This document shows, one piece after another, positions 1 to 64,000 of a DNA stretch of 64,000 bases. This DNA is from Prorocentrum cordatum (Eukaryota; Sar; Dinophyceae; Prorocentrales; Prorocentraceae). Position numbers and translations under genes: made by a program. The notes under the pieces are model-generated. The model saw only the letters and a program-made list of their open reading frames with translations, did no database searches and was not told where the DNA came from. Location of the stretch: positions 616,879-680,878 of the forward strand of contig CAUYUJ010022415.1 in the NCBI GenBank assembly GCA_963575745.1, written 5' to 3'. How positions within the stretch are numbered: position 1 is the first letter of the stretch; every line of letters starts with the position of its first letter.

Positions 1-150
1 GCTCTGGGCGGCCTTGGGCCGCCTGGACGGCCGTCTGGGCGCTCCGGGGGCCGACCTGGGGCCCGCTTGGGAGCGGGCTGGGCCCGACGTCCCCCCATTT
101 GTGGTCGGGGCTGCGGCCCCGGGGCCCCCGGGCCCGGTGCGGCGTTATAT
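1..150. other. GC-rich sequence without a recognisable gene
   Basis: GC-rich, Gly/Pro-biased sequence with no recognisable domain. It resembles the GGCC-rich filler that flanks the repeats farther in. Confidence 0.5.
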
Positions 151-546
151 GTAGACACACATGTATAGGCCATGCATACAAACATAAAAGCATACCTACA
201 CACATACAAGCATATATGCATACACGCATACATAAAAACATGGATGTCTTACATACATGCGCACATGCTGACCTACTTACATGCATACATTGATTCATAC
301 ACATCCATGTCTATATAAACATTTGTGTGTATATACATAGCTATGCATACTTATCCACACATGCATGCATGCCTCCATACATACATGCATGCATACAAAC
401 GTACACACGTATGCACACGTACGTACGTACATACATACACATATACATACATACAGACACGCATACATACAGGCATGCATACATACATAGACACGCACGC
501 ATACCTATACATACATGCATACATACATGCATGCATGTATGCATGC

Positions 547-577
<31 letters not shown>

Positions 578-590
578 CATATAACGGCGC
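150..590. repeat. (CATA)n / (TGCATACA)n simple repeat, ending in (TA)n
   Basis: About 440 bp of imperfect CATACA/TGCATA repeats end in an alternating AT run near 555-575. All six frames are dominated by His/Tyr/Thr/Met, as expected from the repeat, so the ORFs across it are not genes. Confidence 0.95.
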
Positions 591-599
591 ACCGGGTCC

Positions 600-1890
600 G
601 GGGGCCCGGGGCCGGGACCTCGACCGCAAATGTGCACCCCGGGGGGGCCCGGAGGCTCGTCGGGGTTTGCCGGAGGCCTCCCCGGTCAGACAAGACGGCC
701 CCAGGAGCGCCCAAGACGGCCCAAGAAACTTCCAAGAGGCCTCCAAGAGGGCTCCGAGATGCTGAAGATGGCCTCCAGACGTCCAAGGACGCCCCCAAGA
801 GGCCCCAAGAAGCCTCCAACATGCGTCCCAAGAGGGCCCCTAGACGCAAAAATTGGCCCATTCCCTTCGTAAAACGTACATTTTTCAACAAAGTTGCTTT
901 TTGGGCTTTCCGACGTTACAGGACGGCCCACGAGGCGCCCAAGACCGCCCCAAGACGGCCCAAGAAGCCCCCAGGACAGCCCAAGAGGGCCCCAAGACGG
1001 CCCAAGAGGCGCCCAAGATGGCCCAAGAGGGCCCCAAGACGGGCCCGAGAGGGGGCCCAGAGGGGGACCACGAACCGCAAGCTCGAGCCTTCCGCCCCAA
1101 GAGGCCGCCAGGAGGCCCCCAGGAGGCCCCTCAAGAGGCCCCAGGAGACCCCAGACGTCCAAGGACGCCCCCAAGACGCCCCAAGAAGCCTCCAACATGC
1201 GTCCCAAGAGGGCCCCTAGACGCAAAAGTTGGCCCATTCCCTTCGTAAAACGTACATTTTCAACAAAGTTGCCTTTTGGGCTTTCCGACGTTACAGGACG
1301 GCCCAAGAGGCGCCCAAGACCGCCCCAAGACGGCCCAAGAAGCTTCCAAGAGGGCCCCAGGACAGCCCAAGAGGGCCCCAAGACGGCCCAAGAGGCGCCC
1401 AAGATGGCCCAAGAGGGCCCCAAGACGGGCCCAAGAGGGGGCCCAGAGGGGGACCACGAACCGCAAGCTCGAGCCTTCCGCCCCAAGAGGCCGCCAGGAG
1501 GCCCCCAGGAGGCCCCTCAAGAGGCCCCAGGAGACCCCAGACGTCCAAGGACGCCCCCAAGAGGCCCCAAGAAGCCTCCAACATGCGTCCCAAGAGGGCC
1601 CCTAGACGCAAAAATTGGCCCATTCCCTTCGTAAAACGTACATTTTCAACAAAGTTGTCTTTTGGGCTTTCCGACGTTACAGGACGGCCCAAGAGGCGCC
1701 CAAGACCGCCCCAAGACGGCCCAAGAAGCTTCCAAGAGGGCCCCAGGACAGCCCAAGAGGGCCCCAAGACGGCCCAAGAGGCGCCCAAGATGGCCCAAGA
1801 GGGCCCCAAGACAGGCCCAAGAGGGCGCCCCGAGGGAACCCCACGTGGGCCCAAGGAGGCCCAAGAGGGACCCAAGAGAGCCCCAAGAGA
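600..1890. repeat. Tandem array, period about 376-386 bp (GPK/PRR-type repeat)
   Basis: An AT-richer anchor (GTAAAACGTACATTT followed by AACAAAGTTG) recurs near 870, 1246 and 1632, giving periods of about 376 and 386 bp. Between anchors lies a C-rich 'GCCCAAGA' sub-repeat that translates as Gly-Pro-Lys-Arg or Ala-Gln-Glu-Gly in one strand and Leu-Gly-Pro-Ser-Trp in the other. Several frames stay open because the short unit lacks stops. I read this as non-coding tandem DNA, not a proline-rich protein. Confidence 0.85.
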
Positions 1891-1892
1891 GC

Positions 1893-2420
1893 CCCAACAT
1901 CGGTCACGCGGAAGAGCTCTCGCGTGACCGATGTTGGGCCCCTCTGTGGGCTCCTCTTGGAGCTCCGAGAGGAGCCAAAGATGGCCCCACGAGGGCCCCG
2001 ACGAGACCCCAAGAGGACCCAAGCAGGCCCAAGAGGGACCCAAGAGAGCCCCAGCATAGGTCACGCGGAAGAGCCCTCGCGTGACCGATGTTGAGCCCCT
2101 CTTTGGGCTCCTCTTGGAGCTCCAAGAGGGGCCCAAGATGGCCCCACGAGGGCCCCGAGGGAGCCCCACGTGGGCCCAAGGAGGCCCAAGGAACCCCAAG
2201 ATGGCCCCAACATCGGTCACGCGGAAGAGCTCTCGCGTGACCGATGTTGGGCCCCCTCTTTGGGCTCCTCTTGGTGCTCCGAGAGGAGCCCAAGATGGCC
2301 CCACGAGGGCCCCGTCGAGACCCCAAGAGGGCCCAAGGAGGCCCAATAGGGCCCCAAGAGGGCCCCAACATCGGTCACGCGAAAGAGCTCTCGCGTGACC
2401 GATGTTGGGCCCCTCTGTGG
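1893..2420. repeat. Tandem units of about 155 bp, each carrying a long perfect hairpin
   Basis: Four units, spaced about 155 bp apart, each contain an inverted repeat. In the first, arms 1893-1910 and 1921-1938 pair over 18 bp around a 10-nt loop (GAAGAGCTCT). Copies follow near 2050 (arms with mismatches), 2210 and 2368. The stem contains the word GGTCACGCG and its complement. Sequence between hairpins is the same Gly-Pro-Lys-type repeat as upstream but with a different unit length. Confidence 0.85.
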
Positions 2421-2518
2421 GCTCCTCTTGGAGCTCCGAGAGGAGCCCAAGGTGGCCCCACGAGGGCCCCGACGAGCCCCAAGAGAGCCCAAGAGGGCCC
2501 CAAGAGCGCCCCAACATC

Positions 2519-2632
2519 TCCTCTCCTTCCTCCTCCTCCCTCCTCTGCATCTTCCTCCTCCTCCTCCTTCTCATCCTCCTCCTCCTCCTCCTCCTCCTCC
2601 TCCTCCTCCTCCTCCTTCTCCTCTCCAGGGGA
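2519..2632. repeat. (TCC)n microsatellite
   Basis: Near-pure TCC/CTC triplets on the plus strand, homopurine on the minus strand. ORFs through it encode only Ser, Pro, Leu or Glu runs. Confidence 0.95.
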
Positions 2633-2639
2633 ATGAAAA

Positions 2640-2947
2640 CCAGAGGATAGCTCACGGAGAGCCCAATCACCCTCTTGTTGCATCCATCTTGGCTTCCAGA
2701 TGGAGCCCAAGAAGGCCCCAAGGAGGCCCCTCAAGAGGCCCCAGGAGACCCCAGACGTCCAAGGACGCCCCCAAGACGCTTCGCGTCACCAATTTCTTCT
2801 CGCAACGATTCCTGGGTCTGTGACTCGACAGAACCTAAGCGCGCGCGAAGCGCGCGCGTGGTTCTAGTGTATATATATGTATGTACATGTATGACTGAAC
2901 ATCGAGAGGGAGAAAGAGAGAGAGAGAGAGAGTCAGGAAAGAGAGAA

Positions 2948-2980
<33 letters not shown>

Positions 2981-4200
2981 CATGCACCCACAAGAGCGGG
3001 CCTGGTGCCCGAATCCCACGCGGGAGCCCCGAGGAGAAGCCGTCGGCCACCCGCGCAAGGGGGCCGGCGGCGAGAGGGGCCCGCGGGAAAGAGGGTCCGC
3101 GGTGGGTCGCGGGGCGGGGCGCGGGGCAGGCCGCGGGGCAGGCAGAGGGCCCCCCAGGTACCCAACGCCGCACGTCAACTCACGAGCGGCGACCGTATCC
3201 GCGCCCTCGCGGTCTGGATCATGGGGCGCGATCCCGCGAGCACGCGGTCGCACGCATAAGTTTCGCGCGGGGTATCCGTGAACAGAAAACCACTCCCCTT
3301 CAGCAGGGGTCGACTTTCCCGGCATTCCTGTAGGCCTACCACGACATGCTCCTAGAACAAGAACAATGTTCGTAGAGCATGGAACCGACATCTTCAAACA
3401 AGACGGTCGCAGCCAAAATGTTCTAGGAGCATCTCGTGCATACCACAGGAGGCTCTGAGAACATTTTTCGGAGGGCCCCGTATCCGCGGGGTAACGGCCG
3501 AGGGCATGTTCAAGGAAAGCTAACGCAAGTGATACCTAAACGGGGCAGCAAACCCACCATGGGATCCAGATGGAGCGACTGCAACGACGAACTGCACGGC
3601 CACCCTCTGCAACGCGAACAAACTGTACTGCAGTTGCTCTGCTGCAGCTGATTGCGGGACAACTGCAAACAAGCCCCACAGACCGGGTAAGAGAGGGCCC
3701 CAAACCAAAAAATGCAGTGCAGCAGCCGAGCATCTTCAACGCAAACAACATGTGGCAGGTGCTGCATTGAACGCGAACGCCGAAAATCTGCACTGCAACA
3801 AACTGCGCGTTTGTTACAAGTGCTTCGCGGCGCCGCGGACCTCAGGGGATACATACGCCCTCCCTGGCGCCGGGCCCGAGCTGCAGGCCAGGCAATCGTG
3901 GCAAACGCCCAGCCCTGGGATGGCGAGAACTTGAAACGGACGACGACACTGTGCCAGACAGGGCTCAAGCTAAGCAGTGTTTTCAAGTTCGCGTTATTGT
4001 CGTCTTCCCTCGTTCTGGTTTCGTTCTGTCTTTCCCTCACGACGGAGACAAAATGAAAACGGCCCAGGATATCGCAAACAAACGTTTGGCTCGAGCCCTG
4101 GTGACAGACCAACTCGACGTGCGATTGCCTCGTGTGCCCGCACGTGTGGCAGCGTGCATCGAGCTGGTTTGGCACACGGCTGGCGTCGCCCCAATGCCCC
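2640..4200. other. Intergenic sequence with a (GA)n tract, no recognised gene
   Basis: A GA-rich microsatellite lies at about 2906-2981, preceded by a short TATATGTATG tract. The remainder includes a GGGGC-rich run near 3110-3150 and an inverted repeat listed separately. ORFs up to 230 codons exist but show no domain I recognise. Confidence 0.6.
3340..3438. repeat. Inverted repeat, 20 bp arms with one mismatch
   Basis: Arms 3346-3359 and 3419-3432 are a perfect 14-bp inverted repeat (ATGCTCCTAGAACA). Beyond one C-C mismatch they pair for 5 more bp, giving 3340-3359 with 3419-3438. The spacer contains a second partial copy (TGTTCGTAGAGCAT) that can pair with the left arm instead, so two folds compete. 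Possible short mobile-element end or structured RNA; no gene seen. Confidence 0.7.
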
Positions 4201-4203
4201 ACA

Positions 4204-4618
4204 TCCTCCTCCTCCTCCTCGTCCTCCTCCTCGTCCTCCTCCTCGTCCTCCTCTTCCTTCTCCTCCTCCGCCTTCGCCTCCGCCTTCGCCTCCGCCTCCT
4301 CCTCCTCCTCCTCCTGCTCGTCGCCCTCCTCCCTTTTCTCCTCCTCTCACGCCTCCTCAGCCTCCTCTTCCTCCTCGTCCTCCCTCTCCTCTTCCTCCTC
4401 CTCCTTTTCCTCCTCCTCCTCTCCTCCTCCTCCTCCTGCGCCTCCTCCTCTGCCTCCTCCTCCTCCTCCTCCTCCTCCTCCTCCTCCTCCTCCTCCTCCT
4501 CCTCCTCCTCCCCCTACTCCTGCTCCTCCAACGCCGCCTCCCCATCCTCTCACTCCTCCTCAGCCTCCTCTGTCTTCTCCTTCTCCTCCTCCGCCTTCCT
4601 TTCCTCCTCCTCCTCCCC
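4204..4618. repeat. (TCC)n / (CTC)n microsatellite
   Basis: About 400 bp of pyrimidine triplets, interrupted by CTCGTC and TTCGCC. Long Ser/Pro/Leu frames on plus and Glu/Gly/Arg frames on minus are a by-product. Confidence 0.95.
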
Positions 4619-4887
4619 CTGCCCCACCCGACGACCGGCAGGACGACGCGCCGTTCGCGCATCGAGCCCGCTCCTCGCCAGGGCACTGGAGTCCGATCGC
4701 CACAAGGCGGTCCACGCAGTCCGCGGACTCCTCGCGCGGTGCCAAAACGTGCGGGGTCCACGCGCAGGAAGCAGCGGCGGACGCCGCTGCGGCGGACGCG
4801 GCAGCGACGGCGGCGGCAGCCGCCACGGTGGCCTGTCGTCGAAGACGACGGCGGCGGCGGCGCCGGCTACGACGACGAGGGAAGAAG

Positions 4888-4919
4888 AGGTTGAGGAGGA
4901 GGAGGAGGAGGAGAAGGAT

Positions 4920-4951
<32 letters not shown>

Positions 4952-4958
4952 AAAGAAG
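4888..4958. repeat. (GGA)n microsatellite
   Basis: Purine triplet repeat on the plus strand, opposite in strand bias to the tract 270 bp upstream. Confidence 0.9.
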
Positions 4959-4989
4959 GTGAGATTGGAAGGCGCCTGCTGTTGGAAGG

Positions 4990-6140
4990 CGATATCTCTA
5001 AGGTTGCCTCCCCAGCGTGGGGACCGTCCAAGTGGGCACCCGCGAAGACACATTGCGGGCCTTCGCCGACAACACCCCCCAGAGGCTGCTCCGCGATACG
5101 GCCTTGCGGGTGGCCCGGACTTCGCGGCCGCCACGCTGCTCAGGGACGACGTCCAAGCGTACTTGGCCAACAAGTGGACGAAGACGCCCCGGGGCTCCGG
5201 GGCAGGAGTGCAGGGCGACAGGCAAGAACACTGGCGTCCCCTTGGGCACATAAGGTCGCAAGGAGCGGCCACTGCCCAGGTGCTCTCCCGCCTCGTAGGC
5301 GGGGACATGCCGCCGGAGGCTCTGGGTTTGGCGCTCGCGGGCAGACTACAAAGCCGGGCCAGGAAAGACGGAAGCAGGGTGCTGGCATGCGGAACCGTAG
5401 CCCGCCGCATTGTGGCGAGGGCCGTCTGCACGCTCCTGTCTGGTGGTATCAAGACGGCCGTCTCCGAGCTGCAATACGGCATTGGGGTCCCCGCCGGGCT
5501 GGGGATGCTGCACAAGAGCGCCTCAGCGGAGGCCGAGCAGTCTCCAGACATGGCCCTCGTCTCGCTGGATCTCAAGAGCGCCTTCACCCGAATCCGACGC
5601 CAGGCTGTACTCCGCCGGGTGTGGCAGCGGTGCCATGAACTCGAATGCTCGGTGGCGCAAAGGCACGGTCGGGTAACAGCCCACGCGGCCGCCGGCGCGG
5701 GCTGGGCCTCTCGCAAGGCCGAACAGCAGGAGAGTCTCGACCAGGGGTGCCGCGCACCCTCCACCTCCATCTGCCATACCTTCCGACCTCTGCGGAAGGC
5801 GCGGAAGGTGATGCATTGAAACTATTAAGAGCCTCAGGAAACGCAGGAAAAGTCAGCGTTTCACGAAGCGCAAGAGTGTGGAAGGTCAGCACGGAAGGTC
5901 TGGAAGAATGGGGGCGAGGGCAGCCCGGCGTTTTTCAGGTCGGCATCGGTTCCGAGCTCTGCTCTTTCCGGGACTACCTTCAGGCTCTGGACCCGCGCTG
6001 CAAGCTGTGGGCTTGGACGACGCCTAACTTCACTGTGCCGAGGGCTCTGCTGCACCTAGCCTTGGCGATGGCCGCGTCGCTCTTCTCCCAGGTTGGGCTA
6101 GAATTCCACGACGCCAAAACCAAGGTGTGGTGCCCCGACA
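4990..6140 (+). pseudogene. Decayed non-LTR retrotransposon reverse transcriptase
   Basis: The plus-strand frame at about 5000-5700 reads like the RT fingers and palm of dinoflagellate non-LTR elements: an ACGTVARRIVARAV stretch, then LQYGIGVPAG, then SLDLKSAFTRI near 5562-5600, which fits RT motif A (Asp followed by an aromatic residue). The frame then degrades. A second frame at about 5950-6140 contains LGLEFH..AKTKVW-like sequence typical of the segment after the YxDD box, but no YxDD is visible. Several frame changes and an internal stop at 5817-5819 mean it cannot encode a full enzyme. The upstream portion of the open frame is microsatellite and not part of the gene. Family placement is by motif memory only. 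Confidence 0.6.
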
Positions 6141-8090
6141 GCCGCGCCGCCTCGCTGCCAGACGGAGCTGGGACGTGGGTCGCCGTGCCTGGGCAGCACA
6201 GCGAGCTTCGTCAAAGCCCGCCCGGACGAGGACGACGACGAGTGGCGGGACACCCACGCGGAGAATCTCGACCAGACCTCTCTGGCTGCCGCGGCCCCGC
6301 GGCTGTGGAACTGGCCGGCCCAGAGAAGCAACAATGCTTTACGCTGCTGTCCACCTGCGTCAACGGCGCTGCAACGCACCTGCAGCGAGCCGGGCTGGCA
6401 CAGCCGGCGACGTGGAGATGGGGGAGCAGCAGCAACGGATGAAGAAGAAGGGCGCGCCAGCGCCGCCACCCAGCGAGTCCGAGGGGCGGGGCGAGGGGCA
6501 GATTGACGACGCAATGGGGGGCCGCAGCTGCCCGCGCGCGCCAGGGTTCCAGCGGCGGCGCGCGCCGCGTCGCGGTGTCCAACTTAGCGCGAGGATCCAG
6601 GTTGTTCTCGAAATCCGCAGGCGCCGCAGGCGCCTCCGCGAGCTCTGGCGCGATCTCCCAGGCGCCCCAAGGGACGACGTCACCCCCTGGACTTTCGCGT
6701 CAACCACCCGGGGTCCGCTCGTGCATGACCTTCGCGACCCCCCCCCATCGCCTCCAATTTCGCGCGGCCCCTTCGCGCGAGCGCCCCCTGGTCGCCGAGT
6801 CCCCGGGGGCGGGGCGCCGGGACTTGGGGGCGGACGTCGTCTCATTGGTGGGCTCGGCGCTGCGTCTAGATGGCTAACCCGCGAAGATAACGGGCCGCCC
6901 CGCGCAGCGCCGGGCCATCGCGCGAAGCCCGCGAGAGGCATGTAGCGTCGTCTCAGCGCGTCGGGTTTCGTGGAAACCGTCGCAGCGCTTGTCCCTTGCA
7001 ATATCAGACTGATGCGCGGCTGAGACGAGCGCGCCGGCAGAAACTCGGCGGCCCTGGAAGGCCTGCAGCGCGGGGGGGGGGGCGCCTGACATTGGAGAGA
7101 ATAATCTTTGGCGCGCATCTTCTCGGGGTCGCCGACGGCGAACGGCGCCTCGGAGGATCGGCGAGGGGGGGGGGCAGACGAGGGCGCGGGGGGCACTGCT
7201 TCGGAGCGCCCCTCAACTCGGCGCCCGTTTCGCAGAAGGCGTGGACGATATGCCCGAGGGGGCCCGGGCGCTGGTCGACCTGCCCCCGCCCCGCCACGGC
7301 GGCGGGAAACGCCGGGGGGGTGGCGAAATATTGCGGGCGCGTTGCCTGGGCGCCAGAAATTAAAAAGCCTGGGCTCCAAATGGCGATGGCCCGACGAAAT
7401 ATTTACTGAATCCCGGCGGCCCCCTTCAATTTCGGGCCTCGGGGGCCCGAAGCCCAGATCTCCGCGGCGAAGCGTTCGCCGTGGCCCCGGGGCCGTCGAG
7501 AACTGATCACGCGCAGAGAAAAACCTGGATGGCTAGCAAAAAAAACATCATCGGGCCCCGATCAGTTTCGGCGCGCGGGGGCAGGCTTCGGGCCCGAGGG
7601 CGGTCTCGCGGCCGCGGGAACTCTCGCGGCCGCGGCGCGCGCGGGCGCGTTGAGTTGGGCGCGGCAAAAACGCCCGGCCAGCTCTGGGAAACCGCGCTCG
7701 CGATGACCAGACCATCAGTGCATGCGCGATACCTACTGGGCCTATATCTAGTGGGCGGGGGGCGGGGGGGGGGCGGGGGAAGGAGGGGCAGGCAACGCGC
7801 GGGGGGGGCGAGCGGAGAAGCGACGTGGAGGGGGGGGGGGGGGGGGCAGGAGGACCAAAAACACCCAACAGTTATAAGCGATGCTGGAATACTCCCCAAG
7901 CCCCCCCCTCCATGGGCCCCCGCGAGGGCTTATTTCCACTGGGGGCACTGCGTCGTTAGAAGACAGCCGGTCGAAGATCCAGAAACGCGCCGAAACATTC
8001 TTATCGGGGCTCCAATGCCGCCGATCAAGCTGACTGCTCCGCCTGGGCGATCCTGGATCGCGCCAGAACCGCTCCCGGGACTTCAACGCC
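6141..8090. other. GC-rich sequence without a recognisable gene
   Basis: Contains G runs (near 7070, 7170, 7770, 7840) and CGCGGCCGCG-rich words. ORFs up to 339 codons on either strand lack any domain I recognise and have the Arg/Pro/Ala bias of GC-rich random frames. Confidence 0.5.
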
Positions 8091-8189
8091 GCGAATCAAC
8101 ATGACTGCTGCGCCCCAGTGCCCCCGAAACCTTCCAAAACGTAGTTTCTGTTGCGTTGGACATGGGGGCCCGCGAAACTCTCGCAGATT

Positions 8190-8400
8190 TCTAGAACGAA
8201 TGCGCGCGGCGCGACATTTTGAAAAGGGGCCGCCCTCAATCCACGAAGCTCTTGCAAATGTCCAAAGCCAACGCGCGCAAAGCGAGGGCCGCATTTCGCG
8301 GGCGGCCCGCCCTCAATCCGTGAAGCTGGTGCAAACGTGCAAATCGAATGCGCGCGGCGCTGATGCGAGAGCCGCATTTTGAAGTCGGCCCGCCCCCCAT
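8190..8400. repeat. Degenerate tandem repeat of about 70 bp
   Basis: Three diverged units share 'CCGCCCTCAATCC.TGAAGCT.GTGCAAA', 'GAATGCGCGCGGCGC' and 'GCCGCATTT'. Similar degenerate words appear at 10990-11270 and near 42060-42230, which points to one old dispersed family. Confidence 0.55.
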
Positions 8401-8527
8401 TTGCGAAACCGCTACCACATCTCATGCTCCAGGGTCGCGGGTGGCGAGGCAATCTCAGGCGAGACGCCCGGGCCGCCCTAAAGATTGGCCCCAGGGCGCG
8501 ACTGGGCGAGGCCACGCTTAAGAAGGG

Positions 8528-8745
8528 GTCGAGGAGGAGGAGGAGGAGGAGGAGGAGGAGGAGGAGGAGGAGGAGGAGGAGGAGGAGGAGCAGGAGGAGG
8601 AGGACGAGGAGGAGGAGGAGGAGGAGGGAGGAGGAAGAGAGGAGAGGAGAGGAGGAGGGACAGGAGGAGGAGGAGGAGGGAGGAGGAGGAGGAGGAGGAG
8701 GGAGGAGGAGGGAGGAGGGGGAGGGGGAGGAGGAGGAAAACGAGA
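8528..8745. repeat. (GGA)n microsatellite followed by T and G homopolymers
   Basis: Purine triplet tract on the plus strand. It is followed at about 8757-8780 by a run of T then a run of G. Confidence 0.95.
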
Positions 8746-8779
8746 TGGAAGACGCGTTTTTTTTTTTTTTGGGGGGGGG

Positions 8780-9870
8780 GCGACGTCGCGCAGTCGCTGG
8801 CCCGCGAACGAACGGCACGCATCTGGCCCGCGCTTCTGGAAGCCAATCGCACAACGCAGCCGATCGAAACGAGCCGCTCGGGCGCGGGCCGCGGTCACCG
8901 TCCGACGCGGCGGCGAGGCGCGGACGCCGCCGCGGGCAGGGCGGGCTGGCGGGGCGGGCGAAGCGCGGCGGCCCTCGCGGGCCCGCCACGCGCGGCCGAC
9001 GCGCGCGGCGTCGGAGACCAACGCCGAGGGCGCAACTCGAAGACTGGTCAGATCGATACGCGGCTGGGCACCGCTCGAACACGCTTGCGCCGTCGCTGTT
9101 TTATGATATGTAATCATGCGCTTGGCGCGCTGCATTACAAGATATGTCTGCGTGTTTCGCGGATGTAGATCGACCTAATCTTCTTCGCGGGCTCAGACAG
9201 CGCCATCCTTCAGCCGCGCCTGCGGGCGCATGCACGCGCGCTTTGTTCATGCGCGTTTCTGCGTTCGCGTGGCCGCCGCAAGGGGGGGGGGACTCCCCTC
9301 CCCTGACAGCGCCATGCTCTTTTTGGGGGCGCGCTCGATGGCGCCGACGACCGCTTGGCGTCGCGCCGCGCAAAACAAGCAGATAACCTGCACCATGTTC
9401 GCTCAGAGACGACTTCAACTTGCATCTGCGCACTTTAAGCATGCGCATAGCACATGCACGTAAACGCGCGCGCCGTGCATCGCGCGTTCGGGATTCACCG
9501 TGCGATGCCTTACGCATCGGGCCCGGGGACGCTTAATAGTGGAACGTCGGCGACTCCTGCGGATCCACTGGGAGGGTCGGGCCCCGACATGTAGCACCTC
9601 GAAACTGTGGCGCCCCAGTCGTCATGCCCTCCATGCACACCCTCGGGGGTTTGGAAACGTAGATCCCATGCCCCCCACTGCGCCCCTGCTCGTCGCCGAC
9701 AACTCTGTCACCGGATGCCTTTTTTCCCTGCTAACTACTCGCAGGGCTGTCGAAGCAGAGCCCCGAAGAAGCTTGGGACCTCGTTCTGACGCCGCAGATG
9801 TGAACGCTGCCTCGAACAACTGTCGAATAACCGCCCTGACAGTTTGGGGTCCGCAATCTGCTTGGGCACA
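8780..9870. other. GC-rich sequence, no recognised gene
   Basis: No domain, RNA gene or clear repeat was recognised. Short CGCGCG and GCATGCGC words are frequent. Confidence 0.45.
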
Positions 9871-9878
9871 GTCCGAAC

Positions 9879-10277
9879 GTGCCCAGGATGGGTTGCAAAT
9901 CAATCCTTGTAGATGTTGGTGGTGTTGTCCTTGTTGAAAAACTGGTTGTGCACGTTTCGGTCGCTGGTCCCGGCGGATGGGCGGATGCCTCGACGGACCC
10001 TCGGGTAACGTATCCTGCCATAGTGAACGGAAAGAAGTGCACGAAAGCACACGTGTTGAATGCGGTTGTGGCGGGTCCTGGCGGATGGGCTGGTCCAGCC
10101 CCGACGGACCCTAAAGCAACGCCGCCTGCCATGGCGAAGGGGACGCAATGCACGAAGGCGCAAATGTTGAAGGTGGTTGACCGACGTCACAAGCGGCGGA
10201 GGGTGGAAGCCATTGCGGTCGACGCGAACCGAGAAACAAATGTCGCGTTCCACTACCAACTGGAAATAAGGAAATAG
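9879..10277 (+). CDS. Small protein or exon with two 36-residue repeats
   Basis: The open frame holds two tandem 36-codon repeats. The first starts at about 9960 (VAGPGGWADASTDP) and the second exactly 108 bp later (VAGPGGWAGPAPTDP); each ends in C-T-K-A followed by a hydrophobic V/M-L..V segment. In the GPGGW block nearly all nucleotide differences between repeats are at third codon positions (GTC/GTG, GCT/GCG, CCC/CCT, GCG/GCT), which is the mark of selection on protein. The N-terminal part before the repeats is hydrophobic (VDVGGVVLVEKLVV) and may be a further diverged unit. The C-terminus is basic (RRHKRRRVE). I do not recognise the family. The true start is unknown, and it could be an internal exon of a spliced gene. 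Confidence 0.5.
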   Translation: MPRMGCKSILVDVGGVVLVEKLVVHVSVAGPGGWADASTDPRVTYPAIVNGKKCTKAHVLNAVVAGPGGWAGPAPTDPKATPPAMAKGTQCTKAQMLKVVDRRHKRRRVEAIAVDANRETNVAFHYQLEIRK

Positions 10278-10532
10278 AGGTGGGAATAATGAATAAGGCA
10301 GATGATTTCTGCATCAGCGTACACGCAAGGCGCACGGGAAGAGATCCTCCCGGTCCCACAGCACAAAAGGCAGCTGACAGTGGAACCCATTACAACAAAC
10401 AGAAGTAAGAAGGGACAAATGAGCGACCGTTCGAATAGGATGGGAAACGGGCAGAAGAAGACAACACATAACAGCAATAACAAATATAAATATTTTAGAA
10501 AAAAGGCTGGCGAAAACAAAACAAACCGAATA

Positions 10533-10738
10533 TGACGACGACGACGACGACGGCAACGACCACGACCACCACGACGACGACCGCGACGACGACCACGACA
10601 ATGACCACGACCACGACCAAGAAAACGAGGACGACGACCACGACGGTGACGACCACGACCGCGACGACCACGACCACGACCACGACCGCGACCACGACCA
10701 TGACCACGACCACGACCACGACGACGACGACGACGACG
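10533..10738. repeat. (ACGACC)n microsatellite
   Basis: ACG/ACC triplets give Thr-only frames on plus and Val- or Arg/Gly-only frames on minus. Not coding. Confidence 0.95.
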
Positions 10739-10989
10739 CAGCAGCCGGCCGGTCCTGGCCGCCCCAGGCGGCGAGCTGCCCCAGCAGGCGCCAGCTCGCG
10801 TGCACGAGGTCGCGCGAAGCGGCACCCAGCTCGGCCTGAGGGGGGGGGAGCTGGGTCGGCCCTGCCTCGCTCCGCTTCCTTGCCCTCCTCCTGCTACACC
10901 ATTTTGCTTATAGAAACTTCCTGCTTCCCGCACCACCAGAAGCGAACGCGGTTTTGAAACCTGAGACTTTCCACCACTCATGATCATGA

Positions 10990-11270
10990 AGCTTGCAATT
11001 TGTAACAGTTTCCACGGATTCGGGGCGGATGGTTCTGAAAACGCGGCTCTCGCCGCAGCGCCGCGCACGTTCGTTGTTCAAAGTTTGCAACACCTTTCGA
11101 AGACGGAGGACGGGTCCGTTTCAAGATGTGGTTCCCGCCTCGGCGCCGCGCAAGTTCGTCTCAAAATTTGGAACAGCTTCAGGGGTGGAGGTCGGTCCCC
11201 TGTCAAAATTTGGCGCTCGCCTCCGCGCCGAAAACATTCGTTCTACAAACTCGCAACACGTACAAAAAGT
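10990..11270. repeat. Degenerate tandem repeat of about 70 bp
   Basis: Units share 'TTCAAGATGTGG / TCAAAATTTGG', 'CGCC(T/G)CGGCGCCG' and 'TTCGT'. The unit resembles those at 8190-8400 but on the other strand, which suggests one dispersed family. Confidence 0.5.
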
Positions 11271-11399
11271 CGTGCGGCTGAAGTTCCAGTGGTGTCCTGC
11301 GCGATTTAGGACTATCGGGGAGCAGCGGTCACGTATATTCGCAAGAATAATGCGCAAGCACGATTGGGGATTCTCGAACGGCTGTCTTCGCTGATGCGT

Positions 11400-11750
11400 C
11401 TTGGGTTCGCCCCAGTCCCCTGTCCTCCTTTTCCTCCTCCTCCTCCTCCTCTTCCTGATTGCTCGTTTCCCCCAGAGCTGGCCAAAGGACAGCCCCGAAG
11501 AGAGGAATCCGCCGACCCTGTCGGCGTGTGCGAGGGGTTTGTCTGTTCGTATCGTCGTCTCCGTCAGTCGTCGTCTGCGTCGCTCCCTTTCCCTGCACCC
11601 TCCTCAAGCCTGCCAACGAGAGATGAAATTTCGCAATGTCGCAATCGAAAGAAAGCCCCAAGAAAGCCCCTTCCCTTTGTCCCCTTGATCCCTTCCCCGC
11701 GCCAGGCTGGGGGGGGGGTCCCGGGGGTGGTCGCCACCTACATACGCCTC
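11400..11750 (+). repeat. Dispersed repeat, inverted copy at about 52990-53310
   Basis: Segments such as GAATCCGCCGACC, GGCGTGTG.GAGGGG and a 'TTCGCAATGTCGCAATCGAAAG'-like block match the reverse complement of 52990-53310 in the same order. Both copies carry a G-run near the end. The LTR element listed next begins about 110 bp downstream. No coding capacity recognised. Confidence 0.6.
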
Positions 11751-11859
11751 CCCCCACGCGATCCCGAAACCTTCGCGCGGTCCCCGCGCGGTCCCGGACC
11801 CCCCGCGCGGCCCAGGAAACCGAATTGAGTCACCAGGAATATCCTATAAGAACTCCAAG

Positions 11860-12113
11860 AAGTCGAAAGTGAGCCTGGTAGCTCAAATATGGCATATAGC
11901 TTGGCAAATTGCATCCATCGCTCTGCTGTGAAGGTACAGTATAAGGGGTGGATGAGTAAGATAGGATAAGATCGATGTAATGATCTTTCCAGCACATAGC
12001 GAACACTCGCGGTGTCCGGGCAAATAGGGCGCGCGTGCCTTGGGCCAAAGGCAACGGCGCGCGAGCTATGCTCCCGATACTGTAACATCTCCCAAAGAGC
12101 TACCCTTAAAGTC
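11860..12113 (-). repeat. 3' LTR of the copia-type element
   Basis: 254 bp direct repeat of 27555-27808 with 5 substitutions. Neither end shows the usual TG...CA; on the plus strand each LTR instead starts and ends with AAGTC. The fragments of open frame through it are the same in both LTRs and are not separate genes. Confidence 0.95.
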
Positions 12114-12373
12114 GGGAGGGGAGGAGACGGAGAGCATAGTCGCACGCAAAGATCGCGCGCACGACTGTTTGCAAAGAAAAGAAAACAGTGCGTACAGTCT
12201 GGTCAAACACCAGACTGTAAGGCGAGTTTCCTCGCAAAGTATTTCACGCAAATACAGGACAGCCCCTTCAAACAATGAAGGGCTATCGGCTCAGTTAGAG
12301 GTAAGCCAAAATTAGGCCATACCTCACCAAGCAAATGTGTATTAAGGCAAAGAGCCTGAGTTGTACGAAGCCG

Positions 12374-12387
12374 GCTCGTTGCCAGGC
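12374..12387 (-). repeat. Imperfect GNRA-type hairpin (chimeric arms)
   Basis: On the sense strand the 5' arm is GCCTG and the 3' arm CGAGC around a GCAA loop. Each arm matches a different perfect copy (GCCTG/CAGGC and GCTCG/CGAGC), so it pairs poorly. Non-coding. Confidence 0.5.
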
Positions 12388-12399
12388 GTGAAATATAAG

Positions 12400-12413
12400 G
12401 CTCGTTTCCGAGC
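12400..12413 (-). repeat. GNRA hairpin, GCTCG stem, GAAA loop
   Basis: Perfect 5-bp stem. Lies downstream of the RNase H stop codon, so it is outside protein-coding sequence. Confidence 0.9.
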
Positions 12414-13006
12414 AGCTAAAGGGGCGCCTTTATAGTAGGCGCCCGTGCTGGCAAACTGGACCGCGAGGGCAACAAGGACAGACTACAATTGATTAGACTT
12501 AGGTTTGTCTCTGTCCTCGGGACCCCGAAAGGGAACAAATTGCTTCACGTCATACTTAAATGACTGAGTGCCTGACATCACTCCCAGAAGCAGCTCCCGA
12601 TCGATGCTTCCCTTTGTATGTCCATCTGCGGTCATATCCCTAGTATCACACCATTGCACATCATGTACTATACCTATATCCATGAGCTCACGTATCCAGC
12701 TGATATGTCCAAGCAGAGTCCGTTATGTTGGTATTTTGAGATCCCTGCTTGATAAAGATTTGTAGACGGACTCGGCGTCTATGGTAAGAGAGACTTTGAT
12801 AGCAAGGCCTCCAACTTCGCGCATGTCTCGTAGTTGTCGTGGAGTCAAAGCCCCTGCCTTGAGCTCGTGGAGAGTAATGAGCGTAGGGTAACACTCATCA
12901 AGGTTATGTGCGGCTGCAAGTGCCTCCGCAGCATAACTGGACCTCACCTGTAATCGGTGTGATTTGCATAGTCCGTCACAGAGGTGAACGACGGACTTGC
13001 CTTGGG

Positions 13007-13020
13007 GCGAGTTTCCTCGC
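13007..13020 (-). repeat. GNRA hairpin, GCGAG stem, GAAA loop
   Basis: Perfect stem inside RNase H; read in the main frame as R-G-N-S-P. Confidence 0.95.
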
Positions 13021-13793
13021 CGTAGTACGTTGGCCCCGCGCATGCCGTAGCCCTTGGTCTCGTCATCCTCCTCCCCGGTAAGCTTCCGATACCCCGAATC
13101 GCTATGGATGTCAACTTCATTCGTCGGCTTCATCCGAGGGAAGGTGATGCGTTTCGGACTGCTGATCAGCTTTCGCGTCACAGCATTCAAACGTCTGACT
13201 TGCAAATTGGTGGGCTCTTGAATTTTCTGAAGAGAGACCACATATACCATAAGCCAGATTTGGGTAAGAAGGGCATAGGCGAGGGCTCCTCGCAGGCTGA
13301 CAAACATGTCGGTAATGAGATTCGCGGCTTTGGCGTCGGCCGCCGCTCCTGTAAGTTCTGGGTGTGTGATAGGACGTAGTTGTTTAATATACTCGTCCTG
13401 GTCCATGATCACATCTCCCTGATCATTCTTAGTGTAGCGAACGGCGCAGTTCGTATATGTGTGCTTGTTGAGCTTGCATGTGCCAAATACCTTTTCGACA
13501 CGTTGTACATAGTCGTCTATATTTTTCTCTAGACCTGTCATGTTAATATCATCGACATGTTTTGCCGTCAGAAGGTCTTGGCTGAATTCAAATTCAGGAT
13601 CGTAACTGGTCGGTGCGAGTCCTATAGCTCGTGTGGTCGTACGAAGTTTGAGAGAGAACGCTCTTGGAGCGTCCTTAGTACCCGTTCCTGGTTTGAGGCA
13701 TCTAAGACAGTGTCGACTTTCGTCGTGGGATGAGAAGCCGGGTAAGGTACGAAGTACCTGAGCGCTTCCTGGTGGAAGAGTAAAGCAAACCAT

Positions 13794-13807
13794 GCGAGTT
13801 TCCTCGC
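13794..13807 (-). repeat. GNRA hairpin, GCGAG stem, GAAA loop, alternative frame
   Basis: Identical 14-mer to the copy at 13007 but read as G-E-E-T-R, inside the conserved RT block before FTLPPG. Confidence 0.9.
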
Positions 13808-14431
13808 CAGTGGCATGGGCAAGTTCCTCATAGGTCAAACCTTTTAGGAACGCCTTATCGATATCCATGGATGCTAAGATCCACTCTGGATGACATGCCG
13901 CTTCACTTGCCAGGAGTCGTTGGGACTGCCTTCGGGCGGTTCCCGAGAATGTTTCCACATCAAAAGCCTCAGTATCCATAAATCCACGAAGGACCAGTCT
14001 GAGACGAATGGTTTTAACGTTCTCGGTACCCATCTTTACGAACTTCCACTTGCATACGTATCTGGATGTCATGATGTTGGAAGCTTTGGATAAATCGTAC
14101 ATCTCAAAGCATCGGGTATCAATCCAGATTTTGAGCTCAGTATATAAGGCTTCACTAACCTCCTTTGGATGTGCTGCTACGTCGGCTTTGGTCAGTAGAT
14201 CATCTTCTTTGACGACCGCAACACGTTTAGCAGCAGAGAATACATATACTCTCATCGTTGCGACCATATCGGTATCGAGCTGTGCAAGTTGAGTCTGACC
14301 CAACACTATTTTTGACACTTCTGATGTAAAGCATAGTTCAACGTAAGGACCGTATTCATCACTGTCTAGAGAGTAGCTCTCGTCGGTTGTGTTCGAACAA
14401 AGAGATACTAGACAGGACTCACATGATTTCG

Positions 14432-14445
14432 GCTCGTCTCCGAGC
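14432..14445 (-). repeat. GNRA hairpin, GCTCG stem, GAGA loop
   Basis: Perfect stem; read L-G-D-E-P in the linker before RT. Confidence 0.9.
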
Positions 14446-14692
14446 ATATCTGATGATGTAATATCATCTTCGTCCGCAAATGCTGAAACCAAAACACATT
14501 GGTCGGGCAGCATAGTTGTTGGGACGCAATAAAGATAATCATCGGTAATCGTCGTAGGATGAAGGTCCATACGTAGCTCGTCGTACCACTCTTCCAGCAT
14601 CATAGCTTCGATATTGTGTTCCTCATTTTCCTCATAGATTGTCGACAGACGGCCTTCGCTCGGCGATGAAGCATCTGGTGTGTCTGGAGAAG

Positions 14693-14706
14693 GCCTGTTT
14701 CCAGGC
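14693..14706 (-). repeat. GNRA hairpin, GCCTG stem, GAAA loop
   Basis: Perfect stem; read P-G-N-R-P in a Ser/Pro linker. Confidence 0.95.
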
Positions 14707-15099
14707 GACTCGTGTTCTCCAGACGTGTTGCTTGGATGCTGATATTTAGCCAAATCGTCGTGAAATCCTAAGGAAGGGACACGTGAAGTCAAGCATTGAA
14801 TAAGTCTGGAGTGAGTGCTACCAGTGATCTGAGAAATGTTTAAGCCAGTGCCCACACATTCGTAATAGTGGAACGCCGGGCTGATGTCGTTGTCATAGTG
14901 GATCAGCGTAGACCCGGTGGCGTACTTTACTGCAGGTAGGCTTGACACACTCTTAGCCAATCGAACTGCTACTACATGTTCTACTCGGAAGTAATTTCGT
15001 ACGAGATACTGTAGTGCTAAGTGTACGCGCGGGTGAAACTTGCTGTCGTCTGACAGATTAAGGTTTCCCTTGTAATCGGGGATATACCCGAAAACTTTG

Positions 15100-15113
15100 G
15101 CAGGTTTCCCTGC
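15100..15113 (-). repeat. GNRA hairpin, GCAGG stem, GAAA loop, alternative frame
   Basis: Perfect stem, same 14-mer as the Q-G-N-L-P copies but read A-G-K-P-A. Confidence 0.9.
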
Positions 15114-15402
15114 GCTGAGATGTGCCACATAAGCAAGGACGGTTTGCATGGCCATATTATCCATGCCAAGTTCCCGTGTGAGGAGACATTCGATGTATAG
15201 TGCGTGACGAGCATCAGGATACATCACAATTACCTCACGAGATCCTGCCTTGACAACAATATGTCCTCTTTCAGGCACATTTCGGATCACCGGGAATGGG
15301 CCGTTCCAGCCTCCATGGTCGTCCTTGGTGGCAGTAGGTCGGTGGTAGTCGACCAAATCCCCTGATGAGTAGAGGCGAGCACCATCAGGAGTCGTCTTAG
15401 CC

Positions 15403-15893
15403 CTAAGAGCCCGATTTGTCTTGGCTTATAGCTTCTAGGCTGACTTCCCTTACACGACGTTCTCGTTCGTGTCCTGAAGTCTCGGGTCCCTTGGGAAAGT
15501 CAAGGGTATCGAGATCAGGAAGGAAGGAGGGCTGACGTCCTGTGTGTGCCTGATATGGCGATACTCCGTTATAAAACGTAAACGCATTAGTAACGAAGAT
15601 GCCTTCCGCCAATACTCTAGTGAATACAACAGGGATGTTGTGTCTATTCAATTCTTCCTCAATCATGTGGAGGACGCCTCTGAGAATGCCGTTTCGTGAC
15701 TCAATTGAAGTCGCGCGTTGGCCAGGTGCTCGGATGCGAAGTTCCGTGCCCTTATTGGCCATCATGGTTTAGCGGCATCGTTATTCAGGGCGCCTTCTCC
15801 GTCTGAGTATAAAACTTTGAAGGGTCCGTGATAGGCAATCCAGCAATAGTGGTAGGCGTCGATGATAGCGTCACGTTCTCTGTCGGAAATTTC
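15403..15893 (-). pseudogene. Copia integrase catalytic core, frameshifted
   Basis: Integrase inserts the element cDNA. A stretch after the stop at 15893 encodes VLYSDGEGALNND (second catalytic Asp) in a frame different from the preceding ORF. The frame at 15403-15765 then carries SIESRNGILR (catalytic Glu), followed by VLAEGIFVTNAFTFYNGVSPYQA, a typical copia integrase end. The first Asp lies in the upstream ORF (EMDLMFYKKRTIFHIMD). The core is therefore spread over three frames and cannot be read as one protein without recoding. Confidence 0.8.
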
Positions 15894-18217
15894 TAGGCCT
15901 GCTGCCAGGCGAATACAAGATCCATAATATGAAATATGGTCCGTTTCTTGTAAAACATGAGGTCCATTTCCCCTTCATCGAGCCAGTTACCAGGAAGGCT
16001 CACCGATGGTAGCGTTGAGTTTCCTGGACGTTCCCATGCTCTACATTCCCGACAGGTATCGCAGACTTCCTTGATCATGTTCAGTCGAACGTTATCAAGC
16101 CCCACCTTTTCGAGGATTAGCCTCATCTTTGGCTCCTTCGCATGATACCATCGCAGATGCAGTTTTCGGAGTTCCTTTTTCACGACATGAGGTTCGTGAC
16201 TACGGAGACTCTGTAGACTGTGTTGGATGTCGAATCTCGTCCAGTCAGGTAGTCGTGGAGCCCCAGAGCCGGTGGAGGCAAGAGGGTTCCTTGTAGCTCT
16301 CCGTAGTTGGTCCCCTGTGTTAACTGCGTCTGGAGGTGGTGGTACGCCTTGTAGACGGCCGCGGCGGGCCGCTACCTGTGGCACTTCGCTAGAAGACGCA
16401 GAAGGCGTGTTTCCACGCTCGGGGGCGTCTCGTAGCATGTCGTAGCTGCTGGCACCAGATGTCGGATCGACGTTGCCGAAGGATCGTGGTCGCGGTGGCC
16501 TGGCGCGTGCGCCTTGACGGCCACCTGAAGCTGAAGCTTGGCCCTCACCAGGTTTAGGTAAGGGTTTCCACCAAGCTGGCACGGTTTTGCCTTCGGGGTC
16601 GTGGTCGTCTGGTAGTTTAAATGGTTCAGCAAAACGACATTTACCAGGTTCGGTATCGAGGTGGTTCTTAACACCCTTGCTTCTCGTAAGATCCCTCTGA
16701 CATGCTGGACATGGCCAATATACAGAGATGGAATCATGATATTTGCACTGCGTAGGGTCTCTGTTATGCCTCGGACTGTCCTTTCGGACATTGTCGATGC
16801 ATGCCGGGCAAGTAGCCACCTTTGGGATGATACGATCACCGATGCGTCTCATACCTTCGCCTGGTTCAGCTTGATCGGGAAGGTCTGTAGGATAAGCATG
16901 CGCGGTACTTATGGGCGCGTTTCCGCGCGTGGTGTCAATGGCTTTCGACAGATATACAGCTTCCACGAAGGCAGACTGCAGTCGTCGGGTGTATTTTTGT
17001 GCCAGTGAAAGCTCGATATTGCACGGTTGTGCGTGCACCTGCTGACCGTTACACTTGAGTCGCTCAAAGGGTTTAAGAATTGTCTCGTCGTTGCTGGTGA
17101 TATTTGCCGGCTTCTTAATATAGTCACCAGTCGTGTCTTTAAGTCCCGTAGCGCATTGGTGGATGCGCACGGTTGTAATGTGTGGTCGGTTGGCAAGCTT
17201 CTTCCATGGAGAAATATCATCTACCCATGTTCCTGTAGGTTGTTCGCGTATAAACCACCTCTGAGAGTCATCTTGGGTTACAGCAATTTTACCACAATAA
17301 GTTATGTGTAGTAAGTCTTCTTTATGGTGCTGTTCCCAAGTGTTGTAGTTGACTTTGTAGTTGTAGTAGGATGGTAGTCCTGTGGTGCGACAGCTGGGTT
17401 GCAGCATGGCAACTCGTACGTAGCATATAGCAAAGTAATGGTCTATAACCTGCTGCACCGAGGGGTCTCCCAGGTCGACATATGTAGTCTTGTCCAAGTT
17501 GCCGCCTGAGGAAAGTCCCCTTGAGAAGGCAAGCTCTGAGATGCCACCCTCACCGCCACAAAGCTCCAACATATCCACGCAGTTGTTATGGCCATAGCAT
17601 AGTGTAGCAACTATGCTGTATATGTTAGCGTGTGTGTCGGGCATAGATGTGGGGAGGGTAAGGAACAGGTCATCGTCCTCGTCGGAGCTTATCAGCTCAA
17701 CAGGGACGTCAGTACTCCAGGTTGCCATAAGATCCTGTCCGAGTCCTGGCAAGTCGTCGCCGCAATCGTCATTTCCGTCTTCAACGTGCTTTTTAACGCG
17801 GCGAGGCTTGATGCCTGCTTCCTTTTCGGCTTTGAGCCTCTCCTTCTGTTTTATGCGCGATTCAGTGGGTAAAGCTTGCTCGTCTTGTTCGTCGGTCTGT
17901 GTACTCATTGTCGTGGTTGAATGGGTACATGCGTCAATCGCCAGAGTCGGGAGGGGGGGAGAACAGTCATCTATGATGACGCGTCGATGCTTCTGTGGTG
18001 ATTGAGTCGGCTCGTTTCCGAGCAAGACCGGTTCCTCGGGTTGCCAGTACAACCGAGTACTGATGTTGGCAACCCCTGCAGGTAATGGTGCATGCCAATC
18101 ATATCCTGTTGGTTGATCGGTAACTGAGATATCCTGAATAACCGTATTGGTATCCAGGTTGATTGTTACACGTCGGATGACTTCAGACCATTTTGGTCCT
18201 CCTTTATTAGTCGTCAC
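15893..18217 (-). CDS. Copia pol 5' part: methyltransferase-like domain, zinc-binding region, HHCC integrase N-terminus
   Basis: 774 codons. From about residue 215 the ORF has MLELCGGEGGISELAFSRG, like the SAM-binding motif I of class I methyltransferases. At about residue 277 comes QPSCRTTG, which fits the Pro-Cys motif of cytosine-C5 methyltransferases, and then a conserved REQPTGTWVD. Cytosine methyltransferase domains inside dinoflagellate copia elements have been reported, and this block agrees, though I cannot confirm catalysis. Next come CPAC...H...C and CPAC..D...H pairs resembling zinc fingers, a long Pro/Arg/Ser linker, and LHLRWYH...CDTCREC, the HHCC GAG-pre-integrase zinc site, leading into the integrase core. 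The N-terminus is in a different frame from the upstream ORF, so expression would need a frameshift. Confidence 0.8.
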   Translation of the reverse strand: MTTNKGGPKWSEVIRRVTINLDTNTVIQDISVTDQPTGYDWHAPLPAGVANISTRLYWQPEEPVLLGNEPTQSPQKHRRVIIDDCSPPLPTLAIDACTHSTTTMSTQTDEQDEQALPTESRIKQKERLKAEKEAGIKPRRVKKHVEDGNDDCGDDLPGLGQDLMATWSTDVPVELISSDEDDDLFLTLPTSMPDTHANIYSIVATLCYGHNNCVDMLELCGGEGGISELAFSRGLSSGGNLDKTTYVDLGDPSVQQVIDHYFAICYVRVAMLQPSCRTTGLPSYYNYKVNYNTWEQHHKEDLLHITYCGKIAVTQDDSQRWFIREQPTGTWVDDISPWKKLANRPHITTVRIHQCATGLKDTTGDYIKKPANITSNDETILKPFERLKCNGQQVHAQPCNIELSLAQKYTRRLQSAFVEAVYLSKAIDTTRGNAPISTAHAYPTDLPDQAEPGEGMRRIGDRIIPKVATCPACIDNVRKDSPRHNRDPTQCKYHDSISVYWPCPACQRDLTRSKGVKNHLDTEPGKCRFAEPFKLPDDHDPEGKTVPAWWKPLPKPGEGQASASGGRQGARARPPRPRSFGNVDPTSGASSYDMLRDAPERGNTPSASSSEVPQVAARRGRLQGVPPPPDAVNTGDQLRRATRNPLASTGSGAPRLPDWTRFDIQHSLQSLRSHEPHVVKKELRKLHLRWYHAKEPKMRLILEKVGLDNVRLNMIKEVCDTCRECRAWERPGNSTLPSVSLPGNWLDEGEMDLMFYKKRTIFHIMDLVFAWQQA
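16405..16418 (-). repeat. GNRA hairpin, GCGTG stem, GAAA loop
   Basis: Perfect stem; read R-G-N-T-P in the Ser/Pro linker. Confidence 0.95.
16915..16928 (-). repeat. GNRA hairpin, GCGCG stem, GAAA loop
   Basis: Perfect stem; read R-G-N-A-P. Confidence 0.95.
18010..18023 (-). repeat. GNRA hairpin, GCTCG stem, GAAA loop
   Basis: Perfect stem; read L-G-N-E-P. Confidence 0.95.
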
Positions 18218-18230
18218 GTAGTGACGGATG

Positions 18231-18929
18231 TTATGGTCTGTACGCGTATACGTATTTTAAGTATACGGGCACGTTTCCGTGCGTGGTGGTGCTCCCCAGG
18301 ATGTTGTCGTTCAAGTGACGGATGAGTGTAGTACGTGTCTGAGCTCGCCATTCAGCATGCCGTACTGTATGGCCGTACCAATCCAACACATGTTGTGGTA
18401 TTGCCTGCTTACAGGTACATGCCCACAGCTTCGAGCTAATCGGTATTGATGATGCTACCTGCATATAAGTACCGCTTGGTGTACTGTCTTGCATATTGAA
18501 CCGAATACCGAAATGACACAAACGCATCCGTATTACTGACAACTTTAGATCTTCCAGAGTATCACGTACTGGAGATAATTTCCAAACATATCCTGGGGGA
18601 CCAAATATTATGATCTTCATGCGGAGTTTCTTGACTTTTATCAATAGGTTCTGGATACGTGACCAATGTGGGGCCACTCTCTTTCCTGGAGTTCTTACGT
18701 ACCAGTCACCCGCAGTACTGGTCCATATGAGAGTGTAATCTCCACTGATCACCGCACCTAGGTAGTGTGTGCCCACGCTTGTCATAAGTTCGTTGTGGGA
18801 AATACGATCACAAATATAACCTCGTGCGCGGAGGTCGGCACATGCCTCCCTCGTATCTTCAATGACAAAAGCCCTCTTACTAAGGCAGGTTACCCCGCTG
18901 TCCTTGTTACCCCCCGGCTTTTCAGCCAA
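18231..18929 (-). CDS. Conserved domain of dinoflagellate copia pol, function unknown
   Basis: 232 codons from the first Met. The same frame continues upstream through the TGA that ends the KptA ORF, so it may be reached by readthrough. Visible blocks are DLRARGYICDRISHNEL, LIWTSTAGDWYVRTPGKR, KIIIFGPPGYVWK, RMRLCHFGIRFN and QHVLDWYGHTVRHAEWR. A segment with this layout recurs just before the methyltransferase-like block in dinoflagellate copia polyproteins as I remember them. Its short hydrophobic strand plus FGPPG could be part of the same Rossmann-like fold, but that is inference. The frame ends at a TAA at 18231-18233, and the next ORF is in another frame. Confidence 0.7.
   Translation of the reverse strand: MAEKPGGNKDSGVTCLSKRAFVIEDTREACADLRARGYICDRISHNELMTSVGTHYLGAVISGDYTLIWTSTAGDWYVRTPGKRVAPHWSRIQNLLIKVKKLRMKIIIFGPPGYVWKLSPVRDTLEDLKLSVIRMRLCHFGIRFNMQDSTPSGTYMQVASSIPISSKLWACTCKQAIPQHVLDWYGHTVRHAEWRAQTRTTLIRHLNDNILGSTTTHGNVPVYLKYVYAYRP
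18269..18282 (-). repeat. GNRA hairpin, GCACG stem, GAAA loop
   Basis: Perfect stem; read H-G-N-V-P near the end of the ORF. Confidence 0.95.
18885..18898 (-). repeat. GNRA hairpin, GCGGG/CCTGC arms, GTAA loop
   Basis: Five pairs including one G-T (G-U in RNA). Read in the third frame as S-G-V-T-C. Confidence 0.7.
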
Positions 18930-18968
18930 CAGGCAAGACGACGAGGGGGCGACGTCGCCCTGCCATCT

Positions 18969-21900
18969 TCAAGATGAAGAAGATGTGCCTACAATATCTG
19001 CCAGCATCTGGGCTTCCCTCAGATGCTGGAGCTCAGCACTGCAGCGCGCCGTGGCCTCAGAGGCGGATTGCTCCGCAAATGCTGTCAGCATCGATGGATT
19101 ATCCATCAGCTGTTTCAGCGCGCCTTTGGACCTAGCGTTGCTGACCGTATGCAATTCACGATTAGTGTATCCCATCGCTATTTTACGGCGGGACTGCACA
19201 GCGTCCATGGGTACACCACCACCATGCAGGGCCAGTGTCCTGGCAACAAAACAATCGAACGTCTCGAGATCGTCGATGTTGTCGCCTCGCATGGTGGCCT
19301 TGGCGAGCGTCTCCATCAACCCCTGGGGCAGGTTTCCCTGCAATTGGTTGCGCTCCTGCGCTGGGGTCGGCTCGCCTGTCAGCACTGTCTGGAAGGACGT
19401 GCTGCTTGAGCTCGAGGCGGGTTGCCCCGCAGCTCCAAAACAATCACACCTGATCGACAGATGCCCTGACGGCAACTTTGTCGTCGGCATGATTTTGGAG
19501 CCTTCTGGGAGCTCCATTTTGACCTGCCCCTTACCAGGGAATATCAGCTTTTCCTGGCCTCGTTCAAGCACGATGATCGTGCGTTTGTCCTGCATACTAT
19601 CGAGACCTAGGATGGCTGGCAGGTCCTTGCCACAGCCTGACACAATGTTCGTCTTGTATGAATCGAGTTGGGCCGACCCCTGGTACTCGCAGGCAATACT
19701 GAATGTGCCTACGGTATCCGCTGGGGCCGACCCTTCTCCCACTCCGTTGATATTCAAACGAGAGCGGGGCTCGAACGTACAAGTACGGCCATGTGCCTCG
19801 GCAGCCTGGACGAACTTACGGCTCGTGTTCTCGCCCATGATGTTGATCTTCGAACCGACGTCGATGAGTATGGAATTTCCACCATCATCCAAGAACGTCT
19901 TACTCGGCTGCTTGATGTGCACAGTTTCTGAAGTGTCGGCTGTGTCGGTAGGCGGGTTTCCCCGCGGCACAGTCGTACTCCCTGGCGGGTTACCCCGCAT
20001 GACACTGGCATGCGACTCGCTCTCGGCCATGCGTGCCAGGTCAATGTACTGGAAGTACGACACGTGCTGGGCGTGATCGCCACGCTCCTCCCGCCAGTTG
20101 GCATACTCATCACGTATGCTCATATACTGCTCGCGGGTCGTGCGCCTTATCAACGTTAGGTACGAGTGAAGGGCGATGTCTTGCAGCCCCTCGTTCGTGA
20201 TGTGATCCCGGTACCGCAGCCACTCCTCGAACTCCTCATTCGTCGCTGAGATATTGACGGCCCTGGCTGCTGTTGCTGCTGACGCCACTGAGGATTCTGA
20301 TAAGTCTAGCGACGGACTATCAGTTTCAGGATTACTGGCATCCAGCATAAATGTTGTGTGCGTATTATCCATCTGATTCTGGAAATGTCGTACACGTAAT
20401 TCACGCAGCTGATCGGGGTCCAGTGACATCTCAGCCTCACCTCCACTCTGGGGAGACATCTGAGGAGTATCATGCAGGTTTCCCTGCTGAGGCGCCGTCG
20501 TCGGGATAAGCTGATCAAAATACCCCGTTTCCATAGGCGGCCTTACCTCTTCAGGCAGGTATCCCTGCTGTTGTGACGGAACTGTCTGCATAGCTAGCAT
20601 CCTGGACGTCATCTCCTCCACCATGCTCCTCAGCTCCCGCAGCTCTCTCGCTGACTGCTCAGGAGTCTGACTAAAGGGGCCGGTCCATGGGAAGGATGAT
20701 GCTATAATGCCAGGTGCTCGACAGATAGCACATGGTGGCTGCTGGGGATCTCCCTCACGCTGATTTGTAACGTGGCCCACCACATGAGAATTCCAGCATC
20801 CCTCGCGGAATAGGTGATTGCACCTCAGGCGGTAAACGCTATCCCTGGGCTGAAATTCTTCGAGGCATACCGCGCAGGTATCTTCCATCCCAGTAAAGAC
20901 CTCTACGTCTGCTGCCCTGGGATATACCCGCCGCTGCCTCTCCAGTACCGTCTCGGAGGGCATGAAGGCTGATGGGGGTGCCCCCGTTGGATTCAGCACT
21001 TCCTGCACTTCGACATTTGGCATGGAAGTGGTAGGAGTCACGGCGGGCGAGTTTCCTCGCAAAGGTGAGCCCCTGTTCCTCACCACATCAAGTGCAGCTG
21101 CACGTGACTGATCCCGTACGCTTTGCACCGCCTGCCTTCTCCTGAAGCATGCCTGCTGAGTGTGGTGCGTCTGCCTAATGTAGTCAGGCACGCCTCTACT
21201 GCCAGACGATATTGAATGGGCAGTGGGCTGGGCAACCACCTCTGGTGATGTTGGTGAAGGCATGAAGGCCATGTGCGGGTACATGGAATGGTCACTGCAG
21301 CGCACATTAGTGAGGTTATGCCTCTGATCCGCCAATTCACGAACAAATTTGTTCGGAACCCTTGACCCATCAGGGTATAATGGCGGGTTCATCTGCGCTG
21401 GTGGTGGCCTCTGGCCCTGAGACATGCTCGGATGGGCATTGAACGCCGGGATAAAGGCTCGTTGCCGAGCAGGATCCCGTGGGTTGGGACCCTCAGGCTC
21501 CCAGGACCAGGCTGGCCTCCACCTTTGCCCACTTGGGCGAGGCAGATTATGGCTCTGCACCTGCTGCACCGCGGCCGCCACTCTTGAGCGATAGTCGTCA
21601 GGTACACCCGCCCTGTGGTGGCTTGGTGTGCCAGGCAGGTTTCCCTGCTGACTCGTTGGCGTGCCGGGCGGCATCATGTTGAGGAGGGCTGTGCTGTGTT
21701 CAGCCCTAGCAGCAGCTATCCTCTCCATGAGAGTGCCGTTTGTGGCAGGGCGGACAGGTGTCCCGAATGGGGATTGTGCCGGTGGTGTGCCAAATGGAGT
21801 CATGCCCCTTGGAGTGTGCATGTTCTGAGTAGGGCTTCCATGCATTGGTTCAAACCGTGCAGGTCCGCTTGTAGGCAGGTTTCCCTGCATGGCCTGACGA

Positions 21901-23870
21901 TTTCTCGTAGCCATAGCGGACATTGCTCCCTGGCCTGCGGCCCAGGGATCCTGCTGGTATAACCTGTCCGCCAGCTGTTCTACCTGGTCAGGATTCAGCG
22001 CGGCTGCGATCTGATCCAGGTCCGAGGTACTGATGGCCTGCCAAGACACGGCACTAGGCCCTTGGCTTGGGGCACGGCTTGGAGCCGCGCCCCCGGCCTC
22101 ACTCTCGGTAATCATGAAGATCCGATAGATCTCAGGCTGGTTTCCCAGCTGGGTAGGGCTGTAGTGGTCCCCAACTTCTCTGTGGAGGTAGCCCATAGGG
22201 GGGTCAACGCCCCCTTGGTCTCGGGACCACTGGTACTTAACGCTGGAAGTACCAACGTCAGCCCACCTATCAGGAGCAAACATCGTTGCGACAGAGACTC
22301 GCGCATGGCGGCTCCCCAAATATTCTGGATTACGCCATTGCCTTCCTGTGGTCAGGTCCTCTACATGAGAGATGTAATACGGTTCAATGATACCGTTATC
22401 TCCCTCGGACAAGAGGACTCCGTTATCGGACCAACAGAACTTCATACCATCTTGTATGGCCTTACGCCAATCTACGAAGATGATGATGTCTGAGTCTGGG
22501 TCCCACCCACTGTTCACGGCACGGCGGCGAACTGTCGGCACGAAGTGAATGTGCGACCGGCCTGTCCCCTTTTTCTTCGTGTTATGCTCAGGTCTACAGG
22601 ACAGGCCGTGCCACATAATCCCTTCGAAGGCGTGCCATCGAGTGCCATGCATAGCAACATCGGGGTATGGGGCCGGTCTCCCGGCAGGTTGGTCGCACAG
22701 CACAATGTAGCTGTACAGCGACCATGGAGCTTTCAATTCCCATGAATGCCCCTGAGAGGCGCGGACGAAGATAGCGGGCTCTCCGGAGTCCCGCATCAAC
22801 ACCTTGAACTGTAGGCGCTGTTTTTCTTCTCCGTCTGGTTCGCGGACATGAACAACTGCCATCATGATGGCTGCTAGTTGGTCAACCGAGCGCCTACATA
22901 GATGCTCGTTGATGGTCTTGGCCTCGTCATATTTTGGATTATACCCAGCGTGTCTTGATTGACCTGTGTTCCACGGATAACGGTCCACGAGTTCCACTAG
23001 GTTAACCCAACCATCATGATCATCGAAAGATTCCAAGCGCCACACAGGATTGTGTTGTTTGTCTGGCGCATGTCTGCATATCCTGCTGAGAGCTTTGCTC
23101 AGCTGTTTGAGAGTATCATTGGATGTGGGAAGGATTCCAGTCTTCCTGCATTCCTTCATGAATGTCTCATCCACCGAGCGTATCGGCGGGAGCTTCCGAA
23201 GCGCAAGTCTATCCCTGATCACATTTGGAGTCCCACTAGTGAAGGACGTGTCACCTGGGTGGTGCAGCTGAACCACCGGCGGGTTTCCCCGCATCGGAAC
23301 CTCTGTTGCTGAGGAGGCTGCGGCTCCAGAAGAGGAGGAAGCTGCGGCGGCAGCGCCTGGCGGGTTTCCCCGCGGAGATGCGCGACTGGCGCTGCCCCTG
23401 ATCTTCGGCGCCCAGGTACCCCTCGACATAGCACCTTCATCGGACCTCCTGGAACAAGCCGCCACAGGCGAAGCTGGCGCAGGTGCATACCCACTGCGCT
23501 CGAAAGCTGCCGCCTTTTTCGCAATGGAGCTGCTGCGACTAGGCGGGCGTCTTCGTTCCTCCATAGGGTCCTGAGGTTGCTGCTTGGGCACAGACGCTTG
23601 TGTAGGAGTTGTGCCAATCGGCGGCCTCGGAGTTTCAGTTCGAGGCACCTCCATCTGCACGTCTGGCCCAGGGTCCTGAGGGCTCGTCTTCGGTTTCGGC
23701 ACCGAGGACGGCTTAGGTGTCGGGGGTTCACTCTTGGCCTTCGAAGTTAGTGGGAGTGGGGGCCTCGTAGCCCTCTTCATGTAGATCTTACTAGAATCCT
23801 CCAACATCTTGCGAGTTGCCTCGCGAGTGCGGTCTTCTGCTGTCCGCATGCGCTCCTCGTCCTCCGCCAC
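18969..23870 (-). CDS. Retrotransposon polyprotein with KptA/Tpt1-like, RING-H2 and retropepsin-like domains
   Basis: 1633 uninterrupted codons. Residues about 250-510 match the Tpt1/KptA RNA 2'-phosphotransferase layout: LSKALSRICRHAP with DDHDGWVNL; IFVRASQGHSWEL; MHGTRWHAFEGIMWHGL; RSHIHF; and a final SDNGVLLSEG..GIIEPYYIS. In the family this enzyme transfers a 2'-phosphate from RNA to NAD+. The Arg-His, QGHS, HGT and R.HIH signatures are all present, with a small insertion (TKKKGTG) before RSHIHF. Residues about 1000-1055 form a RING-H2 finger (CAVCLEEF...CNHLF...CAIC). Residues about 1327-1425 look like an aspartic protease (ILIDVGSKINIMG, then AILGLDSM), with DVGS instead of DTGS/DTGA. 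Linkers are Pro/Gln/Ser-rich and hold most hairpin copies. Same frame as gag, from which it is separated by one TAA. Confidence 0.85.
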   Translation of the reverse strand: MAEDEERMRTAEDRTREATRKMLEDSSKIYMKRATRPPLPLTSKAKSEPPTPKPSSVPKPKTSPQDPGPDVQMEVPRTETPRPPIGTTPTQASVPKQQPQDPMEERRRPPSRSSSIAKKAAAFERSGYAPAPASPVAACSRRSDEGAMSRGTWAPKIRGSASRASPRGNPPGAAAAASSSSGAAASSATEVPMRGNPPVVQLHHPGDTSFTSGTPNVIRDRLALRKLPPIRSVDETFMKECRKTGILPTSNDTLKQLSKALSRICRHAPDKQHNPVWRLESFDDHDGWVNLVELVDRYPWNTGQSRHAGYNPKYDEAKTINEHLCRRSVDQLAAIMMAVVHVREPDGEEKQRLQFKVLMRDSGEPAIFVRASQGHSWELKAPWSLYSYIVLCDQPAGRPAPYPDVAMHGTRWHAFEGIMWHGLSCRPEHNTKKKGTGRSHIHFVPTVRRRAVNSGWDPDSDIIIFVDWRKAIQDGMKFCWSDNGVLLSEGDNGIIEPYYISHVEDLTTGRQWRNPEYLGSRHARVSVATMFAPDRWADVGTSSVKYQWSRDQGGVDPPMGYLHREVGDHYSPTQLGNQPEIYRIFMITESEAGGAAPSRAPSQGPSAVSWQAISTSDLDQIAAALNPDQVEQLADRLYQQDPWAAGQGAMSAMATRNRQAMQGNLPTSGPARFEPMHGSPTQNMHTPRGMTPFGTPPAQSPFGTPVRPATNGTLMERIAAARAEHSTALLNMMPPGTPTSQQGNLPGTPSHHRAGVPDDYRSRVAAAVQQVQSHNLPRPSGQRWRPAWSWEPEGPNPRDPARQRAFIPAFNAHPSMSQGQRPPPAQMNPPLYPDGSRVPNKFVRELADQRHNLTNVRCSDHSMYPHMAFMPSPTSPEVVAQPTAHSISSGSRGVPDYIRQTHHTQQACFRRRQAVQSVRDQSRAAALDVVRNRGSPLRGNSPAVTPTTSMPNVEVQEVLNPTGAPPSAFMPSETVLERQRRVYPRAADVEVFTGMEDTCAVCLEEFQPRDSVYRLRCNHLFREGCWNSHVVGHVTNQREGDPQQPPCAICRAPGIIASSFPWTGPFSQTPEQSARELRELRSMVEEMTSRMLAMQTVPSQQQGYLPEEVRPPMETGYFDQLIPTTAPQQGNLHDTPQMSPQSGGEAEMSLDPDQLRELRVRHFQNQMDNTHTTFMLDASNPETDSPSLDLSESSVASAATAARAVNISATNEEFEEWLRYRDHITNEGLQDIALHSYLTLIRRTTREQYMSIRDEYANWREERGDHAQHVSYFQYIDLARMAESESHASVMRGNPPGSTTVPRGNPPTDTADTSETVHIKQPSKTFLDDGGNSILIDVGSKINIMGENTSRKFVQAAEAHGRTCTFEPRSRLNINGVGEGSAPADTVGTFSIACEYQGSAQLDSYKTNIVSGCGKDLPAILGLDSMQDKRTIIVLERGQEKLIFPGKGQVKMELPEGSKIMPTTKLPSGHLSIRCDCFGAAGQPASSSSSTSFQTVLTGEPTPAQERNQLQGNLPQGLMETLAKATMRGDNIDDLETFDCFVARTLALHGGGVPMDAVQSRRKIAMGYTNRELHTVSNARSKGALKQLMDNPSMLTAFAEQSASEATARCSAELQHLREAQMLADIVGTSSSS
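19063..19076 (-). repeat. GNRA hairpin, GCGGA stem, GCAA loop, alternative frame
   Basis: Perfect stem with an A-T closing pair; read A-E-Q-S-A. Confidence 0.85.
19328..19341 (-). repeat. GNRA hairpin, GCAGG stem, GAAA loop
   Basis: Perfect stem; read Q-G-N-L-P. Confidence 0.95.
19417..19430 (-). repeat. GNRA hairpin, GCGGG stem, GCAA loop, alternative frame
   Basis: Perfect stem; read A-G-Q-P-A. Confidence 0.9.
19952..19965 (-). repeat. GNRA hairpin, GCGGG stem, GAAA loop
   Basis: Perfect stem; read R-G-N-P-P. Only 19 bp separate it from the next copy. Confidence 0.95.
19985..19998 (-). repeat. GNRA hairpin, GCGGG stem, GTAA loop
   Basis: Perfect stem; read R-G-N-P-P with GGT instead of GGA for Gly. 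Confidence 0.95.
20474..20487 (-). repeat. GNRA hairpin, GCAGG stem, GAAA loop
   Basis: Perfect stem; read Q-G-N-L-H. Confidence 0.95.
20555..20568 (-). repeat. Hairpin, GCAGG stem, GATA loop
   Basis: Perfect stem, but the loop departs from GNRA by one base; read Q-G-Y-L-P. Confidence 0.8.
21047..21060 (-). repeat. GNRA hairpin, GCGAG stem, GAAA loop
   Basis: Perfect stem; read R-G-N-S-P. Confidence 0.95.
21457..21470 (-). repeat. GNRA hairpin, GCTCG stem, GCAA loop, alternative frame
   Basis: Perfect stem; same 14-mer as the copies at 24938 and 27326 but read A-R-Q-R-A. Confidence 0.9.
21635..21648 (-). repeat. GNRA hairpin, GCAGG stem, GAAA loop
   Basis: Perfect stem; read Q-G-N-L-P. 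Confidence 0.95.
21875..21888 (-). repeat. GNRA hairpin, GCAGG stem, GAAA loop
   Basis: Perfect stem; read Q-G-N-L-P. Confidence 0.95.
22136..22149 (-). repeat. GNRA hairpin, GCTGG stem, GAAA loop
   Basis: Perfect stem; read L-G-N-Q-P, just after the KptA-like domain. Confidence 0.95.
22672..22685 (-). repeat. GNRA hairpin, GCCGG stem, GAGA loop, alternative frame
   Basis: Perfect stem inside the KptA-like domain, just upstream of the HGT motif; read A-G-R-P-A. Confidence 0.9.
23279..23292 (-). repeat. GNRA hairpin, GCGGG stem, GAAA loop
   Basis: Perfect stem; read R-G-N-P-P, upstream of the KptA-like domain. Confidence 0.95.
23360..23373 (-). repeat. GNRA hairpin, GCGGG stem, GAAA loop
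   Basis: Perfect stem; read R-G-N-P-P. Confidence 0.95.
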
Positions 23871-23912
23871 ACGTTGAGCCTTTATATCATCCTTGATTGT
23901 CGGTTCTGGTTG

Positions 23913-26900
23913 TTAGGACTGGCTAGAGACGCCAGGCGAGTTTCCTCGCATACTAGGAAGACTGAAGAGCGCGTCTTTCTCTTCCTGGGTCATGGCGACC
24001 AGTCCCCTTGGAACCGGAGTAGGCTTTTCTTCTTCTTTCGGATCCAAGTGGCTCAAGATCCCGAGACGACGATTCACTTCTGCAATTTCTTCCTGTGTCA
24101 TCGGGATAAATTGCGGATGGCCCTCTTTATGAAGGGTTTTGTCCCTGTTGGGGCTCAGGCCTTCGCTGTTGCCAACGGGGCATCCTGGCCTGTGGTTCTG
24201 GAGCGGCTGGGAACAAGGCCCGCATGCTGCGTGAGGCCTATACTGCTTGCGCGCCGCGATAATATCTCGCAACGGAGTCCGCGCTTCTTGAATTTCAGGG
24301 CGGCGGATATTTGTTGCAAGCTGATAGCCTCCGCGAATGGCCTTGCCATCACTGTCCCTATAGGCAGGGTTGCCCTTGCCGAAGGCCGAGTGATCCCCTT
24401 TTCGGCGTCTTGGGTCGTTGTGCGGAAGTAGCTGGCCACCTCTCCTGAGAGCGTGCTCTTTTGGGCCAGCCTGCCTCCAATCACGAGGAAGTCGAGCCTG
24501 TGGATGTGGCTCTTCTCTGACGCGCGTATGGGAACGAGATCTTCTGGTGTTCTCATCAGAAAAAGCTGCCGAAGCAGCAGGAGCGGCACCCGGTGGAGGT
24601 GCCTGAGGAGGCTCCTGTGCGATGCCAGATGGATCGTCCGATGGAGGCAGGTCTCCCTGCTGGGTGGAGCTCGGCGCAAATGGCGCTTGTGCCGATGGTG
24701 ATGATGATTCAGACTCATCAGGATCGAAGTCAACCTCTTCCTCACCATTCACGTCCATCATGAGGATGGTGACGTCATCCTCATCTAACCCGCAACCATC
24801 GCCTTCTACTTCTTCTGATGTCGAACTACCGATGATGATGGCCATTGGCGTATCTGGTACAGGCAGGGTTCCCTGCATAGCCGGCGTCTGTGCGTCGCTC
24901 GGCTGTCCCGGAGTAGGAGGCACCGTTGTCGGCTCAGGCTCGTTGCCGAGCACAGGCTGCCCAGCAATGTTACGCATGGCCGTATGGTTTGGCCTCATTC
25001 CCACCGCCTGGAGACCCCATCCTGGCGGAGGAAGATCACGACCGCGCATAGCAATAGCCATTTCTAGAGCATTACGCCATCTACCACGGGAGTATATCAA
25101 GTGTCTCTGCACGTCCTGAGAATGCACGCTGTCAATGAGAGTCAGAGCTGCCAACAACAGCTCTGAGCTACCGCAAGCATCAGTATCCTGTTCTGTCATA
25201 ATGTCAGCTTCGATATGTTCTTGACTCTCAGGATAACCAGTTATAAGTATCTCATGCATCCTCATGAGGGTCTGCAAAAGGGTGCGTGGTCCATATTCGC
25301 CTGGAGCAAGCGAACCAGGAGGTATGAACGGAGTATCTGGTTCGCCTGCAATGAAGGCCTGAACAAATGCCTGAGACTCCATTTCAATTAAGTCTTCAGT
25401 GGTCTGGGGATATTCTCCCATCAGAGACGGCCTGTTTCCAGGCGGGATTTCGGGCGGAGGTTCGAGGTTCCGTTGAACCTCGGAAGGCGAAGCCTCTATA
25501 GTGGTGTCCTCGTCGTCGCTCTCGTAGGCCATGATGTTGCCTGGGTTCCCGAACATCCAGTCGAAGAAAGAAAGAGGCTGGTTTCCCAGCGTACCGTGTT
25601 CCACGGGAGTGAGCTCGTTACTGCCCGTAACGAACCGGCGGACGTACTCGAGGTAGTACGCGTACAATCCATGACCATACCCCTCGAGCTCGTCGACGTT
25701 GTCCATGCCAACAACCCAAGTGAAAAATATCTGCTCCATAGCCTCAAAGTCCTGGAGGCTCAGATACTCAATGGATGGTTCACTTGAGCCAAAATGGACT
25801 TCGGTCGACCTGCCCTTTCCATTTCCCTTCACTGGACAATCTCGCACAAGATGATCGGAACTACCACATTCATGGCATTTGAGAACCTGGCCGTCTCTAC
25901 CTCGCGGGTTTCCCCGCCTACCTTTACCTTTTCCTGAGGTCTCTCTACGGCCTTTACCACGGCCTTTTCCCCCAAAGAATATCTCATCATGTTGTTCATC
26001 TGAGAGCCTCTGGAGAAATGCCGCGATACCTCGTCCGTTCAACCTCCGACGACCTCGCTTGCCTTTACCCTTTCCTTTAAAACTTCTACGTATCCTCCTT
26101 CTAACACGACGCACTGGTTTTCGTGTGAACCTCCTCCACCTTCGTTTAGCCTGTTGTAATAACCAGAACAAATGCTCAGCACGCTGATTGTCGTTATCCA
26201 TATTCATAATATCTGACCAATCTAAAGCTTCAACACCATCTGATGATATAGTGTCTGTATCGGTGCCGGAGTCGAAATCCTCGTCTCCCAAGGAGGTGGA
26301 TACACCGTCGGTTAGGGGGTTTGATTCCCCCCACAAAGAACGGTGTGGTTGCGGTTCTCTAGAAGGAGGGCTGGTTGCCCAGCTTGGTTGTGATCGATCC
26401 CCTGCTAATAAAGCAGTGGATTCTCCTGGGTCATCGGCCCATATGCTTGAGGGCCCGTTTCCAGGCTGGGCTTCAGTGGTCAAGGTAGTGTAGAAATTTC
26501 CACTACCAGATCCCCTTCCCCTTCCAAACACAGATCCCATGTTACCAGGAGACCGTTCGGATAGGTGGCCTATCGAACGCATCCTCTCCAGCAACTCATC
26601 ATACTGTTGTTGTGTTCGGGGCATTTGGTGATTGAGTGGCTGTAAGAGTTGCATGGCTCGCTGGTTGCCGACGCCTAAGGCGCGGAATAGGATAGTGGTT
26701 AGCAGTTGGAAGTTGGGAAGGTCGAATCCCACCGACTGTGCCTCAAGTCGGGCCATTTCGAATCGGGTAAGGGTGACATCGATTCGTTCCCCGTGAGGCA
26801 CGTGGAAGTCGATGAGTTGTGTGCCGGAAGTGAGCTGTCGCTCATCTTCCAGGCGTTCGAACTTCATGCTTAGGAAGAACATGATGTAGGTCACTGGGTC

Positions 26901-27749
26901 CGTGTGGACCCCATCGATGTCAGCACCATAGTTGATAATGTCAGGTGGTACCCTCATGGCGAGTGTCCTCGCTAGGCCGCCTAGGCCGCGTTGTATTGCG
27001 GCCGCTTGGGCCTGTGGCGTCATACGTCCGCTTGTAACGTTGAGCCATGCGTTGACCTCGTAGATGTACTCACGAAAAGGTACATTACCTTGAGGGTCCC
27101 AATATGGGCCATGCGTTTGCCCATCGGTGCTGTTTTCTCCACGACGCATGTGTCCGATTGCTGCCCCCAGCGCGAACCATCTAATAGCGAAAACGACTAG
27201 CCCGAGAATGTGTAACGAAGGACGGTTATGATGCGCGTTGTCGCGCTGGGGTAGCGCCTTGTCGAGTCTTCGAGGCGCTCTGTCTGGCGGGTTTCCCCGC
27301 CCCTGCTTCAAGTATTGCGCTGTTAGCTCGTTGCCGAGCGGTTGGTGGTAACGCAATGATGAAGCGTATATGGTACCAGTCTGGTCGTTTAGACGTCGTA
27401 CCTCTCGTGTTGCTTCTTGCTCTTGGATAGATCCTCGTAAACGTACTGGGAGTGGTGGCGCAGGGTGGTAAGAAGTCACGGATATCGTGCCGAAGAATAT
27501 GAGGCTAAGAAGAGCAAGAGCTGACCACACGAGAGTGCGGCCAGCTCCGCTACCAAGTCGAAAGTGAGCCTGGTAGCTCAAATATGGCATATAGCCTGGC
27601 AAATTGCATCCATCGCTCTGCTGTGAAGGTACAGTATGAGGGGTGGATGAGTAAGATAGGATAAGATCGATGTAGTGATCTTTCCAGCACATAGCGAACA
27701 CTCGCGGTGTCCGGGCAAATCGGGCGCGCGTGCCTTGGGCCAAAGGCAA
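23913..27749 (-). CDS. gag: Gag polyprotein of the copia-type element
   Basis: The open frame starts inside the 5' LTR and crosses the primer-binding site, so its first part is probably not translated. A more likely start is the Met at 27147-27149 (MRRGENSTDGQ). The Gag core follows: YWDPQGNVPFREYIYEVNAWL, LARTLAMRVPPDII, FERLEDERQLTSGTQLIDF, LTRFEMARLEAQSVG and LLERMRSIGHLSER, a layout typical of dinoflagellate copia Gag. A basic Lys/Gly/Arg-rich stretch precedes one CCHC knuckle, KCHECGSSDHLVRDC, at about 25840-25885. Such proteins coat and package element RNA. The long C-terminal extension (about 600 residues, acidic then Pro-rich) is unusual. It ends in a TAA followed in the same frame by the KptA ORF, so readthrough could give a fusion. 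Confidence 0.85.
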   Translation of the reverse strand: MPLAQGTRARFARTPRVFAMCWKDHYIDLILSYSSTPHTVPSQQSDGCNLPGYMPYLSYQAHFRLGSGAGRTLVWSALALLSLIFFGTISVTSYHPAPPLPVRLRGSIQEQEATREVRRLNDQTGTIYASSLRYHQPLGNELTAQYLKQGRGNPPDRAPRRLDKALPQRDNAHHNRPSLHILGLVVFAIRWFALGAAIGHMRRGENSTDGQTHGPYWDPQGNVPFREYIYEVNAWLNVTSGRMTPQAQAAAIQRGLGGLARTLAMRVPPDIINYGADIDGVHTDPVTYIMFFLSMKFERLEDERQLTSGTQLIDFHVPHGERIDVTLTRFEMARLEAQSVGFDLPNFQLLTTILFRALGVGNQRAMQLLQPLNHQMPRTQQQYDELLERMRSIGHLSERSPGNMGSVFGRGRGSGSGNFYTTLTTEAQPGNGPSSIWADDPGESTALLAGDRSQPSWATSPPSREPQPHRSLWGESNPLTDGVSTSLGDEDFDSGTDTDTISSDGVEALDWSDIMNMDNDNQRAEHLFWLLQQAKRRWRRFTRKPVRRVRRRIRRSFKGKGKGKRGRRRLNGRGIAAFLQRLSDEQHDEIFFGGKGRGKGRRETSGKGKGRRGNPRGRDGQVLKCHECGSSDHLVRDCPVKGNGKGRSTEVHFGSSEPSIEYLSLQDFEAMEQIFFTWVVGMDNVDELEGYGHGLYAYYLEYVRRFVTGSNELTPVEHGTLGNQPLSFFDWMFGNPGNIMAYESDDEDTTIEASPSEVQRNLEPPPEIPPGNRPSLMGEYPQTTEDLIEMESQAFVQAFIAGEPDTPFIPPGSLAPGEYGPRTLLQTLMRMHEILITGYPESQEHIEADIMTEQDTDACGSSELLLAALTLIDSVHSQDVQRHLIYSRGRWRNALEMAIAMRGRDLPPPGWGLQAVGMRPNHTAMRNIAGQPVLGNEPEPTTVPPTPGQPSDAQTPAMQGTLPVPDTPMAIIIGSSTSEEVEGDGCGLDEDDVTILMMDVNGEEEVDFDPDESESSSPSAQAPFAPSSTQQGDLPPSDDPSGIAQEPPQAPPPGAAPAASAAFSDENTRRSRSHTRVREEPHPQARLPRDWRQAGPKEHALRRGGQLLPHNDPRRRKGDHSAFGKGNPAYRDSDGKAIRGGYQLATNIRRPEIQEARTPLRDIIAARKQYRPHAACGPCSQPLQNHRPGCPVGNSEGLSPNRDKTLHKEGHPQFIPMTQEEIAEVNRRLGILSHLDPKEEEKPTPVPRGLVAMTQEEKDALFSLPSMRGNSPGVSSQS
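23936..23949 (-). repeat. GNRA hairpin, GCGAG stem, GAAA loop
   Basis: Perfect stem; read R-G-N-S-P, seven codons before the gag stop. Confidence 0.95.
24164..24177 (-). repeat. Candidate hairpin, CGTTG/CAGCG arms, GCAA loop
   Basis: Five pairs with one G-U; the outer pair is C-G instead of G-C; read V-G-N-S-E. Weak or diverged member. Confidence 0.45.
24647..24660 (-). repeat. GNRA hairpin, GCAGG stem, GAGA loop
   Basis: Perfect stem; read Q-G-D-L-P. Confidence 0.95.
24863..24876 (-). repeat. Hairpin, GCAGG stem, GAAC loop
   Basis: Perfect stem; the last loop base breaks the GNRA rule; read Q-G-T-L-P. Confidence 0.8.
24938..24951 (-). repeat. GNRA hairpin, GCTCG stem, GCAA loop
   Basis: Perfect stem; read L-G-N-E-P. 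Confidence 0.95.
25430..25443 (-). repeat. GNRA hairpin, GCCTG stem, GAAA loop
   Basis: Perfect stem; read P-G-N-R-P. Confidence 0.95.
25577..25590 (-). repeat. GNRA hairpin, GCTGG stem, GAAA loop
   Basis: Perfect stem; read L-G-N-Q-P. Confidence 0.95.
25904..25917 (-). repeat. GNRA hairpin, GCGGG stem, GAAA loop
   Basis: Perfect stem; read R-G-N-P-R in the basic stretch before the zinc knuckle. Confidence 0.95.
26370..26383 (-). repeat. GNRA hairpin, GCTGG stem, GCAA loop, alternative frame
   Basis: Perfect stem; read S-W-A-T-S (third frame). Confidence 0.9.
26453..26466 (-). repeat. GNRA hairpin, GCCTG/CGGGC arms, GAAA loop
   Basis: Five pairs with one T-G wobble; read P-G-N-G-P. Confidence 0.85.
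27287..27300 (-). repeat. GNRA hairpin, GCGGG stem, GAAA loop
   Basis: Perfect stem, upstream of the likely gag start, so possibly in the leader; the open frame reads R-G-N-P-P. Confidence 0.95.
27326..27339 (-). repeat. GNRA hairpin, GCTCG stem, GCAA loop
   Basis: Perfect stem in the probable leader; the open frame reads L-G-N-E-L. Confidence 0.95.
27544..27555 (-). promoter_or_regulatory. Primer-binding site for initiator tRNA-Met
   Basis: The minus strand next to the 5' LTR reads TGGTAGCGGAGC, complementary to a tRNA ending GCTCCGCTACCA. U72 with discriminator A73 implies an A1-U72 pair, which is characteristic of eukaryotic initiator tRNA-Met, the usual copia primer. It overlaps the last LTR base. 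Confidence 0.8.
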
Positions 27750-27808
27750 CAGCGCGCGAGCTATGCTCCCGATACTGTAACATCTCCCAAAGAGCTACCC
27801 TTAAAGTC
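27555..27808 (-). repeat. 5' LTR of the copia-type element
   Basis: 254 bp, matching 11860-12113 except at 5 positions. It should carry the promoter and R region. The RNA start and poly(A) signal are not recognisable by eye. Confidence 0.95.
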
Positions 27809-28340
27809 AAGGGGCCCCCAGACTTCCACGACTCTCTTGCATTGGGCACCCAAGGGAGCCGCAAGAGGTCTCCAAAGGCACTCCCGAGAGGGCCCCAAGA
27901 GGCTACAATCATTGATTTGCCGTTGGTTTTTGCCAGATTTGGGAGTTCTCGCCTTTTCTGCTTCCCGCCGCCCCAAAACAGCCGAAGAGGCCCTGGAATT
28001 CGCCCCAAGAAGGCCCAAGAGGCTTCCAAGAACGCTCCAAAACATCCCAAGAGAAACCCAAGACAGCCCAAAACGCCTCCAAGACGGCCCAAGAGGCCCC
28101 CAAGACGGTTCCAAAACCATGCCTTGACGGGGGACCCGAATGGACATTTCGAGCCCTCGGCCCCGTGAAGATCCCAGGAGGCCCCAAAAGGTCCCCAAGA
28201 GGCTCCAAAAAACCCACATTGGGCCCCCAGGACGCCCGAAAAGTCCCCAAAGAGACCCCCAAGAGGCTCCCAAGAGACCCCAAAATTGTTCCCAAGAGGC
28301 CCCCGAGAGCCTTCCTAAGAGACCCGAATAAAAACATACC
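27809..28340. repeat. GPK-type dispersed repeat
   Basis: C-rich 'CCCAAGAGG' repeats with an AT-richer block near 27905-27960 containing ACAATCATTGATTT. The same block recurs at 34380-34410 and, diverged, at 34450-34480. It marks the sequence into which the LTR element inserted. Confidence 0.7.
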
Positions 28341-28687
28341 TGAGGACTCGATCGGGCCAAAGTCAGCGTCGTCATCGTCGCCGCCGCCACCGCCGCCGTC
28401 GTCAACGTCCTCCTTCATGGTCGGCGGCAATGGCCGTCTGGCATTCGCAATCTAAAAGGTGGCGGGTGCCACAGGCCGTGGACGGTGGCCAGCCACGCTC
28501 GCCAAGTGAGAAAGCAGAAGGGCCTCCCACCATGCACATATGAAGTCCATCGAAGTGACCCCCATCCCACCGTCCCCTGCAAGCAGGACTAGGGCACCCA
28601 GACCGCGGAGGCAGGGGCCATTTGGGGGATTTTCCTGTGTCTGGGGGAGGTTTCTGCCTTCCACGGCGGCGGCACGGTGGCCGCGGT
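28341..28687. other. No recognised gene
   Basis: Contains a short (CCG)n/GTCGTC run near 28365-28405. No gene seen. Confidence 0.45.
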
Positions 28688-28810
28688 GCTCCTCCTCCTC
28701 CTCCTCCTCCTCCTCCTCCTCCTCCTCCTCCTCCTCCTCGTCCTTCACATCCTCCTCCTCCTCCTCCTCCTCCTCCTTTTCTCCTCCTCCTCCTCCTCCT
28801 CCTCCTGCTC
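28688..28810. repeat. (CTC)n microsatellite
   Basis: Pyrimidine triplet tract on the plus strand, interrupted once by GTCCTTCACAT. Confidence 0.95.
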
Positions 28811-30000
28811 TCGATCTGGTCCTCGCCCCCCTGCCCCTGTCGCCCACGCCGCGGGCAGCGCGCAGGTTGCGGTGAGATGGTGATTCTACCACTATGAGGT
28901 CCACCGTATGACAGGGGCGGGTGCCTCGCACTGCCTCCGGAAATCTGGAGCAGAAACAGTGGTTGTACTCGCCCCGACTGGAGAAACGCGGCGGTCTTCG
29001 CTCCGCGCCAGCAGCGGGCGCAACGAGTCGGCACGAGACCTCGCGCTGGACCCTGTGGAGCGCAGTTGGGGGGTTCGGCGAGCAGGCTGCTCTCGGACCG
29101 TTGGCGGGCATTCGGCGCGGGCAGCTCATGGCAAGCGGTTGCGCAAGCGCGCGCGCGAGTAAGACAGCGGTCGAACCCGTGCTCGACGCAGTGCCGAGGT
29201 GGGGTGAGCCGAGTGGCGCCAGGCTCCTCGCGGGCACGTGGCATCGGTTTGTCGCCTGGGTGGAGTTGGGAGGAGGGAAACTGGATAGAGGAGGACGAGG
29301 ACAACGGTGAGGCGAGGTAGGTTGCTACATGCACGGCGACTGGAGTGGAAAGTAAGGTAAACAAAGGGCAGTAGTTGGCAAGGCGGTTGTTGGCGGCAGA
29401 AGCGGCGAAAGACAATCAGTTAAAGCGGGCTGGAGCGTGGCAGGGGCAGGCCTTGCGGCTCAGTGGAACCGCCTTCTTCGGCCGGCTGGCACGCGGGTGA
29501 TGAAACGGGCTCCAGGCTGGCGACCGAGCGCGGCCTGGTCCCTCCAAGGGGTCTGGGGTCCGGTTGGCCCCTTATCTCCGTCCTGTTGCGGCACTTTTCG
29601 TGTTCCTTTTCGGGCTTAGCACCAACCCTGCGTTGCCGTGGCGAGTTGGCAGTGGGCCGAGGCTTATCTGGCCCTAGCGAGGGCTGCCTGCGGCGAGAGT
29701 TCCCTTTCATCCCCTCAAGTAGCACCCAGCCGTGCCCGCCGCCAACAGAGAGGGAGAGTATATTAGTGGGGCGATGAATAGGCGGGCCAGCAAGGGGCAC
29801 ATGAGCGGCTGGATGAGAGGGGAAGGTCAGACAAGGTGGCTCACGGCCCCCAAGCACCTCGTTCATCGTGAGGGCCGTCGGGCGAAGGTCGCGGGGGGCC
29901 GCCGGTCAGGGCAAAGGGGTCGCGGTGGCCTTCGTGGGGGCCGCGGGCGGGGGGGTGGGAGGCCGCGCCGGGGGGCGCGGGAGGTCGAGGCGTAGCCTGT
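28811..30000. other. No recognised gene
   Basis: GC-rich sequence. ORFs of 260-340 codons on the minus strand run into the microsatellite and show no domain. Confidence 0.45.
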
Positions 30001-30520
30001 AGCGGCGCGGGGGGGAGACGATCAAGAAGTGGGTTCGACGTGTCGGAGTCGTCCGAAGTGGCGTTCTCGTTCTCAAAAGGGCCTGTCTCCCCTGACGAGA
30101 CAGCGCTGTCTTCGCAGTCGTGCTCGCAGGGGGGGTCCGCGAAGCTGTCGCGCGAAGGCTGTCGGCGAGGCCGTCGCGAAGGCCGTCGCGGGGGGGGGCG
30201 CGGGGGCCGTCGCGTTAGTCGAGGCCGTCTTCGCGCCCGCCGTGGTCGACGCAGCAGCGGGGGTCGTCGCGGGGGTTTGTCGTGGGAGTCGTCGTCGCAA
30301 AGGTCGTCGCCCACAGACCGTCGTAGAGCGTCGTGGAGGGCCGTCGCGGGGTCGCGGGTCAGGGGGCCGTCGGTTCTGTTGTCCTGTCGCCCGCCTAGCA
30401 GCCCGTGAGAGATACGCTGCCCACGTGGCCGAGGCCGTCGCTGGTTTCGTCGCGGGGGCCGTCGCCAGGGCGGTCGCGGGGGGCCGTCGCCGGGGCCGTC
30501 TTTTTTTTTTTGCCCGCAAT
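30000..30520. repeat. GGCCGTCGCGG-rich degenerate tandem repeat
   Basis: Short units of GCCGTCGCGGGGG and GGTCGTCGC repeat irregularly, ending in a T run near 30500. The same word family recurs at 37600-38760. Confidence 0.7.
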
Positions 30521-30695
30521 GGGTAGAACATTAATCGTTTAACCACCGGGATTCGCCTGCTCCCTCGCGGCCGCCCTCAAACGAATGGCCTCCAGCCCTG
30601 GGGGCAGCCCCCCATCAGGGGCGCCCCCGAGGGTGGGGGGGGAAACAAAACGGCGAGGCAGCTGCTGGGTCTGCAGCAGCCGTAGTCGATCCACA

Positions 30696-32040
30696 TCACT
30701 CAATATGGAGCACAACACCTGGTGCTCGGTCGGATCCAGGGTGAAGGCCTCGCATCATCCGCCCGAGCCTGCACTTCGCAGTGGCCGAGCAAGTCCGACC
30801 GAGACAGACCTGCCCCAACTTATGATTGAGCCGTTCCGTGCTGTATGCACCACAGCGTCTGCAACGCAAAAAACTCGGGCCGCTCGAAAGCCTCGCAAAA
30901 ACCAGCGAGTGCTCAAGCTTTTGACGGTCCCTCAGGAAAGCAAAGTTACCCCTCCGTCCAGGACAACCAGACATGTCGAGCTTCTGTGCACATGTGTCTT
31001 TGACACGCGCATGACAATCATGACGGATGAAGGAGCCTGCTGCACCTGGTACTGCTGTCCACGCGTGCCATCTCCTCGCACCTACTTCACGGGGTCTGGG
31101 GACCTTGGGTCTTTCAGGAAACTGGGAGAACGGGAACAGGGGAAGAACTCCCCCAATCGCACGGGCCACAGAGCGGGCCTTGCCAAACAGGGCATCCAGC
31201 TGCTCAAGGTCCCCAGGGCTCCCCCGAGCGTGCATCTCCAAAGCGCGCTTTGCAAGCCGATCGGCCATGTCGTTCGCGCGCGCTATACTACGCTCCGCAG
31301 GCGGGAGCGAGTCAATGACTTCAGAGCTTCTGCGCGCTGGTGTGTGATGTGCATGTCCAACAAACTCAGCGCCTTCGAGCTCATAAAGACCCCTCCTCAG
31401 GTCAGCACGCTTCGATCGTCCAGCCAACACTTGGGCCGAACTCTGATTGTGAACACTGATAACTCCTAAACAGTCCGACTGCGTCTGCACATGCACACGT
31501 ACTGCAAAAGCGGGAGCAATGATCGCCATCTGCTCCGCAGCCTGAGGAGTCTGGGGCAGCGACGCCGACACAGGGCCCTCAAACCTAGCCGTGACTTCCG
31601 CTGACCCTTCAGTCAGAAAACCCCCTGCGTAGGCGGCCCTCGACAACTCGCGAATCGGGCCCCGAGTACACGAACCGTCGACGACGACGTCAGACGCAGA
31701 ACTCAAAATCGAGTAGTCGACGAGGGGCTCACCGTTCGCAGTCTGAAATGTGGGATAGAGCTGATCGGTCGGAGGGGCAACGTAGCACGAAGGATGCAGG
31801 AAAAAAGAGGCGAGTCCAAACAAAATCTGCACGCCCTGTCTGCGCACCCTCCGCGATTATCTCCAAGCTAGCCGCCGCCTCTCGAGCCTCCACACACTCT
31901 TGTGCTTGACAGCACCACAGCCTATGGTGCAGGCTGTCCTGCTGTCCACACAAAGGGCAAGGGCCATCGGACTCAGATCCTAATGCGCGAAGACGATCAT
32001 TCGTAAAAAACGGCCTTCGTAACGCTTCTTGTGGTAGCAT
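30696..32040 (-). pseudogene. LINE C-terminal zinc motif and RNase H
   Basis: Two overlapping frames. The first (31729-32040) carries CPLCGQQDSLHHRLWCC, the zinc-knuckle-like motif often found after RT in LINEs. The second (30696-31847) holds an RNase H core: VVDGSCT (Asp), a Glu in QAAEQMAI, Asp in QSDCLGV and a final Asp in ARANDMADRLAKRAL. All four acidic positions are present. It would remove the RNA strand during target-primed reverse transcription. A frame change separates the two parts. Confidence 0.75.
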
Positions 32041-32343
32041 ACATTAGACTTGCACTAAACTGCTTAGGTCTACATGCCATGGCACGTGCAATGTCTACAC
32101 ACGCGCGCTTGACTACCATTCTCATGTGCAGGTGGGCCTACTAAGCTGGCCATCGTACGCTCATTGAGTGCGCTGTACTGCCTAACACATGAGGTGCTTG
32201 ATGAGAGATGGTGGTGTGTCCAGGAGCGAGTACTCGATTCCACGATCATCCACCCACTCAGTAACATTCTTTACTTCCCACCCAAGACGTCTCAAACTCA
32301 GCATCATCTTGGAAATTGGCCCCCTGGACTGTCTCCACGTTTG

Positions 32344-33260
32344 TCATGGCACATACTTGGAAGAAATCGTGTCATACATGCGCGTGAGCTCGTCAAGCGC
32401 AAATCGGGCGCGCGCTGGTGCGACCGCCGGCTGCCAACCTGCAGCAGCCCACTGAACCGCAGGAGCAACAGCTGCATCTGCCACGGGGTCGCCATGGAGC
32501 ACGCACTTGGCCACGAGCGAGGCCCCTCGATGGGAGGGTGACTTGAAACTGAGCAGCGTAGCTCTAGCCCGCTTGAGCTCGTAGCCACTCATGCCGAGCA
32601 CTGCGCTGCCATCAGATAGTGCAGACTTCAGTCCAGCTGTGTGAATTACTGCCATCCGATGCCTTCCGCGTGATAGTTTCTTTCGGTATCGAAGGACTCG
32701 AAGGTGAAGAAGCTTAAACTGCTGAAAAATTTGCCGACGTTTTTGAAGCGCACCTTTAGCCGACCGACGTTGCCCAGGAGAGAAATCCACCCCAGTAGTG
32801 AGCGAATTCGATGTGACCGTACATTTCGGGAGTCCTCTAACATCTAGCTGGTGCGCTAAAGACCGAGCTAGCGACTGCGAGCTCGCGATAATAATTGCCT
32901 TGCTGTCCGATATATCCGCTTTAAGCTCTAGCTTGGACATTCTATGAACATCTGCTGCTGCTTCAGGGACGTCACGAGGTAAGCTGCTCTTACTGCCTAC
33001 TGCCAATAACGTACCATCGTCTATGTATGATGAGAGCCTTATATTTGGTGTCTACTCGTGAAAGCATCAAAGGACTCCAAAGCATACGCGTTTACAAATG
33101 CATCGTTAAAAACGTCGCCCGCTGGTAGTCCGCTGCATGCGAAATACGCCACCGGGTGAAAGGCAGAGCCCAGTCTGACCAATCTAGGGCAGCGCCACAG
33201 GTTATACATAGTCTTCACAATTACTTTAGGGACTCCATGCCTGTAGGCCCGATCCCGCAA
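32344..33260 (-). pseudogene. LINE reverse transcriptase palm and thumb, with YIDD box
   Basis: The 33039-33260 frame carries the RT motif B-like stretch SGLPAGDVFNDAFVNAYA. About 10 bases after its stop, another frame contains S-S-Y-I-D-D-G-T, with the catalytic YIDD at 33016-33027. The 32344-33006 frame continues with KCTVTSNSLTTGVDFSPG and a Ser/Arg-rich tail typical of the region after the palm. The catalytic box is intact but the reading frame is broken at least twice. Confidence 0.75.
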
Positions 33261-33307
33261 TATATCGAGCTGGAAAGACTCATACTACTTCTTACCGCCC
33301 CATTGAA

Positions 33308-34140
33308 TCATTGAACCCCCAAGATACCCTGATCTTTGACATGAGCAACCTCCGACAGAACCGACTGGGCCCATGCGCACGATTCAGCGCTCTTTCCAGC
33401 TCCGAAGGCCCAGAAGTGTCTCTGCGTGGCCTCGAAGGAGGGGTCCAGCCGCGGACGGCGAAGCCTCTCCCACACCCTCGCGAAGCTAGCAAGCAACAAA
33501 ATTGGGCGATGTCCTCCAGCTGGGTGGTCAATCAGCGGGAAGACCATCCACGTAACATGTCGTGGGACGAGCGCCAGTCTCTCCACTGCTTCTTGCAAAC
33601 CAGCAAAACTATAAATGCCTGCATCGCCTAGCAAACCAACATGCCTGGTGTGAAAACCGTCTAGAGTCGATGTCGCGTGCTGGCTGGATCTGCCTGCCGC
33701 GCTCCGAATCTCTTCGATCGTGGCACGAGGGAAACATTCACGATCAGGCACTTCTGCAACAGGAGGTTGGCAGGTGGCCTGCCATTGTAATCGAAGAGCT
33801 CCTGCCCCAAACGCTAACACATAATCAGGGCTGCTGGGGAAAATACCTGGCGCACGCTCTACAACGCTAGGGGACCATACCTTCTGAAGCCGAGTGATCG
33901 CGTGCATCATCTTAGCTGATCCCTTGAGCGCTTGGTCACACCATTCATTCCAAGACTGACTGCGCAGCTGGTTCGCCGAAGTCGCTGAGGCCTCAAATTC
34001 AACAGCAAGCTGATCATCAAAATGCGATGCCTGTTCCCACCAAGGATGACCATGCGTATCATGATATGCACAAAAGATCTCGAAAACGCCTTGACCTGAT
34101 CATCCAATCGCACATCAAGTCCCTCACCTGGATATCCCAC
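33308..34140 (-). pseudogene. LINE reverse transcriptase fingers
   Basis: The frame at 33308-33910 contains TLDGFHTRHVGLLGDAG and then MVFPLIDHPAGGHRPILLLASFARVWERLR, matching the RT motif 'Ile-Pro-Lys-Pro...Gly-Gly-x-Arg-Pro-Ile' with substitutions. A short frame at 33907-34140 carries the preceding linker. It is joined to the palm region only after frame changes. Confidence 0.7.
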
Positions 34141-34144
34141 CAGC

Positions 34145-34995
34145 CCTTTGGGCGTGAGTGGTTTAGAGAGCCCGCTCTGGTCTCAACCCCCTTCTTCCCC
34201 TTCGGGGAGGGGTTTACCCCTCCCCCTACCCCCTCCCCCTGGGCCTGGAGAGGGGCCCCCGCGGGTCGCCAGGGGTGTCTTTTTCGACTCCTGGGAGGGT
34301 AAAGAAACGACGACCCTCACGAGGATTGTGGCCCCGACGGGGGGGGGGGCGAGATTGGCCCCTCTCCTCTTCTTTGAAGCCACAATCATTGATTGTACTA
34401 CGGTTTTGGCCCCATTTTGGCCTCCTGAGGGGGCCGCGCTCATCTTCCTTCATAGCAAAATCATTGAGTTTACAAAGGTTTTGGGCTCATTTTGTCCTTC
34501 TCAGGGGGCAGCGCTCCTTTGCGCTTCAGAGGGGGTCGCAAGAGGCCCCAAGATGGCCCCAAGAGGCCCCCAGGAGCCTCCCAAGAGGCCTCCAAGAGGC
34601 CCCCAAGAGGCACCCAAGAGGCCCCAAGAGGCCTCCAAGAGGTCCCCGAGAGGCCCCCAAGAAGCCCCAAGAGGCCCCAAGAGGCTCCCAAGAGGCCCCC
34701 AAGAGGCCCCCAAGAGGCCCCCACGAGGCCCCAAGAAGCTCCAAGAAGCGGTTCAGAAGCCCCACGAGGAGCCCGAGCGACTCACACCAGGACGAGGGGC
34801 CCGAACGACTCACACCACGCAGAGCCCGAACGACTCACACCACAAGGAGGGGCCCGAACGACTCACATCAGGACGAGGCGCCCGAACGACTCACACCTCG
34901 AGGAGCCCGAACGACTCGCGCACGAGGGGCGCTCTCTCCCTCCCCCTCCGCCTCGCCCCCCTCCCGCCCCCCCGGCCAAGCGGACACGCGCCTGA
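34145..34995. repeat. GPK-type repeat inserted in the LINE
   Basis: LINE homology stops near 34145 and resumes near 34995. The insert starts around GGGCGTGAGTGGTTTAGAGAG, has a pyrimidine-rich run, two diverged copies of an ATTGATTGTACTACGGTTTTGG-like block, then a 'CCCAAGAGGCC' array (34540-34740) and a short GACTCACACCA array (34785-34900). A related head sequence is seen at 58832-58855. Possibly a SINE-like element whose body is expanded tandem repeat. Confidence 0.65.
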
Positions 34996-36041
34996 AAAAA
35001 ACACGACTGTCGGCATGCTTCGCAAGTGTTGCTGCTGTGAGATGGGCTGGCGGGGATACGCGAAGCATAAAGAATTCTCCAATCATACAAGCTCGGCGCA
35101 GACTGAGCGCTCCAGGGTTAGTTGCCAAGCGCGGATGTTCCTTAACAAGCACTTCGAACTCATGCCGCACTCGGCACAGCCATCGCCGTCCTCTGCATGT
35201 CTGCACCTGATCGTCGGTGGAGAACTTTCTTCCCAGGACTGGCGCCCAGCGTCTATCAAGGCACCGTGATCGTGTAAGCGTCTTGAGCGGGGCGCCCAGG
35301 ACATCTGATACTTCCATCTCAGCACCCGGAAGGAAGACCGCCCGCGCATGATTGAGCTGCCGCCATGCATCTCCTACAAGGCAATACTTGGCAGCGCGCG
35401 CCGCTTGATCTGCAAGAGCCCGAGCAGTCACGTGCGACCTAGGCTGCCTGCGAGGACCGCGCGGTGGTAACACAGGCAAGCGAGCGTGAGAGCAATAGAC
35501 CAACTGCCGAGGATCCGGCACTCCTGGGCGAAGATGGAGCCGTACAGGTTTGCGCGGTCCGCCGAGCCATGACTGAAGTACTCTGATCTTATCTACCAAG
35601 CGAACCATATCATGATAGCATAAGAAATAGTCAGTCGCGGAGGCCGTGCTCGACATAATGCATGCATGTCTGGTAGCGGCCACTGCAATGAGCCCAGCCT
35701 TTCTTGTGAAACCTGTCTTCGATAGCTTGAGCGTCTACGTTCCAATCAGCACCGCGCAAAATGGATCCATGCACCTTGAAGATACGACTGCCTAGAACTT
35801 TCAGAATGTGCACATTGGCCGCGTCGAGGCCCACCGCCGCGTGCATGCGTGCTGAGTATACCGCGAGCTCAAGCCACCCAGGGATATCACATTTCACTGG
35901 CACCAGGTGACCCTTGACCAACTCTCCACCATCTGGGTCCCAACGAATGCCGATGTGCTGCTTGACGAAGATAGCTACACCTGCAAAGAAGAACCCCCTC
36001 TGTCGCGCAAACGATGGGCTGCGTAGCTCTCGGCGTCCCAA
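34996..36041 (-). pseudogene. LINE AP endonuclease
   Basis: Frame 35631-36041 has GFFFAGVAIFVKQHIGI, then AVYSARMHAAVGLDAANVHIL and ILRGADWNVDAQ (the GDWN-type metal/DNA-binding block). Frame 34868-35683 continues with SSTASATDYFLCY, matching the terminal 'Ser...Ile-Asp-Tyr-Phe' motif of AP endonucleases, followed by the linker to RT. This domain nicks target DNA in LINE retrotransposition. One frame change lies between 35631 and 35683. Confidence 0.75.
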
Positions 36042-36460
36042 TGTCGCGCCGACCGCCGGAGATCTAGAATATCATCGACCGCCGTGCCTATCTCTTGGGC
36101 GCGCACAATCAAAGAGTCTGAGGTCTTGAGCCGCTCCAGCAACGTTGATCTGCAATTGCCATTGAACGACTCAAAGAAATGAACCTCATCAGCCGAACCT
36201 CGCACAACATTCGCTGCATCATCACTGGGTGCATCCTTGCAAGGCTCGCGTTCTTCGCAAGCCGCGTGCGGAAGAAACTTGGGGAAGAGATCGGCGCTTC
36301 TGGGGCTCCGCAACAATGTGAACTACCTTTGCGTTGTGGCACCGCCATGCCTCGAGATGATACTGGTAGGCCACACAAATGGACATGGTGGTAGTTACCC
36401 TGGCTGCTGGCCTGGATCTTTAGATGCTGCAAGTCGAGGGCGCTTGACTGCCATATCCTG
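36042..36460 (-). other. LINE linker between ORF1 and endonuclease
   Basis: No clean frame is visible. Short pieces of open sequence on the minus strand probably represent the endonuclease N-terminus broken by indels. Confidence 0.4.
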
Positions 36461-37479
36461 CTACTTGGCCTCACATGCACGCCCGTCGCCCTGCCCACCC
36501 GCGGCCGCGAAAAGTCGATCCGCATCCTCAGCAGAGAGACAACCCATGTCCATGGCTGAGTCGTCGTCGCCATCAGGAGCAGCAGCTGATTCCGCTGCAG
36601 GAGGCGTGGCTGACGGAGACTGAGACATAGTAGCTTCCTCATACAGCTTCCTGAATTGTTCGAAGGCAGGATTCTGTATTATTGCGTTGACCTCTGGGTG
36701 CGCATCAAGCACCTGATGATCAAGGGATAGGTCATGCACGGGGGGGCATCCCGCATCTGGCATGGCACGTCGCAGCTCTTCTCCGAGCGCAACCTCACGC
36801 TGAGTGGCCTCCTTTTCCTGCAACAGAACCAAAGCTGATTGAGCAGCAATTGAGTATCGAATATGACCTTTTGTTGTGCCGCCACAGACTCCTTGGCTTT
36901 TGACAACTTCTTCTCTGCCGCCTGGAGCCTGAAGGCAATCGTAGTGTGCTGTTGTAGAACTGGCTTCTTGTCACGAATATCTTTGCGTGCCACTCGGAGC
37001 TGCTCAATGATGCACTGCTTCGCGGGATCCGAATCGTCAACATCTTCGAGCTGGCTGAGGGCATCCTCCAGGGACTCGATCCTGGCTGCCTCAAGTTCGT
37101 CATCGGAAGGAGGTGCACCCTGGCCATCGCCAGCAGGGCCACCATGAGGAACATTCGAGAGGCCACTGCCCTTCTCCTTGAGCACCTGCTTGATCTTCTG
37201 ATCGAACTTCTTGTCCAGCGCCGCCAAAATCTGAGAGATGAGGTCTGCCTGCCCAGGTGGGCCCGTAGCCCACTTTCCTGTAGGAAGCTTCGCTGAACTC
37301 GTACGTGGCTGAGACAGATACTCCTTCTCACTCTTGCGTGCCGCCTGCACCACACGACTAGGAGCAGGAACACCACAAGCACATTTGATACGGGCAGCCC
37401 AGTTCGCGGGGCGAGCGCACCGCGTACAAGACCAGAAAGGCAATCGAGCGCCTCGCAATACGGAACCATCTCCTGACAT
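36461..37479 (-). pseudogene. LINE ORF1-like protein with zinc ribbon and coiled coil
   Basis: The frame at 36679-37479 begins with MSGDGSVLRGARLPFWSCTR and contains W-x-C-x2-C...N-W-A-x-R-x2-C-x-C, a RanBP2-like zinc ribbon (residues about 16-37). A charged Leu/Glu/Lys coiled-coil region follows (residues about 130-230, e.g. IESLEDALSQLEDVDD). A second frame, 36461-36832, carries the Gln/Glu-rich continuation (LLQEKEATQREVALGEEL) and an acidic tail. The two overlap by about 150 bp with a frame change. It likely binds element RNA. Confidence 0.65.
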
Positions 37480-37599
37480 CGCTGGAGGTCAGAGACTGAA
37501 AAGTGCCAAATTGGGCCCGCACTAGCGCCGCCACTTCGAAGACAGCTAGTGCAACCTCGAGCTGAAGAAATTATCACCTGAATCAGCTCGAGCCGAAAT

Positions 37600-38790
37600 G
37601 GCTGCTGGGGCCGTCGCGCGGTGGCCGTCGTAGGGGGTCGTCGTCGTGGTGGGTCGCGGGGGCGTTAGGACTGACTGGGAGGTTACAGGGCCGTTATATA
37701 GGTCGTCGTGGAGGCCGTCGAAGAGGTCGCGGGAGGCGTTGTGGGGGTGCCCAGCTGTCCAAATGGCCGTTTCCCCGGGTATGCCCCCTGCGGGCCGCCC
37801 CCTCTCTGGGCATGCAGCCGCGCGGGATCCTGCCGGGGGGGCCACCGGCTAGCTGCCGGCTGGCTGGCCGCCCCTATGGCCGCTTCCCCAGGTATGTCCC
37901 GCGCGGGCTCCCCAACAGGGCATGCGGCAACTCGGGTCGCGGCCGTCGCGGTGGTCGTAGGGGGGGGGCCGTGGGGGGTGGGGGCAGGCGCGCGCGGGAG
38001 ACATCGTGGGAGGCCGTCGTGGTGGTGGGTCGTGGGAGCTGTCTGGTGGTGGGTCGGGAGGGGGGCTCCGGGCGGGGGGGGATCGGTGTCCGTATGGCCG
38101 CTTCCCCGGGCATTCCCCCCCCCCCCCGCCCCGCGGTTTCCCTCTCGGAGCATGCGGCCTCTTGGGCTCTTGGGACGCCGAGCCCGCCGCGGGGCAGGCG
38201 GCGCCAGGTTTGGCCCCAGCGGCCCCTATAGCCGTTTCTCCGGTATGCCCCCCACGGGCTCCCTCTCAGGGCTTGCGGCCACTCGGGGTGCTGCCGTCGC
38301 GGGAGCCGTTGAGTGCGGGATCACGGGGACCGTCCTGGGGGTCGTCACGTCGTCGTGGGGGCCGTCGCGGGGGTCGTCGAAGGGGGTCGTTGTGCGGGGT
38401 GGGGGCACGCGTGCGCGGGGGACGTTTTGGGGGGCCGCCGCGGCTGTTTCGGGCGGGGGGCTCCGGGAAGTGGCTTCGGTTTCCCAATAGCCGCTTCCCT
38501 GGGCATGCGCCCCCGCGGGCTCCCTCTCAAGGCACGCGGCCACTCGGGATGCCGAGCCCGCCGCGGGGCAGGCGGCGCCAGCTTTGGCCAGGCCAGCGGC
38601 CCCTGTGGCCGCGTCCCCGAGAGTGCCCCCCTCGGGCTCCCTCGCAGGGCATGTGGCCACTCGGAGTGCGGCCGTCGTGGGGTCGTGGGGGCCGTCGCGA
38701 AGGTCGTCGGGCTGATAGTTGTGGGGTAGGGGTTCGTGGGGGGTCGTGGGGTAATAGGCGCCATAGCCCCGCGCCGGGATAAAAGGGCGG
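37600..38790. repeat. Degenerate tandem array of about 130 bp units
   Basis: Units recur near 37760, 37876, 38091, 38228, 38484 and 38610. Each has (T/C)GGCCG(T/C)TTCCC followed by GGTATGCCC/GGGCATGC, a CGGGCTCCCTCTC block and GGGCATGCGGCCACTCGGG. Between units lie GGCCGTCGCGGG runs like those at 30000-30520. No coding capacity recognised. Confidence 0.7.
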
Positions 38791-38799
38791 CAACAAGAG

Positions 38800-39570
38800 G
38801 GCCTCGTTGTTGCCGTGGCTGGCTTTGACGTCTGCGGACCAGTAGCCAGGAGCCGTGGCGGGATGACGATGTACCTGAGGTTGGTGGCGCCCGTCGGCTT
38901 GCCGAACTGTTTTTCGGTGACTGGCTGGTTCGGTTCCTGGTCGATGCAGGTGAGCAGTTGCCCCAAATGTTTGAACGATATGTGAGTACGATGTTCCCGT
39001 TGAGTGCCTTCACGTTGTCCATTTCGTCATGTTTAGCCGCTGTGGAGGGGGGGGAACCAATGAGAAGCATGTGAACAAAAAGCAATCAATAGCGGCCTCT
39101 GACTTGTATTTCAGGATCTGTCTCGACCGCGGGCGCCCGATGCCCACCTGAGGACTGGTCGCCGCGCTTTGCAGCAGCACGCGCCTGAATCGCTTGGGCG
39201 GGCCGCGGTTCTGCGCCTCCTCCTGTTTCCTGGCGGCCACCCGAATGATGGCCAGCTCAAAAAACAACGTTTCATGGAAGATGAACGCGATCCGGACAGA
39301 TGCGGAAAATGACCCCGAGGTTGGCCCGCGCAACCCTGGGCGCCAAATACCTGCCACTGCGTTTCGTATGCTAGTCCGAGCGCCCGCACACTCCTTCCTG
39401 TACGTTTCCTAGGCTGGTTAGGGCACCCAGGGGTGCATGTCAGCATGATTTCTAGGTTGGTGAAGGCAATACCTGGATACCCGTTTACCACGCCTCTTCA
39501 GCCACCTAAAGAGCACCCCGCAGGACTCCGTGAAGCTCATCTCGAAGTCCAATCCAACGTTGCCGACGGC
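38800..39570. other. No recognised gene
   Basis: Mixed-composition sequence. Short frames on both strands lack recognisable domains. Confidence 0.45.
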
Positions 39571-39571
39571 C

Positions 39572-39720
39572 TCCTCATTGCCCTCCCCCTCCTCCTGTTC
39601 CTCCTCCTCCTCCTCCTCCTCCTCCTCCCGTTCCTCCTCCTCCTGCGTCTCCTCACCGCCATCATTCTCGTTATTCCCCTCGTCCTCCTCCTCCTCCTCT
39701 TCCTCCGTTTTCCTCGTCAT
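39572..39720. repeat. (CTC)n microsatellite
   Basis: Pyrimidine triplet tract, interrupted by CGTTCC and ATCATTCTCG. Confidence 0.9.
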
Positions 39721-40770
39721 CGTCCTCATCTCCTTCCTTGGACTGGTCCCTACAAACACTTGCCCAAGCCCAGCGTCAAAAGCCAGCCGCTCCAGCCCCT
39801 GCGGCCACATCCTGTTCCCATCTTCCCCTCCTCCTAGTTACCTTCCCCTCTCCCTCCGCCTCCACCATGCTTCTGTCGTGTGCATGCTCCTACTTCACCA
39901 CCTGCCCGGCTGATAGCATCCTCATCTGGGCCCTCCCATCCGACCTCAAGTCAAGTCAATGACGCCGTGTCTGCACAACACATCGGCTGAAGAAGTGCCA
40001 GCGGCTGGAGGCGCACGTCCATACCACGGCACACAAAAAACAAGGACAGTTCAGGAAAAGGCGTGCCTTCTGGCGATTGTCTTCCGCACTTGCTGGCGCT
40101 GGAACATTGCGACAAATCACATTCCTGGTGGTTTTTCTCTCTGCAAGCCGTTGGGCAGGACCGAATGCAGCAACAGCTAGCCGCGGCCCGTGGGGGGGAG
40201 CGCGAAAGGCAGGCACAACACCCCCTGCCCACACCCGCGCGGAAGGGGCCAGGGGAGCCCCCGGAAAACCGGAGACCCTCCGGGCCCACAAAGCCGCGCG
40301 GGCAGGGCAAGGGGCTTGCCCGCCCACCCGCCGAGACCCCACGAGCACGCCCGACGACGACACGACGACGACGCGACGGACGACGACGACCGACAGGGAG
40401 GACGGACCGCCCGGCACGACCCCTGGGACGGGAAGACCAGGGAGGGAAACCTGGCCCGAACGGGGGACCTGCGCGCCAGGCGACCCCCTGGGGAAGGGGA
40501 CCGCGCTTTGGCGGCCGTCCCCAAGTGCGGGGGCCTTTCGCCCCGAAGGCCCGACGGTCGAGGAGGGCGAGGACAGGGAGGGGGGAGGCCCCGTGTCGCT
40601 GAAAGTGCGTGCGCTTTGACCACTGCGCCCCATATCAGAAACGGTAGGCCTCTCCGCCTTGACGCATTCAGGCCGGCAGGCTCAACGGTTCCAGCGCTGA
40701 AAACCGTGCGTCTGAAAAAACGAAGCTGGCGCAACCTTCAAAAAAGAGCAGCTGCCGGAGCAATGCTGTT
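39721..40770. other. No recognised gene; short (ACG)n run
   Basis: Contains a CGACGACG run near 40350-40395. A 351-codon plus-strand frame across 40190-41245 is opposite the LINE RT fragment and is GC-rich in bias, so I do not call it a gene. Confidence 0.45.
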
Positions 40771-40780
40771 TGGCTCAAAG

Positions 40781-41775
40781 TCACTTCGTGCGATCGTCTG
40801 CGAACCTCTGCGTTTGTGCCCAGCGACACCATGGATGTGGTATGCCCAATACGTTTCGCAAGCATTGCGCTTGAAAGGAATCGAGCTTGTCCTGGTCGGA
40901 TATCTTGAGGCAGAGCGACTCGATGCCGTAGATCAGCTTGCTTATGATGTAAGCCCGAACCAACATGAGTTTGCGTCTCCGTGGAATGTTGGCATGCCGC
41001 CGATGCCGCCGTGCCAAATTCGAAATGTGGAGCGCAGCCCTCGCCTCCCCGATTCTCGTGGCAACGGCTGTACCAGTGCCGCCATCTGCACACAAAAGAC
41101 CTCCCAAGGAGACGCCAGACGTCACTGGCTTCACAGGGGCCCCATCAGGAACGACGATGTCCGATGTTTGTCTGACCTGCAGTGCACGGTCTTCGCCCAT
41201 ATTGGCTCCAGACCGTATGCGGAGGTCGAACAGTTAAACGGTTGAGAAAAAGCTGTGCTCTCGGTATGTCATTCGAGATAATCGCTGTATCGTCCGCGAA
41301 CGTGACGTCGCACCGCATGCAACCAGGTGGAGTCGGGCCCAGCTCGTTCACCAAGTCGGCTTGTGCATCCGCCATGAGAACGGACAACATGATGATGAAC
41401 AGGTACGGGCTCAACGGGCATCCCTGGGCGATACCCGCGCCGATTAGGCGCGTGCTCGAAGTGCCGTGGATGTATGTCATGTCGAACGTGCGATTCGTAC
41501 ACCTGTTCTCGATCGTGTTGCAATTTGCCGGCGGGATACCAAACCTGGCTACAGCGAATTGGAGGGCTGCCGGGTCGATCCGGTCAAAGACTCGGCCAGT
41601 CTAAGAGCGTCGCTGAAAAATGCCCCTCCCTGGACGCCCAAATCCGTTCAATCGCCTTGTGGAATAAGAAAACCGAATTCGTGGAAAGCTTTCGTTTCCG
41701 CAAACCGAACTGCGTGTCCCTCAGTTTTTCCGCCACCCCTCCAGTCGCCATTCTGTTCAAAATGAGGCTCGCCAC
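40781..41775 (-). pseudogene. LINE reverse transcriptase fragment (second family)
   Basis: Three minus-strand frames in order. 41584-41775 has QFGLRKRKLSTNSVFLFHKAIER...TLLDWPS (fingers/palm). 41145-41480 has GIAQGCPLSPYLFIIMLSVLM (motif B) and VTFADDTAI (catalytic F-A-D-D). 40781-41200 has SLGGLLCADG, then AYIISKLIYGIESL and LDSFQAQCLRNVLGI, the post-palm region of jockey/L1-like RTs. The style differs from the LINE at 30.6-37.5 kb (FADD rather than YIDD). Frame changes and missing endonuclease and ORF1 show it is a 5'-truncated or eroded fragment. Confidence 0.8.
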
Positions 41776-41779
41776 AACC

Positions 41780-43075
41780 TAGTAGCTGACGGGGAGGAGG
41801 GAGATTGTCCCGTAATGCTGCGGCAAAGACTCGTCGACGTTTTTGAAAATTGCTGTCACTGCGCTATGCTTACACGACTGCGGAATGGACCGGGTGCGGA
41901 CTGCTACCTGCTGTAATATAATTCAAAGCCTGCGCTTGCGCTGCCAAAACTGTTGTTTGGCGCCGACGCTGCAAACTGCGTGCCGGGGATGTGGCGAGGC
42001 GGGCATCCCGCGCGCAAAGGCGAGATGAAATGTTCGCCTTTGTGCAGCTGCCATGTTTCCTGACCGTCGAGCTCCCCGTGAGGCGCGGCGCACATTTGTC
42101 GCTCGCCAAATTGCCGACTCGCAAGCGGACGACACTGACGCTCTCGTCTCGGCGCCGCTCAAAGTTCGCCTGACAGCGACGCTGCCGCCTCGGCGCGGCC
42201 CACGCTTGGAAATCGCCAAGTGAAAGTGTTGGGGCCCTGTGAAAGCGAGCGACTGGTCGCCCTTGACAGAGCTCAATTCACATCTCTGATGGGGGTTGGC
42301 GTTCCCTCGTGGGCGCGGCGCACGGGGCCGCGGCGCTCCCGCGTGGCTGCGGCGCCTGGGGCCGCACGAGAGCGAGCGAAATGCTGTGCCCGCCGAAGCG
42401 CAGCGCAGTGTGTGCTCTTCTTCTGGCGCCGCGGCACATGCTTCGCCTTCGACGGGCTCATCGACACTCTGGCCGCCCGAACGGTTTTGCTGAATGTACG
42501 GGCTTCCTGCACTCCACGCCCGCCTCTGCGAAGGACTGTCGGCTCGCCGCGGCGTCGGAAGCGGGACCGCGCGCGAGCGTCCTCTGGCCGCGAGGGGGGA
42601 ACGCACGCCACTCCCAATACCAACTTGTGGCATTACATATTCTGATGTCAAGGGGAGGGAGGGGAGGGAGGGGGGAGTGGACGAGGCCCGCCGACTCGCT
42701 CGACCTGGCTAACTTGACCCTCATCCGACTCCAGATCCTTCCCTCCTCCCTTTTCCTGCCCATCCTGGTCCTCCTTAGTCACAACCCTCCTGTGTTGGGT
42801 TCTCGTTTTGAATAGAGCACTGTGGTCCCCACTCCTCCCTTCTCCCCCCCCTCCTGCGTCCTGTCTCCTACTTCCTGCCTCCTGTCTCATCTTTCTTCTC
42901 TTCCTCCCCCATTCTCTCCTTCGCCCTGCTTGCGTTGCAGCCCCGCTTTGCCTCTGCCTCTCTCGTGTGCCCATGGGGGAGGAGACCTCGCGCCTCCTTG
43001 GGGGTGGGGGCTGCGAAATGTGAAGCTGTCACCAGTGTCGTGGGCTCCTGGGATGCCCAGAGGAGTGGAGTTGCG
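41780..43075. other. No recognised gene; weak degenerate repeats
   Basis: Around 42060-42230, words such as GCTCGCCAAATTGCC and CTCGGCGC recur in the style of the repeats at 10990-11270. GGGAGG and TCCTCC runs lie at 42650-42920. Confidence 0.45.
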
Positions 43076-43076
43076 C

Positions 43077-43175
43077 GCGCACACACACACACACACACAA
43101 CACACACACACACACACACACGCACAGACACACACAAACACACACAAACACACACAAACGCACACACATAAACAC
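43077..43175. repeat. (CA)n microsatellite
   Basis: Dinucleotide tract with CACAAACA and CACAGACA interruptions. Confidence 0.95.
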
Positions 43176-43179
43176 AAAC

Positions 43180-44500
43180 ACAGTCAAGTCGAGATCTCGC
43201 GGCTCCCTGGGGCAGCGAACTGCGCAACTGTCGCCGCGGTCGTGGGGCCATGGGAGGCCCAACGAACTGGAATTGTAAATGCACCCAGTCGAGACCTCGC
43301 GACTCCCTGGGGGGCTGCGCACTGCGCAACTGTCGCCACGTGGGCTCCTGTGAGGCCCAGCAGAGTGGAGTTGTAAACACATCCAGTCGAGACCTCGCGG
43401 CTCCCTTGTTGGTTGCGAACTGCACAACTGTCGCCACGTTCGTGGGCTCCCGGGAAGCTCAGCGGCCTGGGAAGCCCAGCGGAGAGTAGTTGTAAACGCG
43501 CCCAGTCGAGACCTCGTGGCCCCCCTTGGGGGGGGGGCAGAGAACCGAGCAAGTGTCGCCAATTTCGTGGGCGCATGGGAAGCCCAGCGGAGTGGAATTG
43601 CAGATCAACCCAGCCGAGACCTCTGGTTCCCCGTGGCTGCGAGGTGCGCAACTGTCGCCCCTCGTCGTGAAGCTCAGCGGAGTGGATATGTAAACGCACC
43701 CAGCCGAGACTCGCGGCTCAATGTGGGGGCTGCGAACTGCGCAGCTGTCGCTAAGTTCGTGGGCTCCTGGGAGGCCCAGCGGAGTGGAGTTGTAAACACA
43801 CCCAGCTGAGACATCGCTGCTCACTGGGGGGCTGCGAGCTGCACCACTGTCGCCACGTCATTGGGCTCCTAGGAGGCCAAGCGAGCGGAGGTGCAAGCAC
43901 ACCCAGTCGAGACCTCGCGGCGCCCTGGGGGAGGAGGGCAGCGAACTGCGTGACTGTCGCTACTCTCGTGGGCTCCTGGGAGGCACAGCGGGACACCCAG
44001 CCGAGAACTCGCGGCTCCCTGAGGGGGCTGCGAAGTGCGCAGCTGCCGCCACTTTCGTGGGCTCCTGGGACGCCCAAGCGGGTGGAGATGCGAACACACC
44101 CAGCCGAGACCTGGCGGCTCCCTGGGTGGCTGCGGAGTGCGCAGCTGTCACCACGTTCGTGGGCCTCTGTGAGGCCCAGCGGAGTGAAGTTCCCCTGGGG
44201 GGCCCAGCGGAGTGGAGTTGTAATCTCACCCAGTCGAGACCTCGCGGCTCCCATGGGGGGCAGAGAACTGCGCAACTGTCGCCACGTTCGTGGGCTCCTT
44301 GAAAGTCCAGCGGAGTGGAGATGCAAACGTACCCAGTCGAGACCTCGCGGCTCCCTGGGGTGGCTGCGGAGTGCGCAACCGTCGCCACGTTCGTGGGTTC
44401 CTGGGAGGCCCAGCGGAGTGGAATTGTCTTACACCCAGCCGGGACCTCGCGGCTCCCTGGGGCGGCTGCGAACTGCGCAACTTGTGCCACTGTCGTGGGC
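43180..44500. repeat. Tandem satellite, about 105 bp unit, roughly 13 copies
   Basis: The word CCCAG(T/C)CGAGACCTCGCGGCT and then GCGCAACTGTCGCCACG, CGTGGGCTCCTGGGAGGCC and CAGCGGAGTGGA recur at about 43186, 43291, 43389, 43508, 43616, 43706, 43808, 43909, 44003, 44106, 44236, 44339 and 44443. Spacing varies from about 90 to 130 bp. Open frames on both strands are by-products of the unit. Confidence 0.9.
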
Positions 44501-45130
44501 ATCTGCAGGTCCGTCAACATGCTCGTCTGTCTTGATCGATCCCGTGTACCGTCGCTACATGTGTAGAAAGGGTTAGGTACGTCGAAGGGTCAGTATGTTC
44601 CTCCCCGTCCATCTCACCATCACCATTATTTGGTAGGCCAACTGGTATACGTATCTCTGCTCATAACCCTCATGCTCGTCCTGTTTCGACGTTGACACCG
44701 CCTGATCAACATCCCTCTCTGCCTCCTCCTACTAAATATTCCCATCCGCATCATCACCCATCTGTGCATCCTCAACGGTGTAGTCGTCGGATCGGATGTC
44801 TCCGAACGACGGCCGACACATCCGCAAGCCTCCGACACCGATGACACCATCCGAGCAAGCCCGAAAATATCAAACACCTCCAGACACAACTGAACACCTC
44901 CGTTTCCATCCTCCCCCTACCTTGTCCTCGCTCCGTCTCCTCATCCACTTCTCCCGAGTTTCCTCCTCCTCCGCCTCCCCCTAGTCGCAGCTCCAATATA
45001 AGTGTACCCATGATACCATCCGCCTCTGAGTATTCTCGGGATCGGCACTGTGGACTCCCAAGACCAGACGCAACCAGAGATGCAAAACTTCAGTCCCAGC
45101 GACTGCCAGGCCACGACTTGAGGTCTGGGG
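44501..45130. other. No recognised gene
   Basis: C- and T-rich sequence without domains or repeats that I can name. Confidence 0.45.
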
Positions 45131-46000
45131 GGAGCTCCTCCTCCTCCTCCTCCTGCTCCTCCTCCTCTGTCTCCTCGCTCGCTCCTCCTCCATGACCCTC
45201 CCCGATCGCTTGTCCTCCCCCCGCTCCTCCTCGCTCACTCATCTGCCGCCTCCTCCTCCAATTCTCCTCCTCCTCCTCCTCCTCCTCCTCCTCCTCCTCA
45301 TCCCCCTCCTCCTCCACCCTCCCTCCTCCCTCCCTCCTCCCTCCTCCTCCCCTTCTCGACCTCGGCGCCTCCTTGGTGTCGCCCAGGCCGCCCGTCACGA
45401 GCCTGGACAACTCGTGCAGGCGCTCCAGCAACAACTTGCTGCTGAGGCCGCCTGGCCCAGCCACGGACCCCTGTCGGCGTCGTCGCCGTCGCCGTTGCCG
45501 TCGTCATCGCCCCTCCGCCTCCTCATCCCGCCCCGCCGTCGTCATCCTCGATGTCGTCCTCATCGTCGCGGCAATCGGCGCCGTCACCGTCGTCCAGGGC
45601 CTACCCGCCGCCTCGCGAGCAACGAAGACGGGTCCGCTGCCGACGCAGGGGCGCGGAGGGGAGACGTGCGGCGGGGCGAGCTCTTCCTCTTCATTATCAT
45701 AGTTATCCTCTTCATCTTCCTCAATTCCTTCTCCTCGTTCCGTCTCGTCATCAACATTGATCGTCCCTCCTCCTCCTCCTTCGCCCCTGCTCGTCCTGCT
45801 ATTGAATTTAGTTGTCCTCCTCGTCCTACCCCGCCTCATCCTTCTCTGTCTCCTCCTCCTCCTCCTCCTCCTCCTCATCCACCTCATCCTCCTCCTCCTC
45901 GTCCTCGTCCCCCTCCTCGTCCTCGTCCTACTCGGTCTCCTCCTCTTCCTCCTCGTCGTCGTCTTCATCCGTCTCCCCCTTCTCCCCCCTCCGCCTCATC
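45131..46000. repeat. (CTC)n / (TCC)n microsatellite tracts
   Basis: Two long pyrimidine tracts (about 45136-45355 and 45768-45990) flank a GTCGTC/CCGTCG-rich stretch. Ser/Pro/Leu frames are artefacts. Confidence 0.9.
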
Positions 46001-46380
46001 ATCCTTGTCTTCATCCCCCACACATCGACTGGAAGGGAAGGAGGCTGATGGGTACGAGTTCCCTTTCCCTGGCTCCATCGTAATCCTGATTGCTGCTGTT
46101 CCGCCATCCTGCTCCTCGTCCCCCCTCCGGCCAGTGGTTTAAGAGTTCGGGTCGGGTCTTGGGCATTGTGAAACGTCCACCAGTTTGCCAGCAGCGGGCA
46201 ACCCCTCCCGCCCTGACCTCTGCCTATATGGTTAATCTCTTCTCCACCCCGAAGGGATAACATGCACACTCGTGTCAACGACGACGACGACGACGACGAC
46301 GAGTAACGAAGAGTGACGACAACAACCGACATGGCAAGTGAAGGCGCACGCGGGCCAGTCGCGCCCATGAACATCGATGC
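46001..46380. other. No recognised gene; short (ACG)n run
   Basis: ACGACG run near 46278-46302. Confidence 0.45.
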
Positions 46381-46384
46381 CTGC

Positions 46385-46835
46385 AGCGCGCGAGGGCGCC
46401 TGGGAGCGCCTGGTCGTCAATGCCTGGAGCGCACGGGAGCGCCCGGGAGCGCCTGGCAGCTTTGGCAGCGCCTGGGAGCGCCCGGCGGCGCCTGGAGCGC
46501 CTGGGAGCACCTCCTAGTACATCGGAGCGCCAGGGAGCACCGGGGAGCACTTGGGAACGCCTAGGAGCTCCTGTGATCACCTGGGGGCGCCTGCGCCCGA
46601 GAGCCCCTGGGAGCGCCTGGGGTCGCCAGAGAGCGCTCGAGAGCGCCCTCTGCACCTGGAAGCCCCGCACCTGGGAGCGCATGGGAACGCCTGGAGCCGC
46701 GTGGGACCGCCTGGCAACGTCTGGGGGCGACTGGGAGCGCCTGGGAGCGCTTGGGAGCGCCAGGGATTGGGAGCGCCTGGGCCGCACTGGAAGCGCTTCG
46801 GAGCGCCTGTGAGCGCTTGGCAGCACATGGACGGC
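46385..46835. repeat. Minisatellite of GGGAGCGCCT units
   Basis: About 450 bp of 9-12 bp units (GGGAGCGCCT, GGCAGCGCCT). They give Gly-Ser-Ala-Trp or Glu-Arg-Leu-Gly-Ala-Pro repeats in plus frames. Confidence 0.9.
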
Positions 46836-49800
46836 ATGCGGGTGCGGGACCGCCGATGTGTACCGCATGGTACTTCTACACCAGATGATGAGGGTCGGGA
46901 AACACAGATGTGCGCCGCAGAGTATCTGTTGCACAGGATCGTGAACCATGTGCTTTCCAGTGGATGGAGGCCGGACCTGGCCTCTGGGCTCGGCTGGGGC
47001 CCGACTGAGGAGCGGCTGGAGCAGGGCTCGGGGCTTCTAGATCAAGACGAAAGATTGACACATGTGCTGGCCCCCTTTGGCAGGCCCGAAAAAGCGAAAG
47101 CTGCTCCGCCTGGTCCCTCATCGTCGTCATCCTCGGTGCCGTCATCGTCGACGACCTCGTCATCCTCGTCGCGGCCGTCGCCGTCGTCGCCGTCCAAGAC
47201 CCCCACCGCCTCGCGGGCAGTGATGACGGGCGGCACGCTGCCGAGGCAGGGGCGCAGAGTGAGTGGGGCATGTGTGCTGCAGCTCGAGCCCTCTCTTGCC
47301 CGCGCCCCCCGACGGCACCCAGCGGGTTTGATGCCTACATTTACCCGCGACGCGACTACCCGCCACTCACTCCAGCAGCTCCGCGCCCGCCCTCAGTCCT
47401 CAGTCTTTCTGACGAGCACGGAGGCTTCACGCAAACGATACCTCCGCAACGCACGAAACTGAACCGAAAAGCCGACCCAGCTCCTACTACTGCTCATCCT
47501 CCCTCCTCCACTGAACTCCCTCCTCCTCGTCCTCCATCCTCCACCAGTACACATTATGAGTACTACCTCTATCCCCTTACTCTGCCAAGAGGAAACTAGC
47601 CCCTCTCCAAGTATTGGTTTTCACATTCCAAAGTAGAATGTTGTTCTCGTATGGCTTGTTACAATAAACTGTTATCGGTGGTTCAACTAGGTGCTCCCGC
47701 TGCATCGTTGGTCACATGTTCGGATCGGCGCTTTGCTCCCGTCGTTCAGAGTGGCGCTCTCGCTCCTTCTGTTCTAGATCATGGTCCTTTTTCATCGTTG
47801 TCGCCCCCCTCACGTCCCCTCATCCGCCTCCCCCTGGTTCTCCTGCTCCTCCCGCTCCTCTCACTTCAGCTCCTGCTGCTACTGCTCTTCGCCCTCCTCC
47901 TTCCTCGTTCTTCTTTTCCTCCTGCTCATCCTCCTACTCATCGCCAAATCCTCACTCAAAACACACATCTCCATTGTTTGTCGATTGCGCATATTACGAT
48001 GGGGTCCTCTTTGGAGTTCCAGGTCCGCTATGACACGCGTTGGTGTGTAAAGACCACTAAGCGCAATGGGAAGTGATGGGTGGGAGGGTTAGGATGTCAG
48101 ATATGGCGCGAGCGCACCTAGCTTGTCATCCCATCACCTCTCCATCCTCCACCTCCTCCTCCCTCATCCTCCCGCCTTATCATCCCTACTCGTCCACATA
48201 CGCCTCCTCATCCCTCCTCCTCCTTCTCCTCCTCATTCGCCTCCTCATCAAAACTCCCCCTCCTCCTCCTCCGCTTCCGCCTCCTTCTTCTCCGCCTCCT
48301 CCTGCGCCAACCGCGGGAGTGATGATACCATGGGCAATCCCATTAGACTTCCTATAGACATGTCAAGGCCCAAAGCCGTCAACGAAAAGCGAATCGCAGA
48401 AGCTCGTTCGCACGGTCGGTCGTAAGGCTTTGAAAGGTCTGGCGTTCGGTGTCTCTTGGTGCCTCATCTGACGGGGTAGAGGCGCATGGCCTGTTTGACT
48501 CGGGATTATTGGTCCTCTCGTCCCGTCGCCAGCACGGTAAAGCCGTCGGCTGGTGACCGCTCGTATCCGGCGTTCCTTCTGAGGGCACGACCCCACGCGG
48601 ATGCCTCAGGTGGCGCTCATCGGCCGCTAGCAACAAGAACTTCACCGTGCTAAGCTAGCTGCTCATCCCTCGCGGTCGATTTGTCGTCTCCGAAACCAAC
48701 AAGAAACGGATTGGGGATGGGAGACGCACGCTGACCATGAGGAACGGCCATCAGAGAACCAGCCTGGAGAAGAAAGCCTTTGTCACACATGAAAATGATA
48801 GAAAGGTATACCTAAGCCGGTCTTTTTGATTTTGCATGATTCAGTTCGGAGTAGTTTGCGATAAGCTGGTCTCAGACAGCTGGACTGGGGCGTTGGTGTT
48901 GAACTAGCCTTCTCAGGCAATGCTTACTTTGATGTTGTGAATGCGAGCCTTGCCAAAAAACGTCTCTCTGCGGACGAGAAGCATGGTAGGATTTCTGGCG
49001 ACGGGAGCAGCTTATACACGTGTGAATCCAACCCGTACCTCACACATGTCATGCAAGCTAAAATGTACGGTGCTTCCCTGAGATGTGAACAGTGCTGCGC
49101 TGCTCCAGACACCATGTATCATAGACCATGGATGGTCGTAAGCACAATGTACGACGAGAGCTGGTTCGTAATGAAGCGATGGCTGCTGTGCCAAGATACG
49201 GCACGTCGAAGGCCAGCCTAACAATCGACACGAGAGAAGGTGGTATGGCACACCCTGCAGACGACTACAACACCCGCTCTCTGAAGGTGCCTGACAAGTT
49301 AATTGGAATCTGGCTCCTCCACCGCCTGACCACGCCGCCATGCAAGCTACAGCATTTACGTATTTCTCGTGCCGCGGAACGTTAACAAGGGGCTAAATCG
49401 AGCTTCATGGTGTGCCTAGTGTTCTGGAGACGGCGTACATCGTTGTGCCATGACGTATCCTGGTTGTCCACCCTCTCCTGCTAAAAACGTCTGAAGCTGT
49501 TCGAATTGTCTGGCAGGGGAGAGCCACCGTATGTCTAGCGGGGCCTAGTCAAGTGCCCACGGAATGTACACTTATGAGAGCAGTGCCAGAACTACCGAGA
49601 CATTGTCATACTTCCACTGCCCGCATGTGCGCATGATTGATTGATTTCTGCATTTGCTGAGACGTCCAAGGCGACACAGCATGACAAAAGTGTTAACAGC
49701 CAAAACGCCAAAAGAAACAATATCAGCAGCGATCGATCCGGGAACCACGTTGCGGACAAAGGAGCCAAGGATATCCTGCTCGCTCATCCGAGGGACGCAG

Positions 49801-50620
49801 AGATCTGGAAACAACAGACCTTTGTGTGAAGCTTGCGAAAGCTAACTGTAAGCTAGCTGCCAATATTCTGACGGCATGCTCACCTTTGCGCGCTTTTGAA
49901 GATATCGGCTATGTCTCTCAAAGTGCTGACCCACAATATTCTGACACTGGAACCAGTAGTGGTTGAAGAGTTCGGTTCGGGACTTGCGAGTTCTAAGTAA
50001 CGTTAACAGATTCGTTGGCCCATAGACGGAAAGAAACCTGATCCAGAAAAATGCATCAGTCTGAAGACATGCTCGGCATACTTCTCCTCACGCTTCGGCC
50101 ACAAATACGCGATGCTTCCCTGCAGCACTCGAGGGCCCCCTCCCTCACCTCTCATGGCAGCATTCGAGGCCTCAAGTGACAGCGCACAGAAGCTGGGAAG
50201 TTTGGAGTTTGGGTTGGCCCCAGATTGCGAAAGACCTTCAGACGAAACGAAAGAAGGGTTACCTGGATTGCGCAATACGGGACTTGATTTGCCAACGGTG
50301 TCTCTTTCTGGAGCTCCGGATTCGCCACGTCTCAACATCCTCCAGGAACCCTCTCAGGGATATATAGATGGCGGATGGTTGACGACCCGCGGGAACAACA
50401 ACAAATACTTATCCGCCTGCTCGTCCTCCACCCCCTCCGCCCCTCTCCCCTTTCCTTTCGCTCCTCCACCTTGGAGCACCCCCACCCCCGCTAAAGAGAG
50501 AGGGAGACGCCTCCCCCCCCCGATCCAGCGCCAGACTCCAGGACGTCCAAGGCGAGGCGCCGTCTCTCGCTGAGCCTCGGCCGGTTTCCGCGCCGCGGAC
50601 AAGGTATCCTTCCACCTCCT
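46836..50620. other. Mostly unannotated; short TCC tracts
   Basis: Short pyrimidine-rich tracts near 47800-47950 and 48140-48300. ORFs are short. A relatively AT-richer stretch (48700-50350) has no recognised domain, RNA gene or repeat. Confidence 0.45.
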
Positions 50621-50623
50621 GTT

Positions 50624-51030
<407 letters not shown>

Positions 51031-52110
51031 CTCCTCCCCCTCCTCCTCCGCCGTCTCCTCTCTCTCCTGCTGCTCCGCGTTCTTTCTCATCCTCATCGTC
51101 GTCGTCCTCCTCCCCTCTTCGCCCTCCGCCCTCCCCCTCTTCACAATGATCATCATTGCACTCCTTTCAGCCTTCTCCTCCTCCTCCCCCATCGCCTTGC
51201 TGCACGCCGGGGGCTTCCCTCCTCACGTCTCCTCGGTATGCCCGTGCTCGACGAGGAGCCGGCAACGAACGGGCCCGCACAGCGGAGCGCCAGAAGGAGT
51301 CTGACGCATCCCACGCCGCAGGAGGGGCCGCTGCGGGAGAGGCGGCGGCCTCGGAGGTGCCCCCGCCGCCAGCTCGGTCGGGAAGGCTGGAGCATCCAGG
51401 GCGAACCGAGGCCGAAGCTGCTGCGCCCGCCAGCCCCTGCCTGCCAGGAGCAGTGGGCCCCGCACTGCGCGCAGCAGACCACCGCGCCACGTTGGAAAGC
51501 CTCGCGGCCAGGCAACGAGCGACGCCCGGCCGAAGTGTTTGACAGCACCGAGGACCTCGTCAGTAGCCGCCACAGCATCGGCCACCGACGGACCCTTCAC
51601 CGCACCCCGTGCGTCCGAGAAGGCAAGATGGGGCTGCGCTGGGATGGCCCACGTGCCGACCACACCTGCGTCGGGACGGGAAAGTGGCCTCTTCCCACCA
51701 GAAGATGCGAGAGATGATCGCCCCTTGCGGGTCAAGCTGTCGCACCTGCGGCAGCCAAATGCACAATGCATCGATAAATGTGTCGATCGGCGGTTACGAA
51801 ACCAGCTGCATGCATCAGAGCTCGTACACACACACACACACACCAGTCCCCACCACAACCCGTTCGTCCGACCCGATCTTGCTTCAGCTCGACCCAATCC
51901 AAATCGTCCGACTCTGTTGCGGGATGTTGGCTCCCGGTCGATACTTTTTAGCGACGTTGGGCACAGCCTCGGGCGGGTGGCTCCTGCTCCTCCTCCTCCT
52001 CCTCCTCCTGCTCCTCCGGCATGAAATTGTACCGACACATGTTTATTGCGAAGGCCTTAAGGCCGTTGCCGCCGACCATGAGAGCGACGAAGATGAAAAC
52101 GAGGGGGGGG
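51031..52110. other. No recognised gene
   Basis: Long open frames on both strands (up to 333 codons) are continuations of repeat-derived frames into GC-rich sequence. Short (AC)n at 51829-51841. Confidence 0.45.
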
Positions 52111-52330
52111 CAGGGTGGAGGAGGTGGATGAGAGAGGAGGAGGGGGGAGAAGGATGTGGAGAAGAAGCAAGAGGAGGAGAAGGAGGCAGAGGAGAGCAGG
52201 AGGAGGGGAAGCAGATGAGGAGGGGAGGAGGAGGAGGAGGAGGAGGAGGAGGAGGAGGAGGAGGAGGATGAGGAGGAGGAGGAGGGGGGGAAGAGGAGGG
52301 GGAGGAGGCGGAGGAGGAGGAGGCCAGAGG
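52111..52330. repeat. (GGA)n microsatellite
   Basis: Purine triplet tract on plus. Confidence 0.95.
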
Positions 52331-52334
52331 CTTT

Positions 52335-52990
52335 CTTGGGACAGCCTGTGGCTCTCCTGACGCCGTCTTGGGCCGTCCAGGGTTCCTCTTGCGCCGTCTC
52401 GAGGCACTCTTGGAGGCCTCCTGGGCAATTTGGGGCTCTCCTGGGCTGTCTTGGGGCAGTGTGGGGGGCCCTTGGGAGCCTCTTGGGGCTTCTTGGGGCT
52501 TCTTCTGGGCCTCTTGGGGGCCTTTTGGGGCTGAGAGCTCGAAATGTCCGTTCGGGTCCCCTGTCTGGGCACTCTCCTGGAGCAGTCTTGGGGGCCTCTT
52601 GGGCCGCCTTGGAGGCGTCTTGGGCCGTCTTGGGGCCCTCTTCGGCCGTTAGGGGACCCTCTTGGGGGCCTCTTGGGCCGTCTCGGGGCGATCTTGGGGG
52701 CCTCTTGGGCCGTCTTGGCGCGTCGGGAAGCGGAAGAGGCAAAAACGCCAGAATCTTTCAAAAACGTATTGGAAATCCATAAATTTTGCCTCTTGGGGCT
52801 CTCGTGGGAAAGCTCCTGGAGGCCTCTTAGGGGCGCTTTGCAGGCCTCTTGGGCCGTCTGGAGGCCGTCAAGGCGTCTAGGACAGATCGTTCGGCGATTC
52901 GGGGTTCTCTTGGACTGTCTTTGGGCCTCTTGGGGCACTCTTGGCCCGTCTGAGGGCTTTTTTGGGGCTCCGGGACTGCCAGGGGGGGCG
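52335..52990. repeat. GPK-type repeat, minus orientation
   Basis: 'CTTGGGCCGTCTTGGGG' repeats are the reverse complement of the arrays at 600-1890 and 34540-34740. An AT-richer block near 52745-52790 (CAAAAACG...ATTTTGCC) matches the internal block of the other copies. Confidence 0.75.
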
Positions 52991-53310
52991 TCGTATCTGA
53001 CCCCCCCCCCGGGGCGTCTGACCCCCCCCCCTCGGGACCTCCCCCCCACCCCCCAAACCCCCCTTGGGGGGGAGGGATCGAAGGGAAGGGGCTTCCCTTC
53101 GACTCAATTGCGACGTTGCTTACTTTCGCTTTGGCCGGCGCGCTGAGGATGTCCCTGGGAAAGGGGGGAGCTTCGACGAGCCCAGGGAAAGGGGGGAGGC
53201 AGGGAAAGGGGACAACAGAGACGACGACCAACGAATGACGGAGATGACGACTTGAACGGACAAGCCCCTCACACACGCCGACAAGGTCGGCGGATTTCTA
53301 TAGATCTGAA
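52991..53310 (-). repeat. Dispersed repeat, inverted copy of 11400-11750
   Basis: The reverse complement contains the same blocks in the same order (a TTCGATTG.GACGTTGC-like block, CCTCACACACGCCGAC, GGCGGATTTC). C-runs near 52998 and 53025 correspond to the G-run of the other copy. Confidence 0.6.
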
Positions 53311-53488
53311 ATATACACTGTGTGTAAATCTATGTGCATCCTCTCCCTCATCCCCATCATCTTCCCGGGTACTCCCTCCTTTTCCTCGCTTGTCGCTTGC
53401 CTCTCCTCCACCACCAAAATCAGCCTCTAGATATGTCCTGGAACCCGTTCTGAGCGGGGCTGTAAAGCGACGGGGGACGCCCGACGCG
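53311..53488. other. No recognised gene
   Basis: Short unique-looking stretch between repeats; nothing recognised. Confidence 0.4.
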
Positions 53489-53680
53489 GAGGAGGAGGGG
53501 GGGGAGGAGGAGGAGGAGGAGGAGGGGGAGGAAGAGCGAGGCACGAGGAGGAGGAGGAGGAGGAGGAGGAGGAGGAGGAGGGATCAGGATGAGGAGGAGG
53601 AGTGGGAGGAGGATGTACGAGGGAGGAGAATGGGGAGGAGGAGGAGGATGAGGAGGAGGCGGAGGAGGGAGCGCGCGCAC
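53489..53680. repeat. (GGA)n microsatellite
   Basis: Purine triplet tract on plus. Confidence 0.95.
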
Positions 53681-55690
53681 AGGGCGGGCGCCTGCGAAGT
53701 CCATCGCACGCCGCAGCAAGGACGGCGGAGTCCTCCTGGGAGGGGGGAAAAGGAGGAGAGCAGGCGGAAGGGGACGAGCAGGAGGGAGGCGGAGTGATGA
53801 GAGGGGGGGATGGGTCATTGAGGGGGGGAGAAGGAGGGAGAGGGAGAAGGGATGAGGGTGGGAAGGATGGAGGAGCAGGAGAAGGGAGGAGGAGGTAGGA
53901 GAGGAAGGGGCGGAGCAGGAGGAGGGATGATGAGTATTCCGCTTCCCCCCCATGTGGTGGTGCGCTGAATGTGCTTCCATGCCACCTCAAACCTGTGGAC
54001 CTGGGAAGACAGAAAGACCCACATGCCGCTGATTAAGACTTCGAGGCGGATACGGCCGTGGCCGCGAAGGCAGGCCTGGGAGGCCTAGGAGGGACCCAGA
54101 CCGTCCAAAAGGTCCTCTCGATAGTCCCCAGAACGTGTGCTGGCGCCAACCTGTGCTTTATCCACCGAAGCCCTGCCGTACCACTCAGGCGGAGTAATGC
54201 GGGCCAGCCTACCTAGACTGCGTGCTATCGGCAGATTGGACGCACACACAACGGCATAAACATAATGATTTCACGCAGGTCCGTGCGAATTTATTTTGAT
54301 CATCGCTGGTTCCCCCTCCCTGGCGCGCGGACCACACCAGGGAGGCGCCGGAGGCGCCGCCATGGGGGTGGGCAAGGCCGACCAAAGAAATAAACGCGGA
54401 CCTGCGAGCCAGCATGTGTTGATCATGTTCTTCGTCATTCGGGAAACCGAACAGGGTAAACACACATTTGGGCCAAGACACGTTCTGAGGATCATCGATC
54501 CCCTCGAACCTCGAGACAGGAGGGAGGAGGGAAGAGAGGAGAGGAGGGGAGAGAAGGAGAGAAGCGGGAAAGAGAGTGGGAGGGGGGAGGGGAGGAGGAA
54601 AGGAGTGGGGAGTTGAGATGATGCGAAGAGGAGGAGTGAGGAAAGGAGGAAAGGAGGAGAGGAGAGGGGGTTGACAGGAGGGAGGAGAAGATGAGTGGAG
54701 GGAGGAGGACGAGGATGAGGAGAGGAGCAAGAACAAAGGGGGGGAAGACAAGCTCGGTGACTGGTGCGCTCGCGTCAGATCTGACGGCATACCTGTCCCT
54801 CACATCCCTGACCATGGCATAGATCTCCTCTCCGAATTGGCCGAGAACACGGAAATCGAGCCAATGATGAGACGGGAGCGCCATTGTGCAAGAGCTGAAG
54901 TGCGGAAATGGAGCTAACAATGAAGCGAGATCGCCTTTCTGGAAAGACCGAGAATAACCGGATCCGACAACGCACAAGCAGACACAAGTATTAACTGAGA
55001 GCCAAAGCTGCAGAGGAACATGCTTTAGAAGATCCGCAATAAAGAAATGAGGTCGGAGGTGCAGCGGGCATAAGATTCGGAAGGACCGGAAGCCAGAACA
55101 TGGAGCCAACGCTTTAGCGGGAACGCTAGTCTGCCAACACCGAGAACGTGGGGATTGGAAAAGCACGTACTATCGAGCACCGTTGAACCATACGCGGAGG
55201 GTGGCATGCTACGACCTCGGGGCCGTCGGGGTGGAGAGGAGAATAGTATGTATGTTGTGTAACTGTGGAGAGGCGAAGGGATAAGCACACGCCTGAGGAT
55301 CGTCGCTCCCCTCGAGACTGGGCGCCGGAGGAGGGCCTGGTCACCAGAGAGGCCTACGGGCGGGTCCTCCGCCCCGGGCATCAGCAGGCCGAGCGCCTTG
55401 GCGCAGAGCTCGCGCTCCTCGGAAGCGCCCCCCCCCCCCCCCCCCACGCGCGGCTCCGCACGCGCTGGCGCCGCGGACGAGCCGCCAACGCAGAGCGGAA
55501 GCCTCCTCATTCTCCTCGTCCTCCTCCCATGTCTCCTCTTCGCCCCGCTCCTCCTCCTCCTCCTCACCCTCCCCGCCGTCCTCCACCTCCCCACCCACCT
55601 CCACCCACTCGCCCTGCTCCCCCACCTCGCCTGTTTCCTGCTGATCGGCATCTCCATCATCGCCATACTCATCCTGACAACCACCACCAC
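53681..55690. other. No recognised gene; purine-rich stretches
   Basis: AG-rich stretches at 53750-53930 and 54510-54740. The remaining sequence has no recognised domain. Confidence 0.45.
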
Positions 55691-55729
55691 AACCACCACG
55701 ACAAGAAGAATCATCATCATCAACATCAA

Positions 55730-55766
<37 letters not shown>

Positions 55767-55807
55767 GTCATCATCATCATCATCATCATAATCATCATCA
55801 GCATTAG

Positions 55808-55854
<47 letters not shown>

Positions 55855-56528
55855 CCAGCATCACAATCATCATCATCATCATCAGCATCATCATCATTAG
55901 CATTATCATCATCATCATCAGTTTCATCATCAGCATCACCATCAGTTTCATCATCAACATCATCATCAGCATCAACATCAACATCATCATCGTCATCAAT
56001 ACCATCATCATCCTCATCATCACCATGGTACCAACAACACAACCGTCATTATCATCATCGTGTTCGTCGCCGTCACCACAATTACCACCACTCACCATAG
56101 TCACCATCAGCATCAGCATCATCATCATCATCAGTATCATCATCAGCAGCAGCAGCCGCAGCACAATCACCATCACCAACAGCATCGCCATCAGCAACGA
56201 CAATATCAACATCGTCATCATCATCATCATCATCATACCCACTACCACCACCACCACAGCCATCATCAGCATCATCATCATAATCACCATCAGCATCATC
56301 ATCGCCATCAGTATCCTCATCATCACCATGGTACCAACAACACAGCCGTCATTAACATAATCATTATCATCATCGTGTTCGTCGCCGTCACCACAATTAC
56401 CACCACCACCGTCATCACCATAGTCACCATCATAATCATCATCATTATCAACATCAGCAGCAGCCGCAACACAATCATCATCACCAACAGCATCACCATC
56501 AGCAACATCAATATCAGCATCGTCATCG

Positions 56529-56562
<34 letters not shown>

Positions 56563-56685
56563 AATCAATACCACCACCACCACCACCATCACAGCACCAG
56601 CATCAGCACCATGAGCACCAGCATCAGCATCATCACCATCATCACCATCATCATCCTCATCCTCATCTTCATCATCGTCATCGGT
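55691..56685. repeat. (ATC)n / (ACC)n microsatellite, about 1 kb
   Basis: Long ATC-rich tract. An internal block is duplicated: the 'ACCATGGTACCAACAACAC' neighbourhood occurs near 56022 and 56326, so about 300 bp is repeated in tandem. All long ORFs here are repeat-derived. Confidence 0.95.
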
Positions 56686-58900
56686 CGCGAATCCCAAGGA
56701 CACGGGGCGGCCTTGCGCGGAAGCGCCGCGGGGAGCATGCCATTGGAATCGCGCATCCATGGGTTCGCGCCTCGGTATCCATGAACGCAACTATCTTTGC
56801 ACAGTCAGGAACGCCGAGGAAGGGACGGAGGGGTTTTTGAGGCTGCTGCGAGCCTCGGCCACGAATCAAACCCCCGAACTAGAGGTAAGGAGCGCCCCGG
56901 AAGCCAGAGCCCATCCCGAGTCCAAACCAGTCCTTCTCATGTATTCTCGAGTGCACTTTCGTCGATCACGGGAACAACCATGGGGGGGCGCCCCTCCCGT
57001 CCTTCGTGGCATGGTCCACCGTGCGCAGCAACTCGCACGCCGTGAGCACAGCCCCTGCCCGCTTTTTAGTGGGGGCTCCTCCGTCGCCCATGCCGCTCGA
57101 CGCAGCAAGCCGGCTCCCCATCCCCTCGCGCGTCTCCGTTCCGCCCCCACCCGCCCACAACGGGGGCGGGATGCGAAGAGATCGGGTACGGACTGCCCAG
57201 GTGCCAGGATGGAGGATGTGCCGGGAGCCGCGGGTCTTCTGGAGGATACGCTGGGCGCCGCGGCCTTTCCAAGTTGATTCTGGGGAGACCAACAGGTACC
57301 GATACCGCCACTGCCCAGACCTCTCCCGGGGTGCGTTCTGACGACAATTTCGAAGCGAATCCAGCGGTGGCGAGGAGGGGCTCCCAGGACGCCCCCAAAT
57401 AGGGGAGCAAAAGAAATAAGAAACAACAAATTCCATATATGTATGCATCTGTGATGGATGTTTGGTGTTCCCCTCCACTTCCTATAGATTCGCACGTTTT
57501 CATGGCAACCGAAAATTACTTGCCTCCTGAATGTGGGAGATAACTGTTTTTGATGGAATCGTGTCCCAGACCCGGGGCGTCAGCTTGCCGTCGCAAGCTG
57601 ATATATGGCCATCCCGGGGCCTATGGAAGGCCCTGGAAGCCCGCAAAACAACGAGAAACAACAATCAGGGCACCCTTCCTCTAGGTCCCTCTGAAACGTA
57701 CAACGGCGACGGCGGCGACGACGATGGCGAACGCAACGTTCGCGACCGCGGCGCTGGTCGGTCCTGGGAGATTCCCAGAGGCCTCCAGACAGCCCCCCTG
57801 AGCCCAGGGGCAGGCCCTAGGACATCCAGAGACGTCGGTACCCCATCCGCCCCGACTCTCGATCCCTGATATCCGACGACGCAAAATGACTGCAATATCG
57901 TCGACAAAAACGCCCGCTGTGAAACAATGCCACGTCACAGTGGGGATCCTTGACGAACACACCAGAGACAGCGGCGACAACGCCCTGCGCCTCAACATAC
58001 AGGAAACGGCTCCTAGAGGGCTAGAGGGGAGCGGGTCCTGGATCCCAGGGCCTTCCCCCAGAACCAAGTCTTCATCCTGAGTCCTTTTCTGACAGTCTAA
58101 GGGCCCCAGGAGGTCGAAGACTATGAAGTATGGCCGGAGTGCAGCATCCCCAAACCGAATGGTTTCTAAGGTCGATTGCCTCTCCGTCCACTGCGGGCTG
58201 GCATGACAAGTTGGAACATGAATACATGGTGTTTGCAGATTTCGGTTCGCACAAAAACTTGTGTGCTGCATGGCCCTCAGGAAGCCATCGCTTGAGGGTC
58301 TCGTGCTCCTCCCCTCCTCTCTCACCCCATACCTGGTCGAAGAGCAAGCTGTCGAGACGGCATTGTCAGAGGGTATACCGCCATGCTGTGAGCCCAGAAA
58401 AAAACTGTATGAGGGGCAAGAGGGCAAGGGAAACGAGAAACGTAGAAAAAGGGGCATGTTGCGATGGTCCTCCCAGGTCGCTCTGGTCGCCCTGGATGGC
58501 GCGTTTTGGTCGGAGGCCATGTCGACCACCATCGCATCGCCGGTTCAATACCGCCGCAATGACTGCGACCCTCATGCCAGCTCGAAAGGGGTGGGCGGAA
58601 AAACCGCCGGCAAGCGGCATGGATGCAGAAAGCGACCTTGCTGTTTCTCGAGTGACTTGGGGCTGCGCATTTCTGTGCACGAGGGCTTCAACAATTTCGG
58701 TAGGAGGCCTTATATTGTTTTTCCATGGGTTCGGCTTCGAAACGCGATGAGCAGTGCGCATTCAACCCTGGACTACATGCTAGGCGGGCAGCTGTGCATC
58801 TACGTGTCCCATCAGCCTTTCAGGGCGTGAGTGGTTCACCGAGCTCCTCCTTCCAAGTCCTTTCATCTTCGGAGAGGGGCGTCGCCCTCGTTCAAGCGTC
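56686..58900. other. Mostly unannotated
   Basis: No strong gene. A weak RT-like trace on the minus strand is listed separately, and a head-like sequence of the 34.15 kb repeat lies at 58832-58855. Confidence 0.45.
57700..58140 (-). pseudogene. Possible vestige of a reverse transcriptase
   Basis: The minus-strand frame contains YFIVFDLLGPLD and, about 60 codons later, FTAGVFVDDIAVILRR, which resembles an RT catalytic FVDD box in spacing and flanking residues. The surrounding sequence is otherwise unlike any RT motif I can name, so this may be chance. Confidence 0.25.
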
Positions 58901-59046
58901 CAGGTAGCACAAGATGTCTCCAAGAGGCCCCAGCGAGCCCAATATAGTCTCCAGGATGCTTAATCAGAGTGAGGGGGCTGAACCGAACGGTCATTCACTG
59001 TCCCTGGGTGCGTGGCTGAAGTGGAATTTCGCGATGCGGATTCTGG

Positions 59047-59081
<35 letters not shown>

Positions 59082-59102
59082 ATTGTTGTTGTTGTTGTTA
59101 TT
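59047..59102. repeat. (GTT)n microsatellite
   Basis: Immediately upstream of the palindromic satellite. Confidence 0.95.
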
Positions 59103-59117
59103 GGCGACGCTCGCTGG

Positions 59118-62100
59118 CGCCGGTATGATCGGAATAATCGGATCCGATTATTCCGATCATCCAATGATCGGAGCAATCGGATCCGATTATTCCGATCATC
59201 CAATGATCGGAGGAATCGGATCCGATTATTCCGATCGTCCAATTGGAATCCCACAGATTCCAAAATGGAGCCCAATACGATCGGAATCCTATTACGCCGA
59301 TCATCCAATGATCGGAGTAATCGGATCCGATTATTCCGATCATCCAATGATCGGAGTAATCGGATCCGATTATTCCGATCATCCAATGATCGGAGGAATC
59401 GGATCCGATTATTCCGATCGTCCAATTGGAATCCCACAGATTCCAAAATGGAGCCCAATACGATCGGAATCCTATTACGCCGATCATCCAATGATCGGAG
59501 TAATCGGATCCGATTATTCCGATCATCCAATGATCGGAGTAATCGGATCCGATTATTCCGATCATCCAATGATCGGAGGAATCGGATCCGATTCTTCCGA
59601 TCTTCCAATTGGAATCCCACAGATTCCAAAATGGAGCCCAATACGATCGGAATCCTATTACGCCGATCATCCAATGATCGGAGTAATCGGATCCGATTAT
59701 TCCGATCATCCAATGATCGGAGTAATCGGATCCGATTGTTCCGATCATCCAATGATCGGAGGAATCGGATCCGATTATTCCGATCGTCCAATTGGAATCC
59801 CACAGATTCCAAAATGGAGCCCAATACGATCGGAATCCTATTACGCCGATCATCCAATGATCGGAGTAATCGGATCCGATTATTCCGATCATCCAATGAT
59901 CGGAGTAATCGGATCCGATTATTCCGATCATCCAATGATCGGAGGAACCGGGTCCGATTATTCCGATCGTCCAATTGGAATCCCACAGATTCCAAAATGG
60001 GGCCCAATACGATCGGAATCGTATTACGCCGATCATCCAATGACCGGAGTAATCGGATCCGATTATTCCGATATTCAAGACGGAGTAACGGATCGATTAT
60101 TCCGATCATCCAATATCGGGGGAATCGGACCGATTATTCCGATCGTTATGGGGATCGTCCAATTGGAATCCCACAGATTCCAAAATGGGCCCATACGATC
60201 GGAATTCTATTACGCCGATCATCCAATGATCGGAGTAATCGGATCCGATTATTCCGATCATCCAATGATCGGAGTAATCGGATCCGATTATTCCGATCAT
60301 CCAATGATCGGAGGAATCGGATCCGATTCTTCCGATCGTCCAATTGGAATCCCACAGATTCCAAAATGGAGCCAATACGATCGGAATCCTATTACGCCGA
60401 TCATCCAATGATCGGAGTAATCGGATCCGATTATTCCGATCATCCAATGATCGGAGTAATCGGATCCGATTATTCCGATCATCCAATGATCGGAGGAATC
60501 GGATCCGATTATTCCGATCGTCCAATTGGAATCCCACAGATTCCAAAATGGGGCCCAATACGATCGGAATCCTATTACGCCGATCATCCAATGACCGGAG
60601 TAATCGGATCCGATTATTCCGATCATCCAATGATCGGAGTAATCGGATCCGATTATTCCGATCATCCAATGATCGGAGGAATAGGATCCGGTTATTCCGA
60701 TCGTCAAATTGGAATCCCACAGATTCCAACATGGAGCCCAATACGATCGGAATCCTATTACGCCGATCATCCAATGATCGGAGAAATCGGATCCGATTAT
60801 TTCCGATCATCCAATGATCGGAGTAATCGGGTCCGATTGCTCCGATCATCCAATGATCGGAATAACCGGATCCGATTCTTCCGATCGTCCAATTGGAATC
60901 CCACACATTCCAAAATGGAGCCCAATACGATCGGAATCCTATTACGCCGATCATCCAATGATCGGAGGAATCGGGTTGGATTATTCCGATCGTCCCATTG
61001 GAATCCCACAGATTCCAAAATGGAGCCCAATACGATCGGAATCCTACTACGCCGATCATCCAATGATCGGAGTAATCGGATCCGGTTATTCCGATCATCC
61101 AATGATCGGAGTAATCGGGTCCGATTATTCCGATCATCCAATGATCGGAGGATTCGGATCCGATTATTCCGATCGTCCAATTGGAATCCCACAGATTCCA
61201 AAATGGAGCCCAATACGATCGGAATCCTATTACGCCGATCATCCAATGATCGGAGAAATCGGATCCGATTATTCCGATCATCCAATGATCGGAGTAATCG
61301 GATCCTATTACGCCGATCATCCAATGATCGGAGTAATCGGGTCCGATTATTCCGATCGTCCAATTGGAACCCCACAGATTCCAAAATGGAGCCCAATACG
61401 ATCGGAATCCGATTACGCCGATCATCCAATGATCGGAGTAATCGGATCCGATTATGCCGATCATCCAATGATCGGAGTAATCGGATCCGATTATTCCGAT
61501 CATCCAATGATCCGAGTACTCGGGTCCGATTATTCCGATCGTCCAATTGGAATCCCACAGATTCCAAAATGGAGCCCAATACGATCGGAATCCTATTACG
61601 CCGATCATCCAATGATCGGAGTAATCGGATCAGATTATTCCGATCATCCAAGATCGGAGTAATCGGATCCGATTATTACGATCATCCAATGGGATCGAGA
61701 ATCGGATCCGAATTATTCGTTCCGTCCAATTGGAATCCACCGATTCCAAAATGGGCCAATTACGATCGGAATCCTATTATTGCCGATCATCCAATGATGG
61801 AGGAGTAATCAGATCTGAATTATTCCGATCATCCAATGATCGGAGTAATCGGAATTCCGATTACTCGATCATCCAAATGATCGGAGGAATCGGATATGAT
61901 TATTCCGATCGTCCAATTGGAATCCCAAGATCGGATTCCAAAAATGGAGCCCAATACGATCGGAATCATATTACGCCGATCCTCCAATGATCGGAGGAAT
62001 CGGGTCCGATTATCCCGGTCGTCCAATTGGAATCCCACAGATTCCAAAATGGAGCCCAATACGATCGGAATCCGATTGCGCCGATCATCCAATGATCGGA

Positions 62101-62545
62101 GTACTCGGGTCCGATTATTCCGATCATCCAAGGATCGGAGTAACCGGATCCGATTATTCCGATCATCCAATGATCGGAGGAAAAGGATCAGATTATTCCG
62201 ATCGTCCAATTGGATTCCCACAGATTCCAAAATGGAGCCCAATACGATCGGAATCCTATTACGCCGATCATCCAATGATCGGAGTAATCGGATCCGATTT
62301 TTCCGATCGTCCAATTGGAATCCCACAGATTCCAAAATGGAGCCCAATATGATCGGAATCCGATTGCGCCGATCATCCAATGATCGGAGTAATCGGATCC
62401 GATTATGCCGACCATCCAATGATCGGAGTAATCGGATCCGATTTATTCCGATCATCCAAAGATCGGAGGAATCGGATCCGATTATTCCGATCGTCCAATT
62501 GGAATCCCACAGATTCCAATATGGAGCCCAATACGATTGTTAAAG
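59118..62545. repeat. Palindromic satellite: 39 bp units in a 183 bp higher-order repeat
   Basis: The basic unit is 39 bp, centred on the BamHI site GGATCC, and nearly equal to its own reverse complement. Three such units plus a variant segment (CCAATTGGAATCCCACAG and GATTCCAAAATGGAGCC) form a 183 bp period. The anchor AATTGGAATC occurs at 59241, 59424, 59607, 59790 and 59973, exactly 183 bp apart. Units become irregular after about 60070 and more diverged after 61650. Because 39 and 183 are multiples of 3 and lack stops in several frames, plus-strand frames up to 964 codons and minus-strand frames up to 500 codons stay open. Confidence 0.95.
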
Positions 62546-62822
62546 CCACTGGTCTTCAAAAGGTTCTGGGTTTCGTATGATAAACCTACATCCCCTAACT
62601 CTCGGGTGAAATGAGCCCTTGGTTCGCGCCAGAACCTCCTCCTGACTCCTCCTTCTCCTCGGAAGCCGCGGCCCCTTCCCTATCCTTGTCCCCGAGGCCG
62701 CGGGGAGGAGGGGGCAGGGGGCGGCGGCGGAGAAGGGGCGGGGAGGGAGAGCTTGGGCGCTCGCGAACGCAGCGCTTCTCCGCGCCCCGCCTGGCCCCGC
62801 CTCCGAGCGCGCCCGCCCCGCC
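62546..62822. other. No recognised gene
   Basis: GGGGCGG and CGCC-rich sequence downstream of the satellite. Confidence 0.4.
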
Positions 62823-63032
62823 TCAATCCGACTCGGACTCCGCTCTCGGCGCCTCCTTCTCGTCCTTCTTCTCCTCCTGGGCCTCCTCCTCGGCCTCCTC
62901 CTCGGCCTCCTCCTGGGCCTCCTCCTCGGACTCCTCGTCCGAGTCTAGGCCCTTTTTTGGCGGAGAGCTCAGAGGGGGAAATGAAAAAGGGCGGGCCTTC
63001 AACATACAACTACCGTGTGAGAGATTATCCAA
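62823..63032 (-). CDS. Possible acidic protein fragment
   Basis: The minus-strand frame encodes a Glu/Ala run (EEAQEEAEEEAEEEAQEE) followed by KKDEKEAPRAESESD. Such acidic low-complexity stretches are common in nuclear proteins, but the nucleotide sequence is also a simple GGAGGCC repeat, so a repeat artefact is equally possible. Its N-terminus is encoded by the left arm of the inverted repeat at 62972-63131. No start or splice sites can be fixed. Confidence 0.25.
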   Translation of the reverse strand: MDNLSHGSCMLKARPFSFPPLSSPPKKGLDSDEESEEEAQEEAEEEAEEEAQEEKKDEKEAPRAESESD

Positions 63033-63131
63033 GCCGTGTCCGAAAACGCAGAAGGCTTCTCAGGAGGCTGGAGGGCCTCCGAGAAGCACCGCCGCCTTGA
63101 GAAGGCCCGCCCCCTTTTTCATTTCCCCCTC
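62972..63131. repeat. Long inverted repeat with internal hairpin
   Basis: The left arm 62972-63000 pairs with 63101-63131 over 29 bp, with only a 2-base bulge (extra CC in the right arm). Inside, GCTTCTC...GGAGG and CCTCC.GAGAAGC (about 63055-63087) form a second hairpin. The whole can fold as a long stem with a nested stem. It may be a small foldback element or part of a structured RNA. Confidence 0.75.
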
Positions 63132-63132
63132 G

Positions 63133-63786
63133 GAGCGCCGCCGACCTTCAGGTCGCCACCACGGCTAGCCGCCTGGGCCGCCTCGAGTCTGGCCTTGTTC
63201 TGGCGGTTCCACTCTTCCAGCCTAGGATCGAGGACACGCGACGCCAACACCACCAGGGCGAGGAGATGCAGGGGGGCATGGAGGGGGGAAGGGGGTTCTC
63301 CCTGGCGGCGTGCCCCCCCATCCCGCTCTAGACATCACCAATCCCCAGCTCGGGGAGGGCATAGTGGTTGGACCACATCGTTTGAGGCGGCCTCCCTGGT
63401 GGTGTTGGTGGCGCTTCCCGCCCCCCCGACAACCCATCGCGGCCGCCCGCGAGCTCTGCGCCAGGCCCGCCCAACTGTCTCTTCAGCGTGGCAACTTCTT
63501 CTTCGAGGGACACGACCTCGAGGGCCCCGAACTCACGCTTCTGAGCGAAGCGCGAAGCTCTTCGCGCTCTCGCGCCAACCCCCCAACACAACAAACAATG
63601 AGGGTTGGGAGGGGGGGTGGGGCCGAACCGCGAAGCGCGAAACACTTCGCTCACTCGTCGGGGCCCTTGACGCCCGCGGGCCTTCTGAGCGAGAGCGTCG
63701 GTCTTTTCGACGAGATCGTGGATCTGGTTGACGGCCCACGTCAACTGGGGAGGGCGACCCCGCCGCCACCCCGCCCCGATCGCCAC
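63133..63786 (-). CDS. Possible coding segment with coiled-coil character
   Basis: The frame at 63328-63786 includes AVNQIHDLVEKTDALAQKA and FGALEVVSLEEEVATLKRQL, both with heptad-like Leu/Val spacing. Farther downstream on the same strand (about 63150-63225), a different frame reads DPRLEEWNRQNKARLEAAQ, again charged and helical. I do not recognise the protein. The pieces could be exons or an eroded ORF1 of a LINE. Splice sites were not resolved. Confidence 0.3.
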
Positions 63787-64000
63787 CCCGAGCGAGAGCC
63801 TCGCGGGACTCCTCCGTTGGGGCTCTAGGAGGGCCCAACGCTAAAGCCCCGAGGGGCTCTCGTTATCTCGGTGCGATTGCGGCGGGCGTGGGTGCGGGGT
63901 CACCCCCCTCTTCTCCTCATCATCCCCCCTTTCATCCCTCTTCTCCCCCACCTCACTCCTCAGTGTGCCCCCCCTCCCCCTCTTCTATCCTCACAAACCT
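63787..64000. other. No recognised gene
   Basis: Pyrimidine-rich end of the window (CCCCTCTTCTCC). Confidence 0.4.

Follow-up and report, generated by a model that had tools for sequence, protein, structure and literature searches.

Retroviral psi hairpins have a short stem and a GNRG or GACG tetraloop starting with G, and they are read by the zinc knuckles of nucleocapsid. The boxB RNA of lambdoid phages, bound by the arginine-rich N peptide, has a 5-bp stem with GC ends and a GNRA-like loop. Organellar and rickettsial palindromic elements are small hairpins inserted repeatedly inside ORFs. For the dispersed packaging signals of RNA viruses, the usual evidence is SELEX, density in cryo-EM maps or weak motifs. 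Among LTR retrotransposons, Ty1 is of the copia type. According to one account, the packaging-signal-mediated assembly proposed for MS2 uses multiple dispersed stem-loops with a common motif (PMC6281560). In Ty1, 380 nt from the 5′ end plus 357 nt from the 3′ end are enough, and as much as 5 kb of the interior can be removed (PMC4974528).

How does the present locus compare? The window analysed here is a 64,000-nt stretch of the genome of the marine dinoflagellate Prorocentrum cordatum, and it contains a retrotransposon whose sense strand carries hairpins of one architecture. We found no earlier description of such hairpins in the open-access literature.

The element and its hairpins

The element, about 16 kb long, occupies 27808-11860 on the minus strand of the window, which is its sense strand. 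It is a Ty1/copia LTR retrotransposon, as seen from its paired LTRs with a target duplication and its RVT_2-type reverse transcriptase (RT). Of the 254 positions compared between the two LTRs, 5 are different, and CTTG is read flanking the element on both sides as a short target duplication.

27555..27808, minus: 5′ LTR, 254 bp by BLAST self match, 98.0% to 11860-12113; no hairpins inside
23913..27749, minus: Gag-like ORF with an arginine-rich stretch and a CCHC zinc knuckle near residue 624
18969..23870, minus: Tpt1/KptA RNA 2′-phosphotransferase ORF (PF01885, E=9.7e-24), also with a RING-like finger
15893..18217, minus: integrase-like ORF, zinc-binding (HHCC) part by sequence reading
12723..15356, minus: copia-type RT ORF (PF07727, RVT_2), RNase H by reading
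11860..12113, minus: 3′ LTR, 254 bp by BLAST; no hairpins inside

The assignment of the basic, CCHC-bearing ORF to Gag is weak. Its knuckle matched Pfam zf-CCHC at E=0.001 with 19.5 bits, under the cut-off of 20.8; Pfam and PDB sequence searches with the capsid-like region gave no match, and the structure model of that region was poor (pLDDT 38.5). The open frame of this ORF overlaps the 5′ LTR. In the next ORF, the PDB chains matched by the Tpt1/KptA domain bear the name tRNA 2′-phosphotransferase 1, two RING models reached E=1.3e-5 and 8.9e-5 (both under their cut-offs), and an aspartic protease motif was recognised by sequence reading; a homologue search with this ORF returned a single match. 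No Pfam integrase match was obtained in the window; PF00665 is listed for the relatives P0066 and P0071, and in a second family of the same genome (family 2) the counterpart of the integrase-like part sits ahead of the RT within one ORF. The RVT_2 match (E=1.3e-8) reached 35.1 bits, above its cut-off of 31.6. Homologues of the RT numbered 45 among the 8000 candidates scored, and a scan of viral contigs with the RT protein and with its alignment yielded no relatives.

The hairpins are listed below in the order of the element RNA.

5′ part (27326 to 23811)
27326..27339, minus: GCTCG-GCAA-CGAGC
27287..27300, minus: GCGGG-GAAA-CCCGC
27233..27246, minus: variant GCGCG-ACAA-CGCGC; loop GCAA in two copies
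26959..26972, minus: GCGAG-GACA-CTCGC
26453..26466, minus: GCCTG-GAAA-CGGGC, one G-U
26370..26383, minus: GCTGG-GCAA-CCAGC
25904..25917, minus: GCGGG-GAAA-CCCGC
25577..25590, minus: GCTGG-GAAA-CCAGC; C2 copy GCTCG...CGAGC
25430..25443, minus: GCCTG-GAAA-CAGGC
24938..24951, minus: GCTCG-GCAA-CGAGC
24863..24876, minus: variant GCAGG-GAAC-CCTGC; loop GAAA in three copies
24647..24660, minus: GCAGG-GAGA-CCTGC
23936..23949, minus: GCGAG-GAAA-CTCGC; two copies GCGGG...CCCGC
23811..23824, minus: GCGAG-GCAA-CTCGC
Middle (23360 to 18885)
23360..23373, minus: GCGGG-GAAA-CCCGC
23279..23292, minus: GCGGG-GAAA-CCCGC
22672..22685, minus: GCCGG-GAGA-CCGGC; within the Tpt1 domain
22136..22149, minus: GCTGG-GAAA-CCAGC
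21875..21888, minus: GCAGG-GAAA-CCTGC
21635..21648, minus: GCAGG-GAAA-CCTGC
21457..21470, minus: GCTCG-GCAA-CGAGC
21047..21060, minus: GCGAG-GAAA-CTCGC
20555..20568, minus: GCAGG-GATA-CCTGC; two copies GCGGG-GAAA-CCCGC
20474..20487, minus: GCAGG-GAAA-CCTGC
19985..19998, minus: GCGGG-GTAA-CCCGC
19952..19965, minus: GCGGG-GAAA-CCCGC
19417..19430, minus: GCGGG-GCAA-CCCGC
19328..19341, minus: GCAGG-GAAA-CCTGC
19231..19244, minus: GCCAG-GACA-CTGGC
19063..19076, minus: variant GCGGA-GCAA-TCCGC, A-U closing pair
18885..18898, minus: GCGGG-GTAA-CCTGC, one G-U
3′ part (18269 to 12222)
18269..18282, minus: GCACG-GAAA-CGTGC
18010..18023, minus: GCTCG-GAAA-CGAGC
16915..16928, minus: GCGCG-GAAA-CGCGC
16405..16418, minus: GCGTG-GAAA-CACGC
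15897..15910, minus: variant GCCTG-GCAG-CAGGC; identical in three copies
15100..15113, minus: GCAGG-GAAA-CCTGC; family 2 and L046 (one G-U there) each have a hairpin at the orthologous place
14693..14706, minus: GCCTG-GAAA-CAGGC
14432..14445, minus: GCTCG-GAGA-CGAGC; family 2, same place, GCAAG-GCCA-CTTGC
13794..13807, minus: GCGAG-GAAA-CTCGC; in conserved RT sequence, family 2 and L046 without a hairpin here
13007..13020, minus: GCGAG-GAAA-CTCGC; family 2 and L046, same place, GCGTG...CACGC
12400..12413, minus: GCTCG-GAAA-CGAGC; outside ORFs
12374..12387, minus: unpaired match GCCTG-GCAA-CGAGC; outside ORFs
12222..12235, minus: GCGAG-GAAA-CTCGC; outside ORFs

Outer pairs, closing pairs and loop ends are fixed, and the inner pairs covary. 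A preliminary description had reported 37 copies on the sense strand only, and the strict pattern GCNNG-GNRA-CNNGC indeed gives 37 sense matches in the element and none antisense; its division into 35 perfect stems and 2 with one G-U is revised to 34 and 2, respectively, with one unpaired match (12374-12387). Two of its loops had been entered simply as "others". It had placed none elsewhere in the window, which is true of the strict form, but perfect 5-bp GNRA hairpins of other forms do occur outside the element (e.g., 1962, 2276 and 2433). The interval that it gave, 12400..27339, was slightly short, missing the copy at 12222-12235 in an element that itself extends over 11860-27808. Its GNRA loop fits most copies, but GNNA describes the loop better when the second family is included. 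With any GNNA loop allowed, there are 40 matches, 37 of them perfect and 39 if G-U is accepted, with the loops GAAA (25), GCAA (7), GAGA (3), GACA (2), GTAA (2) and GATA (1). A few extra paired units have another loop or an A-U closing pair (27233, 24863, 19063 and 15897). The hairpins span 12222 to 27326 with a mean spacing of 387 nt, and they are spread a little more evenly than expected at random (cv 0.73 vs 0.96, one-sided P=0.024).

Pairing and its controls

Do these matches pair beyond chance? The sites were selected solely on their fixed bases, and the pairing test is thus non-circular. Both free inner pairs are Watson-Crick at 34 of 37 sites, or 36 of 37 with G-U, against a chance of 1 in 16; outside the element, the window holds two strict-pattern matches per strand, none of them paired. 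Sixty dinucleotide shuffles, run as the shuffled control that the preliminary description had called for, produced no strict hairpins and on average 0.43 GNRA 5-bp hairpins, compared with 36 sense and 1 antisense observed. The covariation score was 0.55 vs 0.09 in shuffles, and cells changed on both sides numbered 43 vs 10.9. In 214-nt contexts, predicted folding gave a closing-pair probability above 0.5 at 33 of 40 sites, compared with 0 of 40 when scrambled. The genome count of the mispaired pattern GCAGGGNRACGAGC, whose paired partner is GCAGGGNRACCTGC, was 459 + 458, and that of the control was 330 + 337. Rfam covariance models run against 11860-27808 gave no match up to E=1, and we rejected a known RNA family on this ground.

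Could the pairing be a by-product of a repeated peptide motif, [RQLPH]-G-N-x-P? Although 27 of the 40 sites share one codon phase, as such a motif would have it, 10 use one of the two remaining phases and 3, including the unpaired match, fall outside ORFs, and we rejected the peptide reading for this reason. It is also opposed by the constraint on third codon positions and by 60 synonymous-codon shuffles of the ORFs, in which strict hairpins averaged 1.5 and never exceeded 4, compared with 32 observed. We regard it as almost certainly wrong.

Related copies and families

In two diverged copies (BLAST pieces 72-88% alike), third codon positions were conserved at 0.993 in stems, compared with 0.651 and 0.654 in flanks. 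Family 2, with approximately 65% amino-acid identity, has hairpins at the orthologous positions 15100, 14432 and 13007, where the stem bases differ yet still pair and the loops are often GYCA. From the pairing, the shuffles, the stem third-position conservation and these orthologous paired stems, we conclude that selection maintains the hairpins as RNA structures and that each family has its own loops. The sequence itself shows that the stems pair, that this pairing is selected, that the hairpins keep to the sense strand, and that loop and flank vary by family. The preliminary description had argued from compensatory changes for structure in RNA or single-stranded DNA, and had named as contrary outcomes similar counts on the antisense strand or in codon-preserving shuffles, or related elements with unpaired changes. 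These tests did not refute it: strict copies numbered 0 antisense and at most 4 in codon-preserving shuffles, and related elements had paired changes at orthologous sites.

The hairpins might instead be mobile units, or products of a palindrome-perfecting mutation process. Stems recur among the copies (GG, GA, AG and TC), as spreading units would. However, at RT site 13794, the sole site judged for insertion, the relatives align without a gap and residues are substituted, which indicates that this hairpin was gained by substitution, and we rejected the insertion of mobile hairpins on this basis. The loop, outer pairs and position are moreover kept between diverged copies, and a palindrome-perfecting process would not preserve a GNNA loop on one strand. 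Such an origin is barely credible. It is very improbable, too, that the structure does its work in DNA, whether extruded or as the plus strand made in reverse transcription: plus-strand DNA and RNA are indistinguishable by sequence alone, but this DNA is single-stranded only briefly, and a bias to GNRA/GNNA loops in just one of the strands is what recognition of RNA would produce.

The loops differ among families. None of the 40 sites of the window element has a GYCA loop, whereas L045 has 9 among 13 and L047 has 5 among 10; a C follows the hairpin in 35 of 40, 6 of 13 and 5 of 10, respectively. L045 and L047 are two copies of one family and hence not independent. Pieces of family 2, L046 and L050, of which the element covers only part, hold 10 to 13 sites each; 10-kb pieces of similar kind from the family of the window element hold 28 to 31. 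Loci L001-L008 contained no paired units, and L048, L049 and L051 had a single one apiece, where nothing pointed to the element.

A pairing test at the amino-acid level in 70 relatives is suggestive only. G[ND] motifs were consistent with pairing in 35 of 70 cases (19.6 expected, P=5e-5), or in 26 of 54 with one per context cluster (15.9 expected, P=0.0016), and G[HY] motifs, the counterpart of GNCA or GNUA loops, in 2 of 12 (2.2 expected). The G[ST] control was also raised (24 of 45 vs 13.0 expected), even after removal of the conserved LGTEL/LGTER motif (13 of 34 vs 6.6); the remaining controls showed no clear rise (lowest P 0.09). Some relatives disagreed with pairing (P0055, 1 of 6; P0057, 0 of 3; P0059, 1 of 5). 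The narrow motif ending in P is absent from 38 of the 45 RT relatives; the other 7 have one each, 3 of them consistent.

Discussion

What might read these hairpins? The preliminary description had named no function. Loop spectra that differ by family within one host suggest that the reader is inherited together with the element. A protein co-evolving with the element may read them as RNA, most likely its own Gag, with its arginine-rich stretch and zinc knuckle. The signal set of about 40 copies of GCNNG-GNNA-CNNGC reaches from near the 5′ LTR into the 3′ untranslated region, and Gag, touching the RNA weakly at many points, could mark it as cargo; the same contacts might help to fold and package an unusually long genome into particles, much as has been proposed for the dispersed signals of MS2 and other RNA viruses. 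We predict that the hairpins are dispersed packaging or assembly signals read by the element's Gag, and give this an even chance. Counting against it are the weak assignment of Gag, the fact that Ty1, the best studied relative, needs only its ends (PMC4974528), and the lower site numbers in the pieces of family 2, L046 and L050, of which the element covers only part.

Another RNA-binding protein, of the host or encoded by the element (e.g., Tpt1/KptA or RING), might instead control mRNA export, stability or translation. The hairpins do belong to the mRNA strand, where coding regions and the 3′ untranslated region both contain them, and the element encodes the RNA-acting Tpt1/KptA domain, but some forty sites are many for a regulatory signal, and a shared host reader should prefer one loop, whereas loop and flank differ among families of the same genome. 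We consider this somewhat unlikely. The GNRA loops might also act free of protein, compacting the 16-kb genome by docking with receptors at distant places of the same RNA. Stems and loops are conserved, and GGAAAC is a classical docking loop. The GYCA loops of family 2, however, are not known as standard docking loops and count against this proposal. With each receptor written as a local hairpin from its consensus, we found no 11-nt GAAA receptor (CCUAAG...UAUGG, halves 3-40 nt apart, either strand) and no IC3-type receptor in the element. Docking was rejected because neither receptor pattern tried was present, and we hold it to be improbable.

Returning to Gag as the reader, we offer a more tentative extension, possible though on balance doubtful: each retrotransposon family may write its own multi-site RNA code, with dozens of hairpins whose loop and 3′ flank are read by that family's Gag. 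Such a code would double as an identity tag, by which families sharing a nucleus stay separate, and as a scaffold on which the 16-kb genome folds. It would be GNRA plus C in one family, often GYCA in another and, to judge from proteins, perhaps GNGA in a third.

The signal is explicit in sequence, with defined loop ends, invariant outer pairs and covarying inner pairs, dozens per element and in at least two families. The idea that many weak RNA contacts drive assembly thus becomes directly testable, and would extend to LTR retrotransposons; natural family pairs with different loops would allow protein-RNA co-evolution to be mapped. The hairpins also illustrate that RNA structure can impose strong limits on a coding region, the third codon positions of the stems being nearly frozen.

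Among described systems, retroviral psi comprises a few hairpins near the 5′ end, compared with about 40 along the window element. BoxB has a pentaloop, occurs in one or two copies and serves antitermination, whereas the window hairpins have a tetraloop and about 40 copies. Palindromic elements are insertions, whereas the hairpin at RT site 13794 arose by substitution. Ty1 and Ty3 are also LTR elements whose Gag is considered to recognise cis-acting sequences of genomic RNA; in contrast to the end-confined signal described for Ty1, the window hairpins run through the whole interior. The dispersed packaging signals of RNA viruses (MS2, STNV, parechovirus and HBV) are likewise many short stem-loops, placed along the sense genome and built around a common recognition motif; the window hairpins differ in belonging to an LTR retrotransposon, in a stricter 14-nt architecture visible in the sequence, and in that their binding by Gag is at present a proposal.

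Structure of the element

The hairpins belong to a copia-type LTR retrotransposon whose sense strand is the minus strand of the window.

Features of the element (window positions)
27808-11860, minus strand: LTR retrotransposon carrying all of the hairpins under study
Element ORF: Gag-like part containing a stretch rich in arginine and, with a score below the Pfam cut-off, a CCHC knuckle
Element ORF: protease-like motif, from reading of the sequence
Element ORF: integrase-like part, from reading of the sequence
22371-23153, minus strand, element ORF: Tpt1/KptA RNA 2'-phosphotransferase domain (E=9.7e-24)
Element ORF, downstream of the Tpt1/KptA domain: RING-like finger, with a score below the cut-off
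Element ORF: copia-type reverse transcriptase (RT)

The LTRs are 254 bp long by BLAST, with five differences between the pair, and a CTTG is seen at each end of the element. One of the ORFs, used as a query, was matched over 6% of its length at 97% identity by a protein annotated as from Prorocentrum cordatum. At the 5' LTR end, TGGTAGCGGAGCTGG (window 27541-27555, minus strand) resembles a site at which an initiator-Met-like tRNA would prime. The Tpt1/KptA domain lies inside the retrotransposon coding region and is similar to PDB chains 7yw3 and 7yw2; by eye, the motifs near its conserved Arg and His appear to be retained. An RNA-modifying accessory domain of this kind seems unusual in an LTR element, and the literature searched, including a paper on accessory domains, made no mention of one.

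Number and distribution of the hairpins

The strict unit GCNNG-GNRA-CNNGC matched 37 times on the element sense strand, the same number as in the preliminary description, and a GNNA loop raised this to 40. Neither form matched on the antisense strand, and the window outside the element held two matches per strand, none of them paired, so that, within the window, the restriction of the family to the sense strand of this element, as first described, holds. No strict hairpin arose in 60 dinucleotide-preserving shuffles of the element, and 60 synonymous-codon shuffles of the ORFs gave a mean of 1.5 and a maximum of 4, against 32 observed. The hairpins are dispersed over the element interior as far as the 3' untranslated region and are absent from the LTRs.

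Two repeated stretches elsewhere in the window were also noted. Three identical, perfect GNRA hairpins (GCTCC-GAGA-GGAGC) occur on the plus strand at 1962, 2276 and 2433, with spacings of 314 and 157 bp, in a repeated stretch; they have another closing pair and are probably merely repeat copies. A large tandem array at 58998-62552, with a period of about 183 bp and several copies 93-99% identical, has long open frames on both strands.

Pairing and conservation

Because choosing hairpins that are already paired would make covariation circular, sites were picked by their fixed bases only, with the inner pairs left free. Both free pairs were Watson-Crick in 34 of the 37 strict sites, where chance predicts 1 in 16, and 36 of 37 were paired when G-U was allowed; the count of two G-U copies agrees with that reported earlier, and the perfect stems number 34 rather than 35. 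Across the 40-site GNNA alignment, 99.5% of cells were paired, compared with 77.2% after shuffling. Cells changed on both sides numbered 43 against 10.9 in shuffles, but neither the two varying pairs nor the eight pair types are more than the shuffles give; the three invariant pairs are uninformative on covariation. When folding was predicted in a 214-nt context, 33 of the 40 sites exceeded a closing-pair probability of 0.5 and the other seven fell short of it; with the unit scrambled, none of the 40 exceeded it.

Three other genomic copies of the family (C2, C15 and C26) were compared by position over 43 sites, that is, the 40 less one unpaired site plus four variants. All pairs, G-U allowed, were kept at 40 of 42 sites in C2 (one further site was unaligned), at 38 of 40 in C15 (three sites lacked a clean alignment, one having an inserted base) and at 39 of 43 in C26. 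A single pair was lost in each of the eight broken units except 24938 in C2, which has several changes, and compensated double changes were found in C2 at 25577 and in both C15 and C26 at 23936 and 20555. Loop changes mostly remain GNRA, with exceptions such as GAAT, GGCA, GAAG and GATA. Over the 40 GNNA sites, mean identity to C15 and C26 was 0.81 in the flanks, 0.99-1.00 in the outer stem, 0.95-0.96 in the inner stem, 0.975-1.00 at the first and last loop bases and 0.875-0.90 at the middle ones. The base 3' of the unit (C in 35 of 40) had an identity of 0.88-0.92, and the base beyond it 0.48-0.55. Third codon positions were conserved at 0.651 and 0.654 in the flanks and at 0.993 in the stems (two copy comparisons). 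Among 29 RT loci with a protein 96-97% identical to that of the window, 14 lay on the strand read, and in these, 95 of 98 units at seven sites were unchanged. Judged from these comparisons, the hairpins are paired and under selection on the sense strand.

Other families and distant relatives

Further loci in the same genome came from a genome pattern listing and from searching the genome with P0010, a metagenomic relative. Family 2, with a 2199-aa ORF and an RT ORF protein about 65% identical to that of the window, has stems of the same kind and different loops. Sites picked by fixed bases were paired in 13 of 13 cases in one copy (L045) and 10 of 10 in another (L047), the two being copies of one family and hence not independent. 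GYCA loops account for 9/13 and 5/10 of these, against 0/40 in the window element, and a C directly follows the unit in 6/13 and 5/10, against 35/40. Protein-guided mapping identified three sites with hairpins in both families and different stems, namely 15100 (AG to GG), 14432 (TC to AA) and 13007 (GA to GT); related elements, the comparison proposed at the outset, thus carry paired changes at orthologous sites. In the more distant locus L046, the 15100 hairpin (one G-U) and the 13007 hairpin (GT) are present, and the one at 14432 is absent. The majority of the other window sites are unshared, 6 of 9 mapped into L047 and 6 of 6 mapped into a further locus, L050, being without a hairpin. L046 itself has 13 sites, 4 perfect and 11 paired with G-U allowed; L050 has 10, of which 7 are perfect and all 10 paired on the same basis. 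Family 2 also contains sense-strand GCGGA...TCCGC hairpins with pyrimidine loops in 15-nt steps (L045 2924-2967, L047 1359-1387), a run that looks like a small tandem repeat.

Across the 4.13-Gb genome, GCNNGGAAACNNGC gave 18,674 + 19,450 matches against 3,675 + 3,744 for the reversed pattern, and GCNNGGYCACNNGCC gave 9,075 + 9,167 against 2,807 + 2,727, many of the matches being non-independent copies of the same elements. Among the first 28 GCNNGGAAACNNGC matches listed, 9 were paired.

How might individual sites have arisen? The 13794 hairpin sits within an RT stretch that reads TGEETR in the window; of the 36 relatives in which this stretch was located, 29 have TGE-x-E-R. In 18 relatives the alignment runs through this point ungapped, and neither family 2 nor L046 has a hairpin at the corresponding place in its DNA, so this unit was made by substitutions, within protein sequence that is conserved. 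Such an origin speaks against a mobile mini-hairpin, 13794 being the only site so judged.

Relatives outside the host genome were compared as proteins, the commonest phase predicting amino-acid pairs across G-N or G-D. G[ND] motifs in 70 relatives agreed with pairing in 35 of 70 cases against 19.6 expected, and in 26 of 54 against 15.9 when similar contexts were collapsed. This amino-acid signal is suggestive, because G[HY] motifs gave none (2 of 12 against 2.2) and the G[ST] control motif was also raised. The clearest case is P0051 (metagenomic, 2159 aa), with 7 of 8 motifs agreeing, all seven with D, which would mean GNGA loops; other relatives disagree, such as P0055 (1 of 6).

Possible function and comparison with known systems

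Because loop and flank vary among families of one genome, we infer that the reader of the hairpins travels with the element. The natural candidate would be its putative Gag, many contacts of which might allow selective packaging and folding of the 16-kb genome by analogy with RNA viruses, for which packaging and folding through many contacts have been modelled (PMC6281560). The hairpins are spaced a little more regularly than chance would give (cv 0.73, one-sided P=0.024), which is weakly compatible with packaging. The annotation of Gag is weak and its capsid could not be modelled well, both of which count against a Gag role; the main rival is that some other RNA-binding protein is the reader. 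Protein-free docking of the hairpins is less likely, because neither of the two receptor patterns tried is present in the element.

In keeping with the earlier remark that no description was known, the accessible parts of the open-access literature on dinoflagellate copia hairpins, GNRA/Gag packaging, tetraloop covariation in LTR retrotransposons and dispersed packaging signals contained no account of such hairpins. A dinoflagellate genomics review mentions heat-activated Ty1-copia elements and, in the part available, no such structures (PMC11453091). A comparison for packaging by Gag is Ty1, in which, according to PMC4974528, the ends suffice for packaging. This speaks against a reading as dispersed packaging signals; in contrast to Ty1, the hairpins of the window element are scattered through its interior.
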